From NCBI RefSeq assembly GCF_900128895.1, contig NZ_FSQW01000001.1, positions 1,736,001 to 1,800,000 of the forward strand: a stretch of 64,000 nucleotides of DNA. Reading direction: 5' to 3'. Under the pieces are notes generated by a model. That model did no database searches and was not told where the DNA came from. It saw only the letters and a program-made list of their open reading frames with translations. This document shows, one piece after another, positions 1 to 64,000 of the stretch (within the stretch, counting starts at the first letter, position 1; each line of letters opens with the position of its first letter). Position numbers and translations under genes: made by a program. The DNA comes from Parasphingorhabdus marina DSM 22363 (GTDB taxonomy: Bacteria > Pseudomonadota > Alphaproteobacteria > Sphingomonadales > Sphingomonadaceae).

Positions 1-2
1 CA

Positions 3-485
3 GAGCATATTGATAAATATCGCAATAGCGACGATGCAGATTTGAGGGCAGCCGTGACCAAGCTGCAGCAAATCAGCGGGTCTTATAACAGCTATGTCTC
101 GCGTATCGCAGGTGAGCTGACATACAGCCCGCCGGAGTCCTATCGCAGCGGATTTGTGCGCTATTCCCATTATACAATGGAAAGTGAAAACAAGGCAGCT
201 GTGAAAAAGCTTGTAATGGATTATCGCGATCGCATGGAACAGGCCGGTGTCTCCTCGGCCTTGCATGCAAGATGGCTGTCAGTTGGCAGCGAAGGCACTG
301 TGCTGGAATTGCTGAAAGCGGCAAATTCGGCAGAAGAAATGCGTGACTTTGACGAGGAAATAGCCGTCAAGATCGATGCCCGTCACAGCGCCGAATTTGA
401 ATCTCAACTGCAACGCCTCACGACATCTGTATCACATCGATATTGGAAACCACGCGCCGATCTCTCGATCAGCATAAACCGGTAG
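3..485 (+). CDS. Unrecognised protein, C-terminal part (cut by window start)
   Basis: The reading frame is open from the first bases of the window to a TAG at 483-485, so only the C-terminal 160 residues are visible and the true start lies outside. The first possible internal start is a TTG at 42, but nothing favours it. The protein is hydrophilic, rich in Glu, Arg and Ser, and without a membrane segment or a motif I recognise; it ends in a basic stretch. It converges with the propeller protein on the opposite strand, the stop codons being 8 bases apart. I cannot assign a function. Confidence 0.6.
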   Translation, partial: EHIDKYRNSDDADLRAAVTKLQQISGSYNSYVSRIAGELTYSPPESYRSGFVRYSHYTMESENKAAVKKLVMDYRDRMEQAGVSSALHARWLSVGSEGTVLELLKAANSAEEMRDFDEEIAVKIDARHSAEFESQLQRLTTSVSHRYWKPRADLSISINR

Positions 486-493
486 CTGCAAAT

Positions 494-1648
494 CTAGCTG
501 CCCGGCCGGGGACGTTTGAATGATTTCATATCCTCGCCATTGCTGATGGCCAGACCAATCCCGCGGCCTGGCTCTTCCTTGTTATATTTGTTGGCAAATC
601 CATAGTAGACCATGTGGAAATTGTCACCGACCGGAAAAATATGCGGATAGGCAGTGCCTCCACCGTCCCAGTTGTTGATACTCCCCGGCCCGAAAATCGG
701 CTCATCGTAGAGATGATCCCAAAGAAATCCATCATCCGAGGTCGCCAGGGCCACTTGCCGGATCGCCGGAAAGAAGCGGCCATCCAGACCCGCGTAGACC
801 TTTAGCCATTTACCGCCAACAGACAGTGGGTTTCTAATGATATGACGGGTAACAATGCCTTGTGTTTCCCATCTTTTGGGCTCTTGCTTCCATTGTGCAG
901 AGCCTTTCTCCTCCCAATCCACTAGGTTTTTTGAGACCGCCACGCGTGTGTCCCAGTAAGCGACTTTGGGTGACAGGGCCGTGTAATACATGACGAATTG
1001 TTCGCCATCATGAAATGTGGTTGGAAAGGCGCTATAGATATAGTCTTCACCGCTTACAGACGCGCCGCCGACAGACGCCCCCTTGATACGTGTCCAGTTG
1101 ATACCGTCCTTGCTCCGCGCCATTCCCGGACGACAACGATATCCCTTATATTTATACCCTTCGTGAACTTCCACACCATCAACGATTTCAGGGGCAACTG
1201 AATCACCGCCGAAATAGGTCATGATCCATTCGCCATCATGATAGATGACATTGCCAAGCCCGAGCGCCTCGGAATCGAACGCCCCCGGTGTTTCCTTTTC
1301 AGGGACCATGATGGCGCCCCCTTTCAGTGGACCATCAAAACGTTCCCAGTTCATGGCATCTTTGGACTTGGCGAGCGCAATACTGCCTGTACCAAAGCCC
1401 GGCGCCACGCCCTCGGGAAAGTCTGTGCTCCGGCAATAATAATATAGCCACCAAAGCTGTTCATCTTCACGCCAGACAACAAACGGGCCTCCGTTTTTGG
1501 CATCGTCACACCGTCCCTTTGGACCTTTCCCCAGAATCAGGCCGTCCTGACGGGTGACCTGGGCCTTTGCCAGACCTGGAAAGCCCAACATCGAGACAGA
1601 ACCCGCAGCCGCGGCATTGAAAACAAATTTTCGCCTTGATAATTCCAT
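494..1648 (-). CDS. Tat-exported beta-propeller protein, glycoside-hydrolase-like (GH32/43/68 fold)
   Basis: About 384 residues. The N-terminus MELSRRKF followed by an Ala-rich hydrophobic stretch ending AKAQ is a twin-arginine signal, so the product is folded in the cytoplasm and exported. The body repeats the pattern S-x-D-x-x-W (KSKDAMNWE, RSKDGINWT, VSKNLVDWE, TSDDGFLWD) at regular spacing, which is the blade signature of five-bladed GH32/43/68-type propellers. A start at 1648 is preferred to the longer frame reaching 1681 because GGAGAGG sits 5 bases upstream and the signal peptide then begins properly. I do not see a certain catalytic acid triad, so it may be a hydrolase or only a sugar-binding relative. 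It lies on the same strand as the DUF1838-like gene behind it, 36 bases away. Confidence 0.6.
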   Translation of the reverse strand: MELSRRKFVFNAAAAGSVSMLGFPGLAKAQVTRQDGLILGKGPKGRCDDAKNGGPFVVWREDEQLWWLYYYCRSTDFPEGVAPGFGTGSIALAKSKDAMNWERFDGPLKGGAIMVPEKETPGAFDSEALGLGNVIYHDGEWIMTYFGGDSVAPEIVDGVEVHEGYKYKGYRCRPGMARSKDGINWTRIKGASVGGASVSGEDYIYSAFPTTFHDGEQFVMYYTALSPKVAYWDTRVAVSKNLVDWEEKGSAQWKQEPKRWETQGIVTRHIIRNPLSVGGKWLKVYAGLDGRFFPAIRQVALATSDDGFLWDHLYDEPIFGPGSINNWDGGGTAYPHIFPVGDNFHMVYYGFANKYNKEEPGRGIGLAISNGEDMKSFKRPRPGS

Positions 1649-1684
1649 TATGACCTCTCCGGCTGAGTGGAACGGAGCCAAACC

Positions 1685-2704
1685 TCAAACCCGATCGGGA
1701 TATTTGGCTACAAGATTGTCTCTCACCAAGTCAGGGAAGTCATCGGCAGAGTGCATTTTGGTGCCTTTGACATTCCAGAGAACCTGGGCATCATCATCCT
1801 TTCCAATTCCGATCCATGGCCTTGCCCAGGCACGCATGATGCCGGCGAAATTATAATCGGTTTTAACCAGGCCAACTCCCGGATTCATCACATCCGCATA
1901 GTTGGAAGTCCAGATGGAGTTGTCCATTCTGGGTTGATGTGGGCCTTCACTTTGAAAAATGCCGTCCAGGAAAGTTGCGATATCATCGCCCCAACGCAAC
2001 GTCGGACGAAGCTTTTTTTTCAGTTCCGGATCATCCTGGATGAAGTTCGCGCGATCCACACTGTTCGTCCCGCCCTCCGGATAAAACAGATAGCTTTCCG
2101 CAAACAGGGAATCGACCGGTTTCACATTCTTGTCGAGATATTGATTGTAGATCGTATCCACGGGTTCATAAGTAATCGGATCCAAAATCATGCCGGTGTA
2201 CATGGCGCGTTGTACAATCGTGCCATCCGGCGCGTCCGGAAATTCTTCCTTGGTCGGAACTTGCAGCTGCCAGGTCCAAAAACCCATATGTCCATAGAGT
2301 GCTGATCCGCCGGTGCCTTGGGGACCCAAAAGCGCCCGAGAAAACATCACGATGTAGGATTTTTTGCCGATCAGATTATTGGTTATCTTGAATGTCGCGA
2401 GCTGATTGTCCCGTCTGTCATTCAAATCAAAATTGCCCTGTTTCTCGGCAATCCATGGCTTGCCATTCCATTGGGCTTCTGTGAGTTTGCTTTTTCGCGG
2501 ACTGTCCGGGCGATCTGGAAGGTTGGCTTCCTTTTTGTTCTCTTTGTCGTCCTGGTCCTTCGCTTGCACCGGAACTGCGACACTTCCCGCAAGAGCGCCC
2601 ATACCCAATAAAACCGAGCGCCGTCCGAGGTTGCTCATCAAGTCCAGGGAATCCGGCGGGGTGGCAGGTCTGTCTTCGCTGGAATTGCTCAAATCATTTT
2701 GCAC
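1685..2704 (-). CDS. Tat-exported DUF1838-like protein (copy 1)
   Basis: 339 residues from a GTG start that has AAGGAT 8 bases upstream; an in-frame ATG at 2638 begins just before the twin-arginine motif LGRRSVLLG and is the alternative. After the Ala-rich signal comes a soluble domain with LDPITYEPV, a run of Trp/Tyr-rich segments and a C-terminal GIGKDDDAQVLWNVKG block, the layout I associate with DUF1838 proteins, whose activity is unknown to me. It is a paralogue of the gene at 3015-3869: both share GNFDL, EGPHQP or EGAHQP, a D-Y-(N/S)-(F/Y) element and the WxGI(A/G)K(G/D)D ending. The two are divergent across a 310-base gap. Confidence 0.55.
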   Translation of the reverse strand: MQNDLSNSSEDRPATPPDSLDLMSNLGRRSVLLGMGALAGSVAVPVQAKDQDDKENKKEANLPDRPDSPRKSKLTEAQWNGKPWIAEKQGNFDLNDRRDNQLATFKITNNLIGKKSYIVMFSRALLGPQGTGGSALYGHMGFWTWQLQVPTKEEFPDAPDGTIVQRAMYTGMILDPITYEPVDTIYNQYLDKNVKPVDSLFAESYLFYPEGGTNSVDRANFIQDDPELKKKLRPTLRWGDDIATFLDGIFQSEGPHQPRMDNSIWTSNYADVMNPGVGLVKTDYNFAGIMRAWARPWIGIGKDDDAQVLWNVKGTKMHSADDFPDLVRDNLVAKYPDRV

Positions 2705-3014
2705 GGCTGTAATCCTTTCCCGACAACATTAGGCCAGTTGGGCTTCGGACAACAACCGCGCACCCTGGCTATGACAACTTCGGCCTGGATTCTAGGATGA
2801 AGAGCGAGCCAGGGGACTCAAATTGCACCAAAATCCTCGGCAGGTGATTTTTTTGCTTATCTGTTCCTCACTGTCCGCCCATCCATGCTCTCTTGATTTT
2901 ATCGGAGCGCAAGGCTCTGATCAGGGTCAGCAGTCATTGTGACAATGGAGAGTGAGATGGATGGATGGAGGCTCAGGGCCATGTTAGCAATCGAAAGTCC
3001 GGGGCCAGAACAAA
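2705..3014. other. Divergent intergenic region between two DUF1838-like genes
   Basis: 310 bases with no open frame that looks coding. It must hold the promoters of both divergent genes. I see an A/T-rich patch around 2845-2870 but no convincing paired -35/-10 or operator palindrome. The only oddity is a short GGAT/GGATG repetition near 2957-2970. Confidence 0.4.
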
Positions 3015-3869
3015 ATGGCGCGTGAATCGATCCTGCCAAACCGGCGTGCAATTTTGGGCGGTGGTGCTGCACTGGTCGCAGGCGGACTGATCGCACCTCC
3101 GGAGCAGGTGCTGGGAAACAAGCCGGTCGACAAGACAAAACTGCTGTTCGATCAAACCGGAAACTTCGATCTCACCAATCCGCAGGAGCTGCTGCTCGCC
3201 CGGGCCAAGGCCGCTGCCTGTCTTTCGGGTGATCGCGTGCACATTGCCATGATGACAAGACACATGCTGGCACCTCCGGGCAAGGTCCCATTCCAGATTC
3301 TGGCGGAACTGGAGTTGATGACAATATGGCTGGCACCGGATCCCGAAAACCAGCCCAACAAGGCAGCCGTTCAAGCACTGTTCACGCGGATCCCTGTCGA
3401 CCCGCATGACTTTCAACCGGTCACCACATATCACAATGCCTATCTGGGACGTGATGTGGATGTGGAGCATACCATCTTCGGCGGTTCGGGGCTGCCGCTG
3501 GACCCGGCTAATCCGGTACCGAATATCATTTTCCAGCAGGATGAGCCGCACTACCGCATGGGCCGCGAGATCGGGTTTGTGATGTTTGATCCGCGTTCCG
3601 GAGAAGGCGCGCATCAGCCACATGTCGACACGGCAGTTTTCCGCGTGGATCATGATGCCTTGATGGATCCGGCAACTGCATCCGTTGCCGCCGACTACAG
3701 CTACACGTCTTTCCTGCGGGCCTCGGTATTCCCGTGGACGGGGATCGCAAAAGGGGACGAGACACAGGTTCTCACCCTGAAGGAAGGCCGCAAGATCATC
3801 GGTGGCGCGCAGGCATTGCCAACGGAGTTTCAAAAAACAATCGGGCAATTATATCCCGAGAGGATTTAG
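3015..3869 (+). CDS. Tat-exported DUF1838-like protein (copy 2)
   Basis: 284 residues. The N-terminus has an Arg pair (LPNRRAILGGG) followed by a Gly/Ala-rich hydrophobic core, a Tat signal. Sequence blocks DQTGNFDL, FQPVTTYHNAYLG, EGAHQPHVD and FPWTGIAKGDETQVL match the order of blocks in the divergent paralogue at 1685-2704. The ATG at 3015 has only a weak ribosome site, and the upstream in-frame ATG at 2961 is cut off by a stop, so this start is forced. The next gene begins one base after the stop codon, so the two are translated as an operon. Function unknown. Confidence 0.55.
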   Translation: MARESILPNRRAILGGGAALVAGGLIAPPEQVLGNKPVDKTKLLFDQTGNFDLTNPQELLLARAKAAACLSGDRVHIAMMTRHMLAPPGKVPFQILAELELMTIWLAPDPENQPNKAAVQALFTRIPVDPHDFQPVTTYHNAYLGRDVDVEHTIFGGSGLPLDPANPVPNIIFQQDEPHYRMGREIGFVMFDPRSGEGAHQPHVDTAVFRVDHDALMDPATASVAADYSYTSFLRASVFPWTGIAKGDETQVLTLKEGRKIIGGAQALPTEFQKTIGQLYPERI

Positions 3870-3870
3870 C

Positions 3871-4803
3871 ATGATGAAGGTCAGAAAATTTACGGCATTT
3901 CTGGGAGCGGTAGCCTTGACGCTGTCCATGTCCGAGGCCGTTGCGGAAGACGTGGTGGCGACCCGTACCTCGGAAACCATCATGACCAAGGGCGGAAATG
4001 ATGTCCCCATCGCAGTGACAATCAGCGGGAATCCGCAAGGCCGTCCGATTTTGTTCGTACACGGTTTTCTGGCAAGCACCATCAACTGGCAGAAGCAACT
4101 GCACTCCGATCTTGGCGACAGGTACAAGCTCGTTTCGGTGGATATCCGCGGACATGGCAGTTCGGGGAAACCGGCGAACCGGGAAGCCTACACGGATACA
4201 GGACTGGTTGCGCAGGATATTGCGGCCGCATTGCGCGCAGCGGAGGTCGAAAGCCCTCTGATCGTGGGATGGTCCTATGGCGGCCTTTTTGTCATGGACT
4301 ATGTGCGGCACTTTGGCACCGACAATGTTGCGGGCATTGTGTTGATTGAAACAATTGGCGGAATGCTGCCGCCTCCTCCGCCACCGCCGGAGACACCAGA
4401 GCGAATGGCCCGTATCGAACTCTCGCGATCCGCCAATATCTTCACAATCAAAAAATGGACCGATGAGTTTGTCGACTACTGGTCTGCTTATGAGGAGTTG
4501 CCCGCGGATGAGAGGGAAATGGTCGAATTGTCAGCGATGCTGGTACCCCATTATGTTCGCCGGCATTTGCGGGATCATCCCGTGGACAATTCGGACCTGG
4601 TCAAGGATATCGACCGGAAAGTTCTGTTCCTGAACGGAGGAGAAAGCCTGTCGCCAAAGAAGGGTGATGTCGACCAGATCCAGTCCCTGATCGCCCGATC
4701 GACAAGCAAGATCTATCCCGGCTACAAGTCGATGGTGCAATGGTATAACGCGGCACAGATCAATGCCGATATCGATCTTTTTTACCAGACCATAACGCCC
4801 TAA
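3871..4803 (+). CDS. Exported alpha/beta hydrolase
   Basis: 310 residues from the ATG at 3871, which has GAGAGG upstream and follows the stop of the DUF1838-like gene by one base; a longer frame from 3802 would overlap that gene. A signal peptide (hydrophobic core ending AVAE) leads into a classical fold: oxyanion loop HGF near residue 57, DIRGHG, and the nucleophile elbow GWSYGG. The acid is probably in the strand holding VLFLNGGES. The C-terminal segment where the catalytic His normally follows a Gly reads YPGYKSMVQW, with no His after it. Four-proline and six-proline runs follow an LIETIGG element. It may be an esterase with an altered triad or a non-catalytic relative. Confidence 0.75.
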   Translation: MMKVRKFTAFLGAVALTLSMSEAVAEDVVATRTSETIMTKGGNDVPIAVTISGNPQGRPILFVHGFLASTINWQKQLHSDLGDRYKLVSVDIRGHGSSGKPANREAYTDTGLVAQDIAAALRAAEVESPLIVGWSYGGLFVMDYVRHFGTDNVAGIVLIETIGGMLPPPPPPPETPERMARIELSRSANIFTIKKWTDEFVDYWSAYEELPADEREMVELSAMLVPHYVRRHLRDHPVDNSDLVKDIDRKVLFLNGGESLSPKKGDVDQIQSLIARSTSKIYPGYKSMVQWYNAAQINADIDLFYQTITP

Positions 4804-4842
4804 CCTTCTCCACTTTGCACTGGAAGGGCACCTTGGCGGTCA

Positions 4843-5712
4843 TCATGGGGTAGAGGCAAGCTGCGTGACATAGGCACGGAAGTGACAAGCCGGGCGTCCG
4901 ATAAGATATTGCAATATGTTGGGGTTACCCCGGAACCCGTACTCATCATAATGTTTGTTCATGACCAGCATCTGCTCGATCCGGTCCGCATCCGCACCGG
5001 CCGCTCTGGCTTTCTCTGCGACTTTGTCCAGCGGTACAGCCTGCGCTGTGACTTCCCGTCCAATGACGTCCGAGATTGTCGCGGCCATATCTTCCTGCGA
5101 AAGTGCTTCCGGCCCGGCGAGTTCATAGGTGGCATAGAGATGATCATCTGACGATGCGACCACGGCACAGGCAGCGGCAAGATCATTCAGGTCCACGACG
5201 TTGAATTTCTTGGTGACGTCGAACGGCATGGCATGCACGCCATCTTCCGTCACGTTTTTCCAGATCGGGACCAGGTGCTGCATGTAACGCGACGGCTGCA
5301 ATATTGTGTAAGGCAAACCGGACTCAATCAGGGCTTCCTCGGCATCAAGCTTCAGTCGATGGTGGCGGACGTCACGGCGCAGCGGATGCATGACGGAATA
5401 GTAGATGAAGTGATCCACGCCCTCAGTCCGGGCGGCCTTGATGAAACTCTGTGTGATCGGCAATTCTTCGGGATGCATGGGAGGCCCGATATGGAGAACC
5501 TTTGAAACACCTTTCATGGCCGCGGCAATGGAACCCGGGTCGGTCATGTCTCCTGACACGCATTCGCTCGCCCCCAATTGCTCTAGTTCCTCTGCCTGAC
5601 GGGAATCGCGAATGAAGGCCCGGACGGGAAGCTGCTGGTCAACCATTGCTTTCAAAATGGCTCGCCCTGTTCGCCCATTGGCTCCTGTTAACAAAAGTAA
5701 ATTCCGGTTCAT
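4843..5712 (-). CDS. NmrA-like NAD(P)-binding oxidoreductase (atypical SDR)
   Basis: 289 residues. The N-terminal dinucleotide-binding motif TGANGRTG lies directly after the first beta-strand, followed by a basic patch (RAFIRDSRQ) that suits NADP(H), and the VSGDMTDP turn of NmrA/quinone-oxidoreductase-2 relatives. YYSVMHP takes the place of the classical SDR Tyr-Lys pair, as in atypical SDRs. Such proteins reduce quinones or small carbonyl compounds, or sense the redox ratio. It follows the FAD monooxygenase gene by 37 bases on the same strand, so both are probably one transcript and may act on the same aromatic intermediate. Confidence 0.8.
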   Translation of the reverse strand: MNRNLLLLTGANGRTGRAILKAMVDQQLPVRAFIRDSRQAEELEQLGASECVSGDMTDPGSIAAAMKGVSKVLHIGPPMHPEELPITQSFIKAARTEGVDHFIYYSVMHPLRRDVRHHRLKLDAEEALIESGLPYTILQPSRYMQHLVPIWKNVTEDGVHAMPFDVTKKFNVVDLNDLAAACAVVASSDDHLYATYELAGPEALSQEDMAATISDVIGREVTAQAVPLDKVAEKARAAGADADRIEQMLVMNKHYDEYGFRGNPNILQYLIGRPACHFRAYVTQLASTP

Positions 5713-5749
5713 TCTCTTCCTCAGATGCTGTTTTTTCTGGTTCCTGCAA

Positions 5750-6997
5750 TCAGGCTGCGATCGCGTAGGATGTCCGCCAGGACTTGATCATCGATGATTC
5801 CATCAGATATTGTTTCTCCCGTTCGGGATCCCCGACAATCTCCATGAACTTGCGTTGGCGCGCGGCCTGAAGGGATGCGTCCTTGGTTTCCATCATCGCC
5901 TTGTTTTCCTTGGTGCGGTTCTGGATAAAATCGACACACACTGTCCGGCGCTGGAGATCATACAAATCAAGAGCCTGATCCATATTTGCTCGCCCATGAA
6001 CAATATCGACGATTTTTTCACACAGATTGTAGGCGTCCTGCACACCGCCGTTCATGCCCATGCCGCCAAGCGGATTGTTCACATGAGCGGAATCGCCGGC
6101 AAGGAGTACCCTCCGGCCAACCCGGTAGGTCTCCGCCACGCGCTGATGGACCTTGTAGAGGGTGCGGTGGGCGATCTGATAGGGAGATTCTTTCGCATGC
6201 AGCCTTTGCAAGCGGCTTTCGATAAATGCATCAGAGAGCAGATCTTTGGGGTTTGCATCAATCGGGGTCGGCACCTGAATGCGCCACAGGCTGGGAGTTT
6301 TCAACATCACGCACCATTCGTCAGGGTCTGATACGTAATTGACCCAACTCAGATTGTCGAAATGATGCTCAAACGGGAAATTGGTTGAGACAACCAGAAA
6401 ACGTTCCGGATATGTCAGCCCTTCAAACTTGGTTCCGGAAGCCTGGCGTATCCGGCTGGACGCACCGTCTGCGCCGATCAGAAAGCTTCCCCGAACGCGC
6501 TCTTCATGATCGCCGTCAAAGATGAGCGCTTCCACGCTCTCGCCATCTTCGCGATATCCAACCACTCCCGCGGAATAGCGCACTTCCGCATGTGGGTACT
6601 GCGCCAGCATTTCCACAGCGGTTCTGGTCATTTTGAACTGTTCGCACTGGAGCCGGTAGGGATGGCGGGTCTCCCCGTTGAGCCGCGCCATGTTGAACCG
6701 GGCGACATCTCCGGTCTTGCGTTCCCGAAACTGAAACTCGCGGACGATCAACCCCTGCGGAATCAACCGTTCGGTCAAGCCGACCTTGTCCAGCAGATCC
6801 AGGGTGGGAGGATGGAAGGTGGAAGCCCTCAGATCAATCGGCAACTCCTCCTTTCCCTCAAATAATATGACCGGTATCCCGTGCTGCGCAAGGTAAAGCG
6901 CCGCAAGACACCCCACAGGGCCAGCCCCGGCGATCAAGACCGGGGGAATGTTTCGCTGTGGAAATATGGGTTCGATTCCTGCAGTCTGAGTATTCAT
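5750..6997 (-). CDS. FAD-dependent aromatic monooxygenase (PHBH/MhpA class)
   Basis: 415 residues, normal for a single-component group A flavoprotein hydroxylase. Three FAD motifs are in order: GAGPVGCLAAL at the N-terminus with the Glu of the ribose end (LFEGKEE), the DG motif GADGASSRIR in the middle, and GD motif LLAGDSAHVNNPLGGMGMNG towards the C-terminus. These enzymes use NAD(P)H and O2 to hydroxylate phenolic rings. The gene is divergent from an IclR-family regulator 261 bases away, the usual arrangement for an inducible aromatic hydroxylase. The exact substrate cannot be read from the sequence. Confidence 0.85.
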   Translation of the reverse strand: MNTQTAGIEPIFPQRNIPPVLIAGAGPVGCLAALYLAQHGIPVILFEGKEELPIDLRASTFHPPTLDLLDKVGLTERLIPQGLIVREFQFRERKTGDVARFNMARLNGETRHPYRLQCEQFKMTRTAVEMLAQYPHAEVRYSAGVVGYREDGESVEALIFDGDHEERVRGSFLIGADGASSRIRQASGTKFEGLTYPERFLVVSTNFPFEHHFDNLSWVNYVSDPDEWCVMLKTPSLWRIQVPTPIDANPKDLLSDAFIESRLQRLHAKESPYQIAHRTLYKVHQRVAETYRVGRRVLLAGDSAHVNNPLGGMGMNGGVQDAYNLCEKIVDIVHGRANMDQALDLYDLQRRTVCVDFIQNRTKENKAMMETKDASLQAARQRKFMEIVGDPEREKQYLMESSMIKSWRTSYAIAA

Positions 6998-7258
6998 CGT
7001 GATAGTGTCTCCAAAGGAGTTTTTGGGGAGGATTCGGATCCTGTTCTTTGGCCCCGTGATCGATTGTTACCGCCTCGTCATGGACGCGACATGATCGAAA
7101 AGTTCAAATAATCGCCTAGTGATTGTCCACCGGCCCAGCGCACAGTTTTCCAAAATTCAGCAAGCAGTATTTTTGCTCACCAGGTGAATATTATTCTATA
7201 TCTTCAGGGTATTCCCGCCTAGAATTGCATCACGGTTCGTGCAGGAGAAGGGATAAAC
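6998..7258. promoter_or_regulatory. Divergent control region of monooxygenase and IclR gene
   Basis: A/T-rich stretch at about 7140-7215 between two divergent genes. The IclR gene is preceded by AGGAGAAGGG at 7241-7250. An IclR-family repressor or activator would be expected to bind here, but I see no clean palindrome, so the site itself is not located. Confidence 0.4.
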
Positions 7259-8044
7259 ATGGCCAAGGATGATTATACAATTCGATCGATTCACCGGGGC
7301 TTTAGCGTATTGCAGGCCATAAACCGTTCTGGCTCCATGCGCCTGATGGATATTAGCAAATCCACGCAGCTACCCTATCCCACCGTTTCCCGAATTGTGG
7401 AAACCCTCGTCGAGTTGGGCATGGTTGAAAGGGAGTCTTCCGGCAGACGGTATCGGCCAACCGCGCTGGTGCAGACCCTTTCCGCAGGATATCAGGAAGA
7501 GCATGCACTCGTGTCTTGCGCCCGTCCCCATATCGTCAAGCTCTGCAACAAGGTGGGATGGCCCATCACCATAACCACCCGCGTAGGAAACCGGATGATG
7601 GTGCGAGATTCCACCCATCGTCTCACAACCTTGACATTCAACAACTATGCGCCTGGATACACTCTGCCATTGCTGGAATGCTCGGTCGGAAAGGTTTATC
7701 TTGCATTTTGTGGAGAAGAAGAGCGCATCAGCATCATCTCCAGTCTCGAAAAACTCGATGACAAAGTTGATCAAATGGCAAAGCTATTGCTTCGGGATGA
7801 TGATGTGTTGCTGGACGATATTCGTACGAAAGGATATGCGTATCATGCTTACAATCAACATACGGAGAACCCCGGCAAGACGTCTTCGCTGGCCGTACCT
7901 GTTTTTCTGGATGGGAAACTTGCAGGAGGCCTTGGCTTGATCTTTTTCTCGTCGTCCATGTCCGTTGCCGAGGCCGCTGAAAAATATGTTGATGAAATGA
8001 GAGAAACGGCTGAGCTTATCGGGAAGTCGGGCTCATCGAGCTGA
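7259..8044 (+). CDS. IclR-family transcriptional regulator
   Basis: 261 residues. Winged helix-turn-helix at residues 5-70: an SIHRGFSVLQAIN start, then MDISKSTQLPYPTVSRIVETL as helix-turn-helix, then the wing with GRRYRPT. The C-terminal effector domain (residues 85-250) has the IclR landmarks LTTLTFNNYAPG, LPLLECSVGKVYLAF and SLAVPVFLDGKLAGGLGL. Proteins of this family sense aromatic acids and control catabolic genes. It is transcribed away from the FAD monooxygenase/NmrA pair and is their likely regulator. The ATG has a strong ribosome site (AGGAGAAGGG). Confidence 0.9.
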   Translation: MAKDDYTIRSIHRGFSVLQAINRSGSMRLMDISKSTQLPYPTVSRIVETLVELGMVERESSGRRYRPTALVQTLSAGYQEEHALVSCARPHIVKLCNKVGWPITITTRVGNRMMVRDSTHRLTTLTFNNYAPGYTLPLLECSVGKVYLAFCGEEERISIISSLEKLDDKVDQMAKLLLRDDDVLLDDIRTKGYAYHAYNQHTENPGKTSSLAVPVFLDGKLAGGLGLIFFSSSMSVAEAAEKYVDEMRETAELIGKSGSSS

Positions 8045-8140
8045 TCACACTTTCCGCTTTTGCACCCAGATGCAGGTTGGATAACGTCATTTCAATTTGT
8101 TGCAATGTAACAACAAACACAAAATTGCGGTTTACAATCG

Positions 8141-8250
8141 CTAGCCAAATGCGTGCTTCGACAACGACAATTGTCTGACCAGCTTGCCGCTGGCGGCGAA
8201 GATCGCATTGGTTACCGCCGGGGCGAGAGGCGGCACAAAAGTTTTTGCAA
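8141..8250 (-). pseudogene. C-terminal fragment of a molybdenum hydroxylase large subunit
   Basis: The minus-strand frame reads VPPLAPAVTNAIFAASGK followed by a short basic tail and a stop. That block is the usual C-terminus of isoquinoline 1-oxidoreductase/aldehyde oxidase type molybdopterin subunits (G-x-PP-x-APA-x-x-NA-x-F-x-A-x-GK). Upstream of it the frame runs into the palindromic repeat and tRNA-like sequence, so the other roughly 700 residues are missing. It is a remnant left by deletion or insertion. The left edge is the stop at 8141-8143; the right edge is approximate. Confidence 0.5.
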
Positions 8251-8294
8251 AACGAACGACTAACTTGCGCCCCAAAATCCGATACTTCGATGTT

Positions 8295-8318
8295 GTCCGC
8301 TTCATCCCGAAAGCGGAC
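8295..8318. repeat. Palindromic GTCCGC...GCGGAC repeat, copy a
   Basis: Inverted arms GTCCGCTT and AAGCGGAC around CATCCCGA. It recurs at 8460-8483, 10541-10575, 11710-11733 and, as a half, at 39943-39958. Small palindromes of this type are common between genes in sphingomonads and create spurious short reading frames. Copies a and b bracket the tRNA-like sequence. Confidence 0.6.
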
Positions 8319-8334
8319 ACTAGCCAGTCTTTTG

Positions 8335-8435
8335 AGAGACGACGGGATTCGAACCCGCGTGGAGCCCAATTTTTAAAGCTCCAGAGTGCTCCCAATTAAG
8401 GGGGCACCCGCAATCAGCCACTCTGCCACGTCTCA
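8335..8435 (-). tRNA. Aberrant class II (Ser-type) tRNA-like sequence, probably a pseudogene
   Basis: The minus strand has acceptor arm GAGACG/CGTCTC (6 pairs, with a U-U mismatch at the outermost pair), U8-G9, a D-arm GCAGAGTGGCTGATTGC, a long variable arm GGAGC/GCTCC and a perfect T-arm GCGGG-TTCGAAT-CCCGT. This layout and the D-loop match bacterial tRNA-Ser. The anticodon arm is abnormal: stem GGTGC/GCACT encloses 14 bases (CCCCTTAATTGGGA) instead of 7, and those bases can pair with themselves. No CCA is encoded and the discriminator is C rather than the G of tRNA-Ser. No reliable anticodon can be given. It may be a decayed tRNA-Ser or an unusual tRNA variant. Confidence 0.45.
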
Positions 8436-8459
8436 AAACATCTTTAGCAGATTGCAATC

Positions 8460-8483
8460 GTCCGAAACATCCCGAAAGCGGAC
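8460..8483. repeat. Palindromic GTCCG...CGGAC repeat, copy b (degenerate)
   Basis: Shares CATCCCGAAAGCGGAC exactly with copy a at 8295-8318 and lies in the same direction, but the left arm has lost its central C (GTCCGAAA). Together with copy a it flanks the tRNA-like sequence as a direct repeat. The remaining bases to 8655 show no gene. Confidence 0.55.
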
Positions 8484-8655
8484 GGTAGAAAGCGAAGAAT
8501 AGCTAGTCGTGGTCTAAAACTGAGGGTTAAACAGATTGCAGAATAGGCGAGGTGTAGCTGGTTCAGTTCGCAATCCCGCACTGGTGATCAAATACCGGAT
8601 TATCTGCGTTGACTATTTACAAATCAAGCTTTCCCTGTGCTCACATTTATGAGGA

Positions 8656-9537
8656 TTACCCGTCTGCTTCCTCCTTGAGCCAAGCCAAGAATTGACGCAC
8701 CTTTTGCCTCTCCGATTGACCAACCCGCGAAACCGCTGTGTAGCTTAGGCCCGGAATCCGCTTCTCGCGACGGTATTCCTCGAGCCAGCCTCGTTTGAGC
8801 ATGTCCCCTGCTAGCAGACTGCTCGCAAGAACCAGGCCTTGCCCTGCCAATGCCGCCTGAAGTGAATGCTGCTCCTGATCGAAGCTACGACGCCGCGTGA
8901 ACTTAGCGGGGTCAAGCCGATGCGCGCCAAGCCAGTCGTTCCAGCCAACCGGCATCAGGGAACGCGAGCGCCATCGTGTTTCGATCAAGATCGCGTCCTC
9001 GATCCGGGTGCCCGCCTGCAACCACTCTGGATTGGCGAAAGCGCCGAATGTTTCCTCTGCGAACGAGAAGGTCTCCAGCCCGGGATACTCTCCAGTCCCG
9101 TAGCGGATGGCGACATCGATCCGCCTGTCACGCTCGAGATCCAGCATCTGGGTCGAAGTCTCAATATGGACACTGGTGGCCGGGTGTTTGGCTTCGAAAT
9201 CTGCCAGGCGAGGGACCAGCCATAGCGCTGCGAACGCTGGTGTCGTTGCGATCGTGAGACGCGATGACACGTCTCGCATCTCTTCGAGAGCGTCGTAGAT
9301 TTCGCGGAAGCCCCTTGAAGTGGCACCGGCGAGCCGGCTTCCTTCGCGTGTGAGGACGGTTTTACGAATCTGCCTGACAAACAGCGCAACGCCCAATTGC
9401 TCCTCGAGCGTGCGGATTTGATGCGAGACCGCTGTCGGCGAAACGCCCAGTTCACTAGCTGCATCCTTGAAACTGCCCGTCCGGGCCGCCGCGTCGAAGG
9501 ATCGAAGCGCAGGAAGCGAGATCGACAAACTGTTCAA
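8656..9537 (-). CDS. LysR-family transcriptional regulator (GcvA-like)
   Basis: 293 residues. Helix-turn-helix at 8-65 with the GcvA-subgroup opening LPALRSFDAAARTGSFKDAA and SPTAVSHQIRTLEEQLGVAL, then a periplasmic-binding-like effector domain (RLTIATTPAFAALWLVPRL). It is divergent from the azoreductase gene across 191 bases, the classic arrangement in which the LysR protein controls its neighbour. This gene pair sits between repeats and debris and may be a separate insertion from the fds and aromatic genes. Confidence 0.9.
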   Translation of the reverse strand: MNSLSISLPALRSFDAAARTGSFKDAASELGVSPTAVSHQIRTLEEQLGVALFVRQIRKTVLTREGSRLAGATSRGFREIYDALEEMRDVSSRLTIATTPAFAALWLVPRLADFEAKHPATSVHIETSTQMLDLERDRRIDVAIRYGTGEYPGLETFSFAEETFGAFANPEWLQAGTRIEDAILIETRWRSRSLMPVGWNDWLGAHRLDPAKFTRRRSFDQEQHSLQAALAGQGLVLASSLLAGDMLKRGWLEEYRREKRIPGLSYTAVSRVGQSERQKVRQFLAWLKEEADG

Positions 9538-9728
9538 GGAACGGCTCCTATAGATGAATTTTGCTCATTTATAACTGAAATCTTACCTTTTGTCGATCCG
9601 GCGGAGGGTAGTTAGATTTCCTATGGAATCAAAGCGATTCCGGCGTCGACTTGGATCAAGCCGAGATAATAATCTGTTCATCCATAGAGGTCGCATGACG
9701 ATCCTCTGCAAATAAAGGAAAACACGAA

Positions 9729-10403
9729 ATGACCCAACTGCTTCGTATCGACGCCAGCGCGCGAACCTCACGGTCTCTTACTCGCTCCCTGGCGGACAAA
9801 TTCACCGACAACTGGATGTCCAGGCGTCCGCATGCCGGTATCGTTCAGCGCGACGTTGGTCGCAACCCGCCGCCCATCATATCTGAGGATTGGATTGCCG
9901 CCGCGTTTGCCAAGACACGCTCGACAGAGCAGGAACGGCTTCTCGCCCTTTCCGACAAACTCATTGCCGAAGTGAACGAGGCACAATTAATCGTCCTAGC
10001 TGCGCCGATGTACAATTATGGAATGCCAGCCGCGCTCAAAGCTTGGTTTGATCAGGTCGTCAGGATTGACAAGACTTTTACCTTCGACCTTGCACGTGGG
10101 GACACACCGCTCAAACCGGTTTTCTCTGGCAAAATTCTCGTTCTGCTTACCTCTTGGGGCGAGTTCGGCTTCGGCCCGGGCGAGCACAACGAAGGCCGTG
10201 ACAACCTTACACCGCATGTGCGGACCGCCTCGCAATATCTGGGAGTGGAGGAATTCCACCATATCGGGATCGAATATCAGGAGTTTGGCGACGGACGATT
10301 CGAAGCATCGCGTAAGCGCGCCTCTGCAGCAGTCGAACTGTTGGTCGAAAGACTAATCGGAAAGGATGAAGAAGACGCCGAGAAAAGTAAGGCAGCGGCA
10401 TGA
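9729..10403 (+). CDS. azoR: FMN-dependent NADH-azoreductase / NAD(P)H quinone reductase
   Basis: 224 residues, flavodoxin-like fold. The N-terminus LLRIDASARTSRSLTRSL is the FMN phosphate loop of AzoR proteins; APMYNYGMPAALKAWFDQ is the second FMN-binding block, and LTSWGEFG the third. Members reduce azo dyes and quinones by two-electron transfer from NADH and protect against electrophilic quinones. The gene has its own divergent LysR regulator at 8656-9537. The family call is firm; the physiological substrate is not known. Confidence 0.88.
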   Translation: MTQLLRIDASARTSRSLTRSLADKFTDNWMSRRPHAGIVQRDVGRNPPPIISEDWIAAAFAKTRSTEQERLLALSDKLIAEVNEAQLIVLAAPMYNYGMPAALKAWFDQVVRIDKTFTFDLARGDTPLKPVFSGKILVLLTSWGEFGFGPGEHNEGRDNLTPHVRTASQYLGVEEFHHIGIEYQEFGDGRFEASRKRASAAVELLVERLIGKDEEDAEKSKAAA

Positions 10404-10978
10404 GCAACAAACCTATTGCATGATTGATTGCCGACAGGCGGTCCGGGAAATAACCTAAAGTGGGCGCAAAGCAAACACAGGTTTCGGCTTCAACGAACGT
10501 CCGTAAGTGGGGCGCAAGTTGAACCTCGACTGTTGGTTTTCTAACGTCCGCTTTTGCGCCCAAAGCGGACATTAGCGTTGTGACGGCTTACCGCGACCCG
10601 CTATCAATCTGTTGGTTGACGGAATGATTGCGCGTCTCGACGAGATGGACGGTGATCCGGATTTGTAAGGTGACGACCTTCAGTATTTCGAAGCAGGCGA
10701 GATAGGCCTCCATCCAATCTACGTAATGGGCGTTGCTCACTACAGCGGCGAAACCCCGAACAGGCCAACAAAGACAGCTGATTGCGCAAAAAACCAGCGG
10801 TATGTTCTATTCTCGCCAGCCTCAGGCTGTGTTCCTTTCAAACGGAAAGTTGCCGTTTAACCGCTTCACTTGGTCACTAGGCCACTGCCCTGCTGCGTTT
10901 GTTCTTGGCGAGGTTTTTTGATTGTTGCTTCGCCGCTTCTCAGCATTCTGCGGGCAGCGGCCAATCAGCACCAGTGCG
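10404..10978. other. Intergenic debris with a palindrome and a short gene remnant
   Basis: 575 bases without an intact gene. It contains palindrome copy c (10541-10575). A plus-strand stretch at about 10603-10669 reads LLVDGMIARLDEMDGDPDL before a TAA; a DGDPDLE-type sequence occurs in short conserved sphingomonad proteins, so this may be the remnant of one. The rest shows nothing I recognise. Confidence 0.35.
10541..10575. repeat. Palindromic CTAACGTCCGC...GCGGACATTAG repeat, copy c
   Basis: The longest and best copy: arms CTAAcGTCCGCTTT and AAAGCGGACaTTAG around TGCGCCC. It lies about 140 bases downstream of the azoreductase stop. It could act as a transcription terminator or nucleoid-protein site, but no T-run follows. 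Confidence 0.6.
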
Positions 10979-11467
10979 TTACGAATAACCTAGCTGCAAA
11001 CGCGTTTTTCGGCGACGTAAAGAGCTACCCACAGTACCGAATCCCAGAATTAGCATCGCCCATGTACTGGGTTCCGGTATGGCTGGTGCCGGATTGGTAT
11101 TTGTTACGGTCAGCACTCCTCGACCATTTAGATCTCTGTGGACACCTACGCGCCGAAACGCGCCGAGATCAAAACTCAAGTTTGAAACGACATTTACAGA
11201 TGGGCTGGGCTTTGAGAAAAACCTCATTTCGTCGTATGATGCTCGCTGTGTCAGCCGAAATCTCCAGCAATCCCCAAAAACAGAAGAGCAGCTGGTGAAC
11301 TCGGATGCATGTCGCGTCGACCCGTCAAGTGTAACGAAATCCGGGGTTTCAAGTACAAAGTTGATATTTGGAGACCAATCGAACTCATAGATTATCGCAG
11401 CTTTCGCCGGAACGGTGATCAGAAAAGATGACAAAATTGTTCCAATAGCAAATGTAGTTCTACTCAC
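10979..11467 (-). CDS. PEPxxWA-CTERM sorting-domain exported protein
   Basis: About 162 residues from a GTG at 11467 with AGGAGTG upstream; the longer frame to 11512 has no better site. A signal peptide (hydrophobic stretch ending PAKAA) is followed by a beta-rich domain with one Cys pair (TSCSSVFGDC), and ends in IPEPSTWAMLILGFGTVG then SSLRRRK. That is the tripartite PEP-motif, membrane helix and basic tail of PEP-CTERM proteins, which are processed by an exosortase and linked to exopolysaccharide. The exosortase is not in this window. Function of the body unknown. Confidence 0.8.
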   Translation of the reverse strand: MSRTTFAIGTILSSFLITVPAKAAIIYEFDWSPNINFVLETPDFVTLDGSTRHASEFTSCSSVFGDCWRFRLTQRASYDEMRFFSKPSPSVNVVSNLSFDLGAFRRVGVHRDLNGRGVLTVTNTNPAPAIPEPSTWAMLILGFGTVGSSLRRRKTRLQLGYS

Positions 11468-11709
11468 TTTGCACTCCTGTTCTCGGACCCGAGATTCACA
11501 GTAGTCAGTCAATTCATTGAATGTCTACTACAAACACCGATCGAATGTGTTGGCGTTGACATTCACGATGGACGTGAAGGCTTGGGGGAGATCGAGATCA
11601 GCCTTTTGGGGATCAAATCTCCCACATACGACGAGGTTTTTGCTCAATATCCGCATTAGCGAGAATATTACGGTTCAGACTAACAAACGTTCGAATTGCA
11701 ATTTTGAGT

Positions 11710-11757
11710 GTCCGATTTCGGGACAAAGCGGACGCAAAGCTAATGTCCGCTATGGGC
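11710..11757. repeat. Palindromic GTCCGA...GCGGAC repeat, copy d, with an adjoining half copy
   Basis: Arms GTCCGATTT and AAAGCGGAC around CGGGAC (11710-11733), followed by TAATGTCCGC (11741-11750), the left half of another unit. The repeat lies at the 3' break of the truncated quinone oxidoreductase gene, whose reading frame continues through it as meaningless residues. Confidence 0.55.
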
Positions 11758-12353
11758 GCAATAGCTGATAATATGGCAGTTAAATTGGCTAATTGCACGA
11801 GCTCACCAACGGATGCAGATGTACCCTCTGCAACCCCGACAATGATTTTGCGGCCAGCACGAACTGGCGTCAGTAATCGACCTATTGTGCCGGGCAGGTC
11901 CGTTGAGACGAGCACCAACCGGCCATTTTGATTGAGAACGCGTTTCGAACGTGCCCACGAGGCATTGCCCACATTGTCCATAATCACGTCGTAGTTTTCT
12001 GCGCACAAAGTAAATTCCTCGCTATGATAATCAACGACATGATCTGCGCCGACCGATTTTACAAACTCAAATCGACTGGAACTGCAGACTGCTGTCACTT
12101 TAGCACCCAAACATTTTGCGATCTGGATCGAAGAAGCAACGACTGATCCGGTCGCACCATTAATGAGGAGATGTTCGCCTATTTGAAGGCGCGCCTTGTC
12201 CCTTAGAAAATGGAGGGCAGTAGGTCCTCCGAAGACAGGCGATGCATTTTCTGTGATGGACAAGCGTTCAGGCTTTAGAGTGATTGCGCAGTCTTGTGCG
12301 ACAGCCACATATTCGGCACGTGCTCTCGTTCGCGTGCCAAGCGACCCAAAGAC
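11745..12353 (-). pseudogene. Truncated zinc-free MDR quinone oxidoreductase
   Basis: The minus-strand frame carries FGGPTALHFLRDKARLQ, INGATGSVVASSIQIAK (the NADPH-binding glycine turn) and DYHSEEF, the middle and C-terminal half of a quinone oxidoreductase. Homology-like sequence starts at about 12353 (AEYVAVAQD), directly after a stop, so the N-terminal GroES-like domain of about 100 residues is absent. At the other end the frame passes into palindrome copy d at about 11757 and continues as junk. The gene is broken at both ends and abuts fdhD with 7 bases between. The start codon given by an automatic caller (GTG at 12308) would be internal. Confidence 0.6.
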
Positions 12354-12360
12354 TTAGTCA

Positions 12361-13173
12361 TTAGCTACATAGAAATCGTAAAGCACTGTCAGACCGGGCT
12401 AGGGAAACTAAGCTAAGTCCGCAAAATTTTGCGCGGGCGATTGCGAGGCTGGTTGGCACGGATATTGTCACTAGTGTTGTTGCGCCGGCAACTACGGATT
12501 TTTCTACAATCTCGTAGCTGCAGCGTGACGTGGTGAGGATGAAGCCAGATGATAGAGGTAGGTTTTCCAAACTCATTGCACCGATTAGTTTATCGAGTGC
12601 ATTGTGCCGGCCAACATCTTCTCGAACGCAGCCTATCGCTCCGTTCTCATCGACCCACGCGGCCGCATGAACTCCTCCGGTGTCAGCATTGATCTGCTGA
12701 TGATCGGTCAGCGCGGCTAGGGCGCGGAAGATATGATCATCGGCTATTGGTTGGTGATGAGGCACGGGCGGCAAAGGCCGTCCAACCACTTCTAGATTCT
12801 CAATCCCGCAAAGCCCGCAGCTACTTTCCGCAACCCGCGTTCTCGCGCGTTCAAAAACGACTTCGGCTTTCTCCGCTACAATATTTGCGCGGATGATCCA
12901 GCCCGTTTCAACGGCAGATATGTCAATCGCAGACAATTGATCGGGATGTTCAATTAGCTTTTCGCTGGTTGCAAATCCGATAACAAAATCCCGCAGGTGA
13001 CTTGGAGTTGCCATCATGACAGCATAACCAATCCCGTTAAATTCCACAGAGATTGGCGCTTCAATGGCAATTTTGCGCTGGATTTTTTCGTCAGATTTAT
13101 CATCGGAATATATCCGCCGAGCTTCTACAGTCTCGGCAGTATCACTACCTGTGGCTCGAGGACTATTCTCCAT
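12361..13173 (-). CDS. fdhD: Formate dehydrogenase accessory sulfurtransferase FdhD
   Basis: About 270 residues. FdhD proteins pass sulfur from a cysteine desulfurase to the bis-MGD cofactor, which formate dehydrogenase needs. The signature SSCGLCG at about residue 125 carries the two essential cysteines; VEFNGIGYAVMMATP and GFILTTSRCSYEIVEK are other family blocks. The ATG at 13173 is preferred: it follows the fdsD stop by 4 bases, whereas the longest frame begins at a TTG inside fdsD. It is the last gene of the fds operon. Confidence 0.9.
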   Translation of the reverse strand: MENSPRATGSDTAETVEARRIYSDDKSDEKIQRKIAIEAPISVEFNGIGYAVMMATPSHLRDFVIGFATSEKLIEHPDQLSAIDISAVETGWIIRANIVAEKAEVVFERARTRVAESSCGLCGIENLEVVGRPLPPVPHHQPIADDHIFRALAALTDHQQINADTGGVHAAAWVDENGAIGCVREDVGRHNALDKLIGAMSLENLPLSSGFILTTSRCSYEIVEKSVVAGATTLVTISVPTSLAIARAKFCGLSLVSLARSDSALRFLCS

Positions 13174-13177
13174 AAAT

Positions 13178-13408
13178 CTAGCCGTTTGACGTAGTTTTAT
13201 CAGCAACGATACGAACAGCTTCAGCCGTTACTGCTGATAGTTCTGACACCTCATTTTTTGCACATTGTACAATCCGACTTTTCATGCGTGGATCCCAATA
13301 AAGCAATATATGTTCAGCCACTTTTGTGGCGGCAGCGTCATCTGCTAATGCACCAAAATTGCGAGCAATCTGATTTGCCATATAGACAAGATGATCAGCA
13401 CTACTCAT
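13178..13408 (-). CDS. fdsD: NAD-dependent formate dehydrogenase delta subunit
   Basis: 76 residues. The sequence ADHLVYMANQIARNFGAL and the HILLYWDPRMKSRI block are typical of FdsD, a small protein needed for maturation or stability of the FdsABG complex. Its ATG overlaps the fdsA stop by 4 bases. In well-known operons the order is fdsG-B-A-C-D with fdhD-like fdsC before fdsD; here fdsD precedes fdhD. Confidence 0.9.
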   Translation of the reverse strand: MSSADHLVYMANQIARNFGALADDAAATKVAEHILLYWDPRMKSRIVQCAKNEVSELSAVTAEAVRIVADKTTSNG

Positions 13409-16269
13409 TCAACAGCCTCACCATGCGTATCGATTCTGCGCGATTTTTGGCTTCGCTCTTCATAGTTCTCTTGCCAATCTGTCGGGCCGTTAGAAGCGGT
13501 GACTTGCACTGCTGTCACTTTGTATTCCGGGCAGTTTGTCGCCCAGTCGCTATGTTCGGTCGTCACCACGTTGGCCTGTGTCGCCGGGTGGTGGAAGGTG
13601 GTGTAGACAACGCCGGGAGCCATGCGCTCGGTTATTTTTACACGCAAAGTTGTTTCGCCAGACCGGCTTGATAGCTTGGTCCAGTCGCCTTCTTGAAGGC
13701 CGCGATTTTCCGCATCGGTGGGGTGCATCTCCAGCAAATCTTCTGGGTGCCATGCGGTGTTCTCGGTACGGCGGGTTTGCGCACCGACATTATAGTGAGA
13801 CAGTATCCGCCCGGTTGTCAGCAATAGCGGGAAGCGCGGGCCGGTTTTTTCGTCAGTTGGTACATAGTTAGTGACAACAAATTGGCCTTTGCCGCGCACA
13901 AAATCATCAACATGCATTATCGGCGTGCCATTAGGAGAACTTTCGTTGACCGGCCATTGCATTGATCCTTCTTCCTGCAGACGATCAAAACTTACGCCGG
14001 CAAATGAAGGTGTCAATCGGGAAATCTCATCCATGATTTGCGAGGAGTTTTCATAATTCCAGTCCAGCCCCATTGCACGAGCTAGTTCCTGTGTAACTTC
14101 CCAATCTTCGAGTCCGTTTTTCGGGGCCATCACTTTGTTGACCATTTGGATACGCCGTTCGGCATTCGTAAATGTGCCGGTCTTCTCTAGGAAGGTTGAT
14201 CCGGGCAGGAATACATGTGCGTAATTCGCTGTCTCGTTGAGAAATAGATCATGGACGATCACGCATTCCATCGCCGCGAGCCCCGCCGAAACATGCTTGG
14301 TATTGGGGTCGGACTGCAAGATGTCTTCGCCTTGCACATAAAGCCCTTTAAACTCATTATCGACCGCTGCATCCAGCATATTGGGGATGCGCAGCCCCGG
14401 TTCTGCGTCAATCGGCACGTCCCATTCAGCCTCAAACATTGCGCGCGCGTCGGCATCAGAAACATGGCGATAGCCGGACAGTTCATGCGGGAAACTTCCC
14501 ATATCGCAGGCACCTTGCACGTTATTTTGCCCTCGCAAGGGATTTACTCCGACACCCGGCTTGCCAATATTGCCGGTCGCCATAGCCAAATTCGCAATTG
14601 CCATCACGGTGGAGCTACCTTGACTATGCTCAGTCACACCCAGGCCATAGTAGATCGCGCCATTGCCGCCCGTCGCAAACAGTCGCGCTGCGGCGCGCAG
14701 GTCTTTAGGGGATACGCCTGTTACCGGCTCTAGTGTCTCGGGGGCATGGCGATCATCTGAAACAAACGCCGCCCATTCCCTATATTCTTCCCAATTACAA
14801 CGTTCACGGATGAATTGTTCATCTGTCAGTCTCTCGGTCACAATCACATGGGCCAAGGCGGTGAGAACCGCAACATTGGTGCCAGGCTGCAGCGGCAAAT
14901 GGTGTTCAGCGTTAATATGAGGGGAGCGCACGAGATCAATTTGACGAGGATCGATAACGATTAATTTCGCCCCACCATCTCTGATATCAGCTCTTAATCG
15001 CTGTTTCATGCGGCTGCCAAAGACAGGATGCGCATCGGTTGGGTTGGCGCCTATCACCAAAATGACATCAGACTGCTCGATGCTGTCAAAATCTTGTGTA
15101 CCGGCGCTGGTACCAAAGGTCGTTTTCAGTCCATAGCCGGTGGGTGAATGGCAAACCCGCGCGCATGTATCGACATTATTGTTGCCAAATCCTGCGCGCA
15201 CCAATTTCTGGACCAGAAACACTTCCTCGTTGGTACAACGTGACGAGGTAATCCCGCCGACGCTTAGCCTGCCGTATTTTTCTTGAACACGTTTAATTTC
15301 ACTCGCCGCATAACTCAGCGCTTCGCCCCAACTTACTTCTCGCCACGGCTCACTGATGCTTTCGCGGATCATCGGTTTTGTGACCCGGTCCCTGTGATTG
15401 GCATAGCCCCATGCGAAACGCCCTTTAACGCAGCTATGGCCATGGTTGGCTTTGCCGTCTTTCCACGGCACCATGCGAACCAATTGCTCGCCCCGCATTT
15501 CAGCTCGGAAGGTGCAACCAACCCCACAATAAGCGCAGGTTGTAATTTCGCTGCGATCAGGCAAGCCAATTTCAGCAACGGATTTTTCTTGTAAAGTAGC
15601 GGTTGGACAAGCCTCCACACAGGCACCGCAAGAGACACATTCGGATGATAGAAAATCATCATCAGACAAGCCCGCAGAAATTTTTGAAGCAAAGCCGCGC
15701 CCATCCACGGTTAGCGCAAATGTCCCTTGCACTTCATCACATGCCCTTACGCAGCGCGAGCAGGCGATGCATTTGGAGGGATCAAAATCAAAATAGGGAT
15801 TAGAAGTGTCTTTCGCTTCGCCCAGATGGTTTGCGCCTTCATATCCGTAGCGCACATCGCGCAGGCCAACATTGGCTGCCTGTTCCTGCAATTCGCAATC
15901 GTTATTCGCGCTGCAAGTCAGGCAATCGAGCGGATGGTCGCTGATGTATAATTCCATCACTCCCTTGCGTAGCTTTTGCAGCAACGGCGTTTGTGTCTTT
16001 ACCACCATATTATCTTCAACTGGCGTCGTACAACTTGCAGGCGTTCCGCGCCGTCCGTAAATTTCTACCAGACAAAGCCGGCAGCTGCCAAAGCTCTTGA
16101 TATTATCAGTGGCACAGAGTTTCGGGATTCTGGTGCCCATTTCTGCCGCCGCGCGCATCACGCTGGTTCCGGCTGGCACCGTTATCTCTCTATCATCTAT
16201 GGAAACCGTTACCACGTCCTTCGATTTGGATTGAGGTGTGCCCAAATCCTTTTGTGGTTGATAGGTCAT
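13405..16269 (-). CDS. fdsA: NAD-dependent formate dehydrogenase, molybdenum catalytic alpha subunit
   Basis: 954 residues, full length. Domains in order: [2Fe-2S] ferredoxin-like region (residues 20-100, Cys in LCATDNIKSFGSCRLC), NuoG-type cluster (DHPLDCLTCSANNDC), two [4Fe-4S] ferredoxin motifs (CIACSRCVRAC and CVSCGACVEAC), then the molybdopterin part starting TTCAYCGVGC with the fifth [4Fe-4S] cluster. The molybdenum ligand Cys is in DTCARVCHSPTG. The C-terminal dinucleotide-binding domain includes LLTTGRILSHYN. It oxidises formate to CO2 in the cytoplasm and passes electrons to FdsB and NAD+. It overlaps fdsB and fdsD by 4 bases each, which implies translational coupling. Confidence 0.97.
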   Translation of the reverse strand: MTYQPQKDLGTPQSKSKDVVTVSIDDREITVPAGTSVMRAAAEMGTRIPKLCATDNIKSFGSCRLCLVEIYGRRGTPASCTTPVEDNMVVKTQTPLLQKLRKGVMELYISDHPLDCLTCSANNDCELQEQAANVGLRDVRYGYEGANHLGEAKDTSNPYFDFDPSKCIACSRCVRACDEVQGTFALTVDGRGFASKISAGLSDDDFLSSECVSCGACVEACPTATLQEKSVAEIGLPDRSEITTCAYCGVGCTFRAEMRGEQLVRMVPWKDGKANHGHSCVKGRFAWGYANHRDRVTKPMIRESISEPWREVSWGEALSYAASEIKRVQEKYGRLSVGGITSSRCTNEEVFLVQKLVRAGFGNNNVDTCARVCHSPTGYGLKTTFGTSAGTQDFDSIEQSDVILVIGANPTDAHPVFGSRMKQRLRADIRDGGAKLIVIDPRQIDLVRSPHINAEHHLPLQPGTNVAVLTALAHVIVTERLTDEQFIRERCNWEEYREWAAFVSDDRHAPETLEPVTGVSPKDLRAAARLFATGGNGAIYYGLGVTEHSQGSSTVMAIANLAMATGNIGKPGVGVNPLRGQNNVQGACDMGSFPHELSGYRHVSDADARAMFEAEWDVPIDAEPGLRIPNMLDAAVDNEFKGLYVQGEDILQSDPNTKHVSAGLAAMECVIVHDLFLNETANYAHVFLPGSTFLEKTGTFTNAERRIQMVNKVMAPKNGLEDWEVTQELARAMGLDWNYENSSQIMDEISRLTPSFAGVSFDRLQEEGSMQWPVNESSPNGTPIMHVDDFVRGKGQFVVTNYVPTDEKTGPRFPLLLTTGRILSHYNVGAQTRRTENTAWHPEDLLEMHPTDAENRGLQEGDWTKLSSRSGETTLRVKITERMAPGVVYTTFHHPATQANVVTTEHSDWATNCPEYKVTAVQVTASNGPTDWQENYEERSQKSRRIDTHGEAVE

Positions 16270-17828
16270 ACCACTTCCTTCTTCCCGGTTTGTAACAGAT
16301 TTTCACCGATATCGAAATCGTGAGGCCAGTGCTTAATCGCACTCATTACAGGATAAGGCGCAAACCCGCCCAAAGCACAGAGCGAACCGAACTCCATAGT
16401 TTCGCATAAATCGGTTAGGAGCGATATTTCATCACTGACATTGCGCGCTGTATCTTTTGGTGCATTGTGCATTTGCAACAGGCTCTCAACCCTGTCGTTC
16501 GCCTTGCGGCCGCCATTTTTGATATTGTCGAGTAGTTCAACGCCACGCACAGACCCTAACCGGCAGGGCGTACATTTTCCGCAGCTTTCGGCAGCACAAA
16601 ATTCCATTGCAAAGCGCGCTTGCCTGAGCATATCCGCACTTTCGTCAAATACGACAATGCCGCCGTGACCGATGAGCCCCCCCGCTTCACCAAAAGCTTC
16701 ATAATCAAAGGCGGTGTCAAATTGGGCAGGGGGGTGATAGGCGCCGAGCGGACCGCCGACTTGGACGGCTTTCACCGGTCTGCCGCTTTGTGTGCCACCG
16801 CCTATTGTATGGACCAGTTCACCCAGTGTTAGGCCAAAGGCGGTTTCATATAGACCAGGATATTTTAAGTTCCCTGCCAGTTGGATTGGCATTGTTCCCC
16901 GAGAGCGCCCTATGCCATAATCGGCGTAGGCCTGCGCGCCATGCGTCAGAATATAAGGGATAGCCGCTAGTGTAAGGACATTATTGACCACGGTTGGCAT
17001 ACCGAACAGGCCTTCATGCGCAGGAATAGGTGGCTTTGCGCGAACTTCGCCGCGCTTGCCTTCAAGACTATTGAGCAAGGATGTTTCTTCACCGCAAACA
17101 TATGCACCGGCACCAACTCGAACTTCAATTTCAAATGGCGCGATAATATGCCCGCAAACGGCAAGCGCAGCATTGAGCTTGGCGATCGCGTGGGGATATT
17201 CGCTGCGAACATAGATGAAGGCTTTTTTCGCTCCAACTGCGAGTCCAGCGATGGCCATGCCTTCTATGAGACAAAAGGGATCACCCTCCATGAGCATCCG
17301 GTCAGCAAAGGTTCCACTGTCGCCTTCATCTGCATTGCAGACGATATATTTTCGTTTGGAAATAGTTTCGCCGACCGTTTTCCATTTAATACCGGTGGGG
17401 AAGCCTGCACCTCCGCGTCCGCGAAGGCCGCTTTCGACAACTGTTTTGATTATCTTGTCGCTGCCTAATTCGCGAGCTGTCTTTAAGCCGGTCCAGCCAT
17501 CGCTTGCTTTATAATCAGTAAGACTGGTCGGGCGGGTTTTTCCTGCGCGCGCAAAAGTAAGGCGCTGCTGTTTTGCTATATATGGATGATTTGCAATGGG
17601 GCCGATTTTAAGCGGTGAACTTCCATCCAAAATTGCGCTAATGTCGGCGATTGTGGCTGGGCCATAGCCAATGCCGTCCACCTCAACCAGAGGCTCCAAC
17701 CAATGCATGCCCCAACTGGAAGTGCGAACGATTGCGGCGTCTGGAGCTGCTTTAGCAATTGCGGCCGCAATCTTATCTGCTCCGCAGGCAATGGCCAAAG
17801 CGTCATCTGAAATGCATATTTTTGTCAT
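16266..17828 (-). CDS. fdsB: NAD-dependent formate dehydrogenase beta subunit (NuoF-like)
   Basis: 520 residues. The N-terminal third resembles a thioredoxin-like [2Fe-2S] domain but lacks an obvious Cys set; the remainder is NuoF-like: LRGRGGAGFPTGIKWK for NADH, NADEGDSGTFADR for FMN and SCGKCTPCRLG for the [4Fe-4S] cluster. This subunit takes electrons from FdsA and reduces NAD+. Both ends overlap neighbouring genes by 4 bases, so FdsG, B and A are made together. Confidence 0.96.
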   Translation of the reverse strand: MTKICISDDALAIACGADKIAAAIAKAAPDAAIVRTSSWGMHWLEPLVEVDGIGYGPATIADISAILDGSSPLKIGPIANHPYIAKQQRLTFARAGKTRPTSLTDYKASDGWTGLKTARELGSDKIIKTVVESGLRGRGGAGFPTGIKWKTVGETISKRKYIVCNADEGDSGTFADRMLMEGDPFCLIEGMAIAGLAVGAKKAFIYVRSEYPHAIAKLNAALAVCGHIIAPFEIEVRVGAGAYVCGEETSLLNSLEGKRGEVRAKPPIPAHEGLFGMPTVVNNVLTLAAIPYILTHGAQAYADYGIGRSRGTMPIQLAGNLKYPGLYETAFGLTLGELVHTIGGGTQSGRPVKAVQVGGPLGAYHPPAQFDTAFDYEAFGEAGGLIGHGGIVVFDESADMLRQARFAMEFCAAESCGKCTPCRLGSVRGVELLDNIKNGGRKANDRVESLLQMHNAPKDTARNVSDEISLLTDLCETMEFGSLCALGGFAPYPVMSAIKHWPHDFDIGENLLQTGKKEVV

Positions 17829-18250
17829 AGGTCTTTGATCATTTGAGTGAGGGCTGGAACGTCTAAACGCGCATACACATCACCGCCTGCAATCGCGTTG
17901 GGGCCAACGCTACATAGGCCCAAACAATAGACAGTTTCTATCGCGCACTTTCCTTTGGCAAACTCGGAAATCTCAGCAATCAGCGCATCGCTTCCGCGTG
18001 CTTGGCAAGCTTCTGCGCCGCATAATTTTACGATGGGTAGGTTTGCGGGTTTTTCATGGTAATCATGATAGAAGCTCACCACACCATGTATCTCGGCTCG
18101 GCTTAAGTTGAGTGCTTTTGCCAGAGCGAGTTTCGCGTCGTCATTAACATAACCAAATTCTGCCTGAATATCATTCAGGATCGGTAATAATGGGCCTTCG
18201 CGCCATTTATGGGACGCGATGATTTCGGCTAGGCGGTTTGATAGGGTCAA
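17825..18250 (-). CDS. fdsG: NAD-dependent formate dehydrogenase gamma subunit (NuoE-like)
   Basis: 141 residues, thioredoxin-like [2Fe-2S] protein. Cluster Cys are in LCGAEACQA and YCLGLC. The start is a TTG at 18250 whose bases overlap the TGA of a 39-codon upstream reading frame (TTGA), so its translation probably depends on ribosomes ending there. The TTG gives the expected MTLSNRLAEII N-terminus. FdsG joins FdsB to carry electrons. The LysR gene at 18465 diverges from it and may control the operon, perhaps in response to formate. Confidence 0.94.
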   Translation of the reverse strand: MTLSNRLAEIIASHKWREGPLLPILNDIQAEFGYVNDDAKLALAKALNLSRAEIHGVVSFYHDYHEKPANLPIVKLCGAEACQARGSDALIAEISEFAKGKCAIETVYCLGLCSVGPNAIAGGDVYARLDVPALTQMIKDL

Positions 18251-18366
18251 GTGCTTAAACGTCCATTCAATGACTTCTTTGGATCAGCCAAGGATCTAGC
18301 TGCTATTTTGGCACCCGCAATCACAAGCGCTCGGTAACCAGTTGAAACGGATGTATGCGCCTTCAT
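18247..18366 (-). CDS. 39-residue upstream ORF coupled to fdsG
   Basis: ATG at 18366 has AGGAGA 8 bases upstream, a better ribosome site than fdsG possesses. The 39-residue product starts MKAHTSVSTGYRALVIAGAK and ends in a basic GRLST tail; no membrane segment is certain. The TGA stop overlaps the TTG start of fdsG by two bases. It may be a leader peptide ensuring fdsG translation or a genuine small protein. I do not recognise a family. Confidence 0.5.
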   Translation of the reverse strand: MKAHTSVSTGYRALVIAGAKIAARSLADPKKSLNGRLST

Positions 18367-18446
18367 CGGTAAAATTCTCCTGTTTTCCGATTTCTATAGT
18401 ATTGTTACCTTAGAGTGATAAATAGATATTTTGGTAAAACATAATT

Positions 18447-18464
18447 ACATTACAGGAATAATGT
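18447..18464. promoter_or_regulatory. Palindrome ACATTA-N6-TAATGT over the ribosome site of the LysR gene
   Basis: Perfect inverted arms ACATTA (18447-18452) and TAATGT (18459-18464) around CAGGAA, which is also the Shine-Dalgarno of the LysR gene starting at 18465. A related TTGCATTAATGTA stands before the paralogous LysR gene at 21034-21939. This could be an autoregulatory operator. Only the symmetry is seen; binding is inferred. Confidence 0.4.
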
Positions 18465-19334
18465 ATGTCTGCTTGGGATGGGGTTGAGGAGTTTGTCGCT
18501 GTCGTCGAAGCTGGCAGCTTTGTTGGTGCTGCAAGAGCATTGGGCTTTTCCAATGCACATATTAGCCGTTCGATTGCGCGGTTGGAGCGAAAATTAGACG
18601 CTCGCCTTTTTGACCGTACGACGCGATCACTTCGATTGACCAATGCAGGCCGCGCGCTGGTAGATCCGTTTCGGCGATTAGTGGAAGATCGAGACGACGC
18701 TTTTGCTTTAATGACTACCGATGGCGCACCAAAAGGCGAATTGCGGATAACTTGCTCCGCTTCACTTGGTCACAAATTTGTAATTCCTATCGTCCGAAAA
18801 TACGCGCAAAATTTTGAAAGCCTGTCTATTTGGATCGACCTCACAAATAGGCTTGTCGATTTGATTGCAGAGGGGTTTGATATGGCAATTCGAACTGGAC
18901 ATCTCCCGGATTCCAAATTGATAGCGACAAGAATAGGAAGCCGCTCCTTGGTTACATTCGCATCGAAAAGCTATTTAGATAAATACGGCTATCCGAAATC
19001 TGTCAGTGATTTAATCGAGCATAATTGTGTGCGTGGGACCAGTTCCGTGTGGCATTTTAAGAATGAAGTTGGTGAAGAAGTAGATTTTCATCCAAAAGGT
19101 AGATGGAGATGTAACAGCGGTGAGGGTGTGCTGGAGGCGGTCACGGCTGATATGGGTATTGGTCAGCTGCCAGGCCACTATTTGGATGACATGCTTCGCG
19201 ATGGAAAAATACAATCGATCCTTGATAAGTACAGTATTGAAGATGAACCGATCTGGGCGATCTATCCGAATAGAAAGCATGTGCTACCGAGAGTTAAGTC
19301 ATTGATTGAAGTTTTGAAAATGGAGATTCTATAG
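18465..19334 (+). CDS. LysR-family regulator, divergent from fds operon
   Basis: 289 residues. Helix-turn-helix at about 5-62 (EEFVAVVEAGSFVGAARAL, HISRSIARLERKLDARLF), effector domain from about 90. It belongs to the same subgroup as the protein at 21034-21939: shared landmarks are NRLVD or NRVLD, DMAIRTG or DIAIRTG, GRWR-NSG and WAIYPNRKHVLP or WAVYPQQRHVLP. The two paralogues flank the Rieske oxygenase gene, one divergent from formate dehydrogenase and one divergent from formaldehyde dehydrogenase, suggesting joint control of the demethylation and C1-oxidation genes. Confidence 0.9.
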   Translation: MSAWDGVEEFVAVVEAGSFVGAARALGFSNAHISRSIARLERKLDARLFDRTTRSLRLTNAGRALVDPFRRLVEDRDDAFALMTTDGAPKGELRITCSASLGHKFVIPIVRKYAQNFESLSIWIDLTNRLVDLIAEGFDMAIRTGHLPDSKLIATRIGSRSLVTFASKSYLDKYGYPKSVSDLIEHNCVRGTSSVWHFKNEVGEEVDFHPKGRWRCNSGEGVLEAVTADMGIGQLPGHYLDDMLRDGKIQSILDKYSIEDEPIWAIYPNRKHVLPRVKSLIEVLKMEIL

Positions 19335-19693
19335 AGTTGACAGCTGGCTTTCTGGCTGAGAGCCAGCATCGGCATAGTATGGCAGGTCATCGACTTTAGG
19401 CATGATATTCTCTTGGTGTCTTTCTTTTGCGGTGGCTCGGCCAGGCGCATAAACTCCGGCGATTGAGCCCGGGCATGAGAAGTTGGAGACGGGGCGGAAG
19501 CTAGGCAAACAGGGTGTTTTTGAGAACTATAGTCCTGCTCTGTATCTCAGCAATCCGATAAGGCTTTTCAAATACGCCCATGACTAGCTGAAGATCGAGC
19601 CCATTGTGTATCGGTATCGATTTGTGATCGACAAGGTATTGGCTTCTAAAATCGCAACACCACAAATTTTGTGCAAAATAGGAGAGGAGCACA
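19335..19693. other. Leader region upstream of the Rieske oxygenase
   Basis: 359 bases between the LysR gene and a small ORF. It holds the first copy of a duplicated leader block (19591-19643). A minus-strand 22-codon frame (MPKVDDLPYYADAGS) at 19335-19403 is too short to call. A strong purine-rich ribosome site GGAGAGGAG (19681-19689) closes it. No gene is supported. Confidence 0.4.
19591..19643 (+). repeat. Duplicated leader block, copy 1 (before Rieske oxygenase)
   Basis: The 33 bases at 19611-19643 match 35195-35227 with one difference (GATCGACAAGG against GATCAACAAGG); the 20 bases before match in 13 positions. Copy 1 precedes the Rieske oxygenase unit, copy 2 the TfdB-like hydroxylase. 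In one frame both encode EPI-x-x-RYRFVI-x-KVLAS, so the block may be a gene remnant rather than an operator. Confidence 0.6.
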
Positions 19694-19825
19694 ATGGCGG
19701 TGATCATTGCACTTGATTTATTAGCAGTAGGCCCAGAACCAACGCGTTCAGATGCTGCCCTTGGCCTGTTCCGAAACGGTGTTGATACGCTAGTCAATCA
19801 ACGAAAAATGGATCCACTATCATGA
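19694..19825 (+). CDS. 43-residue ORF coupled to the Rieske oxygenase
   Basis: ATG at 19694 with GGAGAGGAG 4 bases upstream; the product MAVIIALDLLAVGPEPTRSD... is 43 residues with a short hydrophobic start. Its TGA overlaps the ATG of the oxygenase gene (ATGA), and the oxygenase has no ribosome site of its own other than within this frame, so the arrangement suggests translational coupling. No family recognised; it may be a leader peptide or a small protein. Confidence 0.5.
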   Translation: MAVIIALDLLAVGPEPTRSDAALGLFRNGVDTLVNQRKMDPLS

Positions 19826-20940
19826 AATTTTTAAGAAACTACTGGTATGTCGCTGCGGAAACCAAAGAAATCGAGCCGGGGCAAATTCTGTCACGCAAAA
19901 TACTCAATGAGTCTATCGCTTTTTATCGCACCAAAGAAGGTACATTGAACGCGGTACAAGACCTCTGTCCCCATCGTTATGTACCATTGTCACTGGGACG
20001 CGTTCAGGGTGATGACATTGAATGTGGCTATCACGGTGCCTGCTTCAACGGTAAAGGCCAATGCACGAAAATTCCTGGACAGGACACTATTCCTGATAAA
20101 GCGAATATCAAAAGTTACCCGGTTTTTGAAAAATATAATTTTGTCTGGGTCTGGATGGGAGATCCAGCGCTGTCGGACGACACCAGCTCTATGCCGGATG
20201 TTTTTTACATGCATGATAGCGATGAGTGGGATGCCAATGTTGGGCTCATGGAATCCTTTCCAGCCTATTATGAATTGCTAAACGATAATTTTTTCGATCT
20301 AAGCCATGCTCAGTTCGTTCACCCTGAAACATTGGGCGGCGGGCGCCTGAGCGAAGTGTTTCGAAAAACCGCCCGACCTGGAAAAGTGAGCTCGCTTGCA
20401 GAAAATGAGGAAGGCTGCGTCTTTGAGGTCAGTGAAAACAAGGTATTGACCGAGATCCACGTACTCGATTCACAATTGAGCCCGTTTTTTCATCAAGTGA
20501 TGGGCAAAATGAAATTTGGTCAGGAAAACTATGAGGGCAATCTCGATTGGCTGTTATCGATCGAATGGCATGCGCCGTGTATTACAGTGTTCAAACCCTT
20601 TATTAAGCCTGCGGGGGCACCTAAAGACGAGGGGTTTTATCTTAGCTGGCAGGCCAATATTGTGACGCCAGAAACGGAAAGTTCGTGCCATTATTTTTAC
20701 TCAGCTTGCCAAAATCTGGCATTGGGTAATGATGAAGTGAACAAAAATTTGTTTGAGGCTTTTAGTTTTGCCTTTTCTCAGGACAAGGTGATTATCAATG
20801 GGCAGACATCTTGCCTATCGAGCTATGATTTTACTCAGGAAGAACTCAAGAGCCGCGTGACTTTCCCTGGTGATCAGGTGACAGGTTCTTGCCGCAGAGT
20901 CATCGCAAAGCTAATGGCTGAACAAGAGCGCACCGCGTAA
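19822..20940 (+). CDS. Rieske non-haem iron oxygenase, aromatic O-demethylase type
   Basis: 372 residues. The N-terminal Rieske domain has CPHRYVPLS (Cys-x-His) and CGYHGACF (Cys-x-x-His) as [2Fe-2S] ligands; the catalytic domain has LNDNFFDLSHAQFVHPE, whose two His with a later Asp bind mononuclear iron. The start KFLRNYWYVAA and the late block TPETESSCHYFYS are characteristic of the vanillate demethylase/dicamba monooxygenase subgroup, which removes O-methyl groups as formaldehyde. Genes for a ferredoxin reductase (23166) and a [2Fe-2S] ferredoxin (25390) lie close by, and formaldehyde-oxidising genes between them support O- (or N-) demethylation. The actual substrate is not visible in the sequence. 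Confidence 0.85.
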   Translation: MKFLRNYWYVAAETKEIEPGQILSRKILNESIAFYRTKEGTLNAVQDLCPHRYVPLSLGRVQGDDIECGYHGACFNGKGQCTKIPGQDTIPDKANIKSYPVFEKYNFVWVWMGDPALSDDTSSMPDVFYMHDSDEWDANVGLMESFPAYYELLNDNFFDLSHAQFVHPETLGGGRLSEVFRKTARPGKVSSLAENEEGCVFEVSENKVLTEIHVLDSQLSPFFHQVMGKMKFGQENYEGNLDWLLSIEWHAPCITVFKPFIKPAGAPKDEGFYLSWQANIVTPETESSCHYFYSACQNLALGNDEVNKNLFEAFSFAFSQDKVIINGQTSCLSSYDFTQEELKSRVTFPGDQVTGSCRRVIAKLMAEQERTA

Positions 20941-21033
20941 GAACAGACGCTTAGTTGTCGAAAATCAAAATAGGGTTGAGGGGCTGTCTTCTCACTTCTT
21001 GCGACGTATCAGTGCAAAACAACACAAAGCAGT

Positions 21034-21939
21034 TTAATTTTTGGAATTTTGTACCGCAACTATGTCCATTGCTGGCTGAAGATCGGTTCCCAGCAACTCC
21101 ACAAATCTGGATACTTTTGGAAGCACATGTCGCTGCTGCGGATAAACAGCCCAAATGGGTTCAGCCAATTTTTGATAGACTTCCAATACAGGCTTCAACC
21201 GACCTGTGAGCACATCGTTAGCAACATAATAATAAGGAAGTTGGGAAAGACCTAAACCCGAGAGGCAGGCATCCAAAAGCGCCTGGCCGCTATTAGCCCT
21301 CCATCGACCTTTCACGTTCCAAGTCCGTTCTCCATTTTGGTCCTTGAAATGCCAAGTGGGTTGAGTGCCAACTAAACAATCATGATTGGCGAGATCCTCT
21401 ATTGATTTCGGAAACCCTCTCTTTTCAAGATAATTTGGCGAGCCGCAAACAACCAGATTTCGTACGGCCACTCTTGTTCTTAACAGCCGGGAGTCCTTCA
21501 TGTTTCCTGTTCTGATCGCGATATCATAGCCCTCACCCGCGATATCAAGCACTCTATTGGTCAGGTACATATCTATAGAAACGTTAGAATAGAGGTCAGC
21601 GTATTTCATTAGAATTGAAGCTATGAACTTTTCCCCGATTGAAGTTGAACAGGTAACCCTGAGATGTCCACGTGGCTCTCCTGACCCGGAAGCCATTGCA
21701 TAGATTTCATTTCGCTCCTGCACTAAACGCTCGCACTGGGGTAACAATGATTGGCCTATATCAGTCAATCTGACCTGACGCGTTGATCTGATAAATAGAG
21801 GCCCCCCAAGTCTTTGCTCAAAAGAGGCAATGGCCCTGCTGACGTGAGATGATGAGACGCGTAAATTTTTCGCGGCTCCTGTGAAGGATCCCGCCTTAGC
21901 AACTGCAACAAACTCTTCCAAACCTCGCCAAGCTTTCAT
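21034..21939 (-). CDS. LysR-family regulator, divergent from formaldehyde dehydrogenase
   Basis: 301 residues. Helix-turn-helix at 4-62 (EEFVAVAKAGSFTGAAKNL, SSSHVSRAIASFEQRLGG) and a LysR effector domain. It is a paralogue of the regulator at 18465-19334. Its start lies about 100 bases from the formaldehyde dehydrogenase start on the other strand, and the A/T-rich gap carries TGCATTAATGTA, similar to the palindrome before the other regulator. It probably activates the frmA-reductase-fghA-ferredoxin unit. Confidence 0.9.
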   Translation of the reverse strand: MKAWRGLEEFVAVAKAGSFTGAAKNLRVSSSHVSRAIASFEQRLGGPLFIRSTRQVRLTDIGQSLLPQCERLVQERNEIYAMASGSGEPRGHLRVTCSTSIGEKFIASILMKYADLYSNVSIDMYLTNRVLDIAGEGYDIAIRTGNMKDSRLLRTRVAVRNLVVCGSPNYLEKRGFPKSIEDLANHDCLVGTQPTWHFKDQNGERTWNVKGRWRANSGQALLDACLSGLGLSQLPYYYVANDVLTGRLKPVLEVYQKLAEPIWAVYPQQRHVLPKVSRFVELLGTDLQPAMDIVAVQNSKN

Positions 21940-22043
21940 GATTATCCCATTATTGCATTAATGTATTTCAAAAATCGCACTTTATTTCATTTATGACATT
22001 AGTCTAGGACTAGAAACACTGATTATGAACCATGAGAACAATT

Positions 22044-23150
22044 ATGAAAACGCGTGCAGCGGTGGCGTTTGAAGCCAAAAAACCTCTAGAAATTGTGGAA
22101 TTAGACCTTGAAGGCCCCAAACATGGAGAAGTGCTGGTCGAAATTATGGCGACAGGCATTTGTCATACCGATGCCTACACGCTTGATGGTTTAGACAGTG
22201 AAGGGATTTTCCCAAGTATCTTAGGGCATGAAGGCGCAGGTATTGTACGAGAAGTGGGGCCGGGCGTGGAAAGCGTGAAGCCTGGCGATCATGTTATCCC
22301 GCTTTACACGCCTGAATGTCGTCAGTGTAAGAGCTGTCTTTCCGGCAAAACCAACCTATGCACAGCCATTCGGGCCACTCAGGGCAAGGGTGTAATGCCA
22401 GACGGGACAACGCGCTTTTCATATAACGGTCGGCCTATCTATCATTACATGGGCTGTTCAACCTTTTCTAACTTTACTGTTTTGCCGGAAATTGCAGTCG
22501 CAAAAATTCGCGAAGACGCGCCATTTGAAAAAGCTTGCTACGTCGGTTGCGGTGTCACGACTGGCGTAGGCGCTGTGACGAATACTGCTAAAGTGCAAGC
22601 TGGCGACAATGTCGTTGTTTTTGGCCTTGGCGGAATTGGTCTGAATGTCATTCAAGGCGCAAAAATGGTTGGTGCGGACAAGATTATTGGGGTGGATCTC
22701 AATCCTTCCAAGAAGAAATGGGCCGAGAAATTTGGCATGACGGATTTTATCAATCCTCGTGAAATAACTGATGTCGTCGACCTTATTGTGGAATTGACGG
22801 ACGGCGGTGCGGATTATTCATTTGATTGCACCGGCAATACTGAAGCCATGAGGCAAGCCCTTGAATGCTGTCATCGCGGTTGGGGGACAAGCGTTATTAT
22901 CGGCGTTGCTGAGGCAGGTAAAGAAATCGCAACGCGTCCATTCCAGCTTGTGACCGGTCGAAATTGGAGGGGCAGTGCCTTTGGTGGGGCGAAAGGCAGA
23001 ACTGATGTGCCCAAGATCGTCGACTGGTATATGCAAGGAAAAATTCAAATTGATCCCATGATCACCCATGTCATGGGACTTGAGAAAATCAATGATGCTT
23101 TCGATTTGATGCACGAGGGCAAAAGCATCCGCAGCGTAGTGCTATTTTAA
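22044..23150 (+). CDS. frmA: S-(hydroxymethyl)glutathione dehydrogenase (class III alcohol dehydrogenase)
   Basis: 368 residues. [18 protein letters not shown] opens the class III family; the catalytic zinc ligand Cys is in [12 protein letters not shown] and the His in GHEGAG; structural zinc uses [15 protein letters not shown]. The NAD site is [14 protein letters not shown]. It oxidises the spontaneous adduct of formaldehyde and glutathione to S-formylglutathione. The ATG at 22044 gives the family start; one at 22032 is possible. The next gene, a ferredoxin reductase, follows 15 bases after the stop, linking formaldehyde removal to the oxygenase electron chain. Confidence 0.95.
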
Positions 23151-23165
23151 CGCTGGCGCCGCTAA

Positions 23166-24416
23166 ATGGAAGCAGATCGAAACCTGTCCGAAGAAGCTGT
23201 GCTGATCATTGGCGCAGGACAAGCAGCTGCGCAAACAGCTACGTCGCTGCGCCAAGGCGGATTTGAAGGTCAGATCGTAATCGCTGGCGATGAACCGTTC
23301 CTGCCCTATCAGCGTCCACCTCTCTCAAAAACCTATTTGAAAGGTGAGCTAGAGAGAGAAAATCTCTATTTCAAAAATTCAGCCTGGTATGAAATGCAGA
23401 ATGTCGAAGTGCTAACCAGCACCTCGATTGATTCCGTAAGTACCGTAAAACAGTCTGCCATGACAAATGACGGAAGGACGATCGGGTTCGACCACCTTGT
23501 TTTTGCAACGGGTTCCCGCAATAGACGCCTGCCAATGAAGGGTGCTGAGCTTGAAAATGTTTTTGGCTTACGAGACCTTTCCGATGTCGATGCATTGCGG
23601 CCACATGTAGGCCCCCGTAAAAATCTGGTTATTATTGGGGCGGGCTATATCGGCCTGGAGACGGCCGCCGTCGCGAATAGCTTAGGTACGAATGTTACAG
23701 TATTGGAGGCGGCAGATCGAGTCCTCTCCCGCGTCACAAGCCCAGTCATCAGCAGTTTTTATGAAAAGCTTCATAACTCTCATGGCGTCACAATTAGAAC
23801 CAACTGCGCAACATCATCCATCAATGAATCAGAGGGCAAGGCAGTTAGTGTTACGCTTTCCAACGGAGACGTTTTGCCCTGCGATGCTTTATTGATCGGC
23901 ATTGGCATCTTGCCGAATATCGAGGTGGCCGCAGAGGCCGGGGTAGCTTGTGAAGACGGCATTTTAGTCGATGAAAGAGGGCGTACAAACCTCCCCGGGG
24001 TTTATGCCGCCGGTGATTGTGCGAAACGCCTGATCCAGCCCTTTAGTCGTTTAGGGCGCCTAGAGAGTGTCCACAACGCGATAGAGCAGGGAAAGCAGGT
24101 TGCGGCGTCCATTCTAGATAAACCCAGCCCGAAGATAGATTGCCCTTGGTTCTGGTCCGATCAATATAACGTAAAATTACAAATCGCAGGCTTGTTCACA
24201 GGTTATGATGATTATGTCATTCGGGGAGATTACGAGAGTGAGAAATTCGCCGTCTTTTACTTCAAAAATGATGTCATGTTAGCTGCGGATGCAATTAACA
24301 GCCCACCGGAATTTATGTCCGCCAAACGTCTCATTTCGGCCAAGGCAAAAGTCTCGCCTAGTATGATCGCGGATATGGAGCACTCGCTTAAAGACATCAT
24401 TGCGGAGTTTATCTAG
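23166..24416 (+). CDS. FAD/NAD(P)H ferredoxin reductase
   Basis: 416 residues. FAD motif IIGAGQAAAQTATSLRQ at the N-terminus, LPYQRPPLSKTYL following it as in putidaredoxin and rhodocoxin reductases, the NADH motif IIGAGYIGLETAAVANSLG near residue 155, and the second FAD block VYAAGDCA near 280. The C-terminal domain (DQYNVKLQIAGL) completes the family. It should pass electrons from NADH to the ferredoxin at 25390 and so to the Rieske oxygenase. The frame begins 15 bases after frmA. Confidence 0.92.
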   Translation: MEADRNLSEEAVLIIGAGQAAAQTATSLRQGGFEGQIVIAGDEPFLPYQRPPLSKTYLKGELERENLYFKNSAWYEMQNVEVLTSTSIDSVSTVKQSAMTNDGRTIGFDHLVFATGSRNRRLPMKGAELENVFGLRDLSDVDALRPHVGPRKNLVIIGAGYIGLETAAVANSLGTNVTVLEAADRVLSRVTSPVISSFYEKLHNSHGVTIRTNCATSSINESEGKAVSVTLSNGDVLPCDALLIGIGILPNIEVAAEAGVACEDGILVDERGRTNLPGVYAAGDCAKRLIQPFSRLGRLESVHNAIEQGKQVAASILDKPSPKIDCPWFWSDQYNVKLQIAGLFTGYDDYVIRGDYESEKFAVFYFKNDVMLAADAINSPPEFMSAKRLISAKAKVSPSMIADMEHSLKDIIAEFI

Positions 24417-24428
24417 GTGGCGTGGTCG

Positions 24429-25265
24429 ATGGAAACAATATCCGCCAATAAATCGCATCACGGAACACAATATGTGTGCTCCCATCCGTCCATCGCAACG
24501 AAAACGGAGATGCTGTTCTCAGTTTTTGTGCCGCACGGCGATGGTCCCTTTCCTGTTTTATGGTATCTATCAGGCCTGACCTGTAGCCATGCCAATGTGA
24601 CTGAAAAAGGTGAATATCGGAAAGCCTGCGCAGAACATGGCATTATTTTTGTTGCACCAGACACCAGCCCCCGCGGCGAATCCGTTGCTAACGGAGAGAC
24701 CTATTCGATGGGGCAAGGGGCCAGTTTTTATATAGATGCCACACAAGCTCCATGGAAAGAGCATTTTCAAATGAAAAGCTATGTTGAGAATGAGCTGCCT
24801 GAACTTGTCGCGCGAGAATTTTTAATGGCAGATACTTCCCGCCAAGGTATAACGGGGCATTCTATGGGGGGGCATGGCGCGTTGATGATAGGGTTGCGAA
24901 ACCCTGGCAAATTTCGTTCCATTTCTGCCTTCGCGCCTATCACTTCTCCCATGAACTGCCCTTGGGGAGAAGCAGCATTGTCTAGTTATCTAGGCGGTGA
25001 TCAGGCGGCGTGGGCAGAATATGACAGTTGCGAACTAATCAAAAAAGGAGCGACACCAGATGCGTTGCTGATTGATCAAGGGTTGGCTGATGAGTTCTTG
25101 AGTGAGCAGTTGAAACCAAATCTGCTCGAAGAGGCTTGCAAAGATACAAATATTAATCTTCGCCTGCGCCGGCACGAAGGATATGACCATAGCTACTATT
25201 TCATCTCGACCTTTCTAACTGATCATATTGAGTGGCACTCTAAACGATTATTGGCACAGTCATGA
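24429..25265 (+). CDS. fghA: S-formylglutathione hydrolase
   Basis: 278 residues. Esterase D fold with the nucleophile elbow GHSMGGHGAL and an acid-His pair late in the protein (EGYDHSYYF). It hydrolyses S-formylglutathione to formate and glutathione, the step between FrmA and formate dehydrogenase. The ATG at 24429 is chosen because AGGTGG stands 8 bases upstream; a GTG at 24417 immediately follows the reductase stop and would add four residues. Confidence 0.94.
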   Translation: METISANKSHHGTQYVCSHPSIATKTEMLFSVFVPHGDGPFPVLWYLSGLTCSHANVTEKGEYRKACAEHGIIFVAPDTSPRGESVANGETYSMGQGASFYIDATQAPWKEHFQMKSYVENELPELVAREFLMADTSRQGITGHSMGGHGALMIGLRNPGKFRSISAFAPITSPMNCPWGEAALSSYLGGDQAAWAEYDSCELIKKGATPDALLIDQGLADEFLSEQLKPNLLEEACKDTNINLRLRRHEGYDHSYYFISTFLTDHIEWHSKRLLAQS

Positions 25266-25389
25266 CCAGTAAATACTGATAATGTAACGTCGTGAAAGAC
25301 CATTATGGAACTCCTTATGGATAAAATTTGATATTTTTCTTCGACAAGCAAAATTTGAATTTTTATGTTAGAATAAAAGAAGAATAAAA

Positions 25390-25710
25390 ATGCCTCAAAT
25401 AACATATATTGAACATGATGGAACTGAACATAAAGTTACTGCCCAAAACGGGCAGTCGGTTATGCAGGCTGCTGTTAATAATGATATCGAAGCTATAGTT
25501 GCAGAATGTGGTGGCGCTTGTAGCTGCGCCACTTGTCATTGCTATATACAAGAAGAATGGTTTGAAAAAACAGGACCTGTTGATGACATGGAAAGAAGCC
25601 TGTTGGATTTTGTGCCGTCCCCCGAACCAAATAGCCGCTTAAGTTGTCAGATCACAATAACAGATGATTTGGACGGCCTGGTGGTTCGTCTACCAGAATC
25701 TCAATATTGA
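25390..25710 (+). CDS. [2Fe-2S] ferredoxin (adrenodoxin/rhodocoxin type)
   Basis: 106 residues. Cluster ligands are in CGGACSCATCHCY (Cys-x5-Cys-x2-Cys) plus the late Cys in RLSCQI. Such ferredoxins feed P450s or Rieske oxygenases from an NADH-ferredoxin reductase. No P450 gene is present in the window, so the Rieske oxygenase at 19822 is the likely partner. A gap of 124 A/T-rich bases before the gene may hold its own promoter. Confidence 0.93.
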   Translation: MPQITYIEHDGTEHKVTAQNGQSVMQAAVNNDIEAIVAECGGACSCATCHCYIQEEWFEKTGPVDDMERSLLDFVPSPEPNSRLSCQITITDDLDGLVVRLPESQY

Positions 25711-26047
25711 AGTTGGTGACCTGCTGTGACCCTGATCCACTCATGCTCCGGAAAGCTATATGGCATCGCAGGGGCTGAAGGAGTATTCTCCTTTGCGTGC
25801 AAAGCGCCAATCGACTGGAGTTTAGGTAAGGTCAATTGCGACGGAGAAAATAGCCACATCAATCCGTAAGTTCTTAAAGGGTCAATGATGAGCGGGCCGT
25901 TCAAAGTGTAATCCATTTTTTGGCATTCGAAACACGTAATATGTCAGCCATATCAATTGCGTATTTCCTAACGAGATAATAGGTATTGGACGGTATGGCG
26001 AGTTGGCGATAATTTTCACACAAATCTGCTAAAGAGAGGATGTTGCC
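25711..26047. other. Control region before the ring-cleavage operon
   Basis: 337 bases with no convincing gene; a 71-codon minus-strand frame at 25701-25916 shows no family features I know. A good promoter candidate is present at 25986-26013 and the ribosome site AGAGAGGATG (26033-26042) precedes the dioxygenase. No perfect ATAC-N7-GTAT site is seen here, but GGTAT occurs twice as a direct repeat (25982-25996). Confidence 0.4.
25986..26013 (+). promoter_or_regulatory. Candidate sigma-70 promoter of the ring-cleavage operon
   Basis: TTGGAC (25986-25991), 16 bases, GATAAT (26008-26013). A direct repeat of GGTAT overlaps the -35 region, where a LysR activator would be expected to bind. Predicted from pattern only. 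Confidence 0.4.
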
Positions 26048-26827
26048 ATGGCCAATAATCGCTTAGATCAAGTTGTTTCTACAATTGTTGAGAAGGTTCG
26101 TGACGGCGTAAGGGAAGAAAAAGTTTCCTACGAAGAATATCGCGCAGCTGTCGGCTATATGATGAAAGTTGCCGATGCGGGCGAGCTGGCTTTGTTTATC
26201 GATCTCTTTTTGAATGCAACCATGTGCCGCGTGATCAATGAGAATGCCCACAGCAAAGCTTCTCTCCAAGATATGGAGGGCCCCTACTTCCTGGATGAAT
26301 CGCCGATGCTTGAGGACGGGAAAATGAAGCTGATGGACGGCTATGAGAATGACGAACCGCTGATCGTGCGCGGAACGGTGCGCGATGTCGACGGCGCTGC
26401 AATGCCTGGCGTTCTGGTTGATATGTGGAATGCGACTCCTGATGGGAAATATGGCGGAATTCATGAGGGTGTGCCGGTGGATCACTATCGTGGTAAAGTC
26501 CGCACAGATGAAAATGGACATTTCCGCTTTGAAAGCACAGTTCCGGTTCCATATCGTATCAAAGATAATGGGCCGGTAGGTGCAATGCTGAAGGCAATGG
26601 GGCGCCACAGTTGGCGGCCAGCACATGTTCATATCAAGGTCCGTCATGAGGGGTATCGTGACCTCATTACGCAGCTTTATTTTGCCGAAGGCGAATATGT
26701 TCATGATGATTGCTGTGAGGGAACCGTTCCACAGGAGTTCGTTTTTGACAAAGTTATCGAAGACGGAAAACGGGTTCTCGAAACAGATTTATTCATTGAA
26801 AAAGTTTCGGAAAAACAAGCTGCCTGA
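26048..26827 (+). CDS. Chlorocatechol 1,2-dioxygenase-type intradiol dioxygenase
   Basis: 259 residues, the length typical of chlorocatechol dioxygenases (TfdC/ClcA, about 250-260) and shorter than catechol or hydroxyquinol enzymes. Iron ligands by position: Tyr in EGPYF (family landmark) and VDHYRGK, His in WRPAHVHIKV. TfdC-like blocks include DMWNATPDGKYGGIHEG, VPVDHYRGK and HDDCCEG. It would cleave (chloro)catechol to (chloro)muconate. It heads a seven-gene operon with dienelactone hydrolase and maleylacetate reductase, which are needed for chlorinated but not plain catechol. A hydroxyquinol or catechol substrate cannot be excluded by sequence alone. Confidence 0.85.
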   Translation: MANNRLDQVVSTIVEKVRDGVREEKVSYEEYRAAVGYMMKVADAGELALFIDLFLNATMCRVINENAHSKASLQDMEGPYFLDESPMLEDGKMKLMDGYENDEPLIVRGTVRDVDGAAMPGVLVDMWNATPDGKYGGIHEGVPVDHYRGKVRTDENGHFRFESTVPVPYRIKDNGPVGAMLKAMGRHSWRPAHVHIKVRHEGYRDLITQLYFAEGEYVHDDCCEGTVPQEFVFDKVIEDGKRVLETDLFIEKVSEKQAA

Positions 26828-26879
26828 TCTTCCCTAAATGGAAATTTAGGTTCTTTCTTGAAGTCAATGGAGACTGTAA

Positions 26880-27575
26880 ATGTGTCATGGGCAGGCGGTA
26901 GAGGCGTTCCCGGAACCGACAACTCCTACCCCGTTTGATCAGGGCGTTTCTGGTTATCGGTTTGGGGATTCATCGGGTAAGTCTGTTGCGATTTTGCCTG
27001 ATATCTATGGATGCAACGAGTTCTATCAAGGCTTATCCGCCCACTTGGCCCAAAAGGGCAAGCAAGTATATCTTGTGGATACCTTTGCCGGTTTAGGTGA
27101 TCTGTCCGAGCAAACTCGTGAGGCTGCATTTGCACGTAGGAACAGGGTTGCGGACAAAACGTTTCTCGATTCTTTCGAAGATTTTTGTGCCGATGTGGCG
27201 ATTGATGGCGTCATTGGCTTCTGTTTGGGTGGTCTATATGTCTTTGAACTTGCGCGGAGAGGGGTGAGGGCGGATCTACTTGGTCTTTATGGATTCCCTC
27301 AGGGATTGCCAAATCAAGACGCCTTGCCTGTCCCGTTCGAATATCTTTCCGATGTTGAGCAACCTTTCAGCATGTTGCTTGGAGCGGATGACGAGTCTGT
27401 CGGAAAAGATAATATAGGCCGATTGGCTGAGATGACACCAAATGTTCCGGCCATGAACCTGACAATCTATGAAGGCGTAGGTCACAATTTCTTGCCTCTC
27501 CTGGATAGCGACCAGGCTGAACTAAAGGCAGTGGCTGAGGATGCTTTGCGACACATTGAGAACGTCGCTGGATGA
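26880..27575 (+). CDS. Dienelactone hydrolase
   Basis: 231 residues, the family length. The catalytic Cys is in GFCLGG, the Asp probably in LLGADDESVG and the His in GVGHNFLP. The enzyme opens cis- or trans-dienelactone, formed after chloride loss from chloromuconolactone, to maleylacetate. The start MCHGQAVEAF resembles TfdE/ClcD-type proteins. The stop overlaps the maleylacetate reductase ATG by 4 bases. Confidence 0.88.
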   Translation: MCHGQAVEAFPEPTTPTPFDQGVSGYRFGDSSGKSVAILPDIYGCNEFYQGLSAHLAQKGKQVYLVDTFAGLGDLSEQTREAAFARRNRVADKTFLDSFEDFCADVAIDGVIGFCLGGLYVFELARRGVRADLLGLYGFPQGLPNQDALPVPFEYLSDVEQPFSMLLGADDESVGKDNIGRLAEMTPNVPAMNLTIYEGVGHNFLPLLDSDQAELKAVAEDALRHIENVAG

Positions 27576-28654
27576 GCAGTCGAAATTTCATCTACAATTC
27601 CAATCCGGCCAGAGTGGTTTTTGGAGTTGGAACGATTGCTAAACTGGAGGATGAAGCAGAGGCGCTTGGCATTAACCGAGCTCTCGTTTTGACAACAAGC
27701 GCACAACAAGAACAGGGTCGGGAAATTGTCGAGCGGCTGGGGGGCCGGGCAGCGGGACTTTGCTCGAACGCCCAAATGCACACGCCGGTTACCGTTACCG
27801 AAGATACTATGCGCGTTTTCGCAGAATGTGGGGCTGATGGAATAGTTTCTTGCGGTGGAGGGTCTACGATCGGCTTGGGCAAAGCGATCGCATATCGAAA
27901 TGACGCACCACAAATAGTTATTCCAACCAGTTATGCGGGGTCTGAAATGACCCCGATTTTGGGCCAGACAGAAGGAGGTGTGAAGAAAACGCTTTCATCT
28001 CCCAAAGTGCTGCCGGAAACGGTTCTGTATGACGTCAATTATACATTATCCCTGCCGCACTCTATGACTTTGGCGAGCGGTATGAATGCGGTGGCGCATG
28101 CTGTTGAAGCGCTATATTCGGAATCTGCAAACCCGGTGCTATGCATGCTCGCCGAAGAAGCAGTTTCATCGATGGTCAGCGCTTTGGGCAAGCTTTCGGA
28201 AGCCGGCCAAACTATTGCGGGTGAAGAGTTGCTTGAAGCAAGAACCGATGCTCTATACGGGGCATGGCTTTGCGGAACATGCCTTGGGCTCGGCGGTGTC
28301 GCATTGCATCATAAGCTGTGTCATGTGCTTGGCGGAAGCTTTGATCTGCCACATGCAGAAACGCATACCGTGGTTCTGCCGCATGCACTGGCGTATAATG
28401 CGCCAGCAATCGCCGAACCAATGGATCGCTTGAAACGTGCAATGGGAACCGATGATCCTGCGGGCAGATTATATGACATCGCCAAGCAAGGCGGCGCGCC
28501 TGTATCGCTTCGCGAACTCGGAATGCCGGCCGAAGGTATCGCTTCAGCGGTGAGATCCACGCTCGACAATCCTTACTTTAATCCGCGCGAGTTGGAGGCA
28601 GAGGGGCTCACTCAGCTTCTGGAGAGCGCTTGGCACGGAAACAGACCATCTTGA
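27572..28654 (+). CDS. Maleylacetate reductase
   Basis: 360 residues, iron-alcohol-dehydrogenase fold. NAD(P)H-binding CGGGSTIGLGKA, TSYAGSEMTPILG, and the metal/active-site segment HHKLCHVLGGSFDLPHAETH are maleylacetate-reductase hallmarks. It reduces maleylacetate (and 2-chloromaleylacetate, with dechlorination) to 3-oxoadipate. Its presence with a cycloisomerase and dienelactone hydrolase is what marks this as a modified ortho-cleavage route. Overlaps genes on both sides by 4 bases. Confidence 0.94.
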   Translation: MSSRNFIYNSNPARVVFGVGTIAKLEDEAEALGINRALVLTTSAQQEQGREIVERLGGRAAGLCSNAQMHTPVTVTEDTMRVFAECGADGIVSCGGGSTIGLGKAIAYRNDAPQIVIPTSYAGSEMTPILGQTEGGVKKTLSSPKVLPETVLYDVNYTLSLPHSMTLASGMNAVAHAVEALYSESANPVLCMLAEEAVSSMVSALGKLSEAGQTIAGEELLEARTDALYGAWLCGTCLGLGGVALHHKLCHVLGGSFDLPHAETHTVVLPHALAYNAPAIAEPMDRLKRAMGTDDPAGRLYDIAKQGGAPVSLRELGMPAEGIASAVRSTLDNPYFNPRELEAEGLTQLLESAWHGNRPS

Positions 28655-29862
28655 CGCAAAGACACGCCTTTTTGTGCGAGAATATCCGTACGCCAATTGG
28701 CAGGTACGGCGGCGGCCTCGCTGCGGTCCGGCCCGATGATCTGGCGGCGGCGGCCATTAAATCTGTGATCGAAAGCTGTTCAGGGCTTGATACCAGTCAG
28801 ATTGATGATGTGATTCTGGGATGTGCCAATCAGGCGGGTGAGGACAATCGAAATGTTGCTCGCATGTCTGCGTTGCTTGCAGGGCTGCCCGAAAATGTTC
28901 CTGGAGTTACCGTTAATCGATTGTGCGCTTCCGGCCTGGTGGCTGTGGGAACGGCCGCACAGGCCATTGTCTCTGGAGACGCCGATTTGATTGTGGCTGG
29001 TGGCGTAGAGTCAATGAGTAGGGCGCCATTCGTAATGGGTAAGTCAGATGCAGCATGGTCGCGTAATGCTGAAGTTTTCGACACAACAATCGGTTGGCGA
29101 TTTATCAACCGCAGGATGGACGAAAAATTTGGTACAGATAGCATGCCAGAAACTGCAGAAAATGTCGCGGAGGATTATGGTGTTTCCCGGGAAGACCAAG
29201 ATTCCTTTGCCCTGCGATCTCAGCAGCGGGCAGGCAATGCCCAAAAATCTGGCATTTTCTCAGAAGAAATTACTCCATTGGAGATAGCCGGAAGAAAAAA
29301 TAGCATGTCGGTGATGGAGCATGACGAACATATCCGTGTCGATACCACGCTTGAAAAACTATCTTCGCTTAAAGCGCCATTCCGAAAAGGTGGATCTGTA
29401 ACCGCTGGAAATGCATCAGGTGTCAATGATGGCGCTGCAGCCATGTTGATAGTTTCAGATGAGGCTGTAAAAAGACACGGTCTAAACCCCATTGCGCGCA
29501 TATCAGGCATGGTTAGCGCAGGAGTTGCCCCACGAGTAATGGGTGTCGGCCCGGTTCCAGCAGTAAGGAAATTGCTGGCCAAACAATCTCGAACTATCTC
29601 AGATTTCGATGTGGTTGAATTAAACGAAGCGTTCGCTGCCCAGGCATTGGCCGTTCTCAGAGAACTCGGCTTAGAAGATGATGCGGAACATGTTAATCCC
29701 AATGGAGGCGCCATAGCGCTGGGCCACCCTCTGGGCATGAGCGGCGCTCGCTTGGCCCTCACTGCCGCAAGGGAATTGAAGCGGAGGGGGGGGAATCGTG
29801 CCCTTGCGACTATGTGTGTTGGTGTTGGTCAAGGAACCGCACTGTCTTTGGAGGCTGTGTGA
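28651..29862 (+). CDS. pcaF: 3-oxoadipyl-CoA thiolase
   Basis: 403 residues. Catalytic Cys in NRLCASGLVAVG, His in GGAIALGHPLGMSGAR and second Cys in TMCVGVGQG. The opening FLCENIRTPIGRYGG and the substrate context match PcaF/CatF, which splits 3-oxoadipyl-CoA to succinyl-CoA and acetyl-CoA. A TTG at 28651 is proposed as start because it overlaps the previous TGA (TTGA) and yields the normal N-terminus; a TTG at 28630 is possible. A general acetyl-CoA acetyltransferase is the alternative but the operon argues for 3-oxoadipyl-CoA. Confidence 0.88.
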   Translation: MTQRHAFLCENIRTPIGRYGGGLAAVRPDDLAAAAIKSVIESCSGLDTSQIDDVILGCANQAGEDNRNVARMSALLAGLPENVPGVTVNRLCASGLVAVGTAAQAIVSGDADLIVAGGVESMSRAPFVMGKSDAAWSRNAEVFDTTIGWRFINRRMDEKFGTDSMPETAENVAEDYGVSREDQDSFALRSQQRAGNAQKSGIFSEEITPLEIAGRKNSMSVMEHDEHIRVDTTLEKLSSLKAPFRKGGSVTAGNASGVNDGAAAMLIVSDEAVKRHGLNPIARISGMVSAGVAPRVMGVGPVPAVRKLLAKQSRTISDFDVVELNEAFAAQALAVLRELGLEDDAEHVNPNGGAIALGHPLGMSGARLALTAARELKRRGGNRALATMCVGVGQGTALSLEAV

Positions 29863-30125
29863 ATTCGGCAGATGCACCTATGCATATTAAGGATGCTCTG
29901 ATTGCACGCGTTACTGTGGTTCGGGCAATCAAAGTTGCGATCGTTGTTGGCACATTGTTAATCGCTCTCAACCACGGCGATAATATCGCCACAGGCAATT
30001 GGCCTGTTTGGTGGAAAATTCCGCTTACTTACCTGGTACCATATTCTGTCTCATCATACTCAACAGCTGCATTTCTGATGGATCTCGCCCGGAAGGATGT
30101 CATCCATCTGGTCACGGATAAATAG
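29859..30125 (+). CDS. Small NrtS-like membrane protein
   Basis: 88 residues from a GTG at 29859 that overlaps the thiolase stop (GTGA), with GGAG 5 bases upstream. Two hydrophobic segments: VAIVVGTLLIALNHGDN and IPLTYLVPYSVSSYSTAAF. This pattern, including the L-N-x-GD turn and the K-I-x-LTYLVP-x-x-VS motif, is that of the NrtS (nitrate/nitrite transporter-like) family. It is enclosed between the thiolase and CoA-transferase genes and is clearly part of the operon. Its role there is unknown; inorganic anion movement is a possibility. Confidence 0.7.
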   Translation: MNSADAPMHIKDALIARVTVVRAIKVAIVVGTLLIALNHGDNIATGNWPVWWKIPLTYLVPYSVSSYSTAAFLMDLARKDVIHLVTDK

Positions 30126-30126
30126 A

Positions 30127-30828
30127 ATGAAATCTAAGATATTTGCTTCTCCTCATGAAGCTCTAAAGGGAATCTGTGAAAATGGCATGCTCGTGGCATG
30201 TGGCGGGTTTGGGCTTTGCGGAATGCCGGAAAGCCTGATCGATGCCCTATGCGAGACGGAAGTCAATAAACTTACCGTCGTTTCTAACAATGCAGGAATC
30301 GATGGAATCGGGCTGGCTAAACTTATTGAAAAAGGGCAGATCGCCAAGATGATCTCGTCTTATGTTGGGAACAACAAGACGTTCGAAAAAGCCTATTTGA
30401 ACGGCGACATTGATCTGGAATTTAGTCCGCAAGGAACAATGTCCGAAAGGCTTCGTGCAGGCGGTGCGGGTATTCCCGCATTCTATACGCGTACAGGTGT
30501 TGGAACGCTGGTTGCAGAAGGAAAACCGCATGAGAAGTTTGACGGTGAAACTTTTGTACAGGAGCGAGGTATCAGGGCTGATCTTGCGCTAATCAGGGCG
30601 GAGATTGCCGATGAGGAAGGCAATCTTGTGTTTCGCAAAACGGCACGGAATTTCAATCCGATGATGGCCGCCTCGGGAAAAATCACCATTGTTGAGGTGG
30701 AAGAAATTGTGCCAGCTGGAGAAATCGATCCGGACCATGTTCACATACCCGGGATATTTGTCCAACGCATCGTCAAGTCGACCATTCCCAAGCGCATAGA
30801 GTTTGTGACTAACAGAGAAGAAGGCTGA
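30127..30828 (+). CDS. pcaI: 3-oxoadipate CoA-transferase subunit A (PcaI/ScoA type)
   Basis: 233 residues. The [15 protein letters not shown] region and [15 protein letters not shown] are the CoA-binding and family signature blocks of succinyl-CoA:3-oxoacid transferase A subunits; [25 protein letters not shown] follows in several pieces. In this operon the acceptor is expected to be 3-oxoadipate, forming 3-oxoadipyl-CoA for the thiolase upstream. Starts 1 base after the NrtS-like gene. A general 3-oxoacid (acetoacetate) transferase would look alike. Confidence 0.9.
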
Positions 30829-30833
30829 TCCGC

Positions 30834-31460
30834 ATGCCCTGGAATAGAGATGATATGGCTAGCAAAGCAGCTGCGGAGCTCGAAGACGGCTTTTATGTTA
30901 ACCTCGGGATTGGCATCCCAACTCTGGTTGCCAACCATATACCGGAAGACATGAAGGTAGTTTTGCAATCAGAAAACGGCATGTTGGCTATGGGCCCGTT
31001 TCCTCTTCCAGGGGAGGAAGACCCGGACTTAATCAATGCGGGAAAGCAAACCATCACCGAACGTGATGAAAGTTCTTATTTTTCGTCTGCTGATAGCTTT
31101 GGCATGATACGCGGCGGACATATCAATATTGCGATCCTGGGAGCGATGGAAGTTGCCCAAAATGGTGACTTAGCCAACTGGATGATACCCGGAAAAATGG
31201 TCAAGGGAATGGGTGGTGCGATGGACTTGGTCGCTGGCGTCCAGCGTGTGGTGGTCATTACCGATCACACCACAAAATCTGGCGATGCCAAGCTCCTGAA
31301 GAAATGCAGTTTGCCGCTTACCGGAAAAGGCTGCGTCGATAGGATCATCAGTGATCTGGGTGTGTTTGACGTGCTGGGCGATGGTTTGAAAATCGCAGAA
31401 CTGGCACCCGGTGTCACGGAGGAAGAAGTTAGAGCGAAAACAGAGGCTAATATCGTCTAA
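30834..31460 (+). CDS. pcaJ: 3-oxoadipate CoA-transferase subunit B (PcaJ/ScoB type)
   Basis: 208 residues. [17 protein letters not shown] is the B-subunit opening and [13 protein letters not shown] carries the catalytic Glu that forms the CoA thioester intermediate. [17 protein letters not shown] sequence follows ([13 protein letters not shown]). It pairs with the subunit at 30127, 5 bases apart. It is the last gene of the operon; the next genes are on the other strand. Confidence 0.92.
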
Positions 31461-31617
31461 GCGATTGAGCGACGTCGCCATTGTACAAAAATCAGCTGAG
31501 GGAAATAGGCGATATTCTATCCCATCCTATGAGTATCTCAGCAAGCTTCGCTGATGTGTTTGGCGAGACCAAACTTAGAAAGCTTGAACTCGCATTGAAT
31601 ATTCAAACTCATTCACC

Positions 31618-31923
31618 CTAGAGATCAGTTGGATTAACAGGGTAAGATCTGCCATAACCAACTGGCGCCCAGCGGGAAACGTCGATTTTTGCGCGAATTC
31701 CGGCACCATAATAGGGGTCGCTTTCGGCGAAAGCGTGAGCTTCCGTAAAATCATGCGCTTCAATCAGGAATATAGATCCCTCCGGAAAGCTATTATTTTC
31801 ATCAAAAGTTGGGCCTGCTGCCAGCAGTATGTCGCGACTCTCGCTAAGAAATCGTCTATGAGCGGACTGCTCTTCCTCTGTTGGCTTTTTTCCCGTCATA
31901 GTCGTCTTGATACAAAAAAACAC
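31618..31923 (-). CDS. YciI-family protein, possible dehydrochlorinase relative
   Basis: 101 residues, one ferredoxin-like YciI domain. The conserved His (residue 22, SAHRRFL) and Asp (residue 69, AESDPYY) of the family are present. YciI proteins include TftG, which removes HCl from 5-chlorohydroxyquinol, and the fold is shared with muconolactone isomerase and chloromuconolactone dehalogenase. It lies downstream of the muconate cycloisomerase and redoxin genes on the same strand, so a role in handling chlorinated lactones or quinols is plausible but not proven. Confidence 0.75.
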   Translation of the reverse strand: MFFCIKTTMTGKKPTEEEQSAHRRFLSESRDILLAAGPTFDENNSFPEGSIFLIEAHDFTEAHAFAESDPYYGAGIRAKIDVSRWAPVGYGRSYPVNPTDL

Positions 31924-32047
31924 GTCTGTAGCTCCCTTATTTCGCTGCGATCACCAGGTTACGACTGTTTGACTTGCTGCGTGTTGATTGAACCGAAATA
32001 TGGGTTGATGGCGATACCAATCATGTCTGCACGCGATAGCGCGGTCA

Positions 32048-32578
32048 TCAGATTGCGGAGCCCCGGGCAGGGTAATTTCGCGCCAACACGGCATCTAAGC
32101 CTTCCAAGACGTCCGTAGCATGAATTCGGTTGAACGGATTGGACCCGTACACCACCGAGTAAATTTCGCCTGTTTTCGGAAAGACCATGATTGTAGCAGG
32201 TTCGCTAAATCGTCGAGGTTCGCACTCATTTATGGCATCGGTCAAATATAAGCCCCAGGCTCTCGCCTGTTCTTCACTGAGTTCATATCCAATCTCCATT
32301 CCTTCCAAGCCCCATTCGGCGACTGCCCGTTCTGCGCGATCTTGCGCATCCATAGAGATTGCCACACAAGCAACCCCCCTATCTTCAAAACGCGCCAACT
32401 TGGTTTTCAGATCAAGAATATGAAGCTTGCACCGGGGACAGTGCCAACCGCGATAAAAATCGATTATAACGAAATTTTCGGATTCAGTATCGGCAAGGCT
32501 CCAATTGCCTCCACCAACTTTTGGCACGATAAGATCTGGAGCAATCTGCCCAGGAAGCAATGTGGAGTGCATGGTCAT
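32048..32578 (-). CDS. Redoxin-family (AhpC/TSA-like) protein
   Basis: 176 residues with a thioredoxin fold. The peroxidatic position reads FYRGWHCPRCK, a CxxC rather than the lone Cys of many peroxiredoxins. AISMDAQDRAERAVAEW and ATIMVFPKTGEIYSVVYG fit the AhpC/TSA and redoxin domains. It may remove peroxide or reduce reactive quinones made by the oxygenases. It lies 91 bases after the cycloisomerase gene on the same strand and before the YciI gene. Confidence 0.82.
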   Translation of the reverse strand: MTMHSTLLPGQIAPDLIVPKVGGGNWSLADTESENFVIIDFYRGWHCPRCKLHILDLKTKLARFEDRGVACVAISMDAQDRAERAVAEWGLEGMEIGYELSEEQARAWGLYLTDAINECEPRRFSEPATIMVFPKTGEIYSVVYGSNPFNRIHATDVLEGLDAVLARNYPARGSAI

Positions 32579-32669
32579 GAATTCGTTCTTTGTCGTTTCA
32601 GGCTGCCGCTTGCGGTGAAATTAGAATTTTCCAGACAACAGGCTCGATAATTCCACTAGCTTCTATCTA

Positions 32670-33821
32670 TCAACCTGACGCTGCATGCACAGTATAGTTG
32701 CGATCTCGTCGCAAAGCGCTGACTTTGTCTTCGTCAACTTCGACAGCCAATCCCACTCCATCTTCGAGCTGGAGTTCAAAATTCTCATATCTTGCGGGCC
32801 TAACTGCAATGTCTTCTGCAATCAAACAGGGACCAGATAATTCCCCTCCATAAGGTAATGATTCTAAAGTGGCCGCTAGCTGCATACCTGCTGCGGTGCC
32901 AATTGAGCACTCTAAAAATGTTCCCATATAAATAGAGATTCCACTCGACAGAGCAATGTCAGCAATTCTCCGTGAATTCCAAAGCCCGGCTGATTTCATA
33001 ATCTTCAGGGAGACTAGGTCACAGGCATGGAGTTGTGCTATGCGGAGCATATCTTGAACGGTGCAAACGCTCTCGTCCATCATGATGGCTGAGTTGGACC
33101 TTTCCGTTATGCGCGCCGTACCGTCAAAATTCCATCGAGCCACTGGCTGCTCGATCATATCGATGCCAGCATTTTCCATTTTGGGTATTGCCCATTTGCA
33201 CGTTGCCTCATCCCAACTTTCATTTGGATCAGCTCTCACCTTGGCCTTGCCTTCTAAGCTACGCGCTACTGTACAAGCCCGCGCGACATCCTGTTCGGGA
33301 TCAAGAAATCCCATCTTCAATTTGAACAGGTTGAACCGGCCGCTGGCAATCTGACTTTCAGCTTCTTCTATTTCAGCCTCGGCCAAACCAGTGGCTAATG
33401 GCCATGAACATTGCAATGAACTTCGCTGCTTGCCGCCTAATATGTTGCACACAGGAATATTTGCGATCTTGCCTTGCAGATCAAGAAAAGCCATTTCAAC
33501 ACCGGCCTTGGCAAATGCATTTCCAAAAAGAACCCTGTCGACTTTTCGAACAATTCCTCGAATATTGAAGACATCCTCTCCAACAATTTGAGGAGTAATG
33601 TGATCGTCAATCATCAATTTGATTGATTCAACGCTTTCTCCAGCCCACCAGGGCCCGGATGGAGTGCAGCACTCACCAATACCTTCCAAACCATCCTCAG
33701 TAGTAATACGGATTAAAACGACCGCAGTGGTCCGTGCTCCAACTGCTGCAAATTTTTGGATCCTGTGCAGGGGAAGGTCTATGATTATAGTCTCAACAGA
33801 TCTTATTTTATAGTTGCTCAT
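32670..33821 (-). CDS. Muconate / chloromuconate cycloisomerase
   Basis: 383 residues, enolase superfamily. The catalytic K-x-K is in LFKLKMG, metal ligands in RADPNESWDE, MIEQP and MMDES, and the opposite Lys in VSLKIMKSAG. The start at 33821 has GGAGG 4 bases upstream; the longer frame to 33890 runs into the operators. It closes (chloro)muconate to (chloro)muconolactone, the step between the dioxygenase at 26048 and the dienelactone hydrolase at 26880. No muconolactone isomerase or enol-lactone hydrolase is present, so the chlorinated route is favoured. Confidence 0.88.
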   Translation of the reverse strand: MSNYKIRSVETIIIDLPLHRIQKFAAVGARTTAVVLIRITTEDGLEGIGECCTPSGPWWAGESVESIKLMIDDHITPQIVGEDVFNIRGIVRKVDRVLFGNAFAKAGVEMAFLDLQGKIANIPVCNILGGKQRSSLQCSWPLATGLAEAEIEEAESQIASGRFNLFKLKMGFLDPEQDVARACTVARSLEGKAKVRADPNESWDEATCKWAIPKMENAGIDMIEQPVARWNFDGTARITERSNSAIMMDESVCTVQDMLRIAQLHACDLVSLKIMKSAGLWNSRRIADIALSSGISIYMGTFLECSIGTAAGMQLAATLESLPYGGELSGPCLIAEDIAVRPARYENFELQLEDGVGLAVEVDEDKVSALRRDRNYTVHAASG

Positions 33822-34000
33822 AGCGCCTCCAAAAATTGCGCGAACTTCCATTGTAGCCTGATACCATCTGCATTTTTGGTAAAATACCATCTGTCGCCCA
33901 TGTGGATACCGAATACGTATTAATAGCGAAGGATACCTATTTTATATTGGCAAGGCCTAATCCATACCATATTGGTATATCTAGATTGGAGTTTGGTTAC
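33822..34000. promoter_or_regulatory. Divergent control region with ATAC-N7-GTAT operators
   Basis: Two perfect dyads are present: ATACCGAATACGTAT (33906-33920) and ATACCATATTGGTAT (33964-33978), both ATAC-N7-GTAT, the recognition pattern known for BenM/CatM-type LysR regulators. Extra half sites ATACCA at 33861 and 33885 and TGGTA at 33877 lie nearer the cycloisomerase. The centres of the two perfect sites are 58 bases apart. The LysR gene starts at 34001. Confidence 0.7.
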
Positions 34001-34903
34001 ATGGAACTACGGCAATTGAGATACTTTGTGGCTGTGGCCGAAGAGCGAAACTTTGGTTTAGCCGCTCAGAAATTGAATGTCTCACAACCCCCGATAACTC
34101 GCCAAATCAAAAAACTAGAAGATGAGATGAGTGTCGTTTTGTTCAAGCGAACGAGCAAAGGCTCCGAGTTGACATCTGCAGGGCAGGCGTTTTTGGAAGA
34201 TGCACGGAAGATTTTGAATCAGGTGAAAATCGGAGTCGAGCGAGGTCAGGCAGCGCAAAGAGGCGAGATTGGAACTTTAGAAATCGGCTATTTTGGAACG
34301 CCATCATATCTTTTGCTTCCCAAGATATTGAAGCTTTTTAAAGGCGAAAATCCTGGTCTGGAACTTTATCTCCATAGACTATCAAAAAAGGAACAGATGG
34401 ATGCGCTCAAGACCGGCCAAATTCATATTGGCTTTGGACGTTATTACAATCAGGAGCATGATCTGTGCGTAGAGCATATTTTCAATGAAGGAATGGCGCT
34501 TTGTCTTCCAGCGGACTTTTCAATGGAGATTGATAATTCTAACTGGCATTCGGTTTTCAGCCAAATACCACTCATATTGTTTCCGGCTTCTGGCCGTCCC
34601 AATTTTGCTGATGAGATTTTGGCAATTTTGAAGAGAGAGGGTGTTGATCCCGAAGTGGCAAATGTTTCAGAAGACATTCGGGCGGGCCTGATGCAGGTCG
34701 CTATTGGCACTGGTGCAATGATAGTTCCCAATTCAGTTACGGAAATGCGCTGGTTTGGTGTGCGATTCGTCAAACTCGCGGCACTTTCAGATGACTGTCC
34801 AATCAGTATTATTTATCGCAAATCGGATACCAGTCCACATTTGAGAAAACTTATTCATTCAATCCAACACTTTCAGGAATCTTCCGCAAAAATTGAAATC
34901 TAG
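34001..34903 (+). CDS. LysR-family regulator of the CatR/TfdR/ClcR group
   Basis: 300 residues. MELRQLRYFVAVAEERNFG, VSQPPITRQIKKLE and VVLFKRTSKGSELTSAG are the characteristic N-terminus of chlorocatechol and catechol regulators; the effector domain follows from about 90. Such proteins bind muconate or chloromuconate and activate ring-cleavage genes. It diverges from the cycloisomerase gene over the ATAC-N7-GTAT sites. The ATG at 34001 gives the family start; an upstream frame to 33902 would run through the operators. Confidence 0.92.
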   Translation: MELRQLRYFVAVAEERNFGLAAQKLNVSQPPITRQIKKLEDEMSVVLFKRTSKGSELTSAGQAFLEDARKILNQVKIGVERGQAAQRGEIGTLEIGYFGTPSYLLLPKILKLFKGENPGLELYLHRLSKKEQMDALKTGQIHIGFGRYYNQEHDLCVEHIFNEGMALCLPADFSMEIDNSNWHSVFSQIPLILFPASGRPNFADEILAILKREGVDPEVANVSEDIRAGLMQVAIGTGAMIVPNSVTEMRWFGVRFVKLAALSDDCPISIIYRKSDTSPHLRKLIHSIQHFQESSAKIEI

Positions 34904-35293
34904 GTAAGGCTGAGATCGAAAGGACCAGCGCCACACTGAATCTCCTGTCCTTATAGAATTTCACTGTCCAAGTTTGTAGCGCTGAGTCACCCGACCGATC
35001 CTGGCGATTGCGATTCAGTTTCGATACGCTCTGTTCCGGAACAGGGCGACCCTCTTCGTGCCCCTGCAAATTGAGCGTCAGCTTTCCGAAGTATCCGACT
35101 ATCTGATCTGCTTAATGCCAATTGCGTGCCACACGTCATTCCTTCTCATAGCGATTATCCAGCACTCTAACTTTCAAGTCGAACCGATTGGGTTTCGGTA
35201 TCGATTTGTGATCAACAAGGTATTGGCGTCGGCAAACGGAAGTTCCCAATTAGGTAGCGATAAATAAGAGCAACTAGGAACAAGAGGACGATG
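34904..35293. other. Leader region before the TfdB-like hydroxylase
   Basis: 390 bases. A plus-strand frame of 69 codons (35058-35267) includes the second copy of the duplicated leader block and could be the remnant of a small gene. No intact gene is supported. AAGAGGA at 35282-35288 serves the hydroxylase. Confidence 0.4.
35175..35227 (+). repeat. Duplicated leader block, copy 2 (before TfdB-like hydroxylase)
   Basis: Matches the block at 19591-19643; the last 33 bases differ at one position. The sequence ends 66 bases before the hydroxylase start. Both copies lie shortly before an oxygenase gene. Whether it is a regulator site or a shared gene fragment cannot be settled from sequence. Confidence 0.6.
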
Positions 35294-37102
35294 ATGGCGG
35301 CGACCGTGGAGACAGATGTGCTTGTCGTAGGCACAGGGCCCGCAGGTTCTGCTGCCGCCTTAAGTCTTGCCAGAAACGGCGTGAACGCTTTGGTCATTAA
35401 CAAATTTGGATGGACGGCTCGGACCCCGCGGGCGCATATAACCAATCCAAGGACGATGGAAGTTCTGCACGACTTGGGCGTCTATGATGAAGCGCTAAAG
35501 CATTCATTCTCCAAAGAGTTTATGGGCGAAAATACCTTTTGCACAAGTCTTGCCGGCTTAGAGGTAGGTCGTATTCGAACTTGGGGTACGTGTCCTGACC
35601 AGGCCCATAATTACGCAATCGCCAGCCCAGAAGAGAATTGTGACATTACCCAGAATTATATGGAGCAGGTTTTGATCGGTTCGGCGGCCCATGCCGGGGC
35701 GAAAGTGATGTTTCATACCGAGTTGCTGGATTACAAACAGGATAGCGAAGGTGTTTCTGCCAGGTTGAAAAACCGTCTTACCGGCGAAGAATTTGCCGTG
35801 CTTTGCAAATATCTGATTGGCGCTGACGGAGCGAATTCGACTGTCGCAAAGATCGCCGATCTTCCGCTTGAGGGTGTGCAGGGCAAGGAAGGTTCGATGA
35901 ATATCGTATTCGACGCTGACCTGTCCCGATTTGTTGAGCACCGCCCTAGCGTTTTATACTGGATAATGCAGGATGGGTCCGACGTTGGTGGACTTGGCAT
36001 GGGCGTGGTTCGTATGGTTGAGCCATGGAACCGCTGGCTTGCGATCTGGGGTTATGATTTGGCTGCTGGACAGCCCGACGTAGACGAAGCGAAAGCAATC
36101 AAAGTTGTTCACAATCTAATTGGCGACAATAGTGTTCCTGTATCAATTGACTCGATATCGTTTTGGACTGTCAATGAAGTATATGCCACAAAGCTGAGCA
36201 AAGGCCGAGTATTTTGCATGGGCGATGCTGTTCATCGCCACCCACCCACTAAGGGGCTTGGATCAAACACATCCATCCAGGATGCTTTCAATCTGTCTTG
36301 GAAAATTTCGATGGTCCTAAAGGGGCAGGCCGGGCCTGGATTGCTTTCCAGCTATTCGGAAGAGCGAGCGCCCGTTGCCAAGCAAATTGTGACCGGAGCC
36401 AACCGTTCGATCTCTCGGTTTTACGAGATTATGGGGGCGCTTGGCCTAGATAAAGCAGAGACACCCGATCAGATGCGCAAGGCCATGATGTCGATGGGGG
36501 ATGACTCCGAAGAAGGCAAAACGAAGCGTGCAGCGCTGGATAAGGCGATTTATGGCACGCGTGATGTTTTCGATAACCCTGGTATAGAGATCCAGCATCG
36601 CTACAGTTCTTCAGCCGTTGCAGACGATGGTAGTGAAGATCCTGGATATAAAGGCGATCCAGAAGTCTTTGTCGAACAAACAACCTATCCGGGTGCCCGC
36701 TTGCCGCATGCATGGATCACGGTGAATGGGATACGCCAATCGCTTCTCTACCTATGTGGTGGAACGAAATTCACTATCTTGACTGGCGTTTCTGGCTCCG
36801 GCTGGATTGGTGCTGCAAAGGCTGTTCACGACGCTCTGGGCGTGCAGATCAATGTCATTCAGATCGGCGCGATGCGAGAGGTTCAAGACATTTATGGAGA
36901 ATGGTCGCGCGTTCGCGAAATTGATGAATCTGGCGCGGTCGTTGTACGCCCAGATCATCATATTGCCTGGCGGGCGCAGGGTTGGTCAGCGGATGGCCCG
37001 GCGGCGCTAATGGATGCCATGAAAGCTATTCTAAGCGCGGAAGACGGCCCAGCAGCCGAGGCTTCGGATATTGAGGAAAAAGAGGGGGAGGTTGCCGTTT
37101 AG
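35294..37102 (+). CDS. TfdB-like phenol / chlorophenol monooxygenase (FAD)
   Basis: 602 residues. FAD motif VVGTGPAGSAAALSLARNG, DG motif GADGANSTVA and GD motif FCMGDAVHRHPPTKGLG are in order, with a C-terminal thioredoxin-like dimerisation domain. The blocks TPRAHITNPRTME, MGENTFC and RIRTWGTC are those of 2,4-dichlorophenol 6-monooxygenase (TfdB) and its kin, which turn phenols into catechols with NADPH and O2. The ATG at 35294 is preferred to 35291 for spacing from AAGAGGA. It would supply the catechol for the dioxygenase at 26048. A resorcinol or hydroquinone hydroxylase is a possible alternative. Confidence 0.87.
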   Translation: MAATVETDVLVVGTGPAGSAAALSLARNGVNALVINKFGWTARTPRAHITNPRTMEVLHDLGVYDEALKHSFSKEFMGENTFCTSLAGLEVGRIRTWGTCPDQAHNYAIASPEENCDITQNYMEQVLIGSAAHAGAKVMFHTELLDYKQDSEGVSARLKNRLTGEEFAVLCKYLIGADGANSTVAKIADLPLEGVQGKEGSMNIVFDADLSRFVEHRPSVLYWIMQDGSDVGGLGMGVVRMVEPWNRWLAIWGYDLAAGQPDVDEAKAIKVVHNLIGDNSVPVSIDSISFWTVNEVYATKLSKGRVFCMGDAVHRHPPTKGLGSNTSIQDAFNLSWKISMVLKGQAGPGLLSSYSEERAPVAKQIVTGANRSISRFYEIMGALGLDKAETPDQMRKAMMSMGDDSEEGKTKRAALDKAIYGTRDVFDNPGIEIQHRYSSSAVADDGSEDPGYKGDPEVFVEQTTYPGARLPHAWITVNGIRQSLLYLCGGTKFTILTGVSGSGWIGAAKAVHDALGVQINVIQIGAMREVQDIYGEWSRVREIDESGAVVVRPDHHIAWRAQGWSADGPAALMDAMKAILSAEDGPAAEASDIEEKEGEVAV

Positions 37103-37258
37103 GCGAATGCAGCATGCCATCTGAGGTTCCGTCAACAAATGTAAATGCGTTTCTGAAGACGAAGCACTGCTGCTGACATACCGGGAGTTACCTCGGTCAA
37201 AAACAGAAAGAAATTCGAAAACAACTAGAGTTGAAAAAAATAGGACCGGGAGGATATT

Positions 37259-39625
37259 ATGAAGAAGTTTTCAAAATTCGTTTTGCTGACCAGCGCAAGT
37301 GCTATTTGTGCATCAATACCAATTTACCCTGCAACAGCGAATGCTCAACTGAATGATACTAGCCAACAAGAGGTCGCGGGGCAGGAAGATGACAATACAA
37401 TCATCGTCACAGCCACACGGCGACCAGAAAGCATTCAGGATGTGCCGGTATCGGTGAGTTCGTTCGGATCGGAGGAAATTTCGGATACCGGATCAATAGA
37501 TATTGCAGACATTTCTACATATGTTCCCAATTTTGAGTTTTCTGATGCGAGCATCTTGCCCAATCTATATGTGCGCGGAATTGGTTCAGGTACGACCCAT
37601 TCTATTGAACAATCCGTTGGCCGTTTCATCGACGAAGTCTATATCGGCCGTGCTGCAATCAACCTCCATCCCCTATTCGACGTGGGGAACGTAGAGGTAT
37701 TGCGCGGACCGCAAGGGACACTGTTCGGTAAAAACACTATTGCTGGCGCGGTCATCATCAACACGAAGGATCCAACCAACAGTTTCGAGGGCGGTTTTGA
37801 CGCTTACATAAGCGATTACAGCACGGTTGGCGGCTCTTGGGGCGGCGAAGCATTTCTTTCTGGACCGATAGGCGACAGCGCAGGCTTCCGTATAGCGGCT
37901 CTTTACCGCGATCGGGATGGATTTATAGAAAACCGGCTCCCGGGCCCCGATGGCGGCACTCGCGAAGATTTTGGACTTAGAGGAAAGCTGCAATTCGACA
38001 TTGGCCCCAATACGACAATTGATTTGAAAGGCGAATTTCTAACCTTCGACGAAGAAGGGCAGACGCCATCCGAAGTTACAAGCTCGATTTTCCCTGGAGG
38101 CCCATTCGCCGGACAGCCAGTACCAGAATCTTTCTTCCAACGTTTCTCGCCAAATTTCTCTTTTGATAGGGACTGGAAGAGTGATTATGATTGCACAGCT
38201 GTCTTGAACGGTAGAACATTCTGCCCTAACCGCAACCAAGACACTTACAACGCAACGCTTGAAATCAATCATGAATTTGAGGGTCTTGGAACTCTCACAT
38301 CGGTGAGTGCCTATCAATCTGTGGAATTCTTCCATCAGTTTCTTGCAATTGAGGGTGGTGTGACAGGTGGCGGATTACGCGCTACCCGCAACGAACAATA
38401 TGAAGGTTTTACGCAGGAATTGCGTTTGACATCAGAAGAATTCGAGACATTTGATTTTATCGTCGGCGGCTATTTTGAAACCAGCGAAGTCACCAGATTA
38501 CAGTTTGACGATTTTGATGTAGCGACCTTCTTCGGAGGTGGCCCGGTAAATTCACTTATTGAAGATTGGTCTCAGGATACGAAGACCGCCGCTTTGTTCG
38601 GACAAGTTCGTTGGCGCTTCAGTGACGAATGGTCGGCCATCTTTGGCGGCCGCTGGTCCTATGAAGAAAAAGACTTCTCTTTCTTCCGGCGCGTTGGCGC
38701 AGGAGGGGCGGATCCTGCAGTACTACGTGCAGATCCCGGCACAGGCCCGAATGACTTTATCTCTGATTTGAATCGCGATGAGAATCGCTTTACTCCGTCA
38801 GTTACCCTGCGTTGGGAACCCAATCCTGATCTGACAATATTTGCCTCTGCATCACAAGGGCACAAAACCGGTGGATTCTCTGACCGACCCGAGGAAAACG
38901 TTGCCGGCAATTTGGAAATCAGCGAGTTTTCTAATGAGTTAAACACTGCGTTTGAACTTGGTGCCAAGGGTGTGTTCGGGCCACTTCAAGTGAATGCTGC
39001 AGCCTTTTACATGCTCGTAGAAGACTTGCAGGTTGCACGTGCCCTTCCTGGCCAGTTTACCACCCAATTCCAGGTTCAAAATGCTGCTGAGGCAACCGTT
39101 TGGGGCGTCGAATTAGATGCTACTGTGGAACTCTCGGAAAACTGGACCTTGGGCGGAAATGTTGCTTACACCAACGCCCGCTATGATGATTTTCCTGGTG
39201 CGTCGGAAAATTGCCCAACTATAGGAGGGGCATTGGAGCCAGATCCTTTGACAGGTGACATTCTGTGTAACTATGCCGGGCTTCCATTGATCTTTGCACC
39301 CGACTGGAAGGGTGCCGCTTATATCGCACTCGATCAGCCTGATTTCCTGGGTGAGTGGGATTTGGGATTCCGTGCAGACGTCAACTTTTCGAGCGAGTAT
39401 TTCGTGGAACTGGAATATGTGGATGTGCTGCGCCAGGGATCCTATGCAACTTTCAACGCCAATGTGAGCCTCACCACGCCGGGCGATGAACTCACAATCT
39501 CATTGATTGGCAAGAACCTGACGGAAGAGCATGTTCTGGCCTGGGGTTTGCAAGCCGGTCCTGGAACGTTCGTTGCACCCAACGAGCCCAGGGAGATGAT
39601 CCTCCGGTTGAGCTATAGGTTTTAG
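37259..39625 (+). CDS. TonB-dependent outer-membrane receptor
   Basis: 788 residues. Signal peptide (KKFSKFVLLTSASAICAS to NAQ), TonB box DNTIIVTATRR, plug domain with VPVSVSSFG and VEVLRGPQGTLFGKNTIAG, and a beta-barrel ending in Phe (RLSYRF). Such receptors import scarce or poorly soluble compounds. It stands 156 bases downstream of the hydroxylase on the same strand, so uptake of the aromatic substrate is a reasonable guess. A good ribosome site (GGGAGG) precedes the ATG. Confidence 0.93.
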   Translation: MKKFSKFVLLTSASAICASIPIYPATANAQLNDTSQQEVAGQEDDNTIIVTATRRPESIQDVPVSVSSFGSEEISDTGSIDIADISTYVPNFEFSDASILPNLYVRGIGSGTTHSIEQSVGRFIDEVYIGRAAINLHPLFDVGNVEVLRGPQGTLFGKNTIAGAVIINTKDPTNSFEGGFDAYISDYSTVGGSWGGEAFLSGPIGDSAGFRIAALYRDRDGFIENRLPGPDGGTREDFGLRGKLQFDIGPNTTIDLKGEFLTFDEEGQTPSEVTSSIFPGGPFAGQPVPESFFQRFSPNFSFDRDWKSDYDCTAVLNGRTFCPNRNQDTYNATLEINHEFEGLGTLTSVSAYQSVEFFHQFLAIEGGVTGGGLRATRNEQYEGFTQELRLTSEEFETFDFIVGGYFETSEVTRLQFDDFDVATFFGGGPVNSLIEDWSQDTKTAALFGQVRWRFSDEWSAIFGGRWSYEEKDFSFFRRVGAGGADPAVLRADPGTGPNDFISDLNRDENRFTPSVTLRWEPNPDLTIFASASQGHKTGGFSDRPEENVAGNLEISEFSNELNTAFELGAKGVFGPLQVNAAAFYMLVEDLQVARALPGQFTTQFQVQNAAEATVWGVELDATVELSENWTLGGNVAYTNARYDDFPGASENCPTIGGALEPDPLTGDILCNYAGLPLIFAPDWKGAAYIALDQPDFLGEWDLGFRADVNFSSEYFVELEYVDVLRQGSYATFNANVSLTTPGDELTISLIGKNLTEEHVLAWGLQAGPGTFVAPNEPREMILRLSYRF

Positions 39626-39688
39626 TGAACACTCTGGCCGGTTTTTCTGGATCAATCCGGCGTTATCCGGGAGCGAGATATTCGATCC

Positions 39689-39841
39689 ATGCGGGAAAAT
39701 GTGGTTATCGCGGAACTGCTTGCCCAGATGGAAAGTATACTTGCGAAACTCGACCAGCATGGACAAAATGTTGCGGCCATCAAAGTTGCAGAATCTATTG
39801 AATCTCTATCTAACCAGCTTACCGACAGAATTTCAAAATGA
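39689..39841 (+). CDS. Short predicted coiled-coil ORF
   Basis: 50 residues, MRENVVIAELLAQMESILAK and so on, amphipathic with regular Leu/Ile spacing suggesting a coiled coil. The frame is open back to 39629 and may once have begun further upstream (coding-like GVIRERDIRS precedes the ATG), but only CTG is available there. No clear ribosome site. It may be a remnant or an unrecognised small gene. Confidence 0.3.
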   Translation: MRENVVIAELLAQMESILAKLDQHGQNVAAIKVAESIESLSNQLTDRISK

Positions 39842-39856
39842 GTCCAGTTATGCCGT

Positions 39857-39888
39857 GGCAACAAACAACGCCTCTGTTGTTTGTTGCC
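39857..39888. repeat. Perfect inverted repeat GGCAACAAACAAC-N6-GTTGTTTGTTGCC
   Basis: 13-base perfect arms with a 6-base loop (GCCTCT), extended by TGCC/GGCA outside (39851-39854 and 39894-39897). It follows the short ORF stop by 16 bases. There is no T-run, so it is not a standard terminator. It could be a bidirectional structure or a mobile-element end. Confidence 0.6.
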
Positions 39889-39942
39889 AGCATGGCAGGT
39901 AGTCCAAGTAGATCCGTTATACGCTTTACGATGCAAATGCCA

Positions 39943-39958
39943 ATGTCCGCTTCCGGGA
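39943..39958. repeat. Half copy of the GTCCGC palindrome, copy e
   Basis: ATGTCCGCTTCCGGGA corresponds to the left arm and loop of the palindromes at 8295, 10541 and 11710; the right arm is absent. Confidence 0.4.
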
Positions 39959-39976
39959 TACAACAGGCATTGGCTC

Positions 39977-40195
39977 TTACGGCGAAACTAGGTCCAAGTG
40001 CTCAACTTCCAGCGCCATAGCGATCTCATAGATCGTCACGATCGTGGGGTTCCGCTTACCTCGTTCTAGATCACTTATGTACTGCTGCGACAAGCCGGAA
40101 AGCTCGCTGAGCTTTTCTTGGGTCAAGCCTCGTTCCTTTCGGATCCGACAGACGTTGTCGCCCACAAGTTTCCGCATATCCATGCCAGTAACCAT
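39977..40195 (-). CDS. XRE-family helix-turn-helix regulator (small)
   Basis: 72 residues, almost entirely one Cro/C1-type helix-turn-helix: NVCRIRKERGLTQEKLSELSG, then QQYISDLERGKRNPT and a fourth helix EIAMALEV. No effector domain, so it is a minimal repressor as found in phages, plasmids and toxin-antitoxin loci. It is divergent from the lipoprotein gene at 40260. An internal ATG (MDMRKLV) could be the true start. Confidence 0.85.
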   Translation of the reverse strand: MVTGMDMRKLVGDNVCRIRKERGLTQEKLSELSGLSQQYISDLERGKRNPTIVTIYEIAMALEVEHLDLVSP

Positions 40196-40259
40196 TGGCG
40201 ATCATCTGCAATCTTGTTTATCAACTATAGTATGTAATTTGATGTATGGGAGAGTGGGA

Positions 40260-40604
40260 ATGCGCCATTCGATACTTGGATTGGCTATGCTGATGATGGT
40301 CACGGGATGTCAAGGCGGTGCCAAGGATGCGGTACGCGAACAGCTGATCGATCCGGACTCAGCTAAATTTGATGACCTTGCTTGGGCAGGGAAGGGGACT
40401 GTCACATGTGGGTTTGTAAACTCCCGAAATCGAATGGGTGGATATGCCGGTTGGACGGCCTTTGTTTATGATGGAGACAATGCCTACTTGATCAAAAATC
40501 CAAAAGTGCGAGGAAGCAATCTCTTCTTCGAAAAGTGTTCGCGCAGCCACACCAGTCGGTATTTTGACATACAGATTCGAGAATCTGGAGTTCCCTTGTA
40601 TTGA
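40260..40604 (+). CDS. Small predicted lipoprotein
   Basis: 114 residues from the ATG at 40260 preceded by GGAGAGTGGGA; a longer frame overlaps the divergent XRE gene. A lipobox VTGC at residues 14-17 follows a short hydrophobic signal. The mature part starts QGGAKDAVREQLIDPDSAKF, with a DPDSAKF element seen in small exported proteins, and has further Cys at TCGFVN and EKCSR. Family not named with confidence. Confidence 0.65.
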   Translation: MRHSILGLAMLMMVTGCQGGAKDAVREQLIDPDSAKFDDLAWAGKGTVTCGFVNSRNRMGGYAGWTAFVYDGDNAYLIKNPKVRGSNLFFEKCSRSHTSRYFDIQIRESGVPLY

Positions 40605-40612
40605 ACATAGGA

Positions 40613-41335
40613 TTAGTTGGTCGATTGATGGTCCTTATGCGGCGCCCGCTGCCAGAGTTTCCGCAATCTGGGAGGCAATGCCGCATTACATTTAGTCAAC
40701 CTTCTCTTGAGCCGCCGGATCTCTTTTTCCAGAATGTCAGCTTTTCGGGAATTGCTGGCCAAGTCATCCAAACAGGTCAGTACCGTTTCTTGATGCTCAA
40801 CAATGCTATCCATTTCCAATTTGTCTTGATAATTTACCGGCCCAACAATCCTCGCCATGCCTGTTTCATCAAAAATAATGTCTCGCGGATCTGGCAGAAT
40901 ATCAGGCAGAGGTTTGTTTAGTCGGTCACTTTCCAGAAACTGCTCTAGATAGCGATTGCGCCATATGATCGCAGCCATTGTAAACTCATCATTCGCCGCA
41001 TGCAAACTGCGTTGAGCTTCTGCTTGTATTTCAAGATAAAGTCTGAGCGAAGGACTATGGCCTTCCATTCCCATTTTGAAGAGTTTGTTTAAAGCCGCCT
41101 CTATCGCTGAAATTTTCTGAATATCTCCGCCGACAGGAACAGGGAGCTTCTTGTCGCCGTGCGAAACGATCATTTGCGTAAGCGGGTCCGCTAACACAGA
41201 CAGCTTTTCCTTTTGCTTTTTGGGTGGCCTTCCTTTGGGATTTCCTGATGTTCCTTTAGGCCATTGATGTTCTGGAGGTGGGAAACCGGGGCCGACTTTA
41301 TATGGCTTTTTGGTGTGAGCTGGATTGGACATCAA
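40613..41335 (-). CDS. DUF5681 domain protein
   Basis: 240 residues. The N-terminus has HQWPKGTSGNPKGRPPKK, the DUF5681 signature (W-x-x-G-x-SGNPKGRP). The middle is helical and the C-terminus basic. Members are found beside DNA methyltransferases and terminases in prophage-like regions; the biochemical role is unknown. Its ATG overlaps the stop of the methyltransferase gene by 4 bases. Confidence 0.85.
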   Translation of the reverse strand: MMSNPAHTKKPYKVGPGFPPPEHQWPKGTSGNPKGRPPKKQKEKLSVLADPLTQMIVSHGDKKLPVPVGGDIQKISAIEAALNKLFKMGMEGHSPSLRLYLEIQAEAQRSLHAANDEFTMAAIIWRNRYLEQFLESDRLNKPLPDILPDPRDIIFDETGMARIVGPVNYQDKLEMDSIVEHQETVLTCLDDLASNSRKADILEKEIRRLKRRLTKCNAALPPRLRKLWQRAPHKDHQSTN

Positions 41336-42663
41336 TTGGCTACCTCCATGCTAGATTCCAAGATTGGCTGAGGGACTGCTGCTTCTCGCTCCGAGAATGA
41401 CTGGCCGGATGGGAGATGAGTTGGCTCAACGCCGGTCACCTGTATGAAGCGGCGAAGCGATGCATCGACATAGAGCGGATCGAGTTCAATAGCCCGGCAC
41501 CGGCGTCGAACCTGCTCGCAAGCAACGATAGTTGTTCCAGAACCAACAAATGGATCAAGAATGATATCGTTTTGATTGCTGCAATCCAGAATCGCATCTT
41601 TGATCATTTCGAGCGGCTTAATCGTTGGGTGCATAGCCAGCAGTTCATCCCGATCAGCGACAAAACTGTTCAGGCCATCATAGTGCCATGCATTGGAGCG
41701 ATTGCGACCATGTCGACCTAGCTCGATATTGTTGACATGCGGTGCAGTGCCATTTTTGAACAAGGCCACAAATTCAGTTTGGGAACGATACAGGCTTCCC
41801 ATACCCCCATTGCTCTTGACCCAGGTAATGATGTTTTTGAGCTCGTCAAAAACAATTTTTCCTGCCCGAAGCAGCTCAAGCAGATGCGGCCAGGACATGA
41901 AGACCATGTGCAGGGAGCCATCAGCACTATAGCCCCGCATCAATCGCATGGAGAGCGTTAGGAACCGTGCGAATTCGTTTGACGATAGCTCACCAGAACC
42001 TTCTATAAACTCCTTATGCTTGTGTTTTCCGAGTCCTGAGATGTCTGCAACTCTGACATTGTAGGGGACATCGGCAGGTGTCAGCTGGGCACGATCCTCA
42101 CCCATTAACCGCGCATAGCTCGTCTCGTCTTTGGCATCGCCGCAGTAGAGTTTATGCTTTCCAAGTCCCCACAGATCGCCTGGCTTGGTCACTATGTTTG
42201 CAGAATCTATGTTGACCGGCAAAGCGGCGACACGTTCGGCCTCGACCACGGTCAGTCCCATTATCCGATCAAGGTCAGCGGTTTCAAATCCAAGATCGGT
42301 CAGATCCGGATCATCGAGCAGTTGATTGATATCGGCAAGTTCAAGCGCCAGGATATCTTCATCATAGCCAGACAACTCAGCCAGCTTGTTAGCCGCCAGC
42401 CCATAGGCACGAAGCTTTGCTTCACTTAGATGTTCTATGCGAATGACGGGAACCCGGTTTAGCCGGATCTTCTTCGCAGCTTCAATTACCGCCTCCCCAC
42501 AAACTATGCGATTGTTTGCATCCACCAAAAGAGGATCAATCATACCGTTGGTCTGGATCGACTTTGCGATCAGATTGATCTGATGATCGCTATGTTTGCG
42601 ATAGGCGTGAACCCGGGGTTTGATTTCATCAGGCGTAAGATATGTAACTTCCAGATCATTCAT
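41332..42663 (-). CDS. ParB-domain adenine/cytosine-N4 DNA methyltransferase
   Basis: About 443 residues. The N-terminal ParB/sulfiredoxin-like domain (residues 5-110) has ANNRIVCGEAVIEAAKK; the methyltransferase follows, with DPFVGSGTTIVACEQ as the AdoMet motif at the C-terminal side, a beta-class order. The catalytic motif, normally DPPY, here reads ADVPYNV, so its second residue is Val. No restriction gene adjoins, so it is an orphan enzyme, as often in phages and islands. The start at 42663 gives a normal ParB N-terminus; an ATG at 42699 is the alternative, and neither has a strong ribosome site. Confidence 0.82.
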   Translation of the reverse strand: MNDLEVTYLTPDEIKPRVHAYRKHSDHQINLIAKSIQTNGMIDPLLVDANNRIVCGEAVIEAAKKIRLNRVPVIRIEHLSEAKLRAYGLAANKLAELSGYDEDILALELADINQLLDDPDLTDLGFETADLDRIMGLTVVEAERVAALPVNIDSANIVTKPGDLWGLGKHKLYCGDAKDETSYARLMGEDRAQLTPADVPYNVRVADISGLGKHKHKEFIEGSGELSSNEFARFLTLSMRLMRGYSADGSLHMVFMSWPHLLELLRAGKIVFDELKNIITWVKSNGGMGSLYRSQTEFVALFKNGTAPHVNNIELGRHGRNRSNAWHYDGLNSFVADRDELLAMHPTIKPLEMIKDAILDCSNQNDIILDPFVGSGTTIVACEQVRRRCRAIELDPLYVDASLRRFIQVTGVEPTHLPSGQSFSEREAAVPQPILESSMEVAN

Positions 42664-43354
42664 GATTTGCCCGTCCATTGAGTTGAAAAGCGAGGGCATT
42701 GTGCTCGATCAAAAGGAGTTCCGACAGGCTGACAGGTAGGGGTTTTTGACAACTCATTGATCAAAAAACCTTCTTTTTGCGAAAAGCGGAACGCCGTTCC
42801 GGACTAAGGAGCCGCCTGTTTCTATTGTTCGGCTTTAGCCGTTGGATTCGCCCCAATATCAATGACTTCAATCCTGTTTCAATATGAACGAGGCTGGCTT
42901 TGTTCACTGATCCAAGACCAACGACTCCCTGTTTTTGCAGGTCGAACTTTGGCCTCCAAGTGGACAATCCGGCGGAGCATCGCGAGCCGGAATGGAATAG
43001 CGGTGGCGAAAGGCGCAATCGGCTCCCTGTTATCTCCGAAAACAGGGTAAAACTAGGGATTTGCGGTCAGAGACCCGTTCTCGACAGACTGCGTCACGCA
43101 CCACTTTTTTCCTAAGTTTTGATGTCTCCGGATTTTGCTTTGGCGCCAGCGCTGGACGTCTATTCAGGAACACGGGCACAGATCATGCCGGCTGTTCTCC
43201 TTTGAAGCTGACTTCTGTCCGTCGTCCGAATATCAGCTGACATTTCACGGTCCGGCATGCAACAGACACTCCATTCTGCATGGAGCTGCCGGGTGTCTGT
43301 CATCGGCAAAGCCGGCAGTGAGCGAGGCAAGGCGGTCGAGAACTTTCACGATAT
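42664..43354. other. Non-coding stretch between methyltransferase and TetR gene
   Basis: About 690 bases. Short frames exist on both strands but none has a ribosome site or a protein-like composition I trust. It includes inverted pieces AAAACAGGG and CCCTGTTTT (42928-43048). It probably contains the right boundary of the acquired region, as the bases become GC-rich from here. Confidence 0.35.
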
Positions 43355-43948
43355 CTATTTTACAAACAGCTTAAAAACAGAGAGAATTTCGTCGATATGC
43401 TTTTCGGGATCCCAGTGCAATGTGACTGCTCCGATCGCGTTGAATGAAAATGCCATCAGCATGTCCCCGGCCAGCCGGACATTGACATCTGGCGGGAGTT
43501 CTCCGCTTTCCACCGCCTGTCTGACAATATCCTGAAACACGAGTCCAATCTCGTTCCGGGCGTCGAGCAGGGCACCAAATTTTTCCGATTCCCGGGCCAT
43601 CTTTATCTGGGATGTGCTCGTCAATATCTGGCCGGCATTCTGGTCTCTGTACGCCTTGACCGCCTCGTCGAGAACATAGCCGAGTCGATCACTCCAGCTG
43701 CCGGGTTTGTTGACGGCTGCAGTCAGGGCCTGCCTGGTGTTCGACATGATTCTCAGCATGATCTGCGAGAACAGATCATCTTTGGAATCGAAATGATTGT
43801 AGATTGCCGATGTCGAAAGCCCGGCTTCCCGCGCGATCAGTCGCAGATTGACGTCGGCATAGTCATGTTTGGCGAAGAGGCCGGCGGCGACGTCCATGAT
43901 CTCCGTCTTGGTGCGCTCTCCCGAATTGCCTTTCGGCCGGCCCGGCAT
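43355..43948 (-). CDS. TetR-family transcriptional regulator
   Basis: 197 residues. Helix-turn-helix LRLIAREAGLSTSAIYNHFDSKDDLF at about 35-60 preceded by EIMDVAAGLFAKHDYADV; the rest is the ligand-binding helical domain. It follows the DUF3604 gene on the same strand by 70 bases. The palindrome GAACGTATGTTC (45932-45943) between DUF3604 and the divergent TonB receptor is a fitting operator. Confidence 0.9.
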   Translation of the reverse strand: MPGRPKGNSGERTKTEIMDVAAGLFAKHDYADVNLRLIAREAGLSTSAIYNHFDSKDDLFSQIMLRIMSNTRQALTAAVNKPGSWSDRLGYVLDEAVKAYRDQNAGQILTSTSQIKMARESEKFGALLDARNEIGLVFQDIVRQAVESGELPPDVNVRLAGDMLMAFSFNAIGAVTLHWDPEKHIDEILSVFKLFVK

Positions 43949-44018
43949 GCGTTTTTGCCTGGCAGAATCATGCTGTTCGAGTTTCAGAATGGTTGCTCCA
44001 TGTCGTCAAAGGGACTGA

Positions 44019-45830
44019 CTATTCAGGCTGATACCATATCGGTGAACTGTAAACCCTTTCCTGAATAAAGTCGGGATAATCCGAAGAGCCGCGCACGCCG
44101 AAATTCTCCTTGTCATATGCTGTCCAACGTTCCGTCGGTTTCTGCAACACCCGAACATAATAGAACGCGTTTTCCCTCACATTAAAATCCGGATCAGACC
44201 AGTGGATTGCAAATGTCACTGCTCCCTTCTCGGTCTCCGCCACCCCAACATCATGCACTTTCTCTTTCACTTCTCCGTCCACGGTTCGCCAGCCTTTGAT
44301 AATCTGAACCCTTTCGAGATTGGCATCGTCGGGGTCCTTCATCACCCGAATGAGAAAATCGGGGGCTCCGTTCTCGCCCCCTTGTGCAAGAATTCCCCCC
44401 ATTGGCACGCCACGACGATACCCCCGGGCAGCAAAATCTTCGCGATCCAGATCGGTAGCTTCCAGCTGCCAGCCGGCAAATACGCGCAGGCGAATCCGGG
44501 GTCCGGTGGTCGCATAGACTTCTCTCCGCTTGATGGCAGCAAATAGCTCCGCTCTGGTATTGGCCCGTGCCCAGATTCCAGTATATCCGGATGCGGTCAG
44601 CTTTGCGTTGGGCCATAATGCGCCGCCCATGTCCGATTCCAGTCGATCATCTGATGGCTCGGAATCCTTGAACTTTCCCCAGAAATTATTGTCATCGGCG
44701 GTGGACAGGCTTGTGTGTGAATCGGTCGAACCGATCATCCCGAACTGATAGGGATTCATGCCCAGCTCTGCTTCATATGCCAGCCCCTTTTTCAGCCCGC
44801 TCCGGGCATATTCGCCCTGCAGCATACGCTTCTTCGCTTCCGGATCCGTCGGTTTAGGGGTTAGGGAGATGTCGGTTTCATCCCAGGTTTCGAAATCGGC
44901 ATATTCGTCGTCCGGCGACAACAGTGGATGCGCCTCGCCATCTCCCTTGACCTGCGTCACCTCATATACCGGTTCCCAGCGAACCCGGGCTTTGGCATAT
45001 TCCCGAGACAGTGCGGATCCGGACAAAGTTTCGTCGGCAAACATGATTCCACCGGAAAGATTGCCATTGTGGGGAATAGCAAGAACGGAGCCTGACGTGT
45101 TCTGTTCATACTGATCCAGAAAGGCCCACAGTCGCTCCGGATCATCGCTATCCAGTGCCGAGAAGGGAATGATCTGGCCTGTCTTGTCCGGGCCATCGCG
45201 GAAAACCACGACCCGGTGCAGATTGCGGCCACCGGGCATGGACGTCCATTCATATCCCGCAAATGTTGTGAACCGTCCCGGTTCATTATAGCGCTCGGCG
45301 ATTTCGATGACATCTGACCAGATGGACTGCGCGAATTTCTTACCTGGAGTTTCGCGCGGCCGGACGCCGGTGACCATGTCGACATATTCCGTCATGATCG
45401 GCCCCATGCCTTCCTTTCCCGCGAGATAAGACTGCCATCGCTTGCCCAGCGGCGTGGCAAGAGCCAGCGCATCATTCTCTTCTATGCCGCTCAGAAAACC
45501 CAGATATTCGGCATGATCCGCGACAAGAAGAAAATCCAGCGGGCGCTGCAATTTTGCTTCCTGCCCGGAAGATGACCGGACCGTTTCTCCGCGCGCAAAG
45601 CGATAGGCCGCCTCAGGACCCAAATTGCGATTTCCAAAGCTGTGGGCGTCAAAGGACAGGCTGGAATGGACGTGCAGATCGCCCCAATACACCTGTTCGG
45701 GAACACTGTCAGGATCTACAGCAACAAGATCAGCGGCATCGGGTGGAGCATTCGGGGCGTCCTGACACGCTGTCAAAAACAGGGAAATGAGCAGGACTCC
45801 CGACCATGCTGCCTTTGAAAAATCTGTCAT
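44019..45830 (-). CDS. DUF3604 lipoprotein
   Basis: About 603 residues from the ATG at 45830, which has GGGGAGTGGA upstream; the longer frame to 45926 overlaps the promoter. A signal with LISLFLTAC is a lipobox. The DUF3604 domain starts WGDLHVHSSLSFDA with metal-binding His-x-His and continues with LLVADHAEYLG and GSTDSHTS, recalling PHP phosphoesterases. The enzyme activity is not known. It diverges from a TonB receptor and precedes a TetR gene, so these may form one uptake-and-processing unit. Confidence 0.85.
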   Translation of the reverse strand: MTDFSKAAWSGVLLISLFLTACQDAPNAPPDAADLVAVDPDSVPEQVYWGDLHVHSSLSFDAHSFGNRNLGPEAAYRFARGETVRSSSGQEAKLQRPLDFLLVADHAEYLGFLSGIEENDALALATPLGKRWQSYLAGKEGMGPIMTEYVDMVTGVRPRETPGKKFAQSIWSDVIEIAERYNEPGRFTTFAGYEWTSMPGGRNLHRVVVFRDGPDKTGQIIPFSALDSDDPERLWAFLDQYEQNTSGSVLAIPHNGNLSGGIMFADETLSGSALSREYAKARVRWEPVYEVTQVKGDGEAHPLLSPDDEYADFETWDETDISLTPKPTDPEAKKRMLQGEYARSGLKKGLAYEAELGMNPYQFGMIGSTDSHTSLSTADDNNFWGKFKDSEPSDDRLESDMGGALWPNAKLTASGYTGIWARANTRAELFAAIKRREVYATTGPRIRLRVFAGWQLEATDLDREDFAARGYRRGVPMGGILAQGGENGAPDFLIRVMKDPDDANLERVQIIKGWRTVDGEVKEKVHDVGVAETEKGAVTFAIHWSDPDFNVRENAFYYVRVLQKPTERWTAYDKENFGVRGSSDYPDFIQERVYSSPIWYQPE

Positions 45831-45931
45831 TCCACTCCCCGTTTCTCCGGCCCGTAGACCCATCCAGTGCAGCTCTAAACTGGCTTCTCGCCATTTCCTG
45901 TCAGTTTTGATGATAGGAACTAGCAATAATA

Positions 45932-45943
45932 GAACGTATGTTC
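45932..45943. promoter_or_regulatory. Palindrome GAACGTATGTTC, possible TetR operator
   Basis: Perfect dyad GAAC-GTAT-GTTC between the divergent DUF3604 and TonB-receptor genes. A TetR gene lies behind DUF3604. The assignment to that regulator is an inference. Confidence 0.45.
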
Positions 45944-46007
45944 ATTTATTACTAGAGATAGGGCGTGCCAAAAAGCGCCCACCTGTAAAAGAGGGAGGAT
46001 TATTGAA

Positions 46008-48239
46008 ATGACCAAGGGGTTGCTCGCATTCAAAAATACACTGGTAAGCGGTACGGTTCTCGGACTGTTGGCTGGTGCCGGTTCACCGGCACTGGCACAG
46101 ACCGCGGAACAGGTAACTGAGGACGACGATAATGTCATTGTCGTCACCGGTCGTCTGCGGGGAAATGAGTCGGTTCAGGACGTCCCGCTCGCGGTCACCG
46201 TTGTCAGCCCGCAGCAGCTCGCCGAACAGGGTTCGCTGACCATCGAGGATGTGGAAACACTGTCACCCAATCTCGTGATCGATCCGGTTGGCGCAGGCCC
46301 GGGTGGAGGAGCCATATCCTTGCGAGGGGTCAGTTTCGAGGACATTGAACGGAGCTTTGAACCGACGGTAGGCGTCGTCATTGACGGCGTGTTCATCGGC
46401 ACCAACTCCGCCCAGCTCACCAACGCGTTTGACTTTGAGCAGGTGGAAGTGCTTCGCGGTCCCCAGGGAACCCTCTTTGGCCGCAACACGATCGGCGGTG
46501 TGATCAATGTCCGGCGGTCGCGGCCGACCAAGGAACTTGGGATCAAGGCCGAAGCCACTTTCGGGAATTTTGGACGACAGGAATTTAACGGCGTCGTCAA
46601 TTTCGGCGATGGCGATATCTTCGGACTGAAACTGTTCGGCTATGACCGGACTTTCGACGGATTCTACAATAATGTCACACTTGGCGTGGACACCGGCGCC
46701 AATTCGAACACCAATGTTGGTGCGACCGCACTGATCGAACCCGACAGCAACCTCGAAATTCTGTTGACCGCGGAATATTCGGATATCGGCGGAGACACAG
46801 CCGTGGCATCACTGTCCGACAATACGGATGCCATTTGTCTGGGTTTCGCAATGGTCATTCCGGAACAGTGCAACCGCAACCGGCGCGAAGACCTGTTGAC
46901 GGTTTTTGCCAATGAACTGGGCGACATTCAGTTTGAAGAATGGTCGTTTTCGGGGCAGATCAACTATGATTTCGGCGATCTGACTCTGACCTCGATTACC
47001 GCGCTCAAAGATTCAGACGAGCGGGTGATCCAGGACTTTGATGGCACTTCGATCCCCTTCTTTCAGACCGATCGTGCGCAGGACTATCGGCAGTTTTCAC
47101 AGGAACTGAGACTGTCCGGTGAATTCACCGACGGCCTGGGCGGGGTGATCGGCCTGTTCTATTTCGAAAACGAGTATCAGCTGGATCAGACAACCACCTT
47201 GCCCGGTGGTGCACAGGTTAATCCGATGACTGATCATCAGACAAAGTCCTATGCGGTATTTGCCGATTTTGATGTCGAGCTGACCGATGCCCTCAGGCTG
47301 AGTCTGGGTGGACGCTATTCTTTTGATGAGAAGGAATTCACCCGAACACTGGCCCCCGGCGTCGCGTTCAGCAACGACGATGACTGGAGCCAATTTACGC
47401 CAAGGATCAGCCTCGACTACCGGGCCAGTGATGATGTGCTCCTCTACGCTTCCTATGCCAGGGGATACCGGTCTGGCGGATTTAACGGGCGGGCAAACAG
47501 TCCTTCGGCCGTCGCCACTTCATTTGATCCGGAGACGGTGGATTCTTTCGAGATCGGAGCCAAGACCGAATTTGCCGATGGTGCGGTTACGCTGAATCTG
47601 GCTGGCTTCTATTCCAAATATGACGACAAGCAGGAAGATGTCGTCCAGGCCACGCCGCCGGGATCCGCAAATCCCCAGGAAACCGTGACACTCAACGCCG
47701 CCAGCGCAACGATCTTTGGCGCAGAAGCCGATTTGCGGGCGGAATTGTTCGAAGGGTTCACGGTGGTCGGCTCGCTCGGCCTGCTCGATGCCAGCTATGA
47801 CAGTTTCTTCGTCGATCTCAACGTCAATGGGGTCCAGGATGCGGGTGAGGATGCGTCCAGCCGGCAATTGCGCCGGACTCCCGATGTCACCTTCTCCGTT
47901 GCTGCCAATTATGAGTTGCCGGTCGCGGATGATGGCAAGCTCGGTTTCAATGTCCGGTTCAGCAACACCAGCTCCTATCAGACGACTATTGTGGCTGCTC
48001 CCGGAAACTTCGGACAGAATGATCCGCGCGGCCTGCACCAGGCGCAATCCGACTTGTCGGCAGCTCTGACCTATACCCACTCCGTCGGAGAAAACGCCGA
48101 CGTCTATGTCCGGGTGTTCGGCAGAAATCTGACCGATGAAGTGGGCCTGTCTTCGGCGCTGCCCGTTGCCGGACTGTTCACATTCGGCACCGCGATCCCG
48201 CCGCGCCAATATGGGGTGACGGTTGGGTTCAAATACTGA
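46008..48239 (+). CDS. TonB-dependent outer-membrane receptor
   Basis: 743 residues. Signal peptide ending LAQ, TonB box DNVIVVTGRLRG, plug with VPLAVTVVSP and VEVLRGPQGTLFGRNTIGG, C-terminal beta-strand GVTVGFKY (aromatic end). Preceded by GAGGGAGG. Divergent from the DUF3604 gene with a palindromic operator candidate between. Followed by a terminator at 48311. Substrate unknown. Confidence 0.93.
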   Translation: MTKGLLAFKNTLVSGTVLGLLAGAGSPALAQTAEQVTEDDDNVIVVTGRLRGNESVQDVPLAVTVVSPQQLAEQGSLTIEDVETLSPNLVIDPVGAGPGGGAISLRGVSFEDIERSFEPTVGVVIDGVFIGTNSAQLTNAFDFEQVEVLRGPQGTLFGRNTIGGVINVRRSRPTKELGIKAEATFGNFGRQEFNGVVNFGDGDIFGLKLFGYDRTFDGFYNNVTLGVDTGANSNTNVGATALIEPDSNLEILLTAEYSDIGGDTAVASLSDNTDAICLGFAMVIPEQCNRNRREDLLTVFANELGDIQFEEWSFSGQINYDFGDLTLTSITALKDSDERVIQDFDGTSIPFFQTDRAQDYRQFSQELRLSGEFTDGLGGVIGLFYFENEYQLDQTTTLPGGAQVNPMTDHQTKSYAVFADFDVELTDALRLSLGGRYSFDEKEFTRTLAPGVAFSNDDDWSQFTPRISLDYRASDDVLLYASYARGYRSGGFNGRANSPSAVATSFDPETVDSFEIGAKTEFADGAVTLNLAGFYSKYDDKQEDVVQATPPGSANPQETVTLNAASATIFGAEADLRAELFEGFTVVGSLGLLDASYDSFFVDLNVNGVQDAGEDASSRQLRRTPDVTFSVAANYELPVADDGKLGFNVRFSNTSSYQTTIVAAPGNFGQNDPRGLHQAQSDLSAALTYTHSVGENADVYVRVFGRNLTDEVGLSSALPVAGLFTFGTAIPPRQYGVTVGFKY

Positions 48240-48310
48240 AGCCCGCCGACCCGGTGTAACCTGGGAAGGCTTTGCAAATTCATCCCCAACACCTCCCAAA
48301 GGTGTCCTCT

Positions 48311-48337
48311 GGCCCCGCTTATGCGGGGCCTGTTTTT
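48311..48337 (+). terminator. Rho-independent terminator after TonB receptor
   Basis: GGCCCCGC-TTAT-GCGGGGCC hairpin followed by TGTTTTT, 71 bases after the receptor stop. Confidence 0.85.
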
Positions 48338-48490
48338 GAACGCGACGTTCCTTTTCACGAAGCCATCGGGACGATTGCAATTCATGATCGGAATATAGTG
48401 GTGCAGGGGCAGGGCCATCGGCCTCGTGATACCGCAAAGCTGAAGGCCGAACTTGCAATAGCGGATGCTTTTGTCCATTCCTCCGGCACC

Positions 48491-49372
48491 ATGCGATTGC
48501 GCCAGATTGAAATTTTCTACCATGTATATCGCGCTGGCTCGATCAGCGGGGCGGCACGCGATCTCCACGTATCGCAGCCGTCGGTCAGCAAGGTCTTGCG
48601 CTATGCCGAGGACCAACTGGGGTTTGATCTTTTCGTACGGAGCAAGGGGCGGCTCTTTCCAACACCCGAGGCGGACGAGCTGTTCGGCGAGGTGCAGGAG
48701 ATTTACGGACGCATCTCGGCCTTTAACCGGACCGCCAGCAACATCCGGCACCGCAAGGGCGGCCATGTCCGTTTCGGGGTGCTGCCCTCCCTGAGCCTGA
48801 CGGTCCTGCCAAATGCGATTGCACAGATCCGTGAGGACATGCCGGATCTGAGTTTTGAACTCCGCACCCTGCATTCTGACCAGATCCATTCCTCACTGCT
48901 TGAAAAAAAGTGCGACGCCTGCGTTGGTTTTGAGGAATTGCGCGATGATCGCATCGCCACGCGGCAGCTGGGTACAGGTCGTCTGGTACTGGTGTCTGCG
49001 GAAGAAATTGCGTCCTCTGCGGGCGGGGTGGAGGCAAAGCTTCTTGATGGTGCCGAATATATCGGAATGAAAGATAGCGGCCCGCTGGCCTCTCTTCTCG
49101 CAACCGCGCTGAACAAGCAGGACATCAACCCGCTGGAAATCGTGACCGTGCACACGTATCACGTTGCACTGGCGCTGGTGCGCAAGGGTGTCGGCATGGC
49201 GATCATCGACGAATTTACTGCGAATTCCTATCTGGGAGCTGATCTGTTTCGCTACCCGATCAAGGATATCCCGCCTTTCTCGATCTACGCCGCCAGCCTC
49301 GCTGATCACCCCCAGCGGAGTCTGATCGACGAAACAATTGATGAGGTCGGCAACGTTATTGGCCGATTCTGA
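48491..49372 (+). CDS. LysR-family regulator
   Basis: 293 residues from the ATG at 48491. The opening MRLRQIEIFYHVYRAGSISG and VSQPSVSKVLRYAEDQLG form the helix-turn-helix; the effector domain follows with RFGVLPSLSLTVLPNAI. This subgroup includes CysB-like and amino-acid regulators. The upstream frame from 48272 includes the terminator and is not coding. It precedes the TonB receptor/D-amino-acid gene set on the same strand and may control it. Confidence 0.9.
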   Translation: MRLRQIEIFYHVYRAGSISGAARDLHVSQPSVSKVLRYAEDQLGFDLFVRSKGRLFPTPEADELFGEVQEIYGRISAFNRTASNIRHRKGGHVRFGVLPSLSLTVLPNAIAQIREDMPDLSFELRTLHSDQIHSSLLEKKCDACVGFEELRDDRIATRQLGTGRLVLVSAEEIASSAGGVEAKLLDGAEYIGMKDSGPLASLLATALNKQDINPLEIVTVHTYHVALALVRKGVGMAIIDEFTANSYLGADLFRYPIKDIPPFSIYAASLADHPQRSLIDETIDEVGNVIGRF

Positions 49373-49549
49373 CCAGAGATTTGTTGCACAATAGCCACGT
49401 ATAACCTTCTGTTATGGACCATCGCTCTGATAGTTGGTTCTCGAAGCTTGCAATGCGCGCGGCTTTCATGCCAGCTTCCACCTGTCGCCGGTTAAACCGG
49501 GGCAAACTCGAATGCACCGAAAAACGGGCCGGGACACAGGGAGTTAGAG

Positions 49550-52500
49550 ATGAGGGAATCACGCAACAGATTTATTGCGCTGGCATGCACGACAGCGCTG
49601 GTTTCATTTACGTCAGGCACCGCAATGGCGCAGGACGCCGCAGTACAGGATACGGCAGCGGAAGAAGAAAATATCATCGTCGTCACCGGGTCCCAGATCC
49701 GCGGCGCGAAGATTGATGATGTTCTGCCCGTCACGGTTCTGGATGAGGAGGCCATCGAAACCACGGATGCGGCATCGGGGGACGAGCTGTTCCGCTCCAT
49801 CCCCCAGGCTGGCCAGGTGGCATTCAATGAACAAAGTACCGCGGGTGGCGTCAATGGCGCACGCGGCGATATTGCCTCGATCAACCTGCGTGGCCTGGGC
49901 ACCGGCAACACCCTGTTGCTGATCAACGGACGCAGGATGGTTCTGAATCCGGGATTTCAAACGGAGCTTTTCGTGCCGGTTGTTTCCCCGGACACCAACT
50001 CCATCCCTCCCGGTGGTGTACGCCGGGTCGAAGTGCTGCGTGATGGCGCGTCCGCTCTTTACGGCGCCGATGCCGTTGCCGGCGTGGTCAATACTCAGCT
50101 CAAGGACAATCTCGACGGCGGATTTCTGCGCGGCAATTACAGGGCATCCACCGGTACCAGCCTGTTCAACTACAGCATTCGCGGCGGGATCGGATTTGAT
50201 TTCAACGAAGGCCGCAGCAATCTGACGCTCTACGGCTATTATTTCCACGAAAACGGGGCTCCGTCGTCCATTCGTGACTATTCGCGCAGCAGCGATTTGC
50301 GGCCATTTGTCGAAGGCACTGATTTCGAAGGCGATACCCAGTTTGATAACCGCTCGATCAATTCGCCATTCGGTGCATTCGATATTCAAGGCTCCAGTGC
50401 CAGCTCCTCCAACACTACAGTCCTGCGCGACGATGACTTTCACCTGCAACCCTGCAGCCTTTTTGGTGCCAGCGGGCAGCCTGGTGATGGCCGGTTCCTC
50501 GATCTGGGCAATGGATTATGTGCTGACAATGGCGGAACGATTGACCGCTCCATCCGCTATGATATCGGCGCGGATCGCGACCTCTTTTCGGAAAAGGACC
50601 GCTACAATCTCCAGGCGCTCTTCAACCATGAACTGAGCGATGCAGTGGAACTCTATTTCGAGGGGTCCTACTACCGCTCGGAATCCAGCCGCCAGCGCGA
50701 GCAGAACACCATGCTCAGCGCGGTGCCGATCGGGATACTCGCATCCGCCTATTACAACCCGCTCGGCGCGACCACGCTGGCTGACGGTTCACCCAACCCC
50801 AACCGCATCACCAACGGGCTGGGCAGCGGCGTAACCGATGCCGGGCGTGACCTGCTGCTGGAGGATTATCGCTTTGTTGATTTCGGCCCACGTATGGGAC
50901 GCGTCACCAAGGATACCTACCGGCTGGTAACCGGATTGCGAGGCGATCTCTGGGGCTGGGATTTTGATACCGGATTTCTCTATTCGCAGGCCAATACGAC
51001 GGATTTCACCGCGAATCGTATTTCCGGCACATTGCTGCAGGATGCGATCAACCGGAATGATCCGACGGCCTATAATCCGTTCAACGGCGGCTGTTTCGAG
51101 GGGCAGGGTCTTGGACCCAATCTGGCGGATTGTACGCCGAGCAATGCGGCGACCATCGACAGCGCGCGGATCGACGTCTTCCGGAAAGGCGAGACCACTC
51201 TCGCCCTGTGGGACTTCAAGGTGTCGCGTCCGGACATCTTCACGCTTCCGGGCGGTGATGTCGGTCTCGCTGCGGGTATCGAATTCCGCCGCGAAACCTT
51301 TATCGATGACCGGGATCCCCGGCTGGATGGCACGATCACCTTTACCAATGCAGTTAATGGCGACTTTTTCGGCAGTGACGTCATCGGATCCAGTCCGTCT
51401 CCGGATACGAGCGGCAACCGGGAAGTCTATTCCGGATATGCGGAAGCCTTCATTCCCATTGTTTCCGAGGACATGGATATCCCGCTGGTCAGCGAGCTGA
51501 ACCTGCAGCTGGCTGGTCGCTTTGAGAGTTTCTCGGACTCGGGAAGCACGTTTGTGCCGCGCGTCGCCGCATCCTGGACGCCGGTTCGCGGGATCATTCT
51601 CCGTGGTGCCTGGTCGCGCGGTTTCCGCGCTCCCAACCTTGTGCAGGTGAATGATCAGGGGACAACCCGTTCCAACTCCGAAATTCCGGCGGTGGAATGT
51701 GTCGCCGAGATCATTCAGGGGATCGAAGACGAAGTCGCCGATTGCGGTACAAGAGGTCTGATCGACTTCCGTTCCGGCGGCCCGGACCTGGAACCGGAGA
51801 AAACGGAGAGCATCAATCTGGGTGTCGTGCTCGCACCGGAATTCCTGCCTGGCCTGACCATCACCGCAGACTACTGGCGGGTGCGTCAGAACGGTATTGT
51901 CGGCATCCTTGGCAACCAGAATGCGCTCTATCTTGACTTGCTCCAGCGCCTCCAGGGCAGCTTCAATCCCAATGTTGTCCGGGACGACCCGGATGCCGGC
52001 CAGTTAGCGCTCTATGCCGGGACGGGAATCAATCCGGCTGGTGACATTATCCAGATCCTGAACCCCTATCAGAACCTGGACAGCCGGACATCTGAAGGGG
52101 CCGATTTCAGCATTATCTATGATGTTGGCAGCACGCCGTTCGGAGACCTCAAGTTCCAGGTCAATGCGGCCCGGCTGATCAGCTTCAACCAGTCGCCTGG
52201 ACAATCCGGTGCGCCGCTGGCTGATCTGGAATCCGTATTGTCGGGTATTCCGGAACTGTCGGCCGGTGATGTCGCGACACTGGCAGCCGAAGGATTTGGT
52301 GAACTGCTTGAACGGGATGGCCGGCCGAAATGGCGTCTTTCCGGTTCGATGAACCTGCGCAACGGCCCGGTCCGGTTCAGCCTGTTCGGACGCTATGTCG
52401 GCGAATGGGATGATCCGAGCGCCACGCAAAATGACACCGGCGCGCTGTTCCGCGGTGATGACTGGTTCACGCTCAATGCGTCGATCAGCTACACGATTGA

Positions 52501-52657
52501 AAATGATACGGGCCTTGATGGCACCCGCATCAAGTTCGGTTTCAACAATATTTTCAATCAGGATCCGCCAATTGCCGACGAAAGCTATGGCTTCTTCGGG
52601 GAACTGCACAGCGCCCGTGGCCGCCAGTTCAGCTTTGAAATCCAGAAGAAGTTCTGA
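49550..52657 (+). CDS. TonB-dependent receptor, large
   Basis: 1035 residues. Signal peptide, TonB box ENIIVVTGSQIRG, plug with SINLRGLGTGNTLLLINGR and VEVLRDGASALYGADAVAG, and a long barrel ending in FSFEIQKKF. The plug type with ELFRSIPQ is common among sphingomonad and xanthomonad receptors next to peptidase genes. It heads the M14 peptidase/D-aminoacylase/symporter set, which suggests oligopeptides or acylated amino acids as cargo. Confidence 0.93.
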   Translation: MRESRNRFIALACTTALVSFTSGTAMAQDAAVQDTAAEEENIIVVTGSQIRGAKIDDVLPVTVLDEEAIETTDAASGDELFRSIPQAGQVAFNEQSTAGGVNGARGDIASINLRGLGTGNTLLLINGRRMVLNPGFQTELFVPVVSPDTNSIPPGGVRRVEVLRDGASALYGADAVAGVVNTQLKDNLDGGFLRGNYRASTGTSLFNYSIRGGIGFDFNEGRSNLTLYGYYFHENGAPSSIRDYSRSSDLRPFVEGTDFEGDTQFDNRSINSPFGAFDIQGSSASSSNTTVLRDDDFHLQPCSLFGASGQPGDGRFLDLGNGLCADNGGTIDRSIRYDIGADRDLFSEKDRYNLQALFNHELSDAVELYFEGSYYRSESSRQREQNTMLSAVPIGILASAYYNPLGATTLADGSPNPNRITNGLGSGVTDAGRDLLLEDYRFVDFGPRMGRVTKDTYRLVTGLRGDLWGWDFDTGFLYSQANTTDFTANRISGTLLQDAINRNDPTAYNPFNGGCFEGQGLGPNLADCTPSNAATIDSARIDVFRKGETTLALWDFKVSRPDIFTLPGGDVGLAAGIEFRRETFIDDRDPRLDGTITFTNAVNGDFFGSDVIGSSPSPDTSGNREVYSGYAEAFIPIVSEDMDIPLVSELNLQLAGRFESFSDSGSTFVPRVAASWTPVRGIILRGAWSRGFRAPNLVQVNDQGTTRSNSEIPAVECVAEIIQGIEDEVADCGTRGLIDFRSGGPDLEPEKTESINLGVVLAPEFLPGLTITADYWRVRQNGIVGILGNQNALYLDLLQRLQGSFNPNVVRDDPDAGQLALYAGTGINPAGDIIQILNPYQNLDSRTSEGADFSIIYDVGSTPFGDLKFQVNAARLISFNQSPGQSGAPLADLESVLSGIPELSAGDVATLAAEGFGELLERDGRPKWRLSGSMNLRNGPVRFSLFGRYVGEWDDPSATQNDTGALFRGDDWFTLNASISYTIENDTGLDGTRIKFGFNNIFNQDPPIADESYGFFGELHSARGRQFSFEIQKKF

Positions 52658-52666
52658 TTGAAAAAC

Positions 52667-52693
52667 AGAGGCGGCCCAAGGGTCGCCTCTTTC
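52667..52693 (+). terminator. Terminator or attenuator after the large TonB receptor
   Basis: AGAGGCG(G)CC-CAAG-GG(T)CGCCTCT hairpin followed by TTTC, 9 bases after the receptor stop. The M14 gene starts only 8 bases downstream, so it may only reduce, not stop, read-through. Confidence 0.65.
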
Positions 52694-52700
52694 ATATGGG

Positions 52701-53960
52701 ATGATGTCCATGACAGCCGGAAGCCTTCGTGCCGTTACTCTTGCGTCGATCATTGTGCTGGCAGGTTGCGCGACAACAGATCAGCCGCCCGTTGCCGCTG
52801 TGGAGAGCCGGCAGGGATTGTGCCAGACGAACGGGGTGGTACTCGACATCGATTTTCCTGCGGGAAATGTCGGTTCGTGCCAGGTGACCGGTTCGAACGC
52901 CTTCACGCTCACAATCACACCGGAGGACGCACCGCCGATCAATTGCAGCGCCTGGTATGCCTTCCGGCTAACGCCACGCGCGGGCAACGAGGCGCAGAAA
53001 GTCAGCATATCTCTGGATTATGAGGCCTGTGGCCATCGATACTGGCCGAAGACCAGTTCTGATGGGAACATATGGACACGGCTAAGCAACAAGCAGTTGG
53101 AATTGAACTACAAGCTGGGAAGTTCGGAAGGGACCAGGCTCGCCCCGCGTGCGACGTTCAAGGTTGATCTGGAACCAGGCACGCCCCTGTTTGTCGCCGC
53201 TCAGGAGATTCTGGTTCCGGCAACCTATGATGCCTGGATTGAACGTGTGTCCGCAGCCGACGAAGTGACAGCTTTTGAACTGGGCAAATCGGCCGAGGGC
53301 CGCGATATTCCGGCCCTGTCCATTGTCGCACTTGGGCAAGAGCCGAAGGAACAAGTGGTCCTGGTCGGCCGACAGCATCCGCCGGAAATCACGGGTGCGC
53401 TTGCGATGTTCCCTTTTGTGGAAACCCTGCTTGCCGACACCCCGCTTGCCAGAAAATATCGCGCCCGCTTTGCGACAACGGTTGTGCCGATGCTCAACCC
53501 TGACGGCGTGGTCCGCGGCTACTGGCGGCACAATACGGGCAGCACCGACCTGAACCGCGACTGGGGCCCGTTCAAACAACCCGAGACGCGACTGATGGAC
53601 CGGCTCCTGAAAGATATGGCCGCAGATCCCGACCGCGAGCTCAGCTTCTTCGCGGATTTCCATTCGACCCAGCGTGATATCTTCTACACGATCCCGGACG
53701 AGTTTCCGACCCGGCCGAAACTGTTCATCAAACGGTGGCTGGGGCTGCTTGAGACGCGCATGCCCGATTTTGAAGTCCGCCGCAGCGTCAACAAAAATCT
53801 CTCCCAGGCCAATTCGAAAAATTATGTTTACCGGACTTATGGTGTCCCCACCGTGACCTATGAAATGGGAGATGAAACCGACCGCGAGCTGATCCGGAAA
53901 GTCGCACAGGAGGCAGCCGTCGCGATGATGGAAACTCTGCTGGCTCCCGAACCGGAATGA
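52701..53960 (+). CDS. M14-family zinc carboxypeptidase, lipoprotein
   Basis: 419 residues. Lipobox VLAGC at about residue 22, then a beta-sandwich-like N-terminal domain (about 35-165) and the M14 domain. Zinc ligands are His and Glu in GRQHPPEITG and His in ADFHSTQ; the catalytic Glu is probably in TYEMGDETDRE. Such enzymes trim peptides or peptidoglycan stems. Followed by the D-aminoacylase gene with 19 bases between. The exact ATG among 52701, 52704 and 52710 is open. Confidence 0.85.
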   Translation: MMSMTAGSLRAVTLASIIVLAGCATTDQPPVAAVESRQGLCQTNGVVLDIDFPAGNVGSCQVTGSNAFTLTITPEDAPPINCSAWYAFRLTPRAGNEAQKVSISLDYEACGHRYWPKTSSDGNIWTRLSNKQLELNYKLGSSEGTRLAPRATFKVDLEPGTPLFVAAQEILVPATYDAWIERVSAADEVTAFELGKSAEGRDIPALSIVALGQEPKEQVVLVGRQHPPEITGALAMFPFVETLLADTPLARKYRARFATTVVPMLNPDGVVRGYWRHNTGSTDLNRDWGPFKQPETRLMDRLLKDMAADPDRELSFFADFHSTQRDIFYTIPDEFPTRPKLFIKRWLGLLETRMPDFEVRRSVNKNLSQANSKNYVYRTYGVPTVTYEMGDETDRELIRKVAQEAAVAMMETLLAPEPE

Positions 53961-53979
53961 GCAACAGGAGCCTCCGGTC

Positions 53980-55563
53980 ATGAGATGGGCAGCCGGTTTC
54001 GCGCTTCTTGCATTGATGGCATGCCAGTCGACCGGAGCCAGCAGTGTTGCGGAGGAACAGGCGACCCTGATCATCCGAAACGGAACCCTGTATGATGGCA
54101 CTGGCAGTCCCGGTCGGCTCGCCGATATCGTCATCGCGGGGGACCGGATCCTGCACGTGGGAAAGGCGGCTGCTGCGAAACATGCGAACGCGAGGGCAAT
54201 TGATGCCAGCGGTCTGATCGTCGCGCCGGGTTTCATCGACCCGCACACCCATGCCGGTAGCGACCTGAATTCCGCGAACATAGAACGCCGGCGCAATCTG
54301 CCATTTGCCTATCAGGGCGTCACCACGGTGCTCGTGGGCAATGACGGCCATGGTCGCACCGATATCAGAGAGCTGGCGAACCGGGCGCGGGCCCAAAAGA
54401 TCGGGACCAATGTCGCCTATCTCGCGGGTTTTGGCCATGTCCGGAAAAGCGTGATCGGCGATGCCGACCGGGCGCCTTCGGCCAGCGAGATGGAGCAGAT
54501 GAAAGCCATGATATCCCGTGCGATGTGCGAGGGGGCCGTGGGACTTTCGACGGGATTATATTATACACCGCAAAATTTTGCGAAAACCGGGGAAGTCGTC
54601 GAGCTGGCAAAAGTCGCCGCCCGTCATGGCGGATATTATGATACTCACATGCGGGATGAGAGCACTTATAACATCGGCCTGAGCGGAGCAGTGGAAGAAA
54701 CACTGGAAATTGGCAGGCAATCGGGAGCTGCTGTTCATATTGCGCATATCAAGGCATTGGGGCCGGCGGTCTGGGGTCACAGTGCGAAAATTATCTCCCG
54801 CATTGAGGCAGCCCGGGCCGATGGGCAGAAGGTGACCGCCGACCAGTATCCCTGGGCGGCCTCGGGTACGCGGATCAGCAATGCACTGGTGCCGCGCTGG
54901 GCTCTGGATGGCGGGCTGGCTGGCTTGCGCGAAAGGCTGGCTGATCCGATTAAGCGTAGCGAGATTCGCGAAGGCATGCTGGCCGGACTGAAGCGGCGCG
55001 GGGGCGCGGCGAAACTTCTGGTCACCGGCAAACTTGGCAAGGCGCAGGTGGAGACGGGACTCACTCTGGCAGAGATTGCGGAACGCAGCGGCCAGGAACC
55101 GGTCGATGCGGCTATCCGGATTCTGGAAACCGGGGATGCCCGACTGGCCTCGTTCAATATGGATCCCGCAGACATCCATGCTTTTGCCGTGCAGGACTGG
55201 GTAGTCACAGGTTCCGATGGCAGCACCGGCCACCCGCGCAAATATGGCAGCTTTCCAAAGGCCTATCGCGATTTCGTCCGGGAGGAGAAACTGATAACGA
55301 TGGCACGGTTCGTCCGCCGCAGCAGCGGACAGGTCGCCGATATTGCCGGTCTGGCTGATCGGGGATATGTCAAGGCGGGCATGGCGGCGGATATCGTGAT
55401 CTTTGACCCGGACAAATTTGCACCAAATGCGACTTATCAGCAGCCGAAAAAATGGAGTTCGGGCGTGCGCTATCTGCTCGTCAACGGCTCGCTGCTGATT
55501 GAGCGCGGCGAGCACACGGGCGCTCTGCCGGGTCGATCGCTGCTCAAGGACAGCGCGTGCTGA
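53980..55563 (+). CDS. N-acyl-D-amino-acid deacylase (D-aminoacylase), lipoprotein
   Basis: 527 residues. Lipobox LMAC at residues 12-15; amidohydrolase domain with metal-binding DPHTHAG, then HMRDE, HIAHIKALG and the C-terminal GSDGSTGHPRKYGSF, the layout of D-aminoacylases. It removes acyl groups from N-acyl-D-amino acids or D-residues from peptides. The preceding gene is an M14 peptidase and the following one a dicarboxylate symporter overlapping by 7 bases. Confidence 0.87.
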   Translation: MRWAAGFALLALMACQSTGASSVAEEQATLIIRNGTLYDGTGSPGRLADIVIAGDRILHVGKAAAAKHANARAIDASGLIVAPGFIDPHTHAGSDLNSANIERRRNLPFAYQGVTTVLVGNDGHGRTDIRELANRARAQKIGTNVAYLAGFGHVRKSVIGDADRAPSASEMEQMKAMISRAMCEGAVGLSTGLYYTPQNFAKTGEVVELAKVAARHGGYYDTHMRDESTYNIGLSGAVEETLEIGRQSGAAVHIAHIKALGPAVWGHSAKIISRIEAARADGQKVTADQYPWAASGTRISNALVPRWALDGGLAGLRERLADPIKRSEIREGMLAGLKRRGGAAKLLVTGKLGKAQVETGLTLAEIAERSGQEPVDAAIRILETGDARLASFNMDPADIHAFAVQDWVVTGSDGSTGHPRKYGSFPKAYRDFVREEKLITMARFVRRSSGQVADIAGLADRGYVKAGMAADIVIFDPDKFAPNATYQQPKKWSSGVRYLLVNGSLLIERGEHTGALPGRSLLKDSAC

Positions 55564-56795
55564 AATTCTGGTTCGCCATTCCGTTGTGGCAACGCGTTCT
55601 CGGTGCGCTGGTTCTGGGTATCCTTGCCGGTCTGTTCTGGGGACCGGAAGCCGAGAATATCAAATGGATCGGCGACCTGTTCATCCGGGCGATCAAGATG
55701 CTGGTCGTGCCGCTGATTTTCTTTTCGCTGGTGTCGGGCATCGCCGCGCTGGGAGACCTGAAAAAGCTTGGCGATGTCGGCGGCAAGGCGATCGCCCTGT
55801 TCGTCGCCACTGGCCTGATTTCGGTATCCATCGGTCTGACCATGGGGACGATATTCGAACCCGGTGTCGGCCTCGACATTTCGATGCCCGAGGGTGTTGC
55901 GATTCCCGAGCCGGCAACCACTTCGGTCACCCAGATGATCCTCTCGCTGATTCCGGAAAATCCGGTGATGACCATGGCCGAGGGACAGATATTACCGTTG
56001 ATCATTTTTGCGATGCTGTTCGGCATTTCGCTGCTGATGGCCGGACCGGATGCGGCTCCGATTGTCCGCGCAGCAGATGCCGGTGCTGCGGTAATGCAGA
56101 AAATGACGATGCTGGTGATGGAGCTGACGCCGTTCGGGGTGTTTGCCCTCATGGCCTGGGTCGCCGGGACGTTCGGGTTTGATGCCCTGTTGCCGCTCGC
56201 GCAGATGGTGCTGCTCAATTATGCCGGCTGTTTCATCCTGATACTGGCCCTGTACCCGATCATCTTGAAGACCATTGCCAGGCTCAATCTGGCTGATTTT
56301 TACCGCGGGATTATCGATGCCCAGGCAGTGGCCTTTTCGACCGCATCCTCCAACGCTGCGTTACCGGTCACGTTGCGCTGCATTCAGCGCAATCTGGGCG
56401 TTTCCAAGAGTGTGTCCAGCTTCACGGTCTCGCTTGGCGCGACGATCAATATGGACGGAACCGCCATGTATCTGGGACTGGTGGCTTTGTTCGGCGCGCA
56501 GCTATACGGCATTGAACTGACCTGGATGTCCTACGTCCTTATCGCGCTGACCGCCACGCTGGGTTCGGTGGGGGCGGCGGGAATTCCGGGGTCGGGGCTG
56601 ATCATGATGAGCCTGGTGCTGACGGCCATTGGCGTGCCGCTCGAAACCATCGCCTTTGTCGCGGGCATCAACCATATCATGGACATGATGCGAACGATGA
56701 CCAATGTCACGGGTGATGCCACCGTGTCAGTGGCGGTAGGACGCATGGTGGGTGAAATCGATGTCGAGGAATATCGCTCGGACGAAGATATCTAG
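55557..56795 (+). CDS. Dicarboxylate/amino acid:cation symporter (DAACS family)
   Basis: 412 residues, eight or so membrane helices. Signatures are SSNAALPVT, NMDGTAMYLG, GIPGSGLIMM and MMRTMTNVTGD, the substrate-binding parts of GltP/DctA-like carriers. The start is GTG at 55557 overlapping the deacylase. With the upstream enzymes it would take the freed amino acid (for example D-glutamate or D-aspartate) into the cell. The substrate is inferred. Confidence 0.92.
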   Translation: MLKFWFAIPLWQRVLGALVLGILAGLFWGPEAENIKWIGDLFIRAIKMLVVPLIFFSLVSGIAALGDLKKLGDVGGKAIALFVATGLISVSIGLTMGTIFEPGVGLDISMPEGVAIPEPATTSVTQMILSLIPENPVMTMAEGQILPLIIFAMLFGISLLMAGPDAAPIVRAADAGAAVMQKMTMLVMELTPFGVFALMAWVAGTFGFDALLPLAQMVLLNYAGCFILILALYPIILKTIARLNLADFYRGIIDAQAVAFSTASSNAALPVTLRCIQRNLGVSKSVSSFTVSLGATINMDGTAMYLGLVALFGAQLYGIELTWMSYVLIALTATLGSVGAAGIPGSGLIMMSLVLTAIGVPLETIAFVAGINHIMDMMRTMTNVTGDATVSVAVGRMVGEIDVEEYRSDEDI

Positions 56796-58009
56796 TCCGC
56801 GCCGACCAGTTTGGCGAGACGCTCTCCCGATCCCATCGCCAGCGTCCAGCCCAGCATGCCATGCCCCGTATTGATGGCCAGACCCGGCATGGGACGGGAA
56901 ATGATCGGCAGGGAGTCCGGCGTCATGGGCCGCAATCCCGCCCAGAAACTCGATGCCTGATCAAAGCGGCCGGCATCAGGCAGCGACTGTCGCGCCAGCT
57001 TGATCAGTGTTTCCATGCGATTTTCGCGAAGGACGGCCTGGCGATCACCCAGATCTGCCAGTCCGGCCACACGCATCCGGTCGCCCAGGTTGGTAAAAAC
57101 CAGCCGCCTGCGGGTATCGGTAATGCTGGTGGTCGGCGACCCGTTACCCATCGGCATCTCGAAGGAATAGCCTTTCATGGGTTCAACCGGCAGTGTGATC
57201 CCCAGTGGGGTCAGCAGGCTGCCGGAAGAGCTGGCCGCACAGATGATGGCGAGGTCCGCCGTCAATATGTCGCCACTTGCCAGTTCGATCCGGGTATCGG
57301 CTTGTCCGGGATCAACCCTCGCAACCCTTTGTCCGAAACAGGTTTGTACATGATAGGAAGCGGCCAGGATCCCGGCCATTTGCTGGCAAAAACGAAATGC
57401 ATCTCCGACCTGCTCACCGGGGGAATATACGGCACCCGCGATGTCCGCGCGCCGGTCTTCCAGCGCAGGTTCGATCGCAATGGCTTCGCCGGGCGAAAGT
57501 ATCTCCTGCTTGCCACATTGTCCGTTTTTCAGATTGACCGTATATCTGGCTCTCTCGAGACTTTGCTGGTCATCCAGCAGGTGCATCTTTCCGTTTGTCC
57601 GGAGCCCGAAGTCGATATCATGTGCTGCCGTTAGATCGTCCATCGCCCGGAAGGACTCTCGTGCCAGCCGGAGTCCTGCCAGTGTGTGCTTTTCAAATCT
57701 CCTCGGCGTGCAGTTGCTCAGGAACCGGGCCAGCCAGGCCAGATATCGCCAGTCAGGTCGACAGTGCAGGCGGAAGGCCGGATCGCGGCGCAACAGCAAA
57801 CCGGGCATGTTTTTCAGAATCGCAGGACTGGCGAGGGCGTCGGTATAGCAATAGCTGAGCTGGGCGCCATTCGCATGAGATGCCCCCATGGCCGGCTGCG
57901 GATTCTCATCGATAATGGTGACGGACAATCCGCGCCGGGCGAGGGCATAGGCGGTGGCCATGCCAACTGCACCGGCACCGATAATCACTGCAGAACGTGC
58001 CCTAACCAT
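56792..58009 (-). CDS. dadA: D-amino-acid dehydrogenase-like FAD oxidoreductase
   Basis: 405 residues from the ATG at 58009; the frame to 58201 is longer but lacks a site. FAD motif SAVIIGAGAVGMATAYALARRG with the ribose Glu in IIDENPQPAMGASHANGAQLSY-type sequence (broken here for length), and C-terminal NTGHGMLGWTLAMGSG. DadA-like enzymes oxidise D-amino acids to keto acids. It converges with the symporter gene (stop codons overlapping by 4 bases), completing a D-amino-acid scavenging set. Confidence 0.88.
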   Translation of the reverse strand: MVRARSAVIIGAGAVGMATAYALARRGLSVTIIDENPQPAMGASHANGAQLSYCYTDALASPAILKNMPGLLLRRDPAFRLHCRPDWRYLAWLARFLSNCTPRRFEKHTLAGLRLARESFRAMDDLTAAHDIDFGLRTNGKMHLLDDQQSLERARYTVNLKNGQCGKQEILSPGEAIAIEPALEDRRADIAGAVYSPGEQVGDAFRFCQQMAGILAASYHVQTCFGQRVARVDPGQADTRIELASGDILTADLAIICAASSSGSLLTPLGITLPVEPMKGYSFEMPMGNGSPTTSITDTRRRLVFTNLGDRMRVAGLADLGDRQAVLRENRMETLIKLARQSLPDAGRFDQASSFWAGLRPMTPDSLPIISRPMPGLAINTGHGMLGWTLAMGSGERLAKLVGAD

Positions 58010-58152
58010 CTGAATCTGTTTCCATTTCAGATACAGAATGGAAGAGAAGCGCGACCGACACCAACAGCGAAGCGACGCCATATTATAGCCGCTGTCTATG
58101 GATGAAATGCGGAGCAGGTCCGGCCGTTTCGCAGCCGATGCCACAAAGCGGG

Positions 58153-58192
58153 CAAAAAATATGCCCCGCCAGCTTGAGGAGCTGACGGGGCG
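58153..58192 (-). terminator. Terminator of the pseudouridine synthase gene
   Basis: On the minus strand CCCCGTCAGCT-CCTCA-AGCTGGCGGGG is followed by CATATTTTTTG. It closes transcription from 58347 towards dadA. Confidence 0.85.
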
Positions 58193-58285
58193 TTGGAACA
58201 ACGGGTCGCAATTATCGTTCCGGGAATTCTATTAGCGCAGTCCGTTACGGCCGGATTGTACAAAATGGTCACCCCGGACATTTTT

Positions 58286-58307
58286 CCTCTCTCTCTCTCT
58301 CTCTCTC
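58286..58307. repeat. (CT)n simple repeat
   Basis: About eleven CT units. On the minus strand it is a GA-rich tract directly before an ATG (58280), which opens a 62-codon frame that runs through the terminator; no real gene is supported. Confidence 0.7.
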
Positions 58308-58346
58308 GCCATTGACAAGGCAAGCCTGCCAATCGGCCGGGCAGGC

Positions 58347-58892
58347 TCAGGGCGCAACTTCCCATTCTCCCGGTTGCAGGTCTCCCAGTGACCAGTCCCC
58401 GATCCGTGATCTGACCAGCCGCAAGGTCGGATGACCAATCGCTGCCGTCATGCGGCGGACCTGTCGGTTGCGTCCTTCGCTTATCGTCAGTTCCAGCCAG
58501 CAATCGGGGATGGATTTGCGGACTCGTATCGGGGGATCGCGAAGCCAGAGGCCGGGATCGGCAATTCGCTCGACCGCCGCCGGACGGGTGCGACCATCTT
58601 TCAACTCAAGGCCATTTCGCAACAGGTCGAGGCTCTCTTCGTCCGGTTCTCCTTCTACCTGGACCAGATAAGTCTTGGGCAGCTTATATTTGGGATCGGC
58701 AATGCGCGCCTGTAATTTGCCATCATCTGTCAGCAGCAAAAGACCTTCGCTGTCCCGGTCGAGCCGTCCCGCAGGATAGACGCCTTTCACATCGATATAG
58801 GCAGACAGGGTTGGTCGTTTGGTGGTGGTGCCCCGGTCGGTAAACTGGGACAGGACGCCAAAAGGCTTGTTGAACAGGATTAGCCGGGACAT
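58347..58892 (-). CDS. rluE: 23S rRNA pseudouridine synthase, RluE/RsuA family
   Basis: 181 residues. The opening [16 protein letters not shown] and the catalytic Asp in [17 protein letters not shown] define the RsuA/RluE/F family; [12 protein letters not shown] is the C-terminal signature. No S4 domain, as in RluE. It modifies one uridine in 23S rRNA. A longer frame through 59564 is the shadow of the opposite-strand oxygenase, and the ATG at 58892 is the start. Confidence 0.92.
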
Positions 58893-58985
58893 GATGCTTC
58901 TTTGACAGCCGCACCGGAACTCGGCAATGAAATTGCGGATCGTCCGGATCCGGGTCTGTTTTTTCCGCCAGCGACAAGAGCGCAA

Positions 58986-60152
58986 ATGAAACTGAGCAAT
59001 TTCGACATTCCTGCCTTTGTGCAGGATCACTGGCAGAAGAAACCACTGATGATTCCCAATCCGTGGGAGGCCTGGCGCAATCCGCTGTCCGCCGATGAAC
59101 TGGCAGGTCTCGCTTGCGAGGAAGAGGTGGAATCTCGTCTGGTGACGTCCGGAGCGGAAGGGCGGGAGACCGGATGGGCGCTGGAACATGGCCCGATTCC
59201 GGAACAGCGCTTTTCCACGCTGGGCGAAAGCGACTGGACGCTTCTGGTCCAGGCCGTTGATCAATATGTGCCGGAAGTTGCGGCACTGATCGAGCCATTC
59301 CGATTCATTCCGGACTGGCGCATCGACGACATCATGGTCAGTTACGCAGCCGATGGCGGTGGTGTGGGTCCGCATTTCGATCAATATGACGTCTTCCTGA
59401 TTCAGGGCGCTGGCCAGCGGCGCTGGCAAATCGGACAAGCCTGCGACGAAGAGACGCTCCTCCTGCCCCATGACGATCTGCGTCTGCTTGCCGAATTTGA
59501 ACCGCAAGAGGAATGGATATGTGGGCCGGGCGATATTCTCTACCTCCCACCCGGCATTGCGCATAATGGCACAGCCGTGGGAGATGACTGCTTGACCTAT
59601 TCAATCGGATTCCGCGCGCCATCCACCAGCGAACTGATCGGTTACTGGAGTGATGACATGCTGGCGGATCTGGTAAAGGATGCGCGTTTTGCCGATCCCG
59701 ACCTCATGCTGCAGGAAAACCCGGGAGAGATCCGGGCAGAGGCGCTCGACCGGATGCATGAGATGATCCGCAGCAGGTTCGATGACCGCGACGCCTTTCG
59801 CCGCTGGTTTGGGCAATATGGCAGCATTCCAAAATATGCCGAGCATGTCGATGCGCCGAATACCGAACAGTCGGAAACTGACATTGCGGCGCGACTGGAT
59901 GCCGGCTCGAGACTGTTCCGCAACCCCTCCAGCAGGTTTCTGTTTGTCCGGAAGGGCGACAATAGCCTGACCCTGTTTGCCAACGGTCATTCTCATGACT
60001 GTTCCGGAGCGCGAGCGCGGTTTGCCGAACAGCTTTGTGCGGTTCCAGCGGGGCAGGGAACGATCGAACCCGGCCCGGACGAGAATATTTTGTCGCTTGT
60101 CACCGCATTGGTCAATCAGGGCAGTCTTGTCTTTTGGGACGACCAGGACTGA
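58986..60152 (+). CDS. roxA: JmjC/cupin oxygenase, ribosomal protein uL16 arginine hydroxylase type
   Basis: 388 residues from the ATG at 58986. [20 protein letters not shown] is the YcfD/RoxA opening; iron ligands HFD ([12 protein letters not shown]) and a late His in LPPGIAHNG lie in the cupin domain, and the C-terminal winged-helix-like part follows. E. coli YcfD hydroxylates Arg81 of ribosomal protein uL16. Adjacent and divergent to the rluE gene, which also serves the ribosome. Confidence 0.9.
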
Positions 60153-60179
60153 ATCGGTCGCAAAGGGGCGAGAGACTTT

Positions 60180-61358
60180 CTATCTCGTCCGCCGAAAATC
60201 CTCTCCCCCAATCCACAGGACGCCGAAGCGTCCGTTGCGGGCAGTGGCTTTGCGAGACCCGCTATAGAAGACCGATGTTCTGATGGTACGGCCATCATTA
60301 TAGGCCAGCGTGAGGGTTGGGCCGTTCAGTGTCCAGCGTCCTGCTGTCCCGGATCGCGATCCGCCGACCGCAGCATTGGAGCTCACGCTGGTAGTGGAAG
60401 CATGTGAAAATCGGCCATCTGCGGCAAAGGTGAATTGCTTGACCTGCGCAGTCAGGACGCTGCCGCCCAGCGCCGTATTTCCGCCGCCGCCAATTGCCTG
60501 AAACCGGCCCACCAGCGCTTGCGGTCCCGGCAGCGGTCGAGGCGGACCGACGGTTCTTTTGAGCTTTGAGCTGTCGCCGTCCGACCAGTTGACCACTATC
60601 TGGCCACCTGATTGCCGCCTTTGCCCGATACCGCCCTTGCTGTTCCGGCGGAGCGCTGCGAAATCGACGCCGTCTACCGGATATCCGCCGAGTTTCGCGG
60701 CGGTGCCATCCTTGTACAGCGCGACCAGATCATAAACCGGATAGGCAGCGCCTCCGACACCATAATTATAGCTGAGGTCAAACAGAATTTCGGACGCGGG
60801 GACGGATTTGCCTGTTGCCGCGGGAACCGCTGTGGCTAGTTTGGCCGGGTGGCTTGCCATATTCGGACCTGCTGAAGCCAGGCTCGCCATTTTCTCTGTG
60901 CTGGTCTGCAGCCGTTCCGTCAGGCCCGGCTCCGAGCGGGGCGCCAGATGGGCCAGGACAAGGAATTTGCCGTCAGCCTGCCGTACGCCAATGACCTTGC
61001 CCTTCATGACGATATTGCGACTCTGATATTCGATGTCATGGATTGCGAGCCCGCTTTCCGATCGCGCCCGGGATGTGACCACGATATTGGCCCGTGCCGT
61101 CAGCCCGTCTGCGATCAGTTTCACGGCCAGTGCCGGATCGGTTACGTCCGCTACGTTCCGGAAGATCATCGCTTCCCGACCGGTGCCGGACCGGTAGACG
61201 GTCATCTCCCCATTTTGCGACCGGGTCCAGTCCGAAGGTGCGATGGCGGCCGGTTCGGCCAGGGCCAGCGGGGGCAGGATCTGAATGATCGCAACCACTA
61301 CAATCCACTTGCCCAATCCGGATGCTATTTGCCCGGTTTTCATTTGCCTGGTTCCCAT
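60180..61358 (-). CDS. Exported protein of unknown function
   Basis: 392 residues. Signal peptide with core WIVVVAIIQILPPLALAE; an Ala/Pro-rich linker (about 150-185) separates an N-terminal domain from a C-terminal part with Gly-rich GGGGNTALGGS and WTLNGPTLTLAYNDGRT, which looks like a lipocalin-like or beta-rich reporter-type fold. ATG at 61358 or at 61343 may be used. No family recognised. It converges with roxA. Confidence 0.6.
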   Translation of the reverse strand: MGTRQMKTGQIASGLGKWIVVVAIIQILPPLALAEPAAIAPSDWTRSQNGEMTVYRSGTGREAMIFRNVADVTDPALAVKLIADGLTARANIVVTSRARSESGLAIHDIEYQSRNIVMKGKVIGVRQADGKFLVLAHLAPRSEPGLTERLQTSTEKMASLASAGPNMASHPAKLATAVPAATGKSVPASEILFDLSYNYGVGGAAYPVYDLVALYKDGTAAKLGGYPVDGVDFAALRRNSKGGIGQRRQSGGQIVVNWSDGDSSKLKRTVGPPRPLPGPQALVGRFQAIGGGGNTALGGSVLTAQVKQFTFAADGRFSHASTTSVSSNAAVGGSRSGTAGRWTLNGPTLTLAYNDGRTIRTSVFYSGSRKATARNGRFGVLWIGGEDFRRTR

Positions 61359-61431
61359 TTTCAGGCCCTTCTGTAATCTGAGTGGCGATAGAGAGCACCT
61401 GACACAGCGCTTCTCCAGGAAAGGATTTTAT

Positions 61432-62265
61432 ATGGCCTATAATTATGCGCTTTTTAAAGTTTCGCGGCAAGGCCGGCTGGCAACAGTCACCATCGAAAAT
61501 CCCCCGGTCAATCTCATAACCGTGCAAATGTATGAGGAACTGCAGGGGCTAACGGCTGAACTCGAATCCGATCCGGATCTGACCGTGGTGCTGTTCAAGA
61601 GTGCAGACCCGGATTTTTTCATTGCCCATTTCGACGTTGAACTCATCCTGTCTTTTCCGGTCGAGGGAGAGGCGGAAAAGAGCACGGAGCCGAATCCGTT
61701 TCATGTTCTGTGCCGCCGGTTCCGCACGATGGACAAGGTCACGATCGCACAGATCGAAGGAAGAATTGGCGGCGGTGGCAACGAGATCGCGTCCAATATG
61801 GACATGCGTTTTGGTGTGAAAGGACGAACCCGGATCAGCCAGATGGAAGTGCCGCTGGGAATCCTGCCAGGCGGAACGGGGACGCAGACTTTGCCCGATA
61901 TCGTTGGCCGTGGCCGGGCGCTTGAAATCATAGTCGGGGCCGAAGATATCGACGCGGAAACGGCAGAAAAATGGGGTTATCTGAACCGGATTTTCGCACC
62001 AGACGAGATAGGCGAGAAGGTGGAGCAGTTGACGCGCAAAATCGCCGGATATCCGCCAGATGCCGTGCGGCTGGCCAAACAGTCGGTCAACAATGCTACT
62101 GCAGATACCGATGCAGGGCTGTCGGAAGAAGCCTATTTGTTCCAGCAGCTGATCCGTACACCGGACGCCCGGGCGAACATGACCCGGTTCCTCGAAATTG
62201 GCGGACAGACAAGAGATGGCGAATTGCGGGTCGATGAGCTGGTGCGCCAGCTGGGTTCGGAATAG
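61432..62265 (+). CDS. Enoyl-CoA hydratase/isomerase family protein
   Basis: 277 residues, crotonase fold. Oxyanion loop region FIAHFDVELIL and the glycine-rich GGGGNEIASNMDMRFG. The Glu pair of true hydratases would fall in QIEGRIGGGGNEIA and EVPLGILPGG; one is present as Glu in MEVPLG, the other position reads Asn-Glu. AGGAAAGGA precedes the ATG. It could act on branched or aromatic acyl-CoAs. The MDR reductase gene follows by 103 bases. Confidence 0.88.
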   Translation: MAYNYALFKVSRQGRLATVTIENPPVNLITVQMYEELQGLTAELESDPDLTVVLFKSADPDFFIAHFDVELILSFPVEGEAEKSTEPNPFHVLCRRFRTMDKVTIAQIEGRIGGGGNEIASNMDMRFGVKGRTRISQMEVPLGILPGGTGTQTLPDIVGRGRALEIIVGAEDIDAETAEKWGYLNRIFAPDEIGEKVEQLTRKIAGYPPDAVRLAKQSVNNATADTDAGLSEEAYLFQQLIRTPDARANMTRFLEIGGQTRDGELRVDELVRQLGSE

Positions 62266-62368
62266 GCGCGGGTTTTTGCAAATCGGGCTTTCCAATTTGT
62301 CCGGACAAATTTAAAGCGGTTGTCAGGATGTGATTCTGCATCGGACATGTGACAACCGGAGGGCAAGC

Positions 62369-63379
62369 GTGACAGTTTCAGGGAAGATCATTCTGCGACG
62401 CGAGATCACCGCAAGCCCGGTGGCGGCGGATTTTGAACTTGCAGAAGAGGTGCTGGCAGATCCCGCAGCCGGTGAACTGCTCGTCCGCGTCATTTATCTT
62501 TCGCTCGATCCCTATGTCGGCTCCGCCCTGCGCGGACGGCACATGACACCGCAACCCCTGCCTGGAGACCTGATTCCCGGAAAAGGCATAGGCCAGATCG
62601 TCGCTTCTGCCGATCCGGATTTTGCAGTGGGCGATTATGTGACGGGCGAAATGGGATGGCGCGATCATGTGCTGGTCCCGGCTGGCGACATGCGCAAGGT
62701 TGATAAGGAAATGGCACCGCTTTCCGCGCAAATCGGGGTGGCGGGCATGCCCGGACTGACGGCCTGGGCGAGCATGCATCATCTGGCGGACGTCCGGCCG
62801 GGCGATCAGGTGCTGGTCTCTTCCGCCGCCGGCCCGGTGGGCGGGACCGTGGGCCAGATTGCCCGCATATTGGGCGCCACGCGTGTGGTCGGCATTGCCG
62901 GGTCCGAGGAAAAATGCGCACTGGTAACGAACAGCTACGGTTTCGATGCCTGCATCAACTATCGCGATGCGGACTGGAAAGAGCAGCTAGCAAGCGCCAT
63001 GCCGGAAGGCATCAGTGTTTATCATGACAATGTCGGCGGTGAGTTGCTCGACACGGCCTTGCAGAATTTGTCCGACTATGGCCGGGTGGTGCTCTGCGGA
63101 CTGGCGTCGCAATATCAGGCAGATGAGCGTCCAGCTGGACCCAATCCGGCGATATTCATCGTCAAGCGGGCCAAGGTGATGGGGCTAGTTGTCTATGATT
63201 TTCTGGAGGAACAGCCGAATGTTACCCGAAAAATCGGTCAATGGATCGCGGATGGAAAACTGGCTTATGTCGAGGATCGGGTCGAAGGCCTGGATCAGGC
63301 GCCGGTCCTTTTCGAAAAGCTGATGGCGGGCCAGAATATCGGCAAGGCGATCGTGGCGGTTGGCCCGGAGACAATTTGA
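62369..63379 (+). CDS. NADP-dependent MDR oxidoreductase (CurA/prostaglandin-reductase type)
   Basis: 336 residues from a GTG with GGAGGG 5 bases upstream. LSLDPYVGSALRG and PGKGIGQIV are leukotriene B4 dehydrogenase/CurA blocks; SSAAGPVGGTVGQIARI is the NADPH-binding part and YHDNVGGELLDTAL another signature. Zinc ligands are absent. It reduces the double bond of alpha,beta-unsaturated ketones or quinones. The neighbouring crotonase and hydrolase suggest a catabolic set. Confidence 0.9.
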   Translation: MTVSGKIILRREITASPVAADFELAEEVLADPAAGELLVRVIYLSLDPYVGSALRGRHMTPQPLPGDLIPGKGIGQIVASADPDFAVGDYVTGEMGWRDHVLVPAGDMRKVDKEMAPLSAQIGVAGMPGLTAWASMHHLADVRPGDQVLVSSAAGPVGGTVGQIARILGATRVVGIAGSEEKCALVTNSYGFDACINYRDADWKEQLASAMPEGISVYHDNVGGELLDTALQNLSDYGRVVLCGLASQYQADERPAGPNPAIFIVKRAKVMGLVVYDFLEEQPNVTRKIGQWIADGKLAYVEDRVEGLDQAPVLFEKLMAGQNIGKAIVAVGPETI

Positions 63380-63424
63380 TAGCATTTTCCGGGGTCGCGG
63401 ACCCGAAACCATGGGAATTCAAAG

Positions 63425-64000
63425 ATGCAGCGCAAATATGTAACATTGAGCGACGGCCGCCAGGTGCACTACCGCCACGCCGGGCAGGGACCGGCGATGC
63501 TTTTGCTTCACCCGTCTCCGCAATGTTCCGAAGCGATTGTCCCGGCGCTCATGGCCCTTTCGGAGGTCTGTGAATGCCATGCACTGGACACGCCCGGCTA
63601 CGGTTTGTCGGATGATATCAGCGAAGCGCAACCGGACATGGGCCATTATGCCGACAGCGTCATTGCCACAGCAGATGCGCTGGGCATGGAACAATTCTAT
63701 CTCTATGGCGCGGCGACCGGATCGCAGATCGCGATTGAGCTGGGCAAACGCTATCCCGACCGGGTGAAAATGATCATGCTCGATACCAACGGGCATGTGT
63801 CTGACGAGGATCGCTGCCGTGTGCTGGACGGCTATTTCCCCGATGTCACGCCGCGCAGGGATGGCGGCCATCTGATGACTTACTGGGACATGTGCCGGCA
63901 CCTGTTTGTCAGCTTTCCCTGGCAATCGGAGCGGGTGGAGGACCGGTTGGGCGTCCCGTTGCCGCCGGTGGAGGTGATCCAGACAATATTCCTGCGCTAT
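63425..64000 (+). CDS. Alpha/beta hydrolase, incomplete at window end
   Basis: At least 192 residues; the gene runs off the window. HPSPQCSEAI lies in the oxyanion region and DTPGYGLSDD is typical. The nucleophile elbow reads YGAATGS: the position normally held by Ser, Asp or Cys (G-x-S-x-G) is Ala. It may act by another mechanism or not be an esterase. It follows the MDR gene by 45 bases. Confidence 0.8.
   Translation, partial: MQRKYVTLSDGRQVHYRHAGQGPAMLLLHPSPQCSEAIVPALMALSEVCECHALDTPGYGLSDDISEAQPDMGHYADSVIATADALGMEQFYLYGAATGSQIAIELGKRYPDRVKMIMLDTNGHVSDEDRCRVLDGYFPDVTPRRDGGHLMTYWDMCRHLFVSFPWQSERVEDRLGVPLPPVEVIQTIFLRY

Follow-up and report, generated by a model that had tools for sequence, protein, structure and literature searches.

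Within 27 kb of the window (the whole stretch of 64,000 nucleotides analysed), Parasphingorhabdus marina DSM 22363 carries a cluster that, judging from its sequence, probably supports growth on a methyl aryl ether that is converted to a halocatechol; the simplest candidate is a haloanisole, for example a 2,4-dihaloanisole. The steps and regulation are proposed below. The cluster is real, and its content is almost as first described: the receptor, Rieske oxygenase, reductase, ferredoxin, FrmA/FghA/Fds, TfdB-like hydroxylase and chlorocatechol enzymes listed in the initial annotation are all intact open frames between positions 12361 and 39625, with matching families (Table 1). The claim that these modules form one predicted route is now backed by shared putative operators, which are the strongest new evidence for it. 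The locus identifies each gene of a likely complete route for methoxylated halogenated aromatics, and offers an example of a new first step joined to an old pathway by a copied promoter and a 5' coding relic.

Table 1. Features of the cluster, with their positions in the window.
Feature	Position	Strand	Basis
FdhD, formate dehydrogenase sulfurtransferase	12361..13206	-	TIGR00129 over cut-off
FdsA-type NAD-linked molybdenum formate dehydrogenase catalytic subunit	13405..16269	-	TIGR01591 909 bits, over cut-off
FdsB, NuoF-like subunit	16266..17828	-	Complex1_51K
FdsG, NuoE-like subunit	17825..18250	-	NF004638 best, below cut-off
LysR1 regulator	18465..19334	+	Pfam
Decayed copy of hydroxylase promoter and first ~40 codons	19558..19813	+	gapped alignment to 35148-35411
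Putative LysR-type operator before demethylase	19603..19642	+	strict pattern
43-aa small frame, hydroxylase N-terminus relic	19694..19825	+	stop overlaps Rieske start (ATGA)
Rieske oxygenase, DdmC/VanA type, proposed O-demethylase	19822..20940	+	Rieske and VanA_C; nearest solved structure DdmC; metal ligands kept
LysR2 regulator, divergent from FrmA operon	21034..21939	-	Pfam
FrmA, S-(hydroxymethyl)glutathione dehydrogenase, second copy	22032..23150	+	TIGR02818 over cut-off
Ferredoxin reductase, proposed Rieske partner	23166..24416	+	Pyr_redox_2 and Reductase_C; nearest NCBIfam HcaD, AndAa, below cut-off
FghA, S-formylglutathione hydrolase	24417..25265	+	TIGR02821 over cut-off
Adrenodoxin-type [2Fe-2S] ferredoxin	25390..25710	+	Fer2, ISC-ferredoxin-like; C-x5-C-x2-C at residue 40
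Putative LysR-type operator before ring-cleavage operon	25950..25989	+	strict pattern
Chlorocatechol-type 1,2-dioxygenase	26048..26827	+	TIGR02465 below cut-off; nearest solved structures
Dienelactone hydrolase family	26880..27575	+	PF01738
Maleylacetate reductase	27572..28654	+	Pfam; nearest solved structures
PcaF, 3-oxoadipyl-CoA thiolase, start uncertain	28630..29862	+	TIGR02430 over cut-off
PcaI, CoA-transferase subunit A	30097..30828	+	TIGR02429 over cut-off
PcaJ, CoA-transferase subunit B	30834..31460	+	TIGR02428 over cut-off
Peroxiredoxin-like protein, lower-module companion	32048..32578	-	PF00578; present in relatives
Muconate/chloromuconate cycloisomerase	32670..33821	-	TIGR02534 over cut-off; likely true start 33821, first ATG 33890
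Putative LysR-type operator before cycloisomerase	33884..33920	-	looser pattern
LysR3, proposed master regulator	34001..34903	+	NCBIfam AlsR, HcaR, CatM, BenM, all below cut-off; likely true start 34001
Putative LysR-type operator before hydroxylase	35187..35226	+	strict pattern
FAD phenol ortho-hydroxylase, TfdB/HbpA group	35291..37102	+	family and nearest-relative matches
TonB-dependent receptor, hydroxylase companion	37259..39625	+	family match; relatives in G108, G375, L062

The cluster consists of two separate recurring modules, a halocatechol half and a formaldehyde half. The former, with hydroxylase and receptor, was found again in related bacteria and is partly published; the latter was found again within the same genus. 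Relatives were sought in samples of 397, 385 and 398 genomes (E <= 1e-20, 1e-30 or 1e-50, depending on the search), and genome contigs scanned with the dioxygenase as query gave 33 loci, several of which end at contig ends. When synteny was searched, as the initial annotation had suggested, the halves recurred separately in other genomes, and the full join was in no other locus among those examined. A megablast search for close plasmid relatives returned only short FrmA matches (75-79%, 8 records).

With regard to the halocatechol half, the four enzymes of the modified ortho pathway (tfd/clc type) are all present. The dioxygenase scores 302.8 bits against TIGR02465, below the equivalog cut-off of 359.25 and still the best in the library. 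Its three nearest solved structures are all chlorocatechol dioxygenases, and the four residues presumed to bind the iron in this family are all kept. The dienelactone hydrolase is assigned from Pfam alone, with no NCBIfam match and one weak PDB match. No maleylacetate reductase model was among the NCBIfam matches of the maleylacetate reductase gene; among solved structures, named maleylacetate reductases rank second and third (350 and 347 bits), behind a protein named only as an iron-containing alcohol dehydrogenase (358 bits). The cycloisomerase scores nearly equally against chloromuconate and muconate enzymes and exhibits a Glu, as in the muconate enzyme, where both compared chloromuconate enzymes have Asp, so that a halogenated substrate is not forced. 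The hydroxylase scores 598 bits against HbpA (2-hydroxybiphenyl 3-monooxygenase) and, with a different program, 592 bits against TfdB of strain JMP134 (54.5% identity); a strict TfdB assignment was dropped, as HbpA is about as near. The lower set recurs with a hydroxylase of the TfdB/HbpA group in several genera, and several of the named carriers of the lower module belong to what we take to be marine genera. Relatives of the receptor (69-74%) lie in the hydroxylase-bearing loci of G108, G375 and L062. An anisole-specific role for this receptor was dropped, since it accompanies the hydroxylase in loci without a demethylase.

The Rieske protein exhibits the PF00355 (82.4 bits) and PF19112 (112.5 bits) domains and the residues C49, H51, C68, H71, D159, H162, H167 and D321, at the presumed DdmC positions of the Rieske centre, the iron ligands and the bridging aspartate. 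It has no match to LigXa_C (PF19301), and PF00848, presumably the catalytic domain of CadA-type oxygenases, has five matches in the genome, none of them inside the window. No close relative was present in the samples of 397, 385 and 398 genomes, where the best matches are 36-39% identical over most of the length and the N-terminal ~170 residues alone reach 49%. The structure predicted from four input sequences has a mean pLDDT of 44, with residues 125-372 below 50. The residues N230, H251 and W285 of DdmC, which we take to contact dicamba, read F, N and A at the aligned positions, so that the earlier suggestion of a dicamba-type benzoate as a possible substrate is not supported. The neighbouring reductase is of the Pyr_redox_2/Reductase_C type with a separate ferredoxin, not of the VanB type. 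As a correction to the gene order, it lies between FrmA and FghA (gaps of 15 and 0 bases) and the ferredoxin comes next; such spacing suggests that the genes for electron transport and for formaldehyde removal are co-transcribed. Release of a methyl group as formaldehyde is the most economical reading of a Rieske protein, ferredoxin and reductase found with FrmA, FghA and Fds. Berberine demethylenase was set aside as a model for methylenedioxy opening; the accessible part of its description presents a folate-dependent enzyme, not a Rieske protein.

The genome has another copy of FrmA (C1:1558962, 79%), adjoined by an FghA-like gene (61%). Relatives of FdsA are present at 82-87% in six of the 31 other genus members, for which reason Fds was dropped as a cluster-specific trait, and at 40-42% in two more. 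Both Fds and FrmA-FghA occur in the genus without this Rieske gene nearby. Two loci of the same genus (L126 and L127) carry the same formaldehyde-to-CO2 enzymes with FrmA-FghA-FdsGBA-FdhD contiguous, whereas in P. marina the run is split by LysR1-Rieske-LysR2 and the reductase is inserted between FrmA and FghA. In G144, FrmA, FghA, ferredoxin and reductase stand beside a 33%-identical Rieske protein, and that 19.5-kb locus has no halocatechol match.

Paired GTAT-type putative operators precede the catabolic units, as in a LysR chlorocatechol regulon, although the pattern was drawn after the cluster sites had been seen and all counts are post hoc. The strict pattern has three matches in the whole genome, all in the cluster, before the Rieske gene, the ring-cleavage operon and the hydroxylase (reversed control, 0). 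Four of the five whole-genome matches to the looser pattern fall in the cluster (control, 0), and the window holds four, where 100 resamples average 0.02 and never exceed 1. GTAT-N18-GTATT occurs four times in the window, and none of 23 other spacings occurs more than twice (0-2 each). Of 31 other chlorocatechol loci (the 33 minus two with short upstream sequence), 14 have the looser pattern in the 300 bp before the dioxygenase and 17 lack it, against 75 of 3300 random stretches. The stricter textbook form ATAC-N7-GTAT, with at most one mismatch, occurs once before the ring-cleavage operon and three times before the cycloisomerase, and neither the Rieske gene nor the hydroxylase is preceded by it; the looser paired form was adopted after this result, which makes its count post hoc. 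The shared pattern is absent upstream of the FrmA operon, so the operator evidence for co-induction does not extend to formaldehyde removal. This operon (FrmA-reductase-FghA-ferredoxin) is probably under separate control by LysR2. LysR3 scores 210 bits against AlsR and 157 bits each against CatM and BenM, all below cut-off.

The hydroxylase promoter and 5' end are duplicated before the Rieske gene. This repeat was found by an unguided search and is present twice in the genome (E 1.5e-12); 183 of its 241 ungapped columns are identical (score 146, where none of 297 random stretches scored above 51). The operator part is 88% identical over 52 nt, and the homology extends through ~40 codons; the 43-aa frame matches the hydroxylase N-terminus at 53% over 34 aa (E 2.5e-5). 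Because the upstream stretch is a decayed copy of this kind, promoter capture seems to have brought the demethylase into the halophenol regulon, the direction and order of events being presumed. Neither the shared operators nor the relic had been recorded in the initial annotation.

In the proposed route, the Rieske protein, fed by the reductase and the ferredoxin, would hydroxylate the O-methyl group to give formaldehyde and a halophenol. From their family functions, FrmA, FghA and Fds would oxidise the formaldehyde to CO2 with two NADH, able to repay the oxygenase. The hydroxylase would place an ortho hydroxyl on the halophenol, and the chlorocatechol dioxygenase, cycloisomerase, dienelactone hydrolase and maleylacetate reductase would open the ring of the resulting halocatechol with loss of halide, leaving PcaIJ and PcaF to form succinyl-CoA and acetyl-CoA. 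LysR3 may sense a (halo)muconate and activate the hydroxylase, the ring-cleavage operon, the cycloisomerase and the demethylase, all by way of the one operator type. The demethylase would have joined an older halophenol regulon behind the duplicated hydroxylase promoter and 5' end.

Other readings were weighed, with overlapping probabilities that are not meant to add up to one. The substrate could be a non-halogenated methoxy aromatic (guaiacol, anisole or a lignin fragment), the chlorocatechol-type enzymes acting on catechol or methoxycatechol. The dioxygenase score below the chlorocatechol equivalog cut-off and the cycloisomerase, equally near to muconate enzymes and sharing their Glu, are consistent with this. 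This reading is unlikely, however. Maleylacetate reductase and dienelactone hydrolase are enzymes of the halogenated branch, a scan of proteins from 12361 to 39625 recognised neither a muconolactone isomerase nor an enol-lactone hydrolase, and the set recurs with a TfdB/HbpA-group hydroxylase in several genera. Enzymes with VanA_C include methyl hydroxylases and N-demethylases, and the Rieske protein could remove an N-methyl group, open a methylenedioxy ring or hydroxylate a methyl group, with the formaldehyde genes serving that reaction. It has no close characterised relative, and its relatives include the N-demethylases NdmA and NdmB and presumably the methyl hydroxylase TsaM. We regard such a reaction as quite unlikely, given that DdmC, an O-demethylase, is the closest relative of solved structure and that the co-regulated hydroxylase needs a phenol, the product of O-demethylation, rather than an amine.

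That the C1/demethylase and halophenol modules merely adjoin, with no common pathway, is suggested by the occurrence of each alone elsewhere and by an FrmA operon with its own LysR and without the shared operator; it is very improbable in view of the shared operator type and the duplicated hydroxylase 5' end at the Rieske gene. The repeat might also be the relic of a replaced second hydroxylase gene beside a silent Rieske gene, as only the first ~40 codons of the copy survive. This hardly seems credible, since the operator part is better kept than the coding part and the Rieske gene has an unbroken frame that retains every metal ligand and overlaps the relic by ATGA.

Among known systems, DdmABC is similar in that DdmC is the nearest solved structure and in its presumed combination of a VanA_C-type oxygenase, an adrenodoxin-type ferredoxin and a flavin reductase; it differs at the three dicamba-contact positions. 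In Bradyrhizobium sp. RD5-C2 (L085), ferredoxin, Rieske and reductase genes adjoin those of a hydroxylase, dioxygenase, maleylacetate reductase and cycloisomerase, and the same putative operator type lies upstream of the Rieske gene. In contrast to P. marina, that Rieske protein is of the LigXa_C type, and the 20.7-kb locus has no FrmA/FghA match. The accessible text of PMC7313196 describes a 3,5-dichlorocatechol cluster in the sponge-associated relative Hyphomonadaceae SP12AHP1 and in Altererythrobacter marensis, with the same lower module as in P. marina. The SP12AHP1 locus (L063; 16.2 kb, ending at a contig end) has no FrmA, FghA or hydroxylase match and matches the Rieske protein only once, at 27% identity.

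Of the described designs, the CadAB/tfd transposon of Sphingomonas sp. ERG5 comes nearest: Tn6228 on plasmid pCADAB1, with cadRABCD, tfdBCDEFKR and pcaIJF (PMC3877037). It likewise combines an aryl-ether-cleaving Rieske enzyme and its ferredoxin and reductase with TonB receptors, a chlorocatechol ortho route and PcaIJF, and its TfdB-type hydroxylase is 55% identical to that of P. marina, whereas CadAB is an alpha/beta two-subunit phenoxyacetate oxygenase, not of the DdmC/VanA type, and the gene order differs. The 34 kb viewed contain malate synthase G and no FrmA/FghA. Glyoxylate is presumably the by-product of CadAB, and by an analogy of our own, malate synthase G beside CadAB may parallel the by-product-removal genes of P. 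marina. In the accessible text, the ERG5 authors place malate synthase G in the TCA and glyoxylate cycles and do not connect it with by-product removal (PMC3877037). The earlier statement that no described cluster joins these modules thus holds for the full join in the searched data; parts of it are preceded by Tn6228, the lower module of PMC7313196 and the formaldehyde operon of the genus. Among the matches listed from open-access titles and abstract openings, with subscription journals mostly outside, no gene cluster for aerobic haloanisole, chloroguaiacol or chloroveratrole breakdown was found.

The substrate had been described as probably chlorinated, whereas nothing examined separates chlorine from bromine. 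Haloanisoles are widespread in the environment. Bromoanisoles occur naturally in the Baltic, and in water of the Gulf of Bothnia 2,4,6-tribromo- and 2,4-dibromoanisole ranked with the most abundant of the halogenated compounds that were measured (PMC4447703); trichloroanisole taints drinking water (PMC10535749, accessible part). We tentatively raise the possibility of a natural route for 2,4-dibromoanisole and its kin, in which a DdmC-type demethylase captured behind a duplicated hydroxylase promoter would have become part of a bromophenol regulon in a single step, with the relic leader still coupling its translation. The region has a GC content of 0.49, and GC3 is 0.42-0.53 in the cluster genes (0.31 in the ferredoxin) compared with 0.56-0.67 in those flanking genes that lie clear of the boundary.

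All enzymes claimed in the initial annotation for positions 12361-39625 were recovered as open frames of the right families by frame and family searches. The host genome comprises 3.55 Mb in two contigs, the window being C2:1736001-1800000. Since the gaps between FrmA and the ferredoxin reductase and between this reductase and FghA are of 15 and 0 bases, these three genes look like one transcription unit, the reductase being apparently fit for the Rieske enzyme. GC3 ranges from 0.42 to 0.53 in the cluster genes (0.31 in the ferredoxin gene) and from 0.56 to 0.67 in those flanking genes that do not border on it. The DUF5681 and ParB-like methylase genes adjoining the cluster have a similarly low GC3, as in mobile islands; together with the low GC3 of the cluster, they suggest that the region was acquired. 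The zinc-alcohol-dehydrogenase-like frame beside FdhD, also of cluster-like low GC3, matches C-terminal domain families only and is possibly a truncated gene.

Features of the cluster and its borders (window positions)
Feature	Coordinates	Strand	Place
Zinc-alcohol-dehydrogenase-like frame	11613-12308		beside FdhD
FdhD-FdsA-FdsB-FdsG		minus	left end of cluster
LysR1		plus	after Fds/FdhD run
Hydroxylase relic	19558-19813		before Rieske gene
63-nt repeat, copy 1	19595		before Rieske gene
43-aa frame	19694 (start)		before Rieske gene
Rieske oxygenase	19822-20940	plus	after Fds/FdhD run
LysR2		minus	between Rieske gene and FrmA
FrmA, ferredoxin reductase, FghA, ferredoxin		plus	in that order, after LysR2
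Chlorocatechol dioxygenase, dienelactone hydrolase, maleylacetate reductase, PcaF, PcaI, PcaJ		plus	after ferredoxin
Peroxiredoxin-like protein	32048-32578	minus	after PcaJ
Cycloisomerase		minus	after PcaJ
LysR3	34001 (start)	plus	right end of cluster
Relic counterpart	35148-35411		hydroxylase 5' end
63-nt repeat, copy 2	35179		before hydroxylase
Phenol hydroxylase	35291-37102	plus	right end of cluster
TonB receptor		plus	right end of cluster
DUF5681 protein, ParB-like N6/N4 DNA methylase	40613-42699		adjoining right cluster end

An unguided search revealed a 63-nt repeat (83% identity) before the Rieske and hydroxylase genes. The second copy scores E 1.5e-12, and nothing else in the whole genome reaches E <= 0.01. 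The repeat contains the LysR-type layout AT-N9-GTAT-N18-GTAT, which also precedes the ring-cleavage operon and the cycloisomerase gene. In a form ending in GTATTNG, this pattern occurs three times in the genome, always in the cluster, and in a looser form five times, four of them in the cluster; reversed controls gave 0 for both, and resampled windows (n=100) held 0.02 on average and 1 at most. As the pattern was written after sight of the cluster sites, it is post hoc, and other loci served as the outside control. Of 31 such loci (2 of 33 were dropped, their upstream region being too short), 14 have the looser pattern in the 300 bp preceding the dioxygenase gene and 17 do not; among 3300 stretches drawn at random from these loci, 75 have it. 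In Bradyrhizobium RD5-C2 (locus L085), where a LigXa_C-type Rieske, a ferredoxin and a reductase stand beside chlorocatechol genes (16151-19298), an operator is located at 16478, between the ferredoxin and the Rieske.

We take the layout to resemble the ATAC-N7-GTAT sites of CatM/BenM regulators. With one mismatch allowed, such sites precede the ring-cleavage operon and the cycloisomerase gene, and none precedes the Rieske gene or hydroxylase. Neither this motif nor the looser paired form was found upstream of FrmA, and a place for the FrmA operon in the putative shared regulon is unsupported by the operator search. NCBIfam matches of LysR3 include AlsR, CatM and BenM, all below cut-off, and LysR3 is the natural candidate for the regulator at the operator. 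The join of the two halves is predicted to be regulatory, beyond mere position.

The homology between the two upstream regions continues past the operator. The relic aligns, with gaps, to the promoter of the hydroxylase gene, its ribosome-binding stretch and its first ~40 codons, with 183 of 241 ungapped columns identical and a score of 146, against a maximum of 51 in 297 random comparisons. The stop codon of the 43-aa frame overlaps the start codon of the Rieske gene (ATGA). Over 34 aa, this frame is 53% identical to the N-terminus of the hydroxylase (E 2.5e-5), and it shows 50% identity to that of the sampled genome G108 (E 1.2e-4). Under the same settings, the relic scored 74, 62 and 35 against the hydroxylase 5' regions of G108, G375 and locus L062, and the 63-nt repeat had no match at E <= 0.05 in the other loci compared. 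Because of these lower scores and this lack of matches, the genome's own lineage is the most likely source of the relic; identity over loosely gapped columns (161/234, 174/230 and 68/94 for G108, G375 and L062), unlike the scores, is not lower. The simplest history would be that the halophenol pathway came first, and that the demethylase was then placed behind a copied hydroxylase promoter.

Both halves are of known kinds, as the halocatechol and formaldehyde sets each recur separately; what is new is their full join, found in none of the other loci examined. Dioxygenase matches (E <= 1e-30) occur in 16 of 397 family genomes, including its own. Lower-module genes are present at 51-83% identity in G108, G236, G248 and G375, PcaF having no match in the G375 locus, unlike in the other three. 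The G108 and G375 loci also hold the hydroxylase (77-78%) and receptor (69-74%), with no match to Rieske, FrmA or FghA in about 20 kb to either side; those of G236 and G248 instead carry a 31%-identical Rieske match. Within the genus, the hydroxylase (E <= 1e-60) is found in 3 of 32 genomes: its own, G375 (77%) and G402 (43%). In G375, the halophenol cluster adjoins a tRNA-Glu gene and, judged by eye, an apparent tyrosine integrase (locus L057, 4154-5613), which suggests a genomic island.

A dioxygenase scan of the contigs of named genomes gave 33 loci, including Erythrobacter, Hyphomonadaceae, Henriciella, Eilatimonas and Kordiimonas, as well as soil genera with less similar genes. FrmA or FghA matches were found in 0/33, and matches to the window Rieske in six (L063, L064, L068, L069, L085, L087); the VanA_C domain was absent in all three of these run against Pfam. 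Different Rieske frames of ~460-520 aa accompany the lower module in G236 (L050), G248 (L054), L063, L064 and L087, of which L087 has only the dioxygenase and a cycloisomerase. A Fer2/FAD/NAD reductase lies near this Rieske in L064 and L087, L064 also has an AraC-type regulator, and the G236 and G248 loci are similar by eye. These five loci probably represent another upper pathway. In several genera, the halocatechol module includes the peroxiredoxin-like protein, whose gene either directly precedes PcaI or follows PcaI/PcaJ. PMC7313196 already describes the dichlorocatechol cluster in a sponge-associated Hyphomonadaceae (L063) and Altererythrobacter marensis, infers its horizontal transfer and raises brominated substrates.

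With regard to the formaldehyde half, FrmA-FghA-FdsG-FdsB-FdsA-FdhD form one contiguous run in G401 and G404, where the 20 kb covered contain no match to the Rieske, and six of the 31 other members of the genus have FdsA at 82-87% identity. In G144, FrmA, FghA, ferredoxin and reductase adjoin a Rieske of 33% identity, and the 19.5 kb around them contain no halocatechol match.

The nearest described design is Tn6228 of Sphingomonas ERG5 (PMC3877037 and sequence annotation). It combines a Rieske oxygenase that cleaves ethers, its ferredoxin and reductase, TonB receptors, TfdB, the enzymes of chlorocatechol ortho cleavage, PcaIJF and malate synthase G. The window cluster keeps this overall design with a different ether-cleaving enzyme. 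In our own reading, by-product disposal also differs, formaldehyde in the window standing against what is presumably glyoxylate in Tn6228. For malate synthase G, the authors speak of the TCA and glyoxylate cycles (PMC3877037). The initial claim that no described cluster joins these modules holds, among the loci examined, for the full join, but each half recurs elsewhere, the lower module is in print (PMC7313196) and the ERG5 design is near.

The Rieske oxygenase has Rieske and VanA_C domains (Pfam) and keeps the expected metal ligands; among solved structures, dicamba O-demethylase DdmC comes closest, at 156 bits. No close relative was found in samples of 397 genomes of the family, 385 of the class and 398 of the phylum. 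The best identities over most of the length are 36-39%, and matches confined to the first ~170 residues reach 49%. Among 633 plasmid matches, none reaches 60% identity, and the 20 listed range from 31.6 to 35.6%. With relatives this distant, O-demethylation is a proposed role. In a sequence alignment, three positions that we take to correspond to dicamba contacts of DdmC are replaced, which counters the dicamba-like benzoate initially envisaged and would fit a neutral anisole.

Beyond the observed gene content, order, operators and relic, all chemical steps are predicted from family function. The Rieske system would convert a methyl aryl ether to a halophenol and formaldehyde, and the hydroxylase the halophenol to a halocatechol, which would pass through halomuconate, dienelactone, maleylacetate and 3-oxoadipate to succinyl-CoA and acetyl-CoA. 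FrmA, FghA and Fds would oxidise formaldehyde via formate to CO2, yielding two NADH. A 2,4-dihaloanisole presumably matches the specificity of every enzyme. Among the named carriers of the lower module, several come from genera that we take to be marine. Bromoanisoles are natural in the Baltic (PMC4447703). For these two reasons, bromine should be considered at least as seriously as chlorine; a halogenated route is retained as probable, without the initial preference for chlorine. Several observations count against this reading: the cycloisomerase comparison does not tell a halogenated muconate from a plain one, the dioxygenase falls below its equivalog cut-off, and another FrmA-FghA pair is present in the genome, to which the FrmA operon lacking the shared operator, the distance of the Rieske protein and the 17 operator-less loci are added.

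A second, divergent dioxygenase-hydrolase-maleylacetate reductase set was observed in G236 (L117, C1:1717001-1737000), with PF00848 Rieske genes upstream, FrmA (82%) ~3 kb downstream and, by eye, transposase-like frames. Here formaldehyde and halocatechol genes may have been joined independently.
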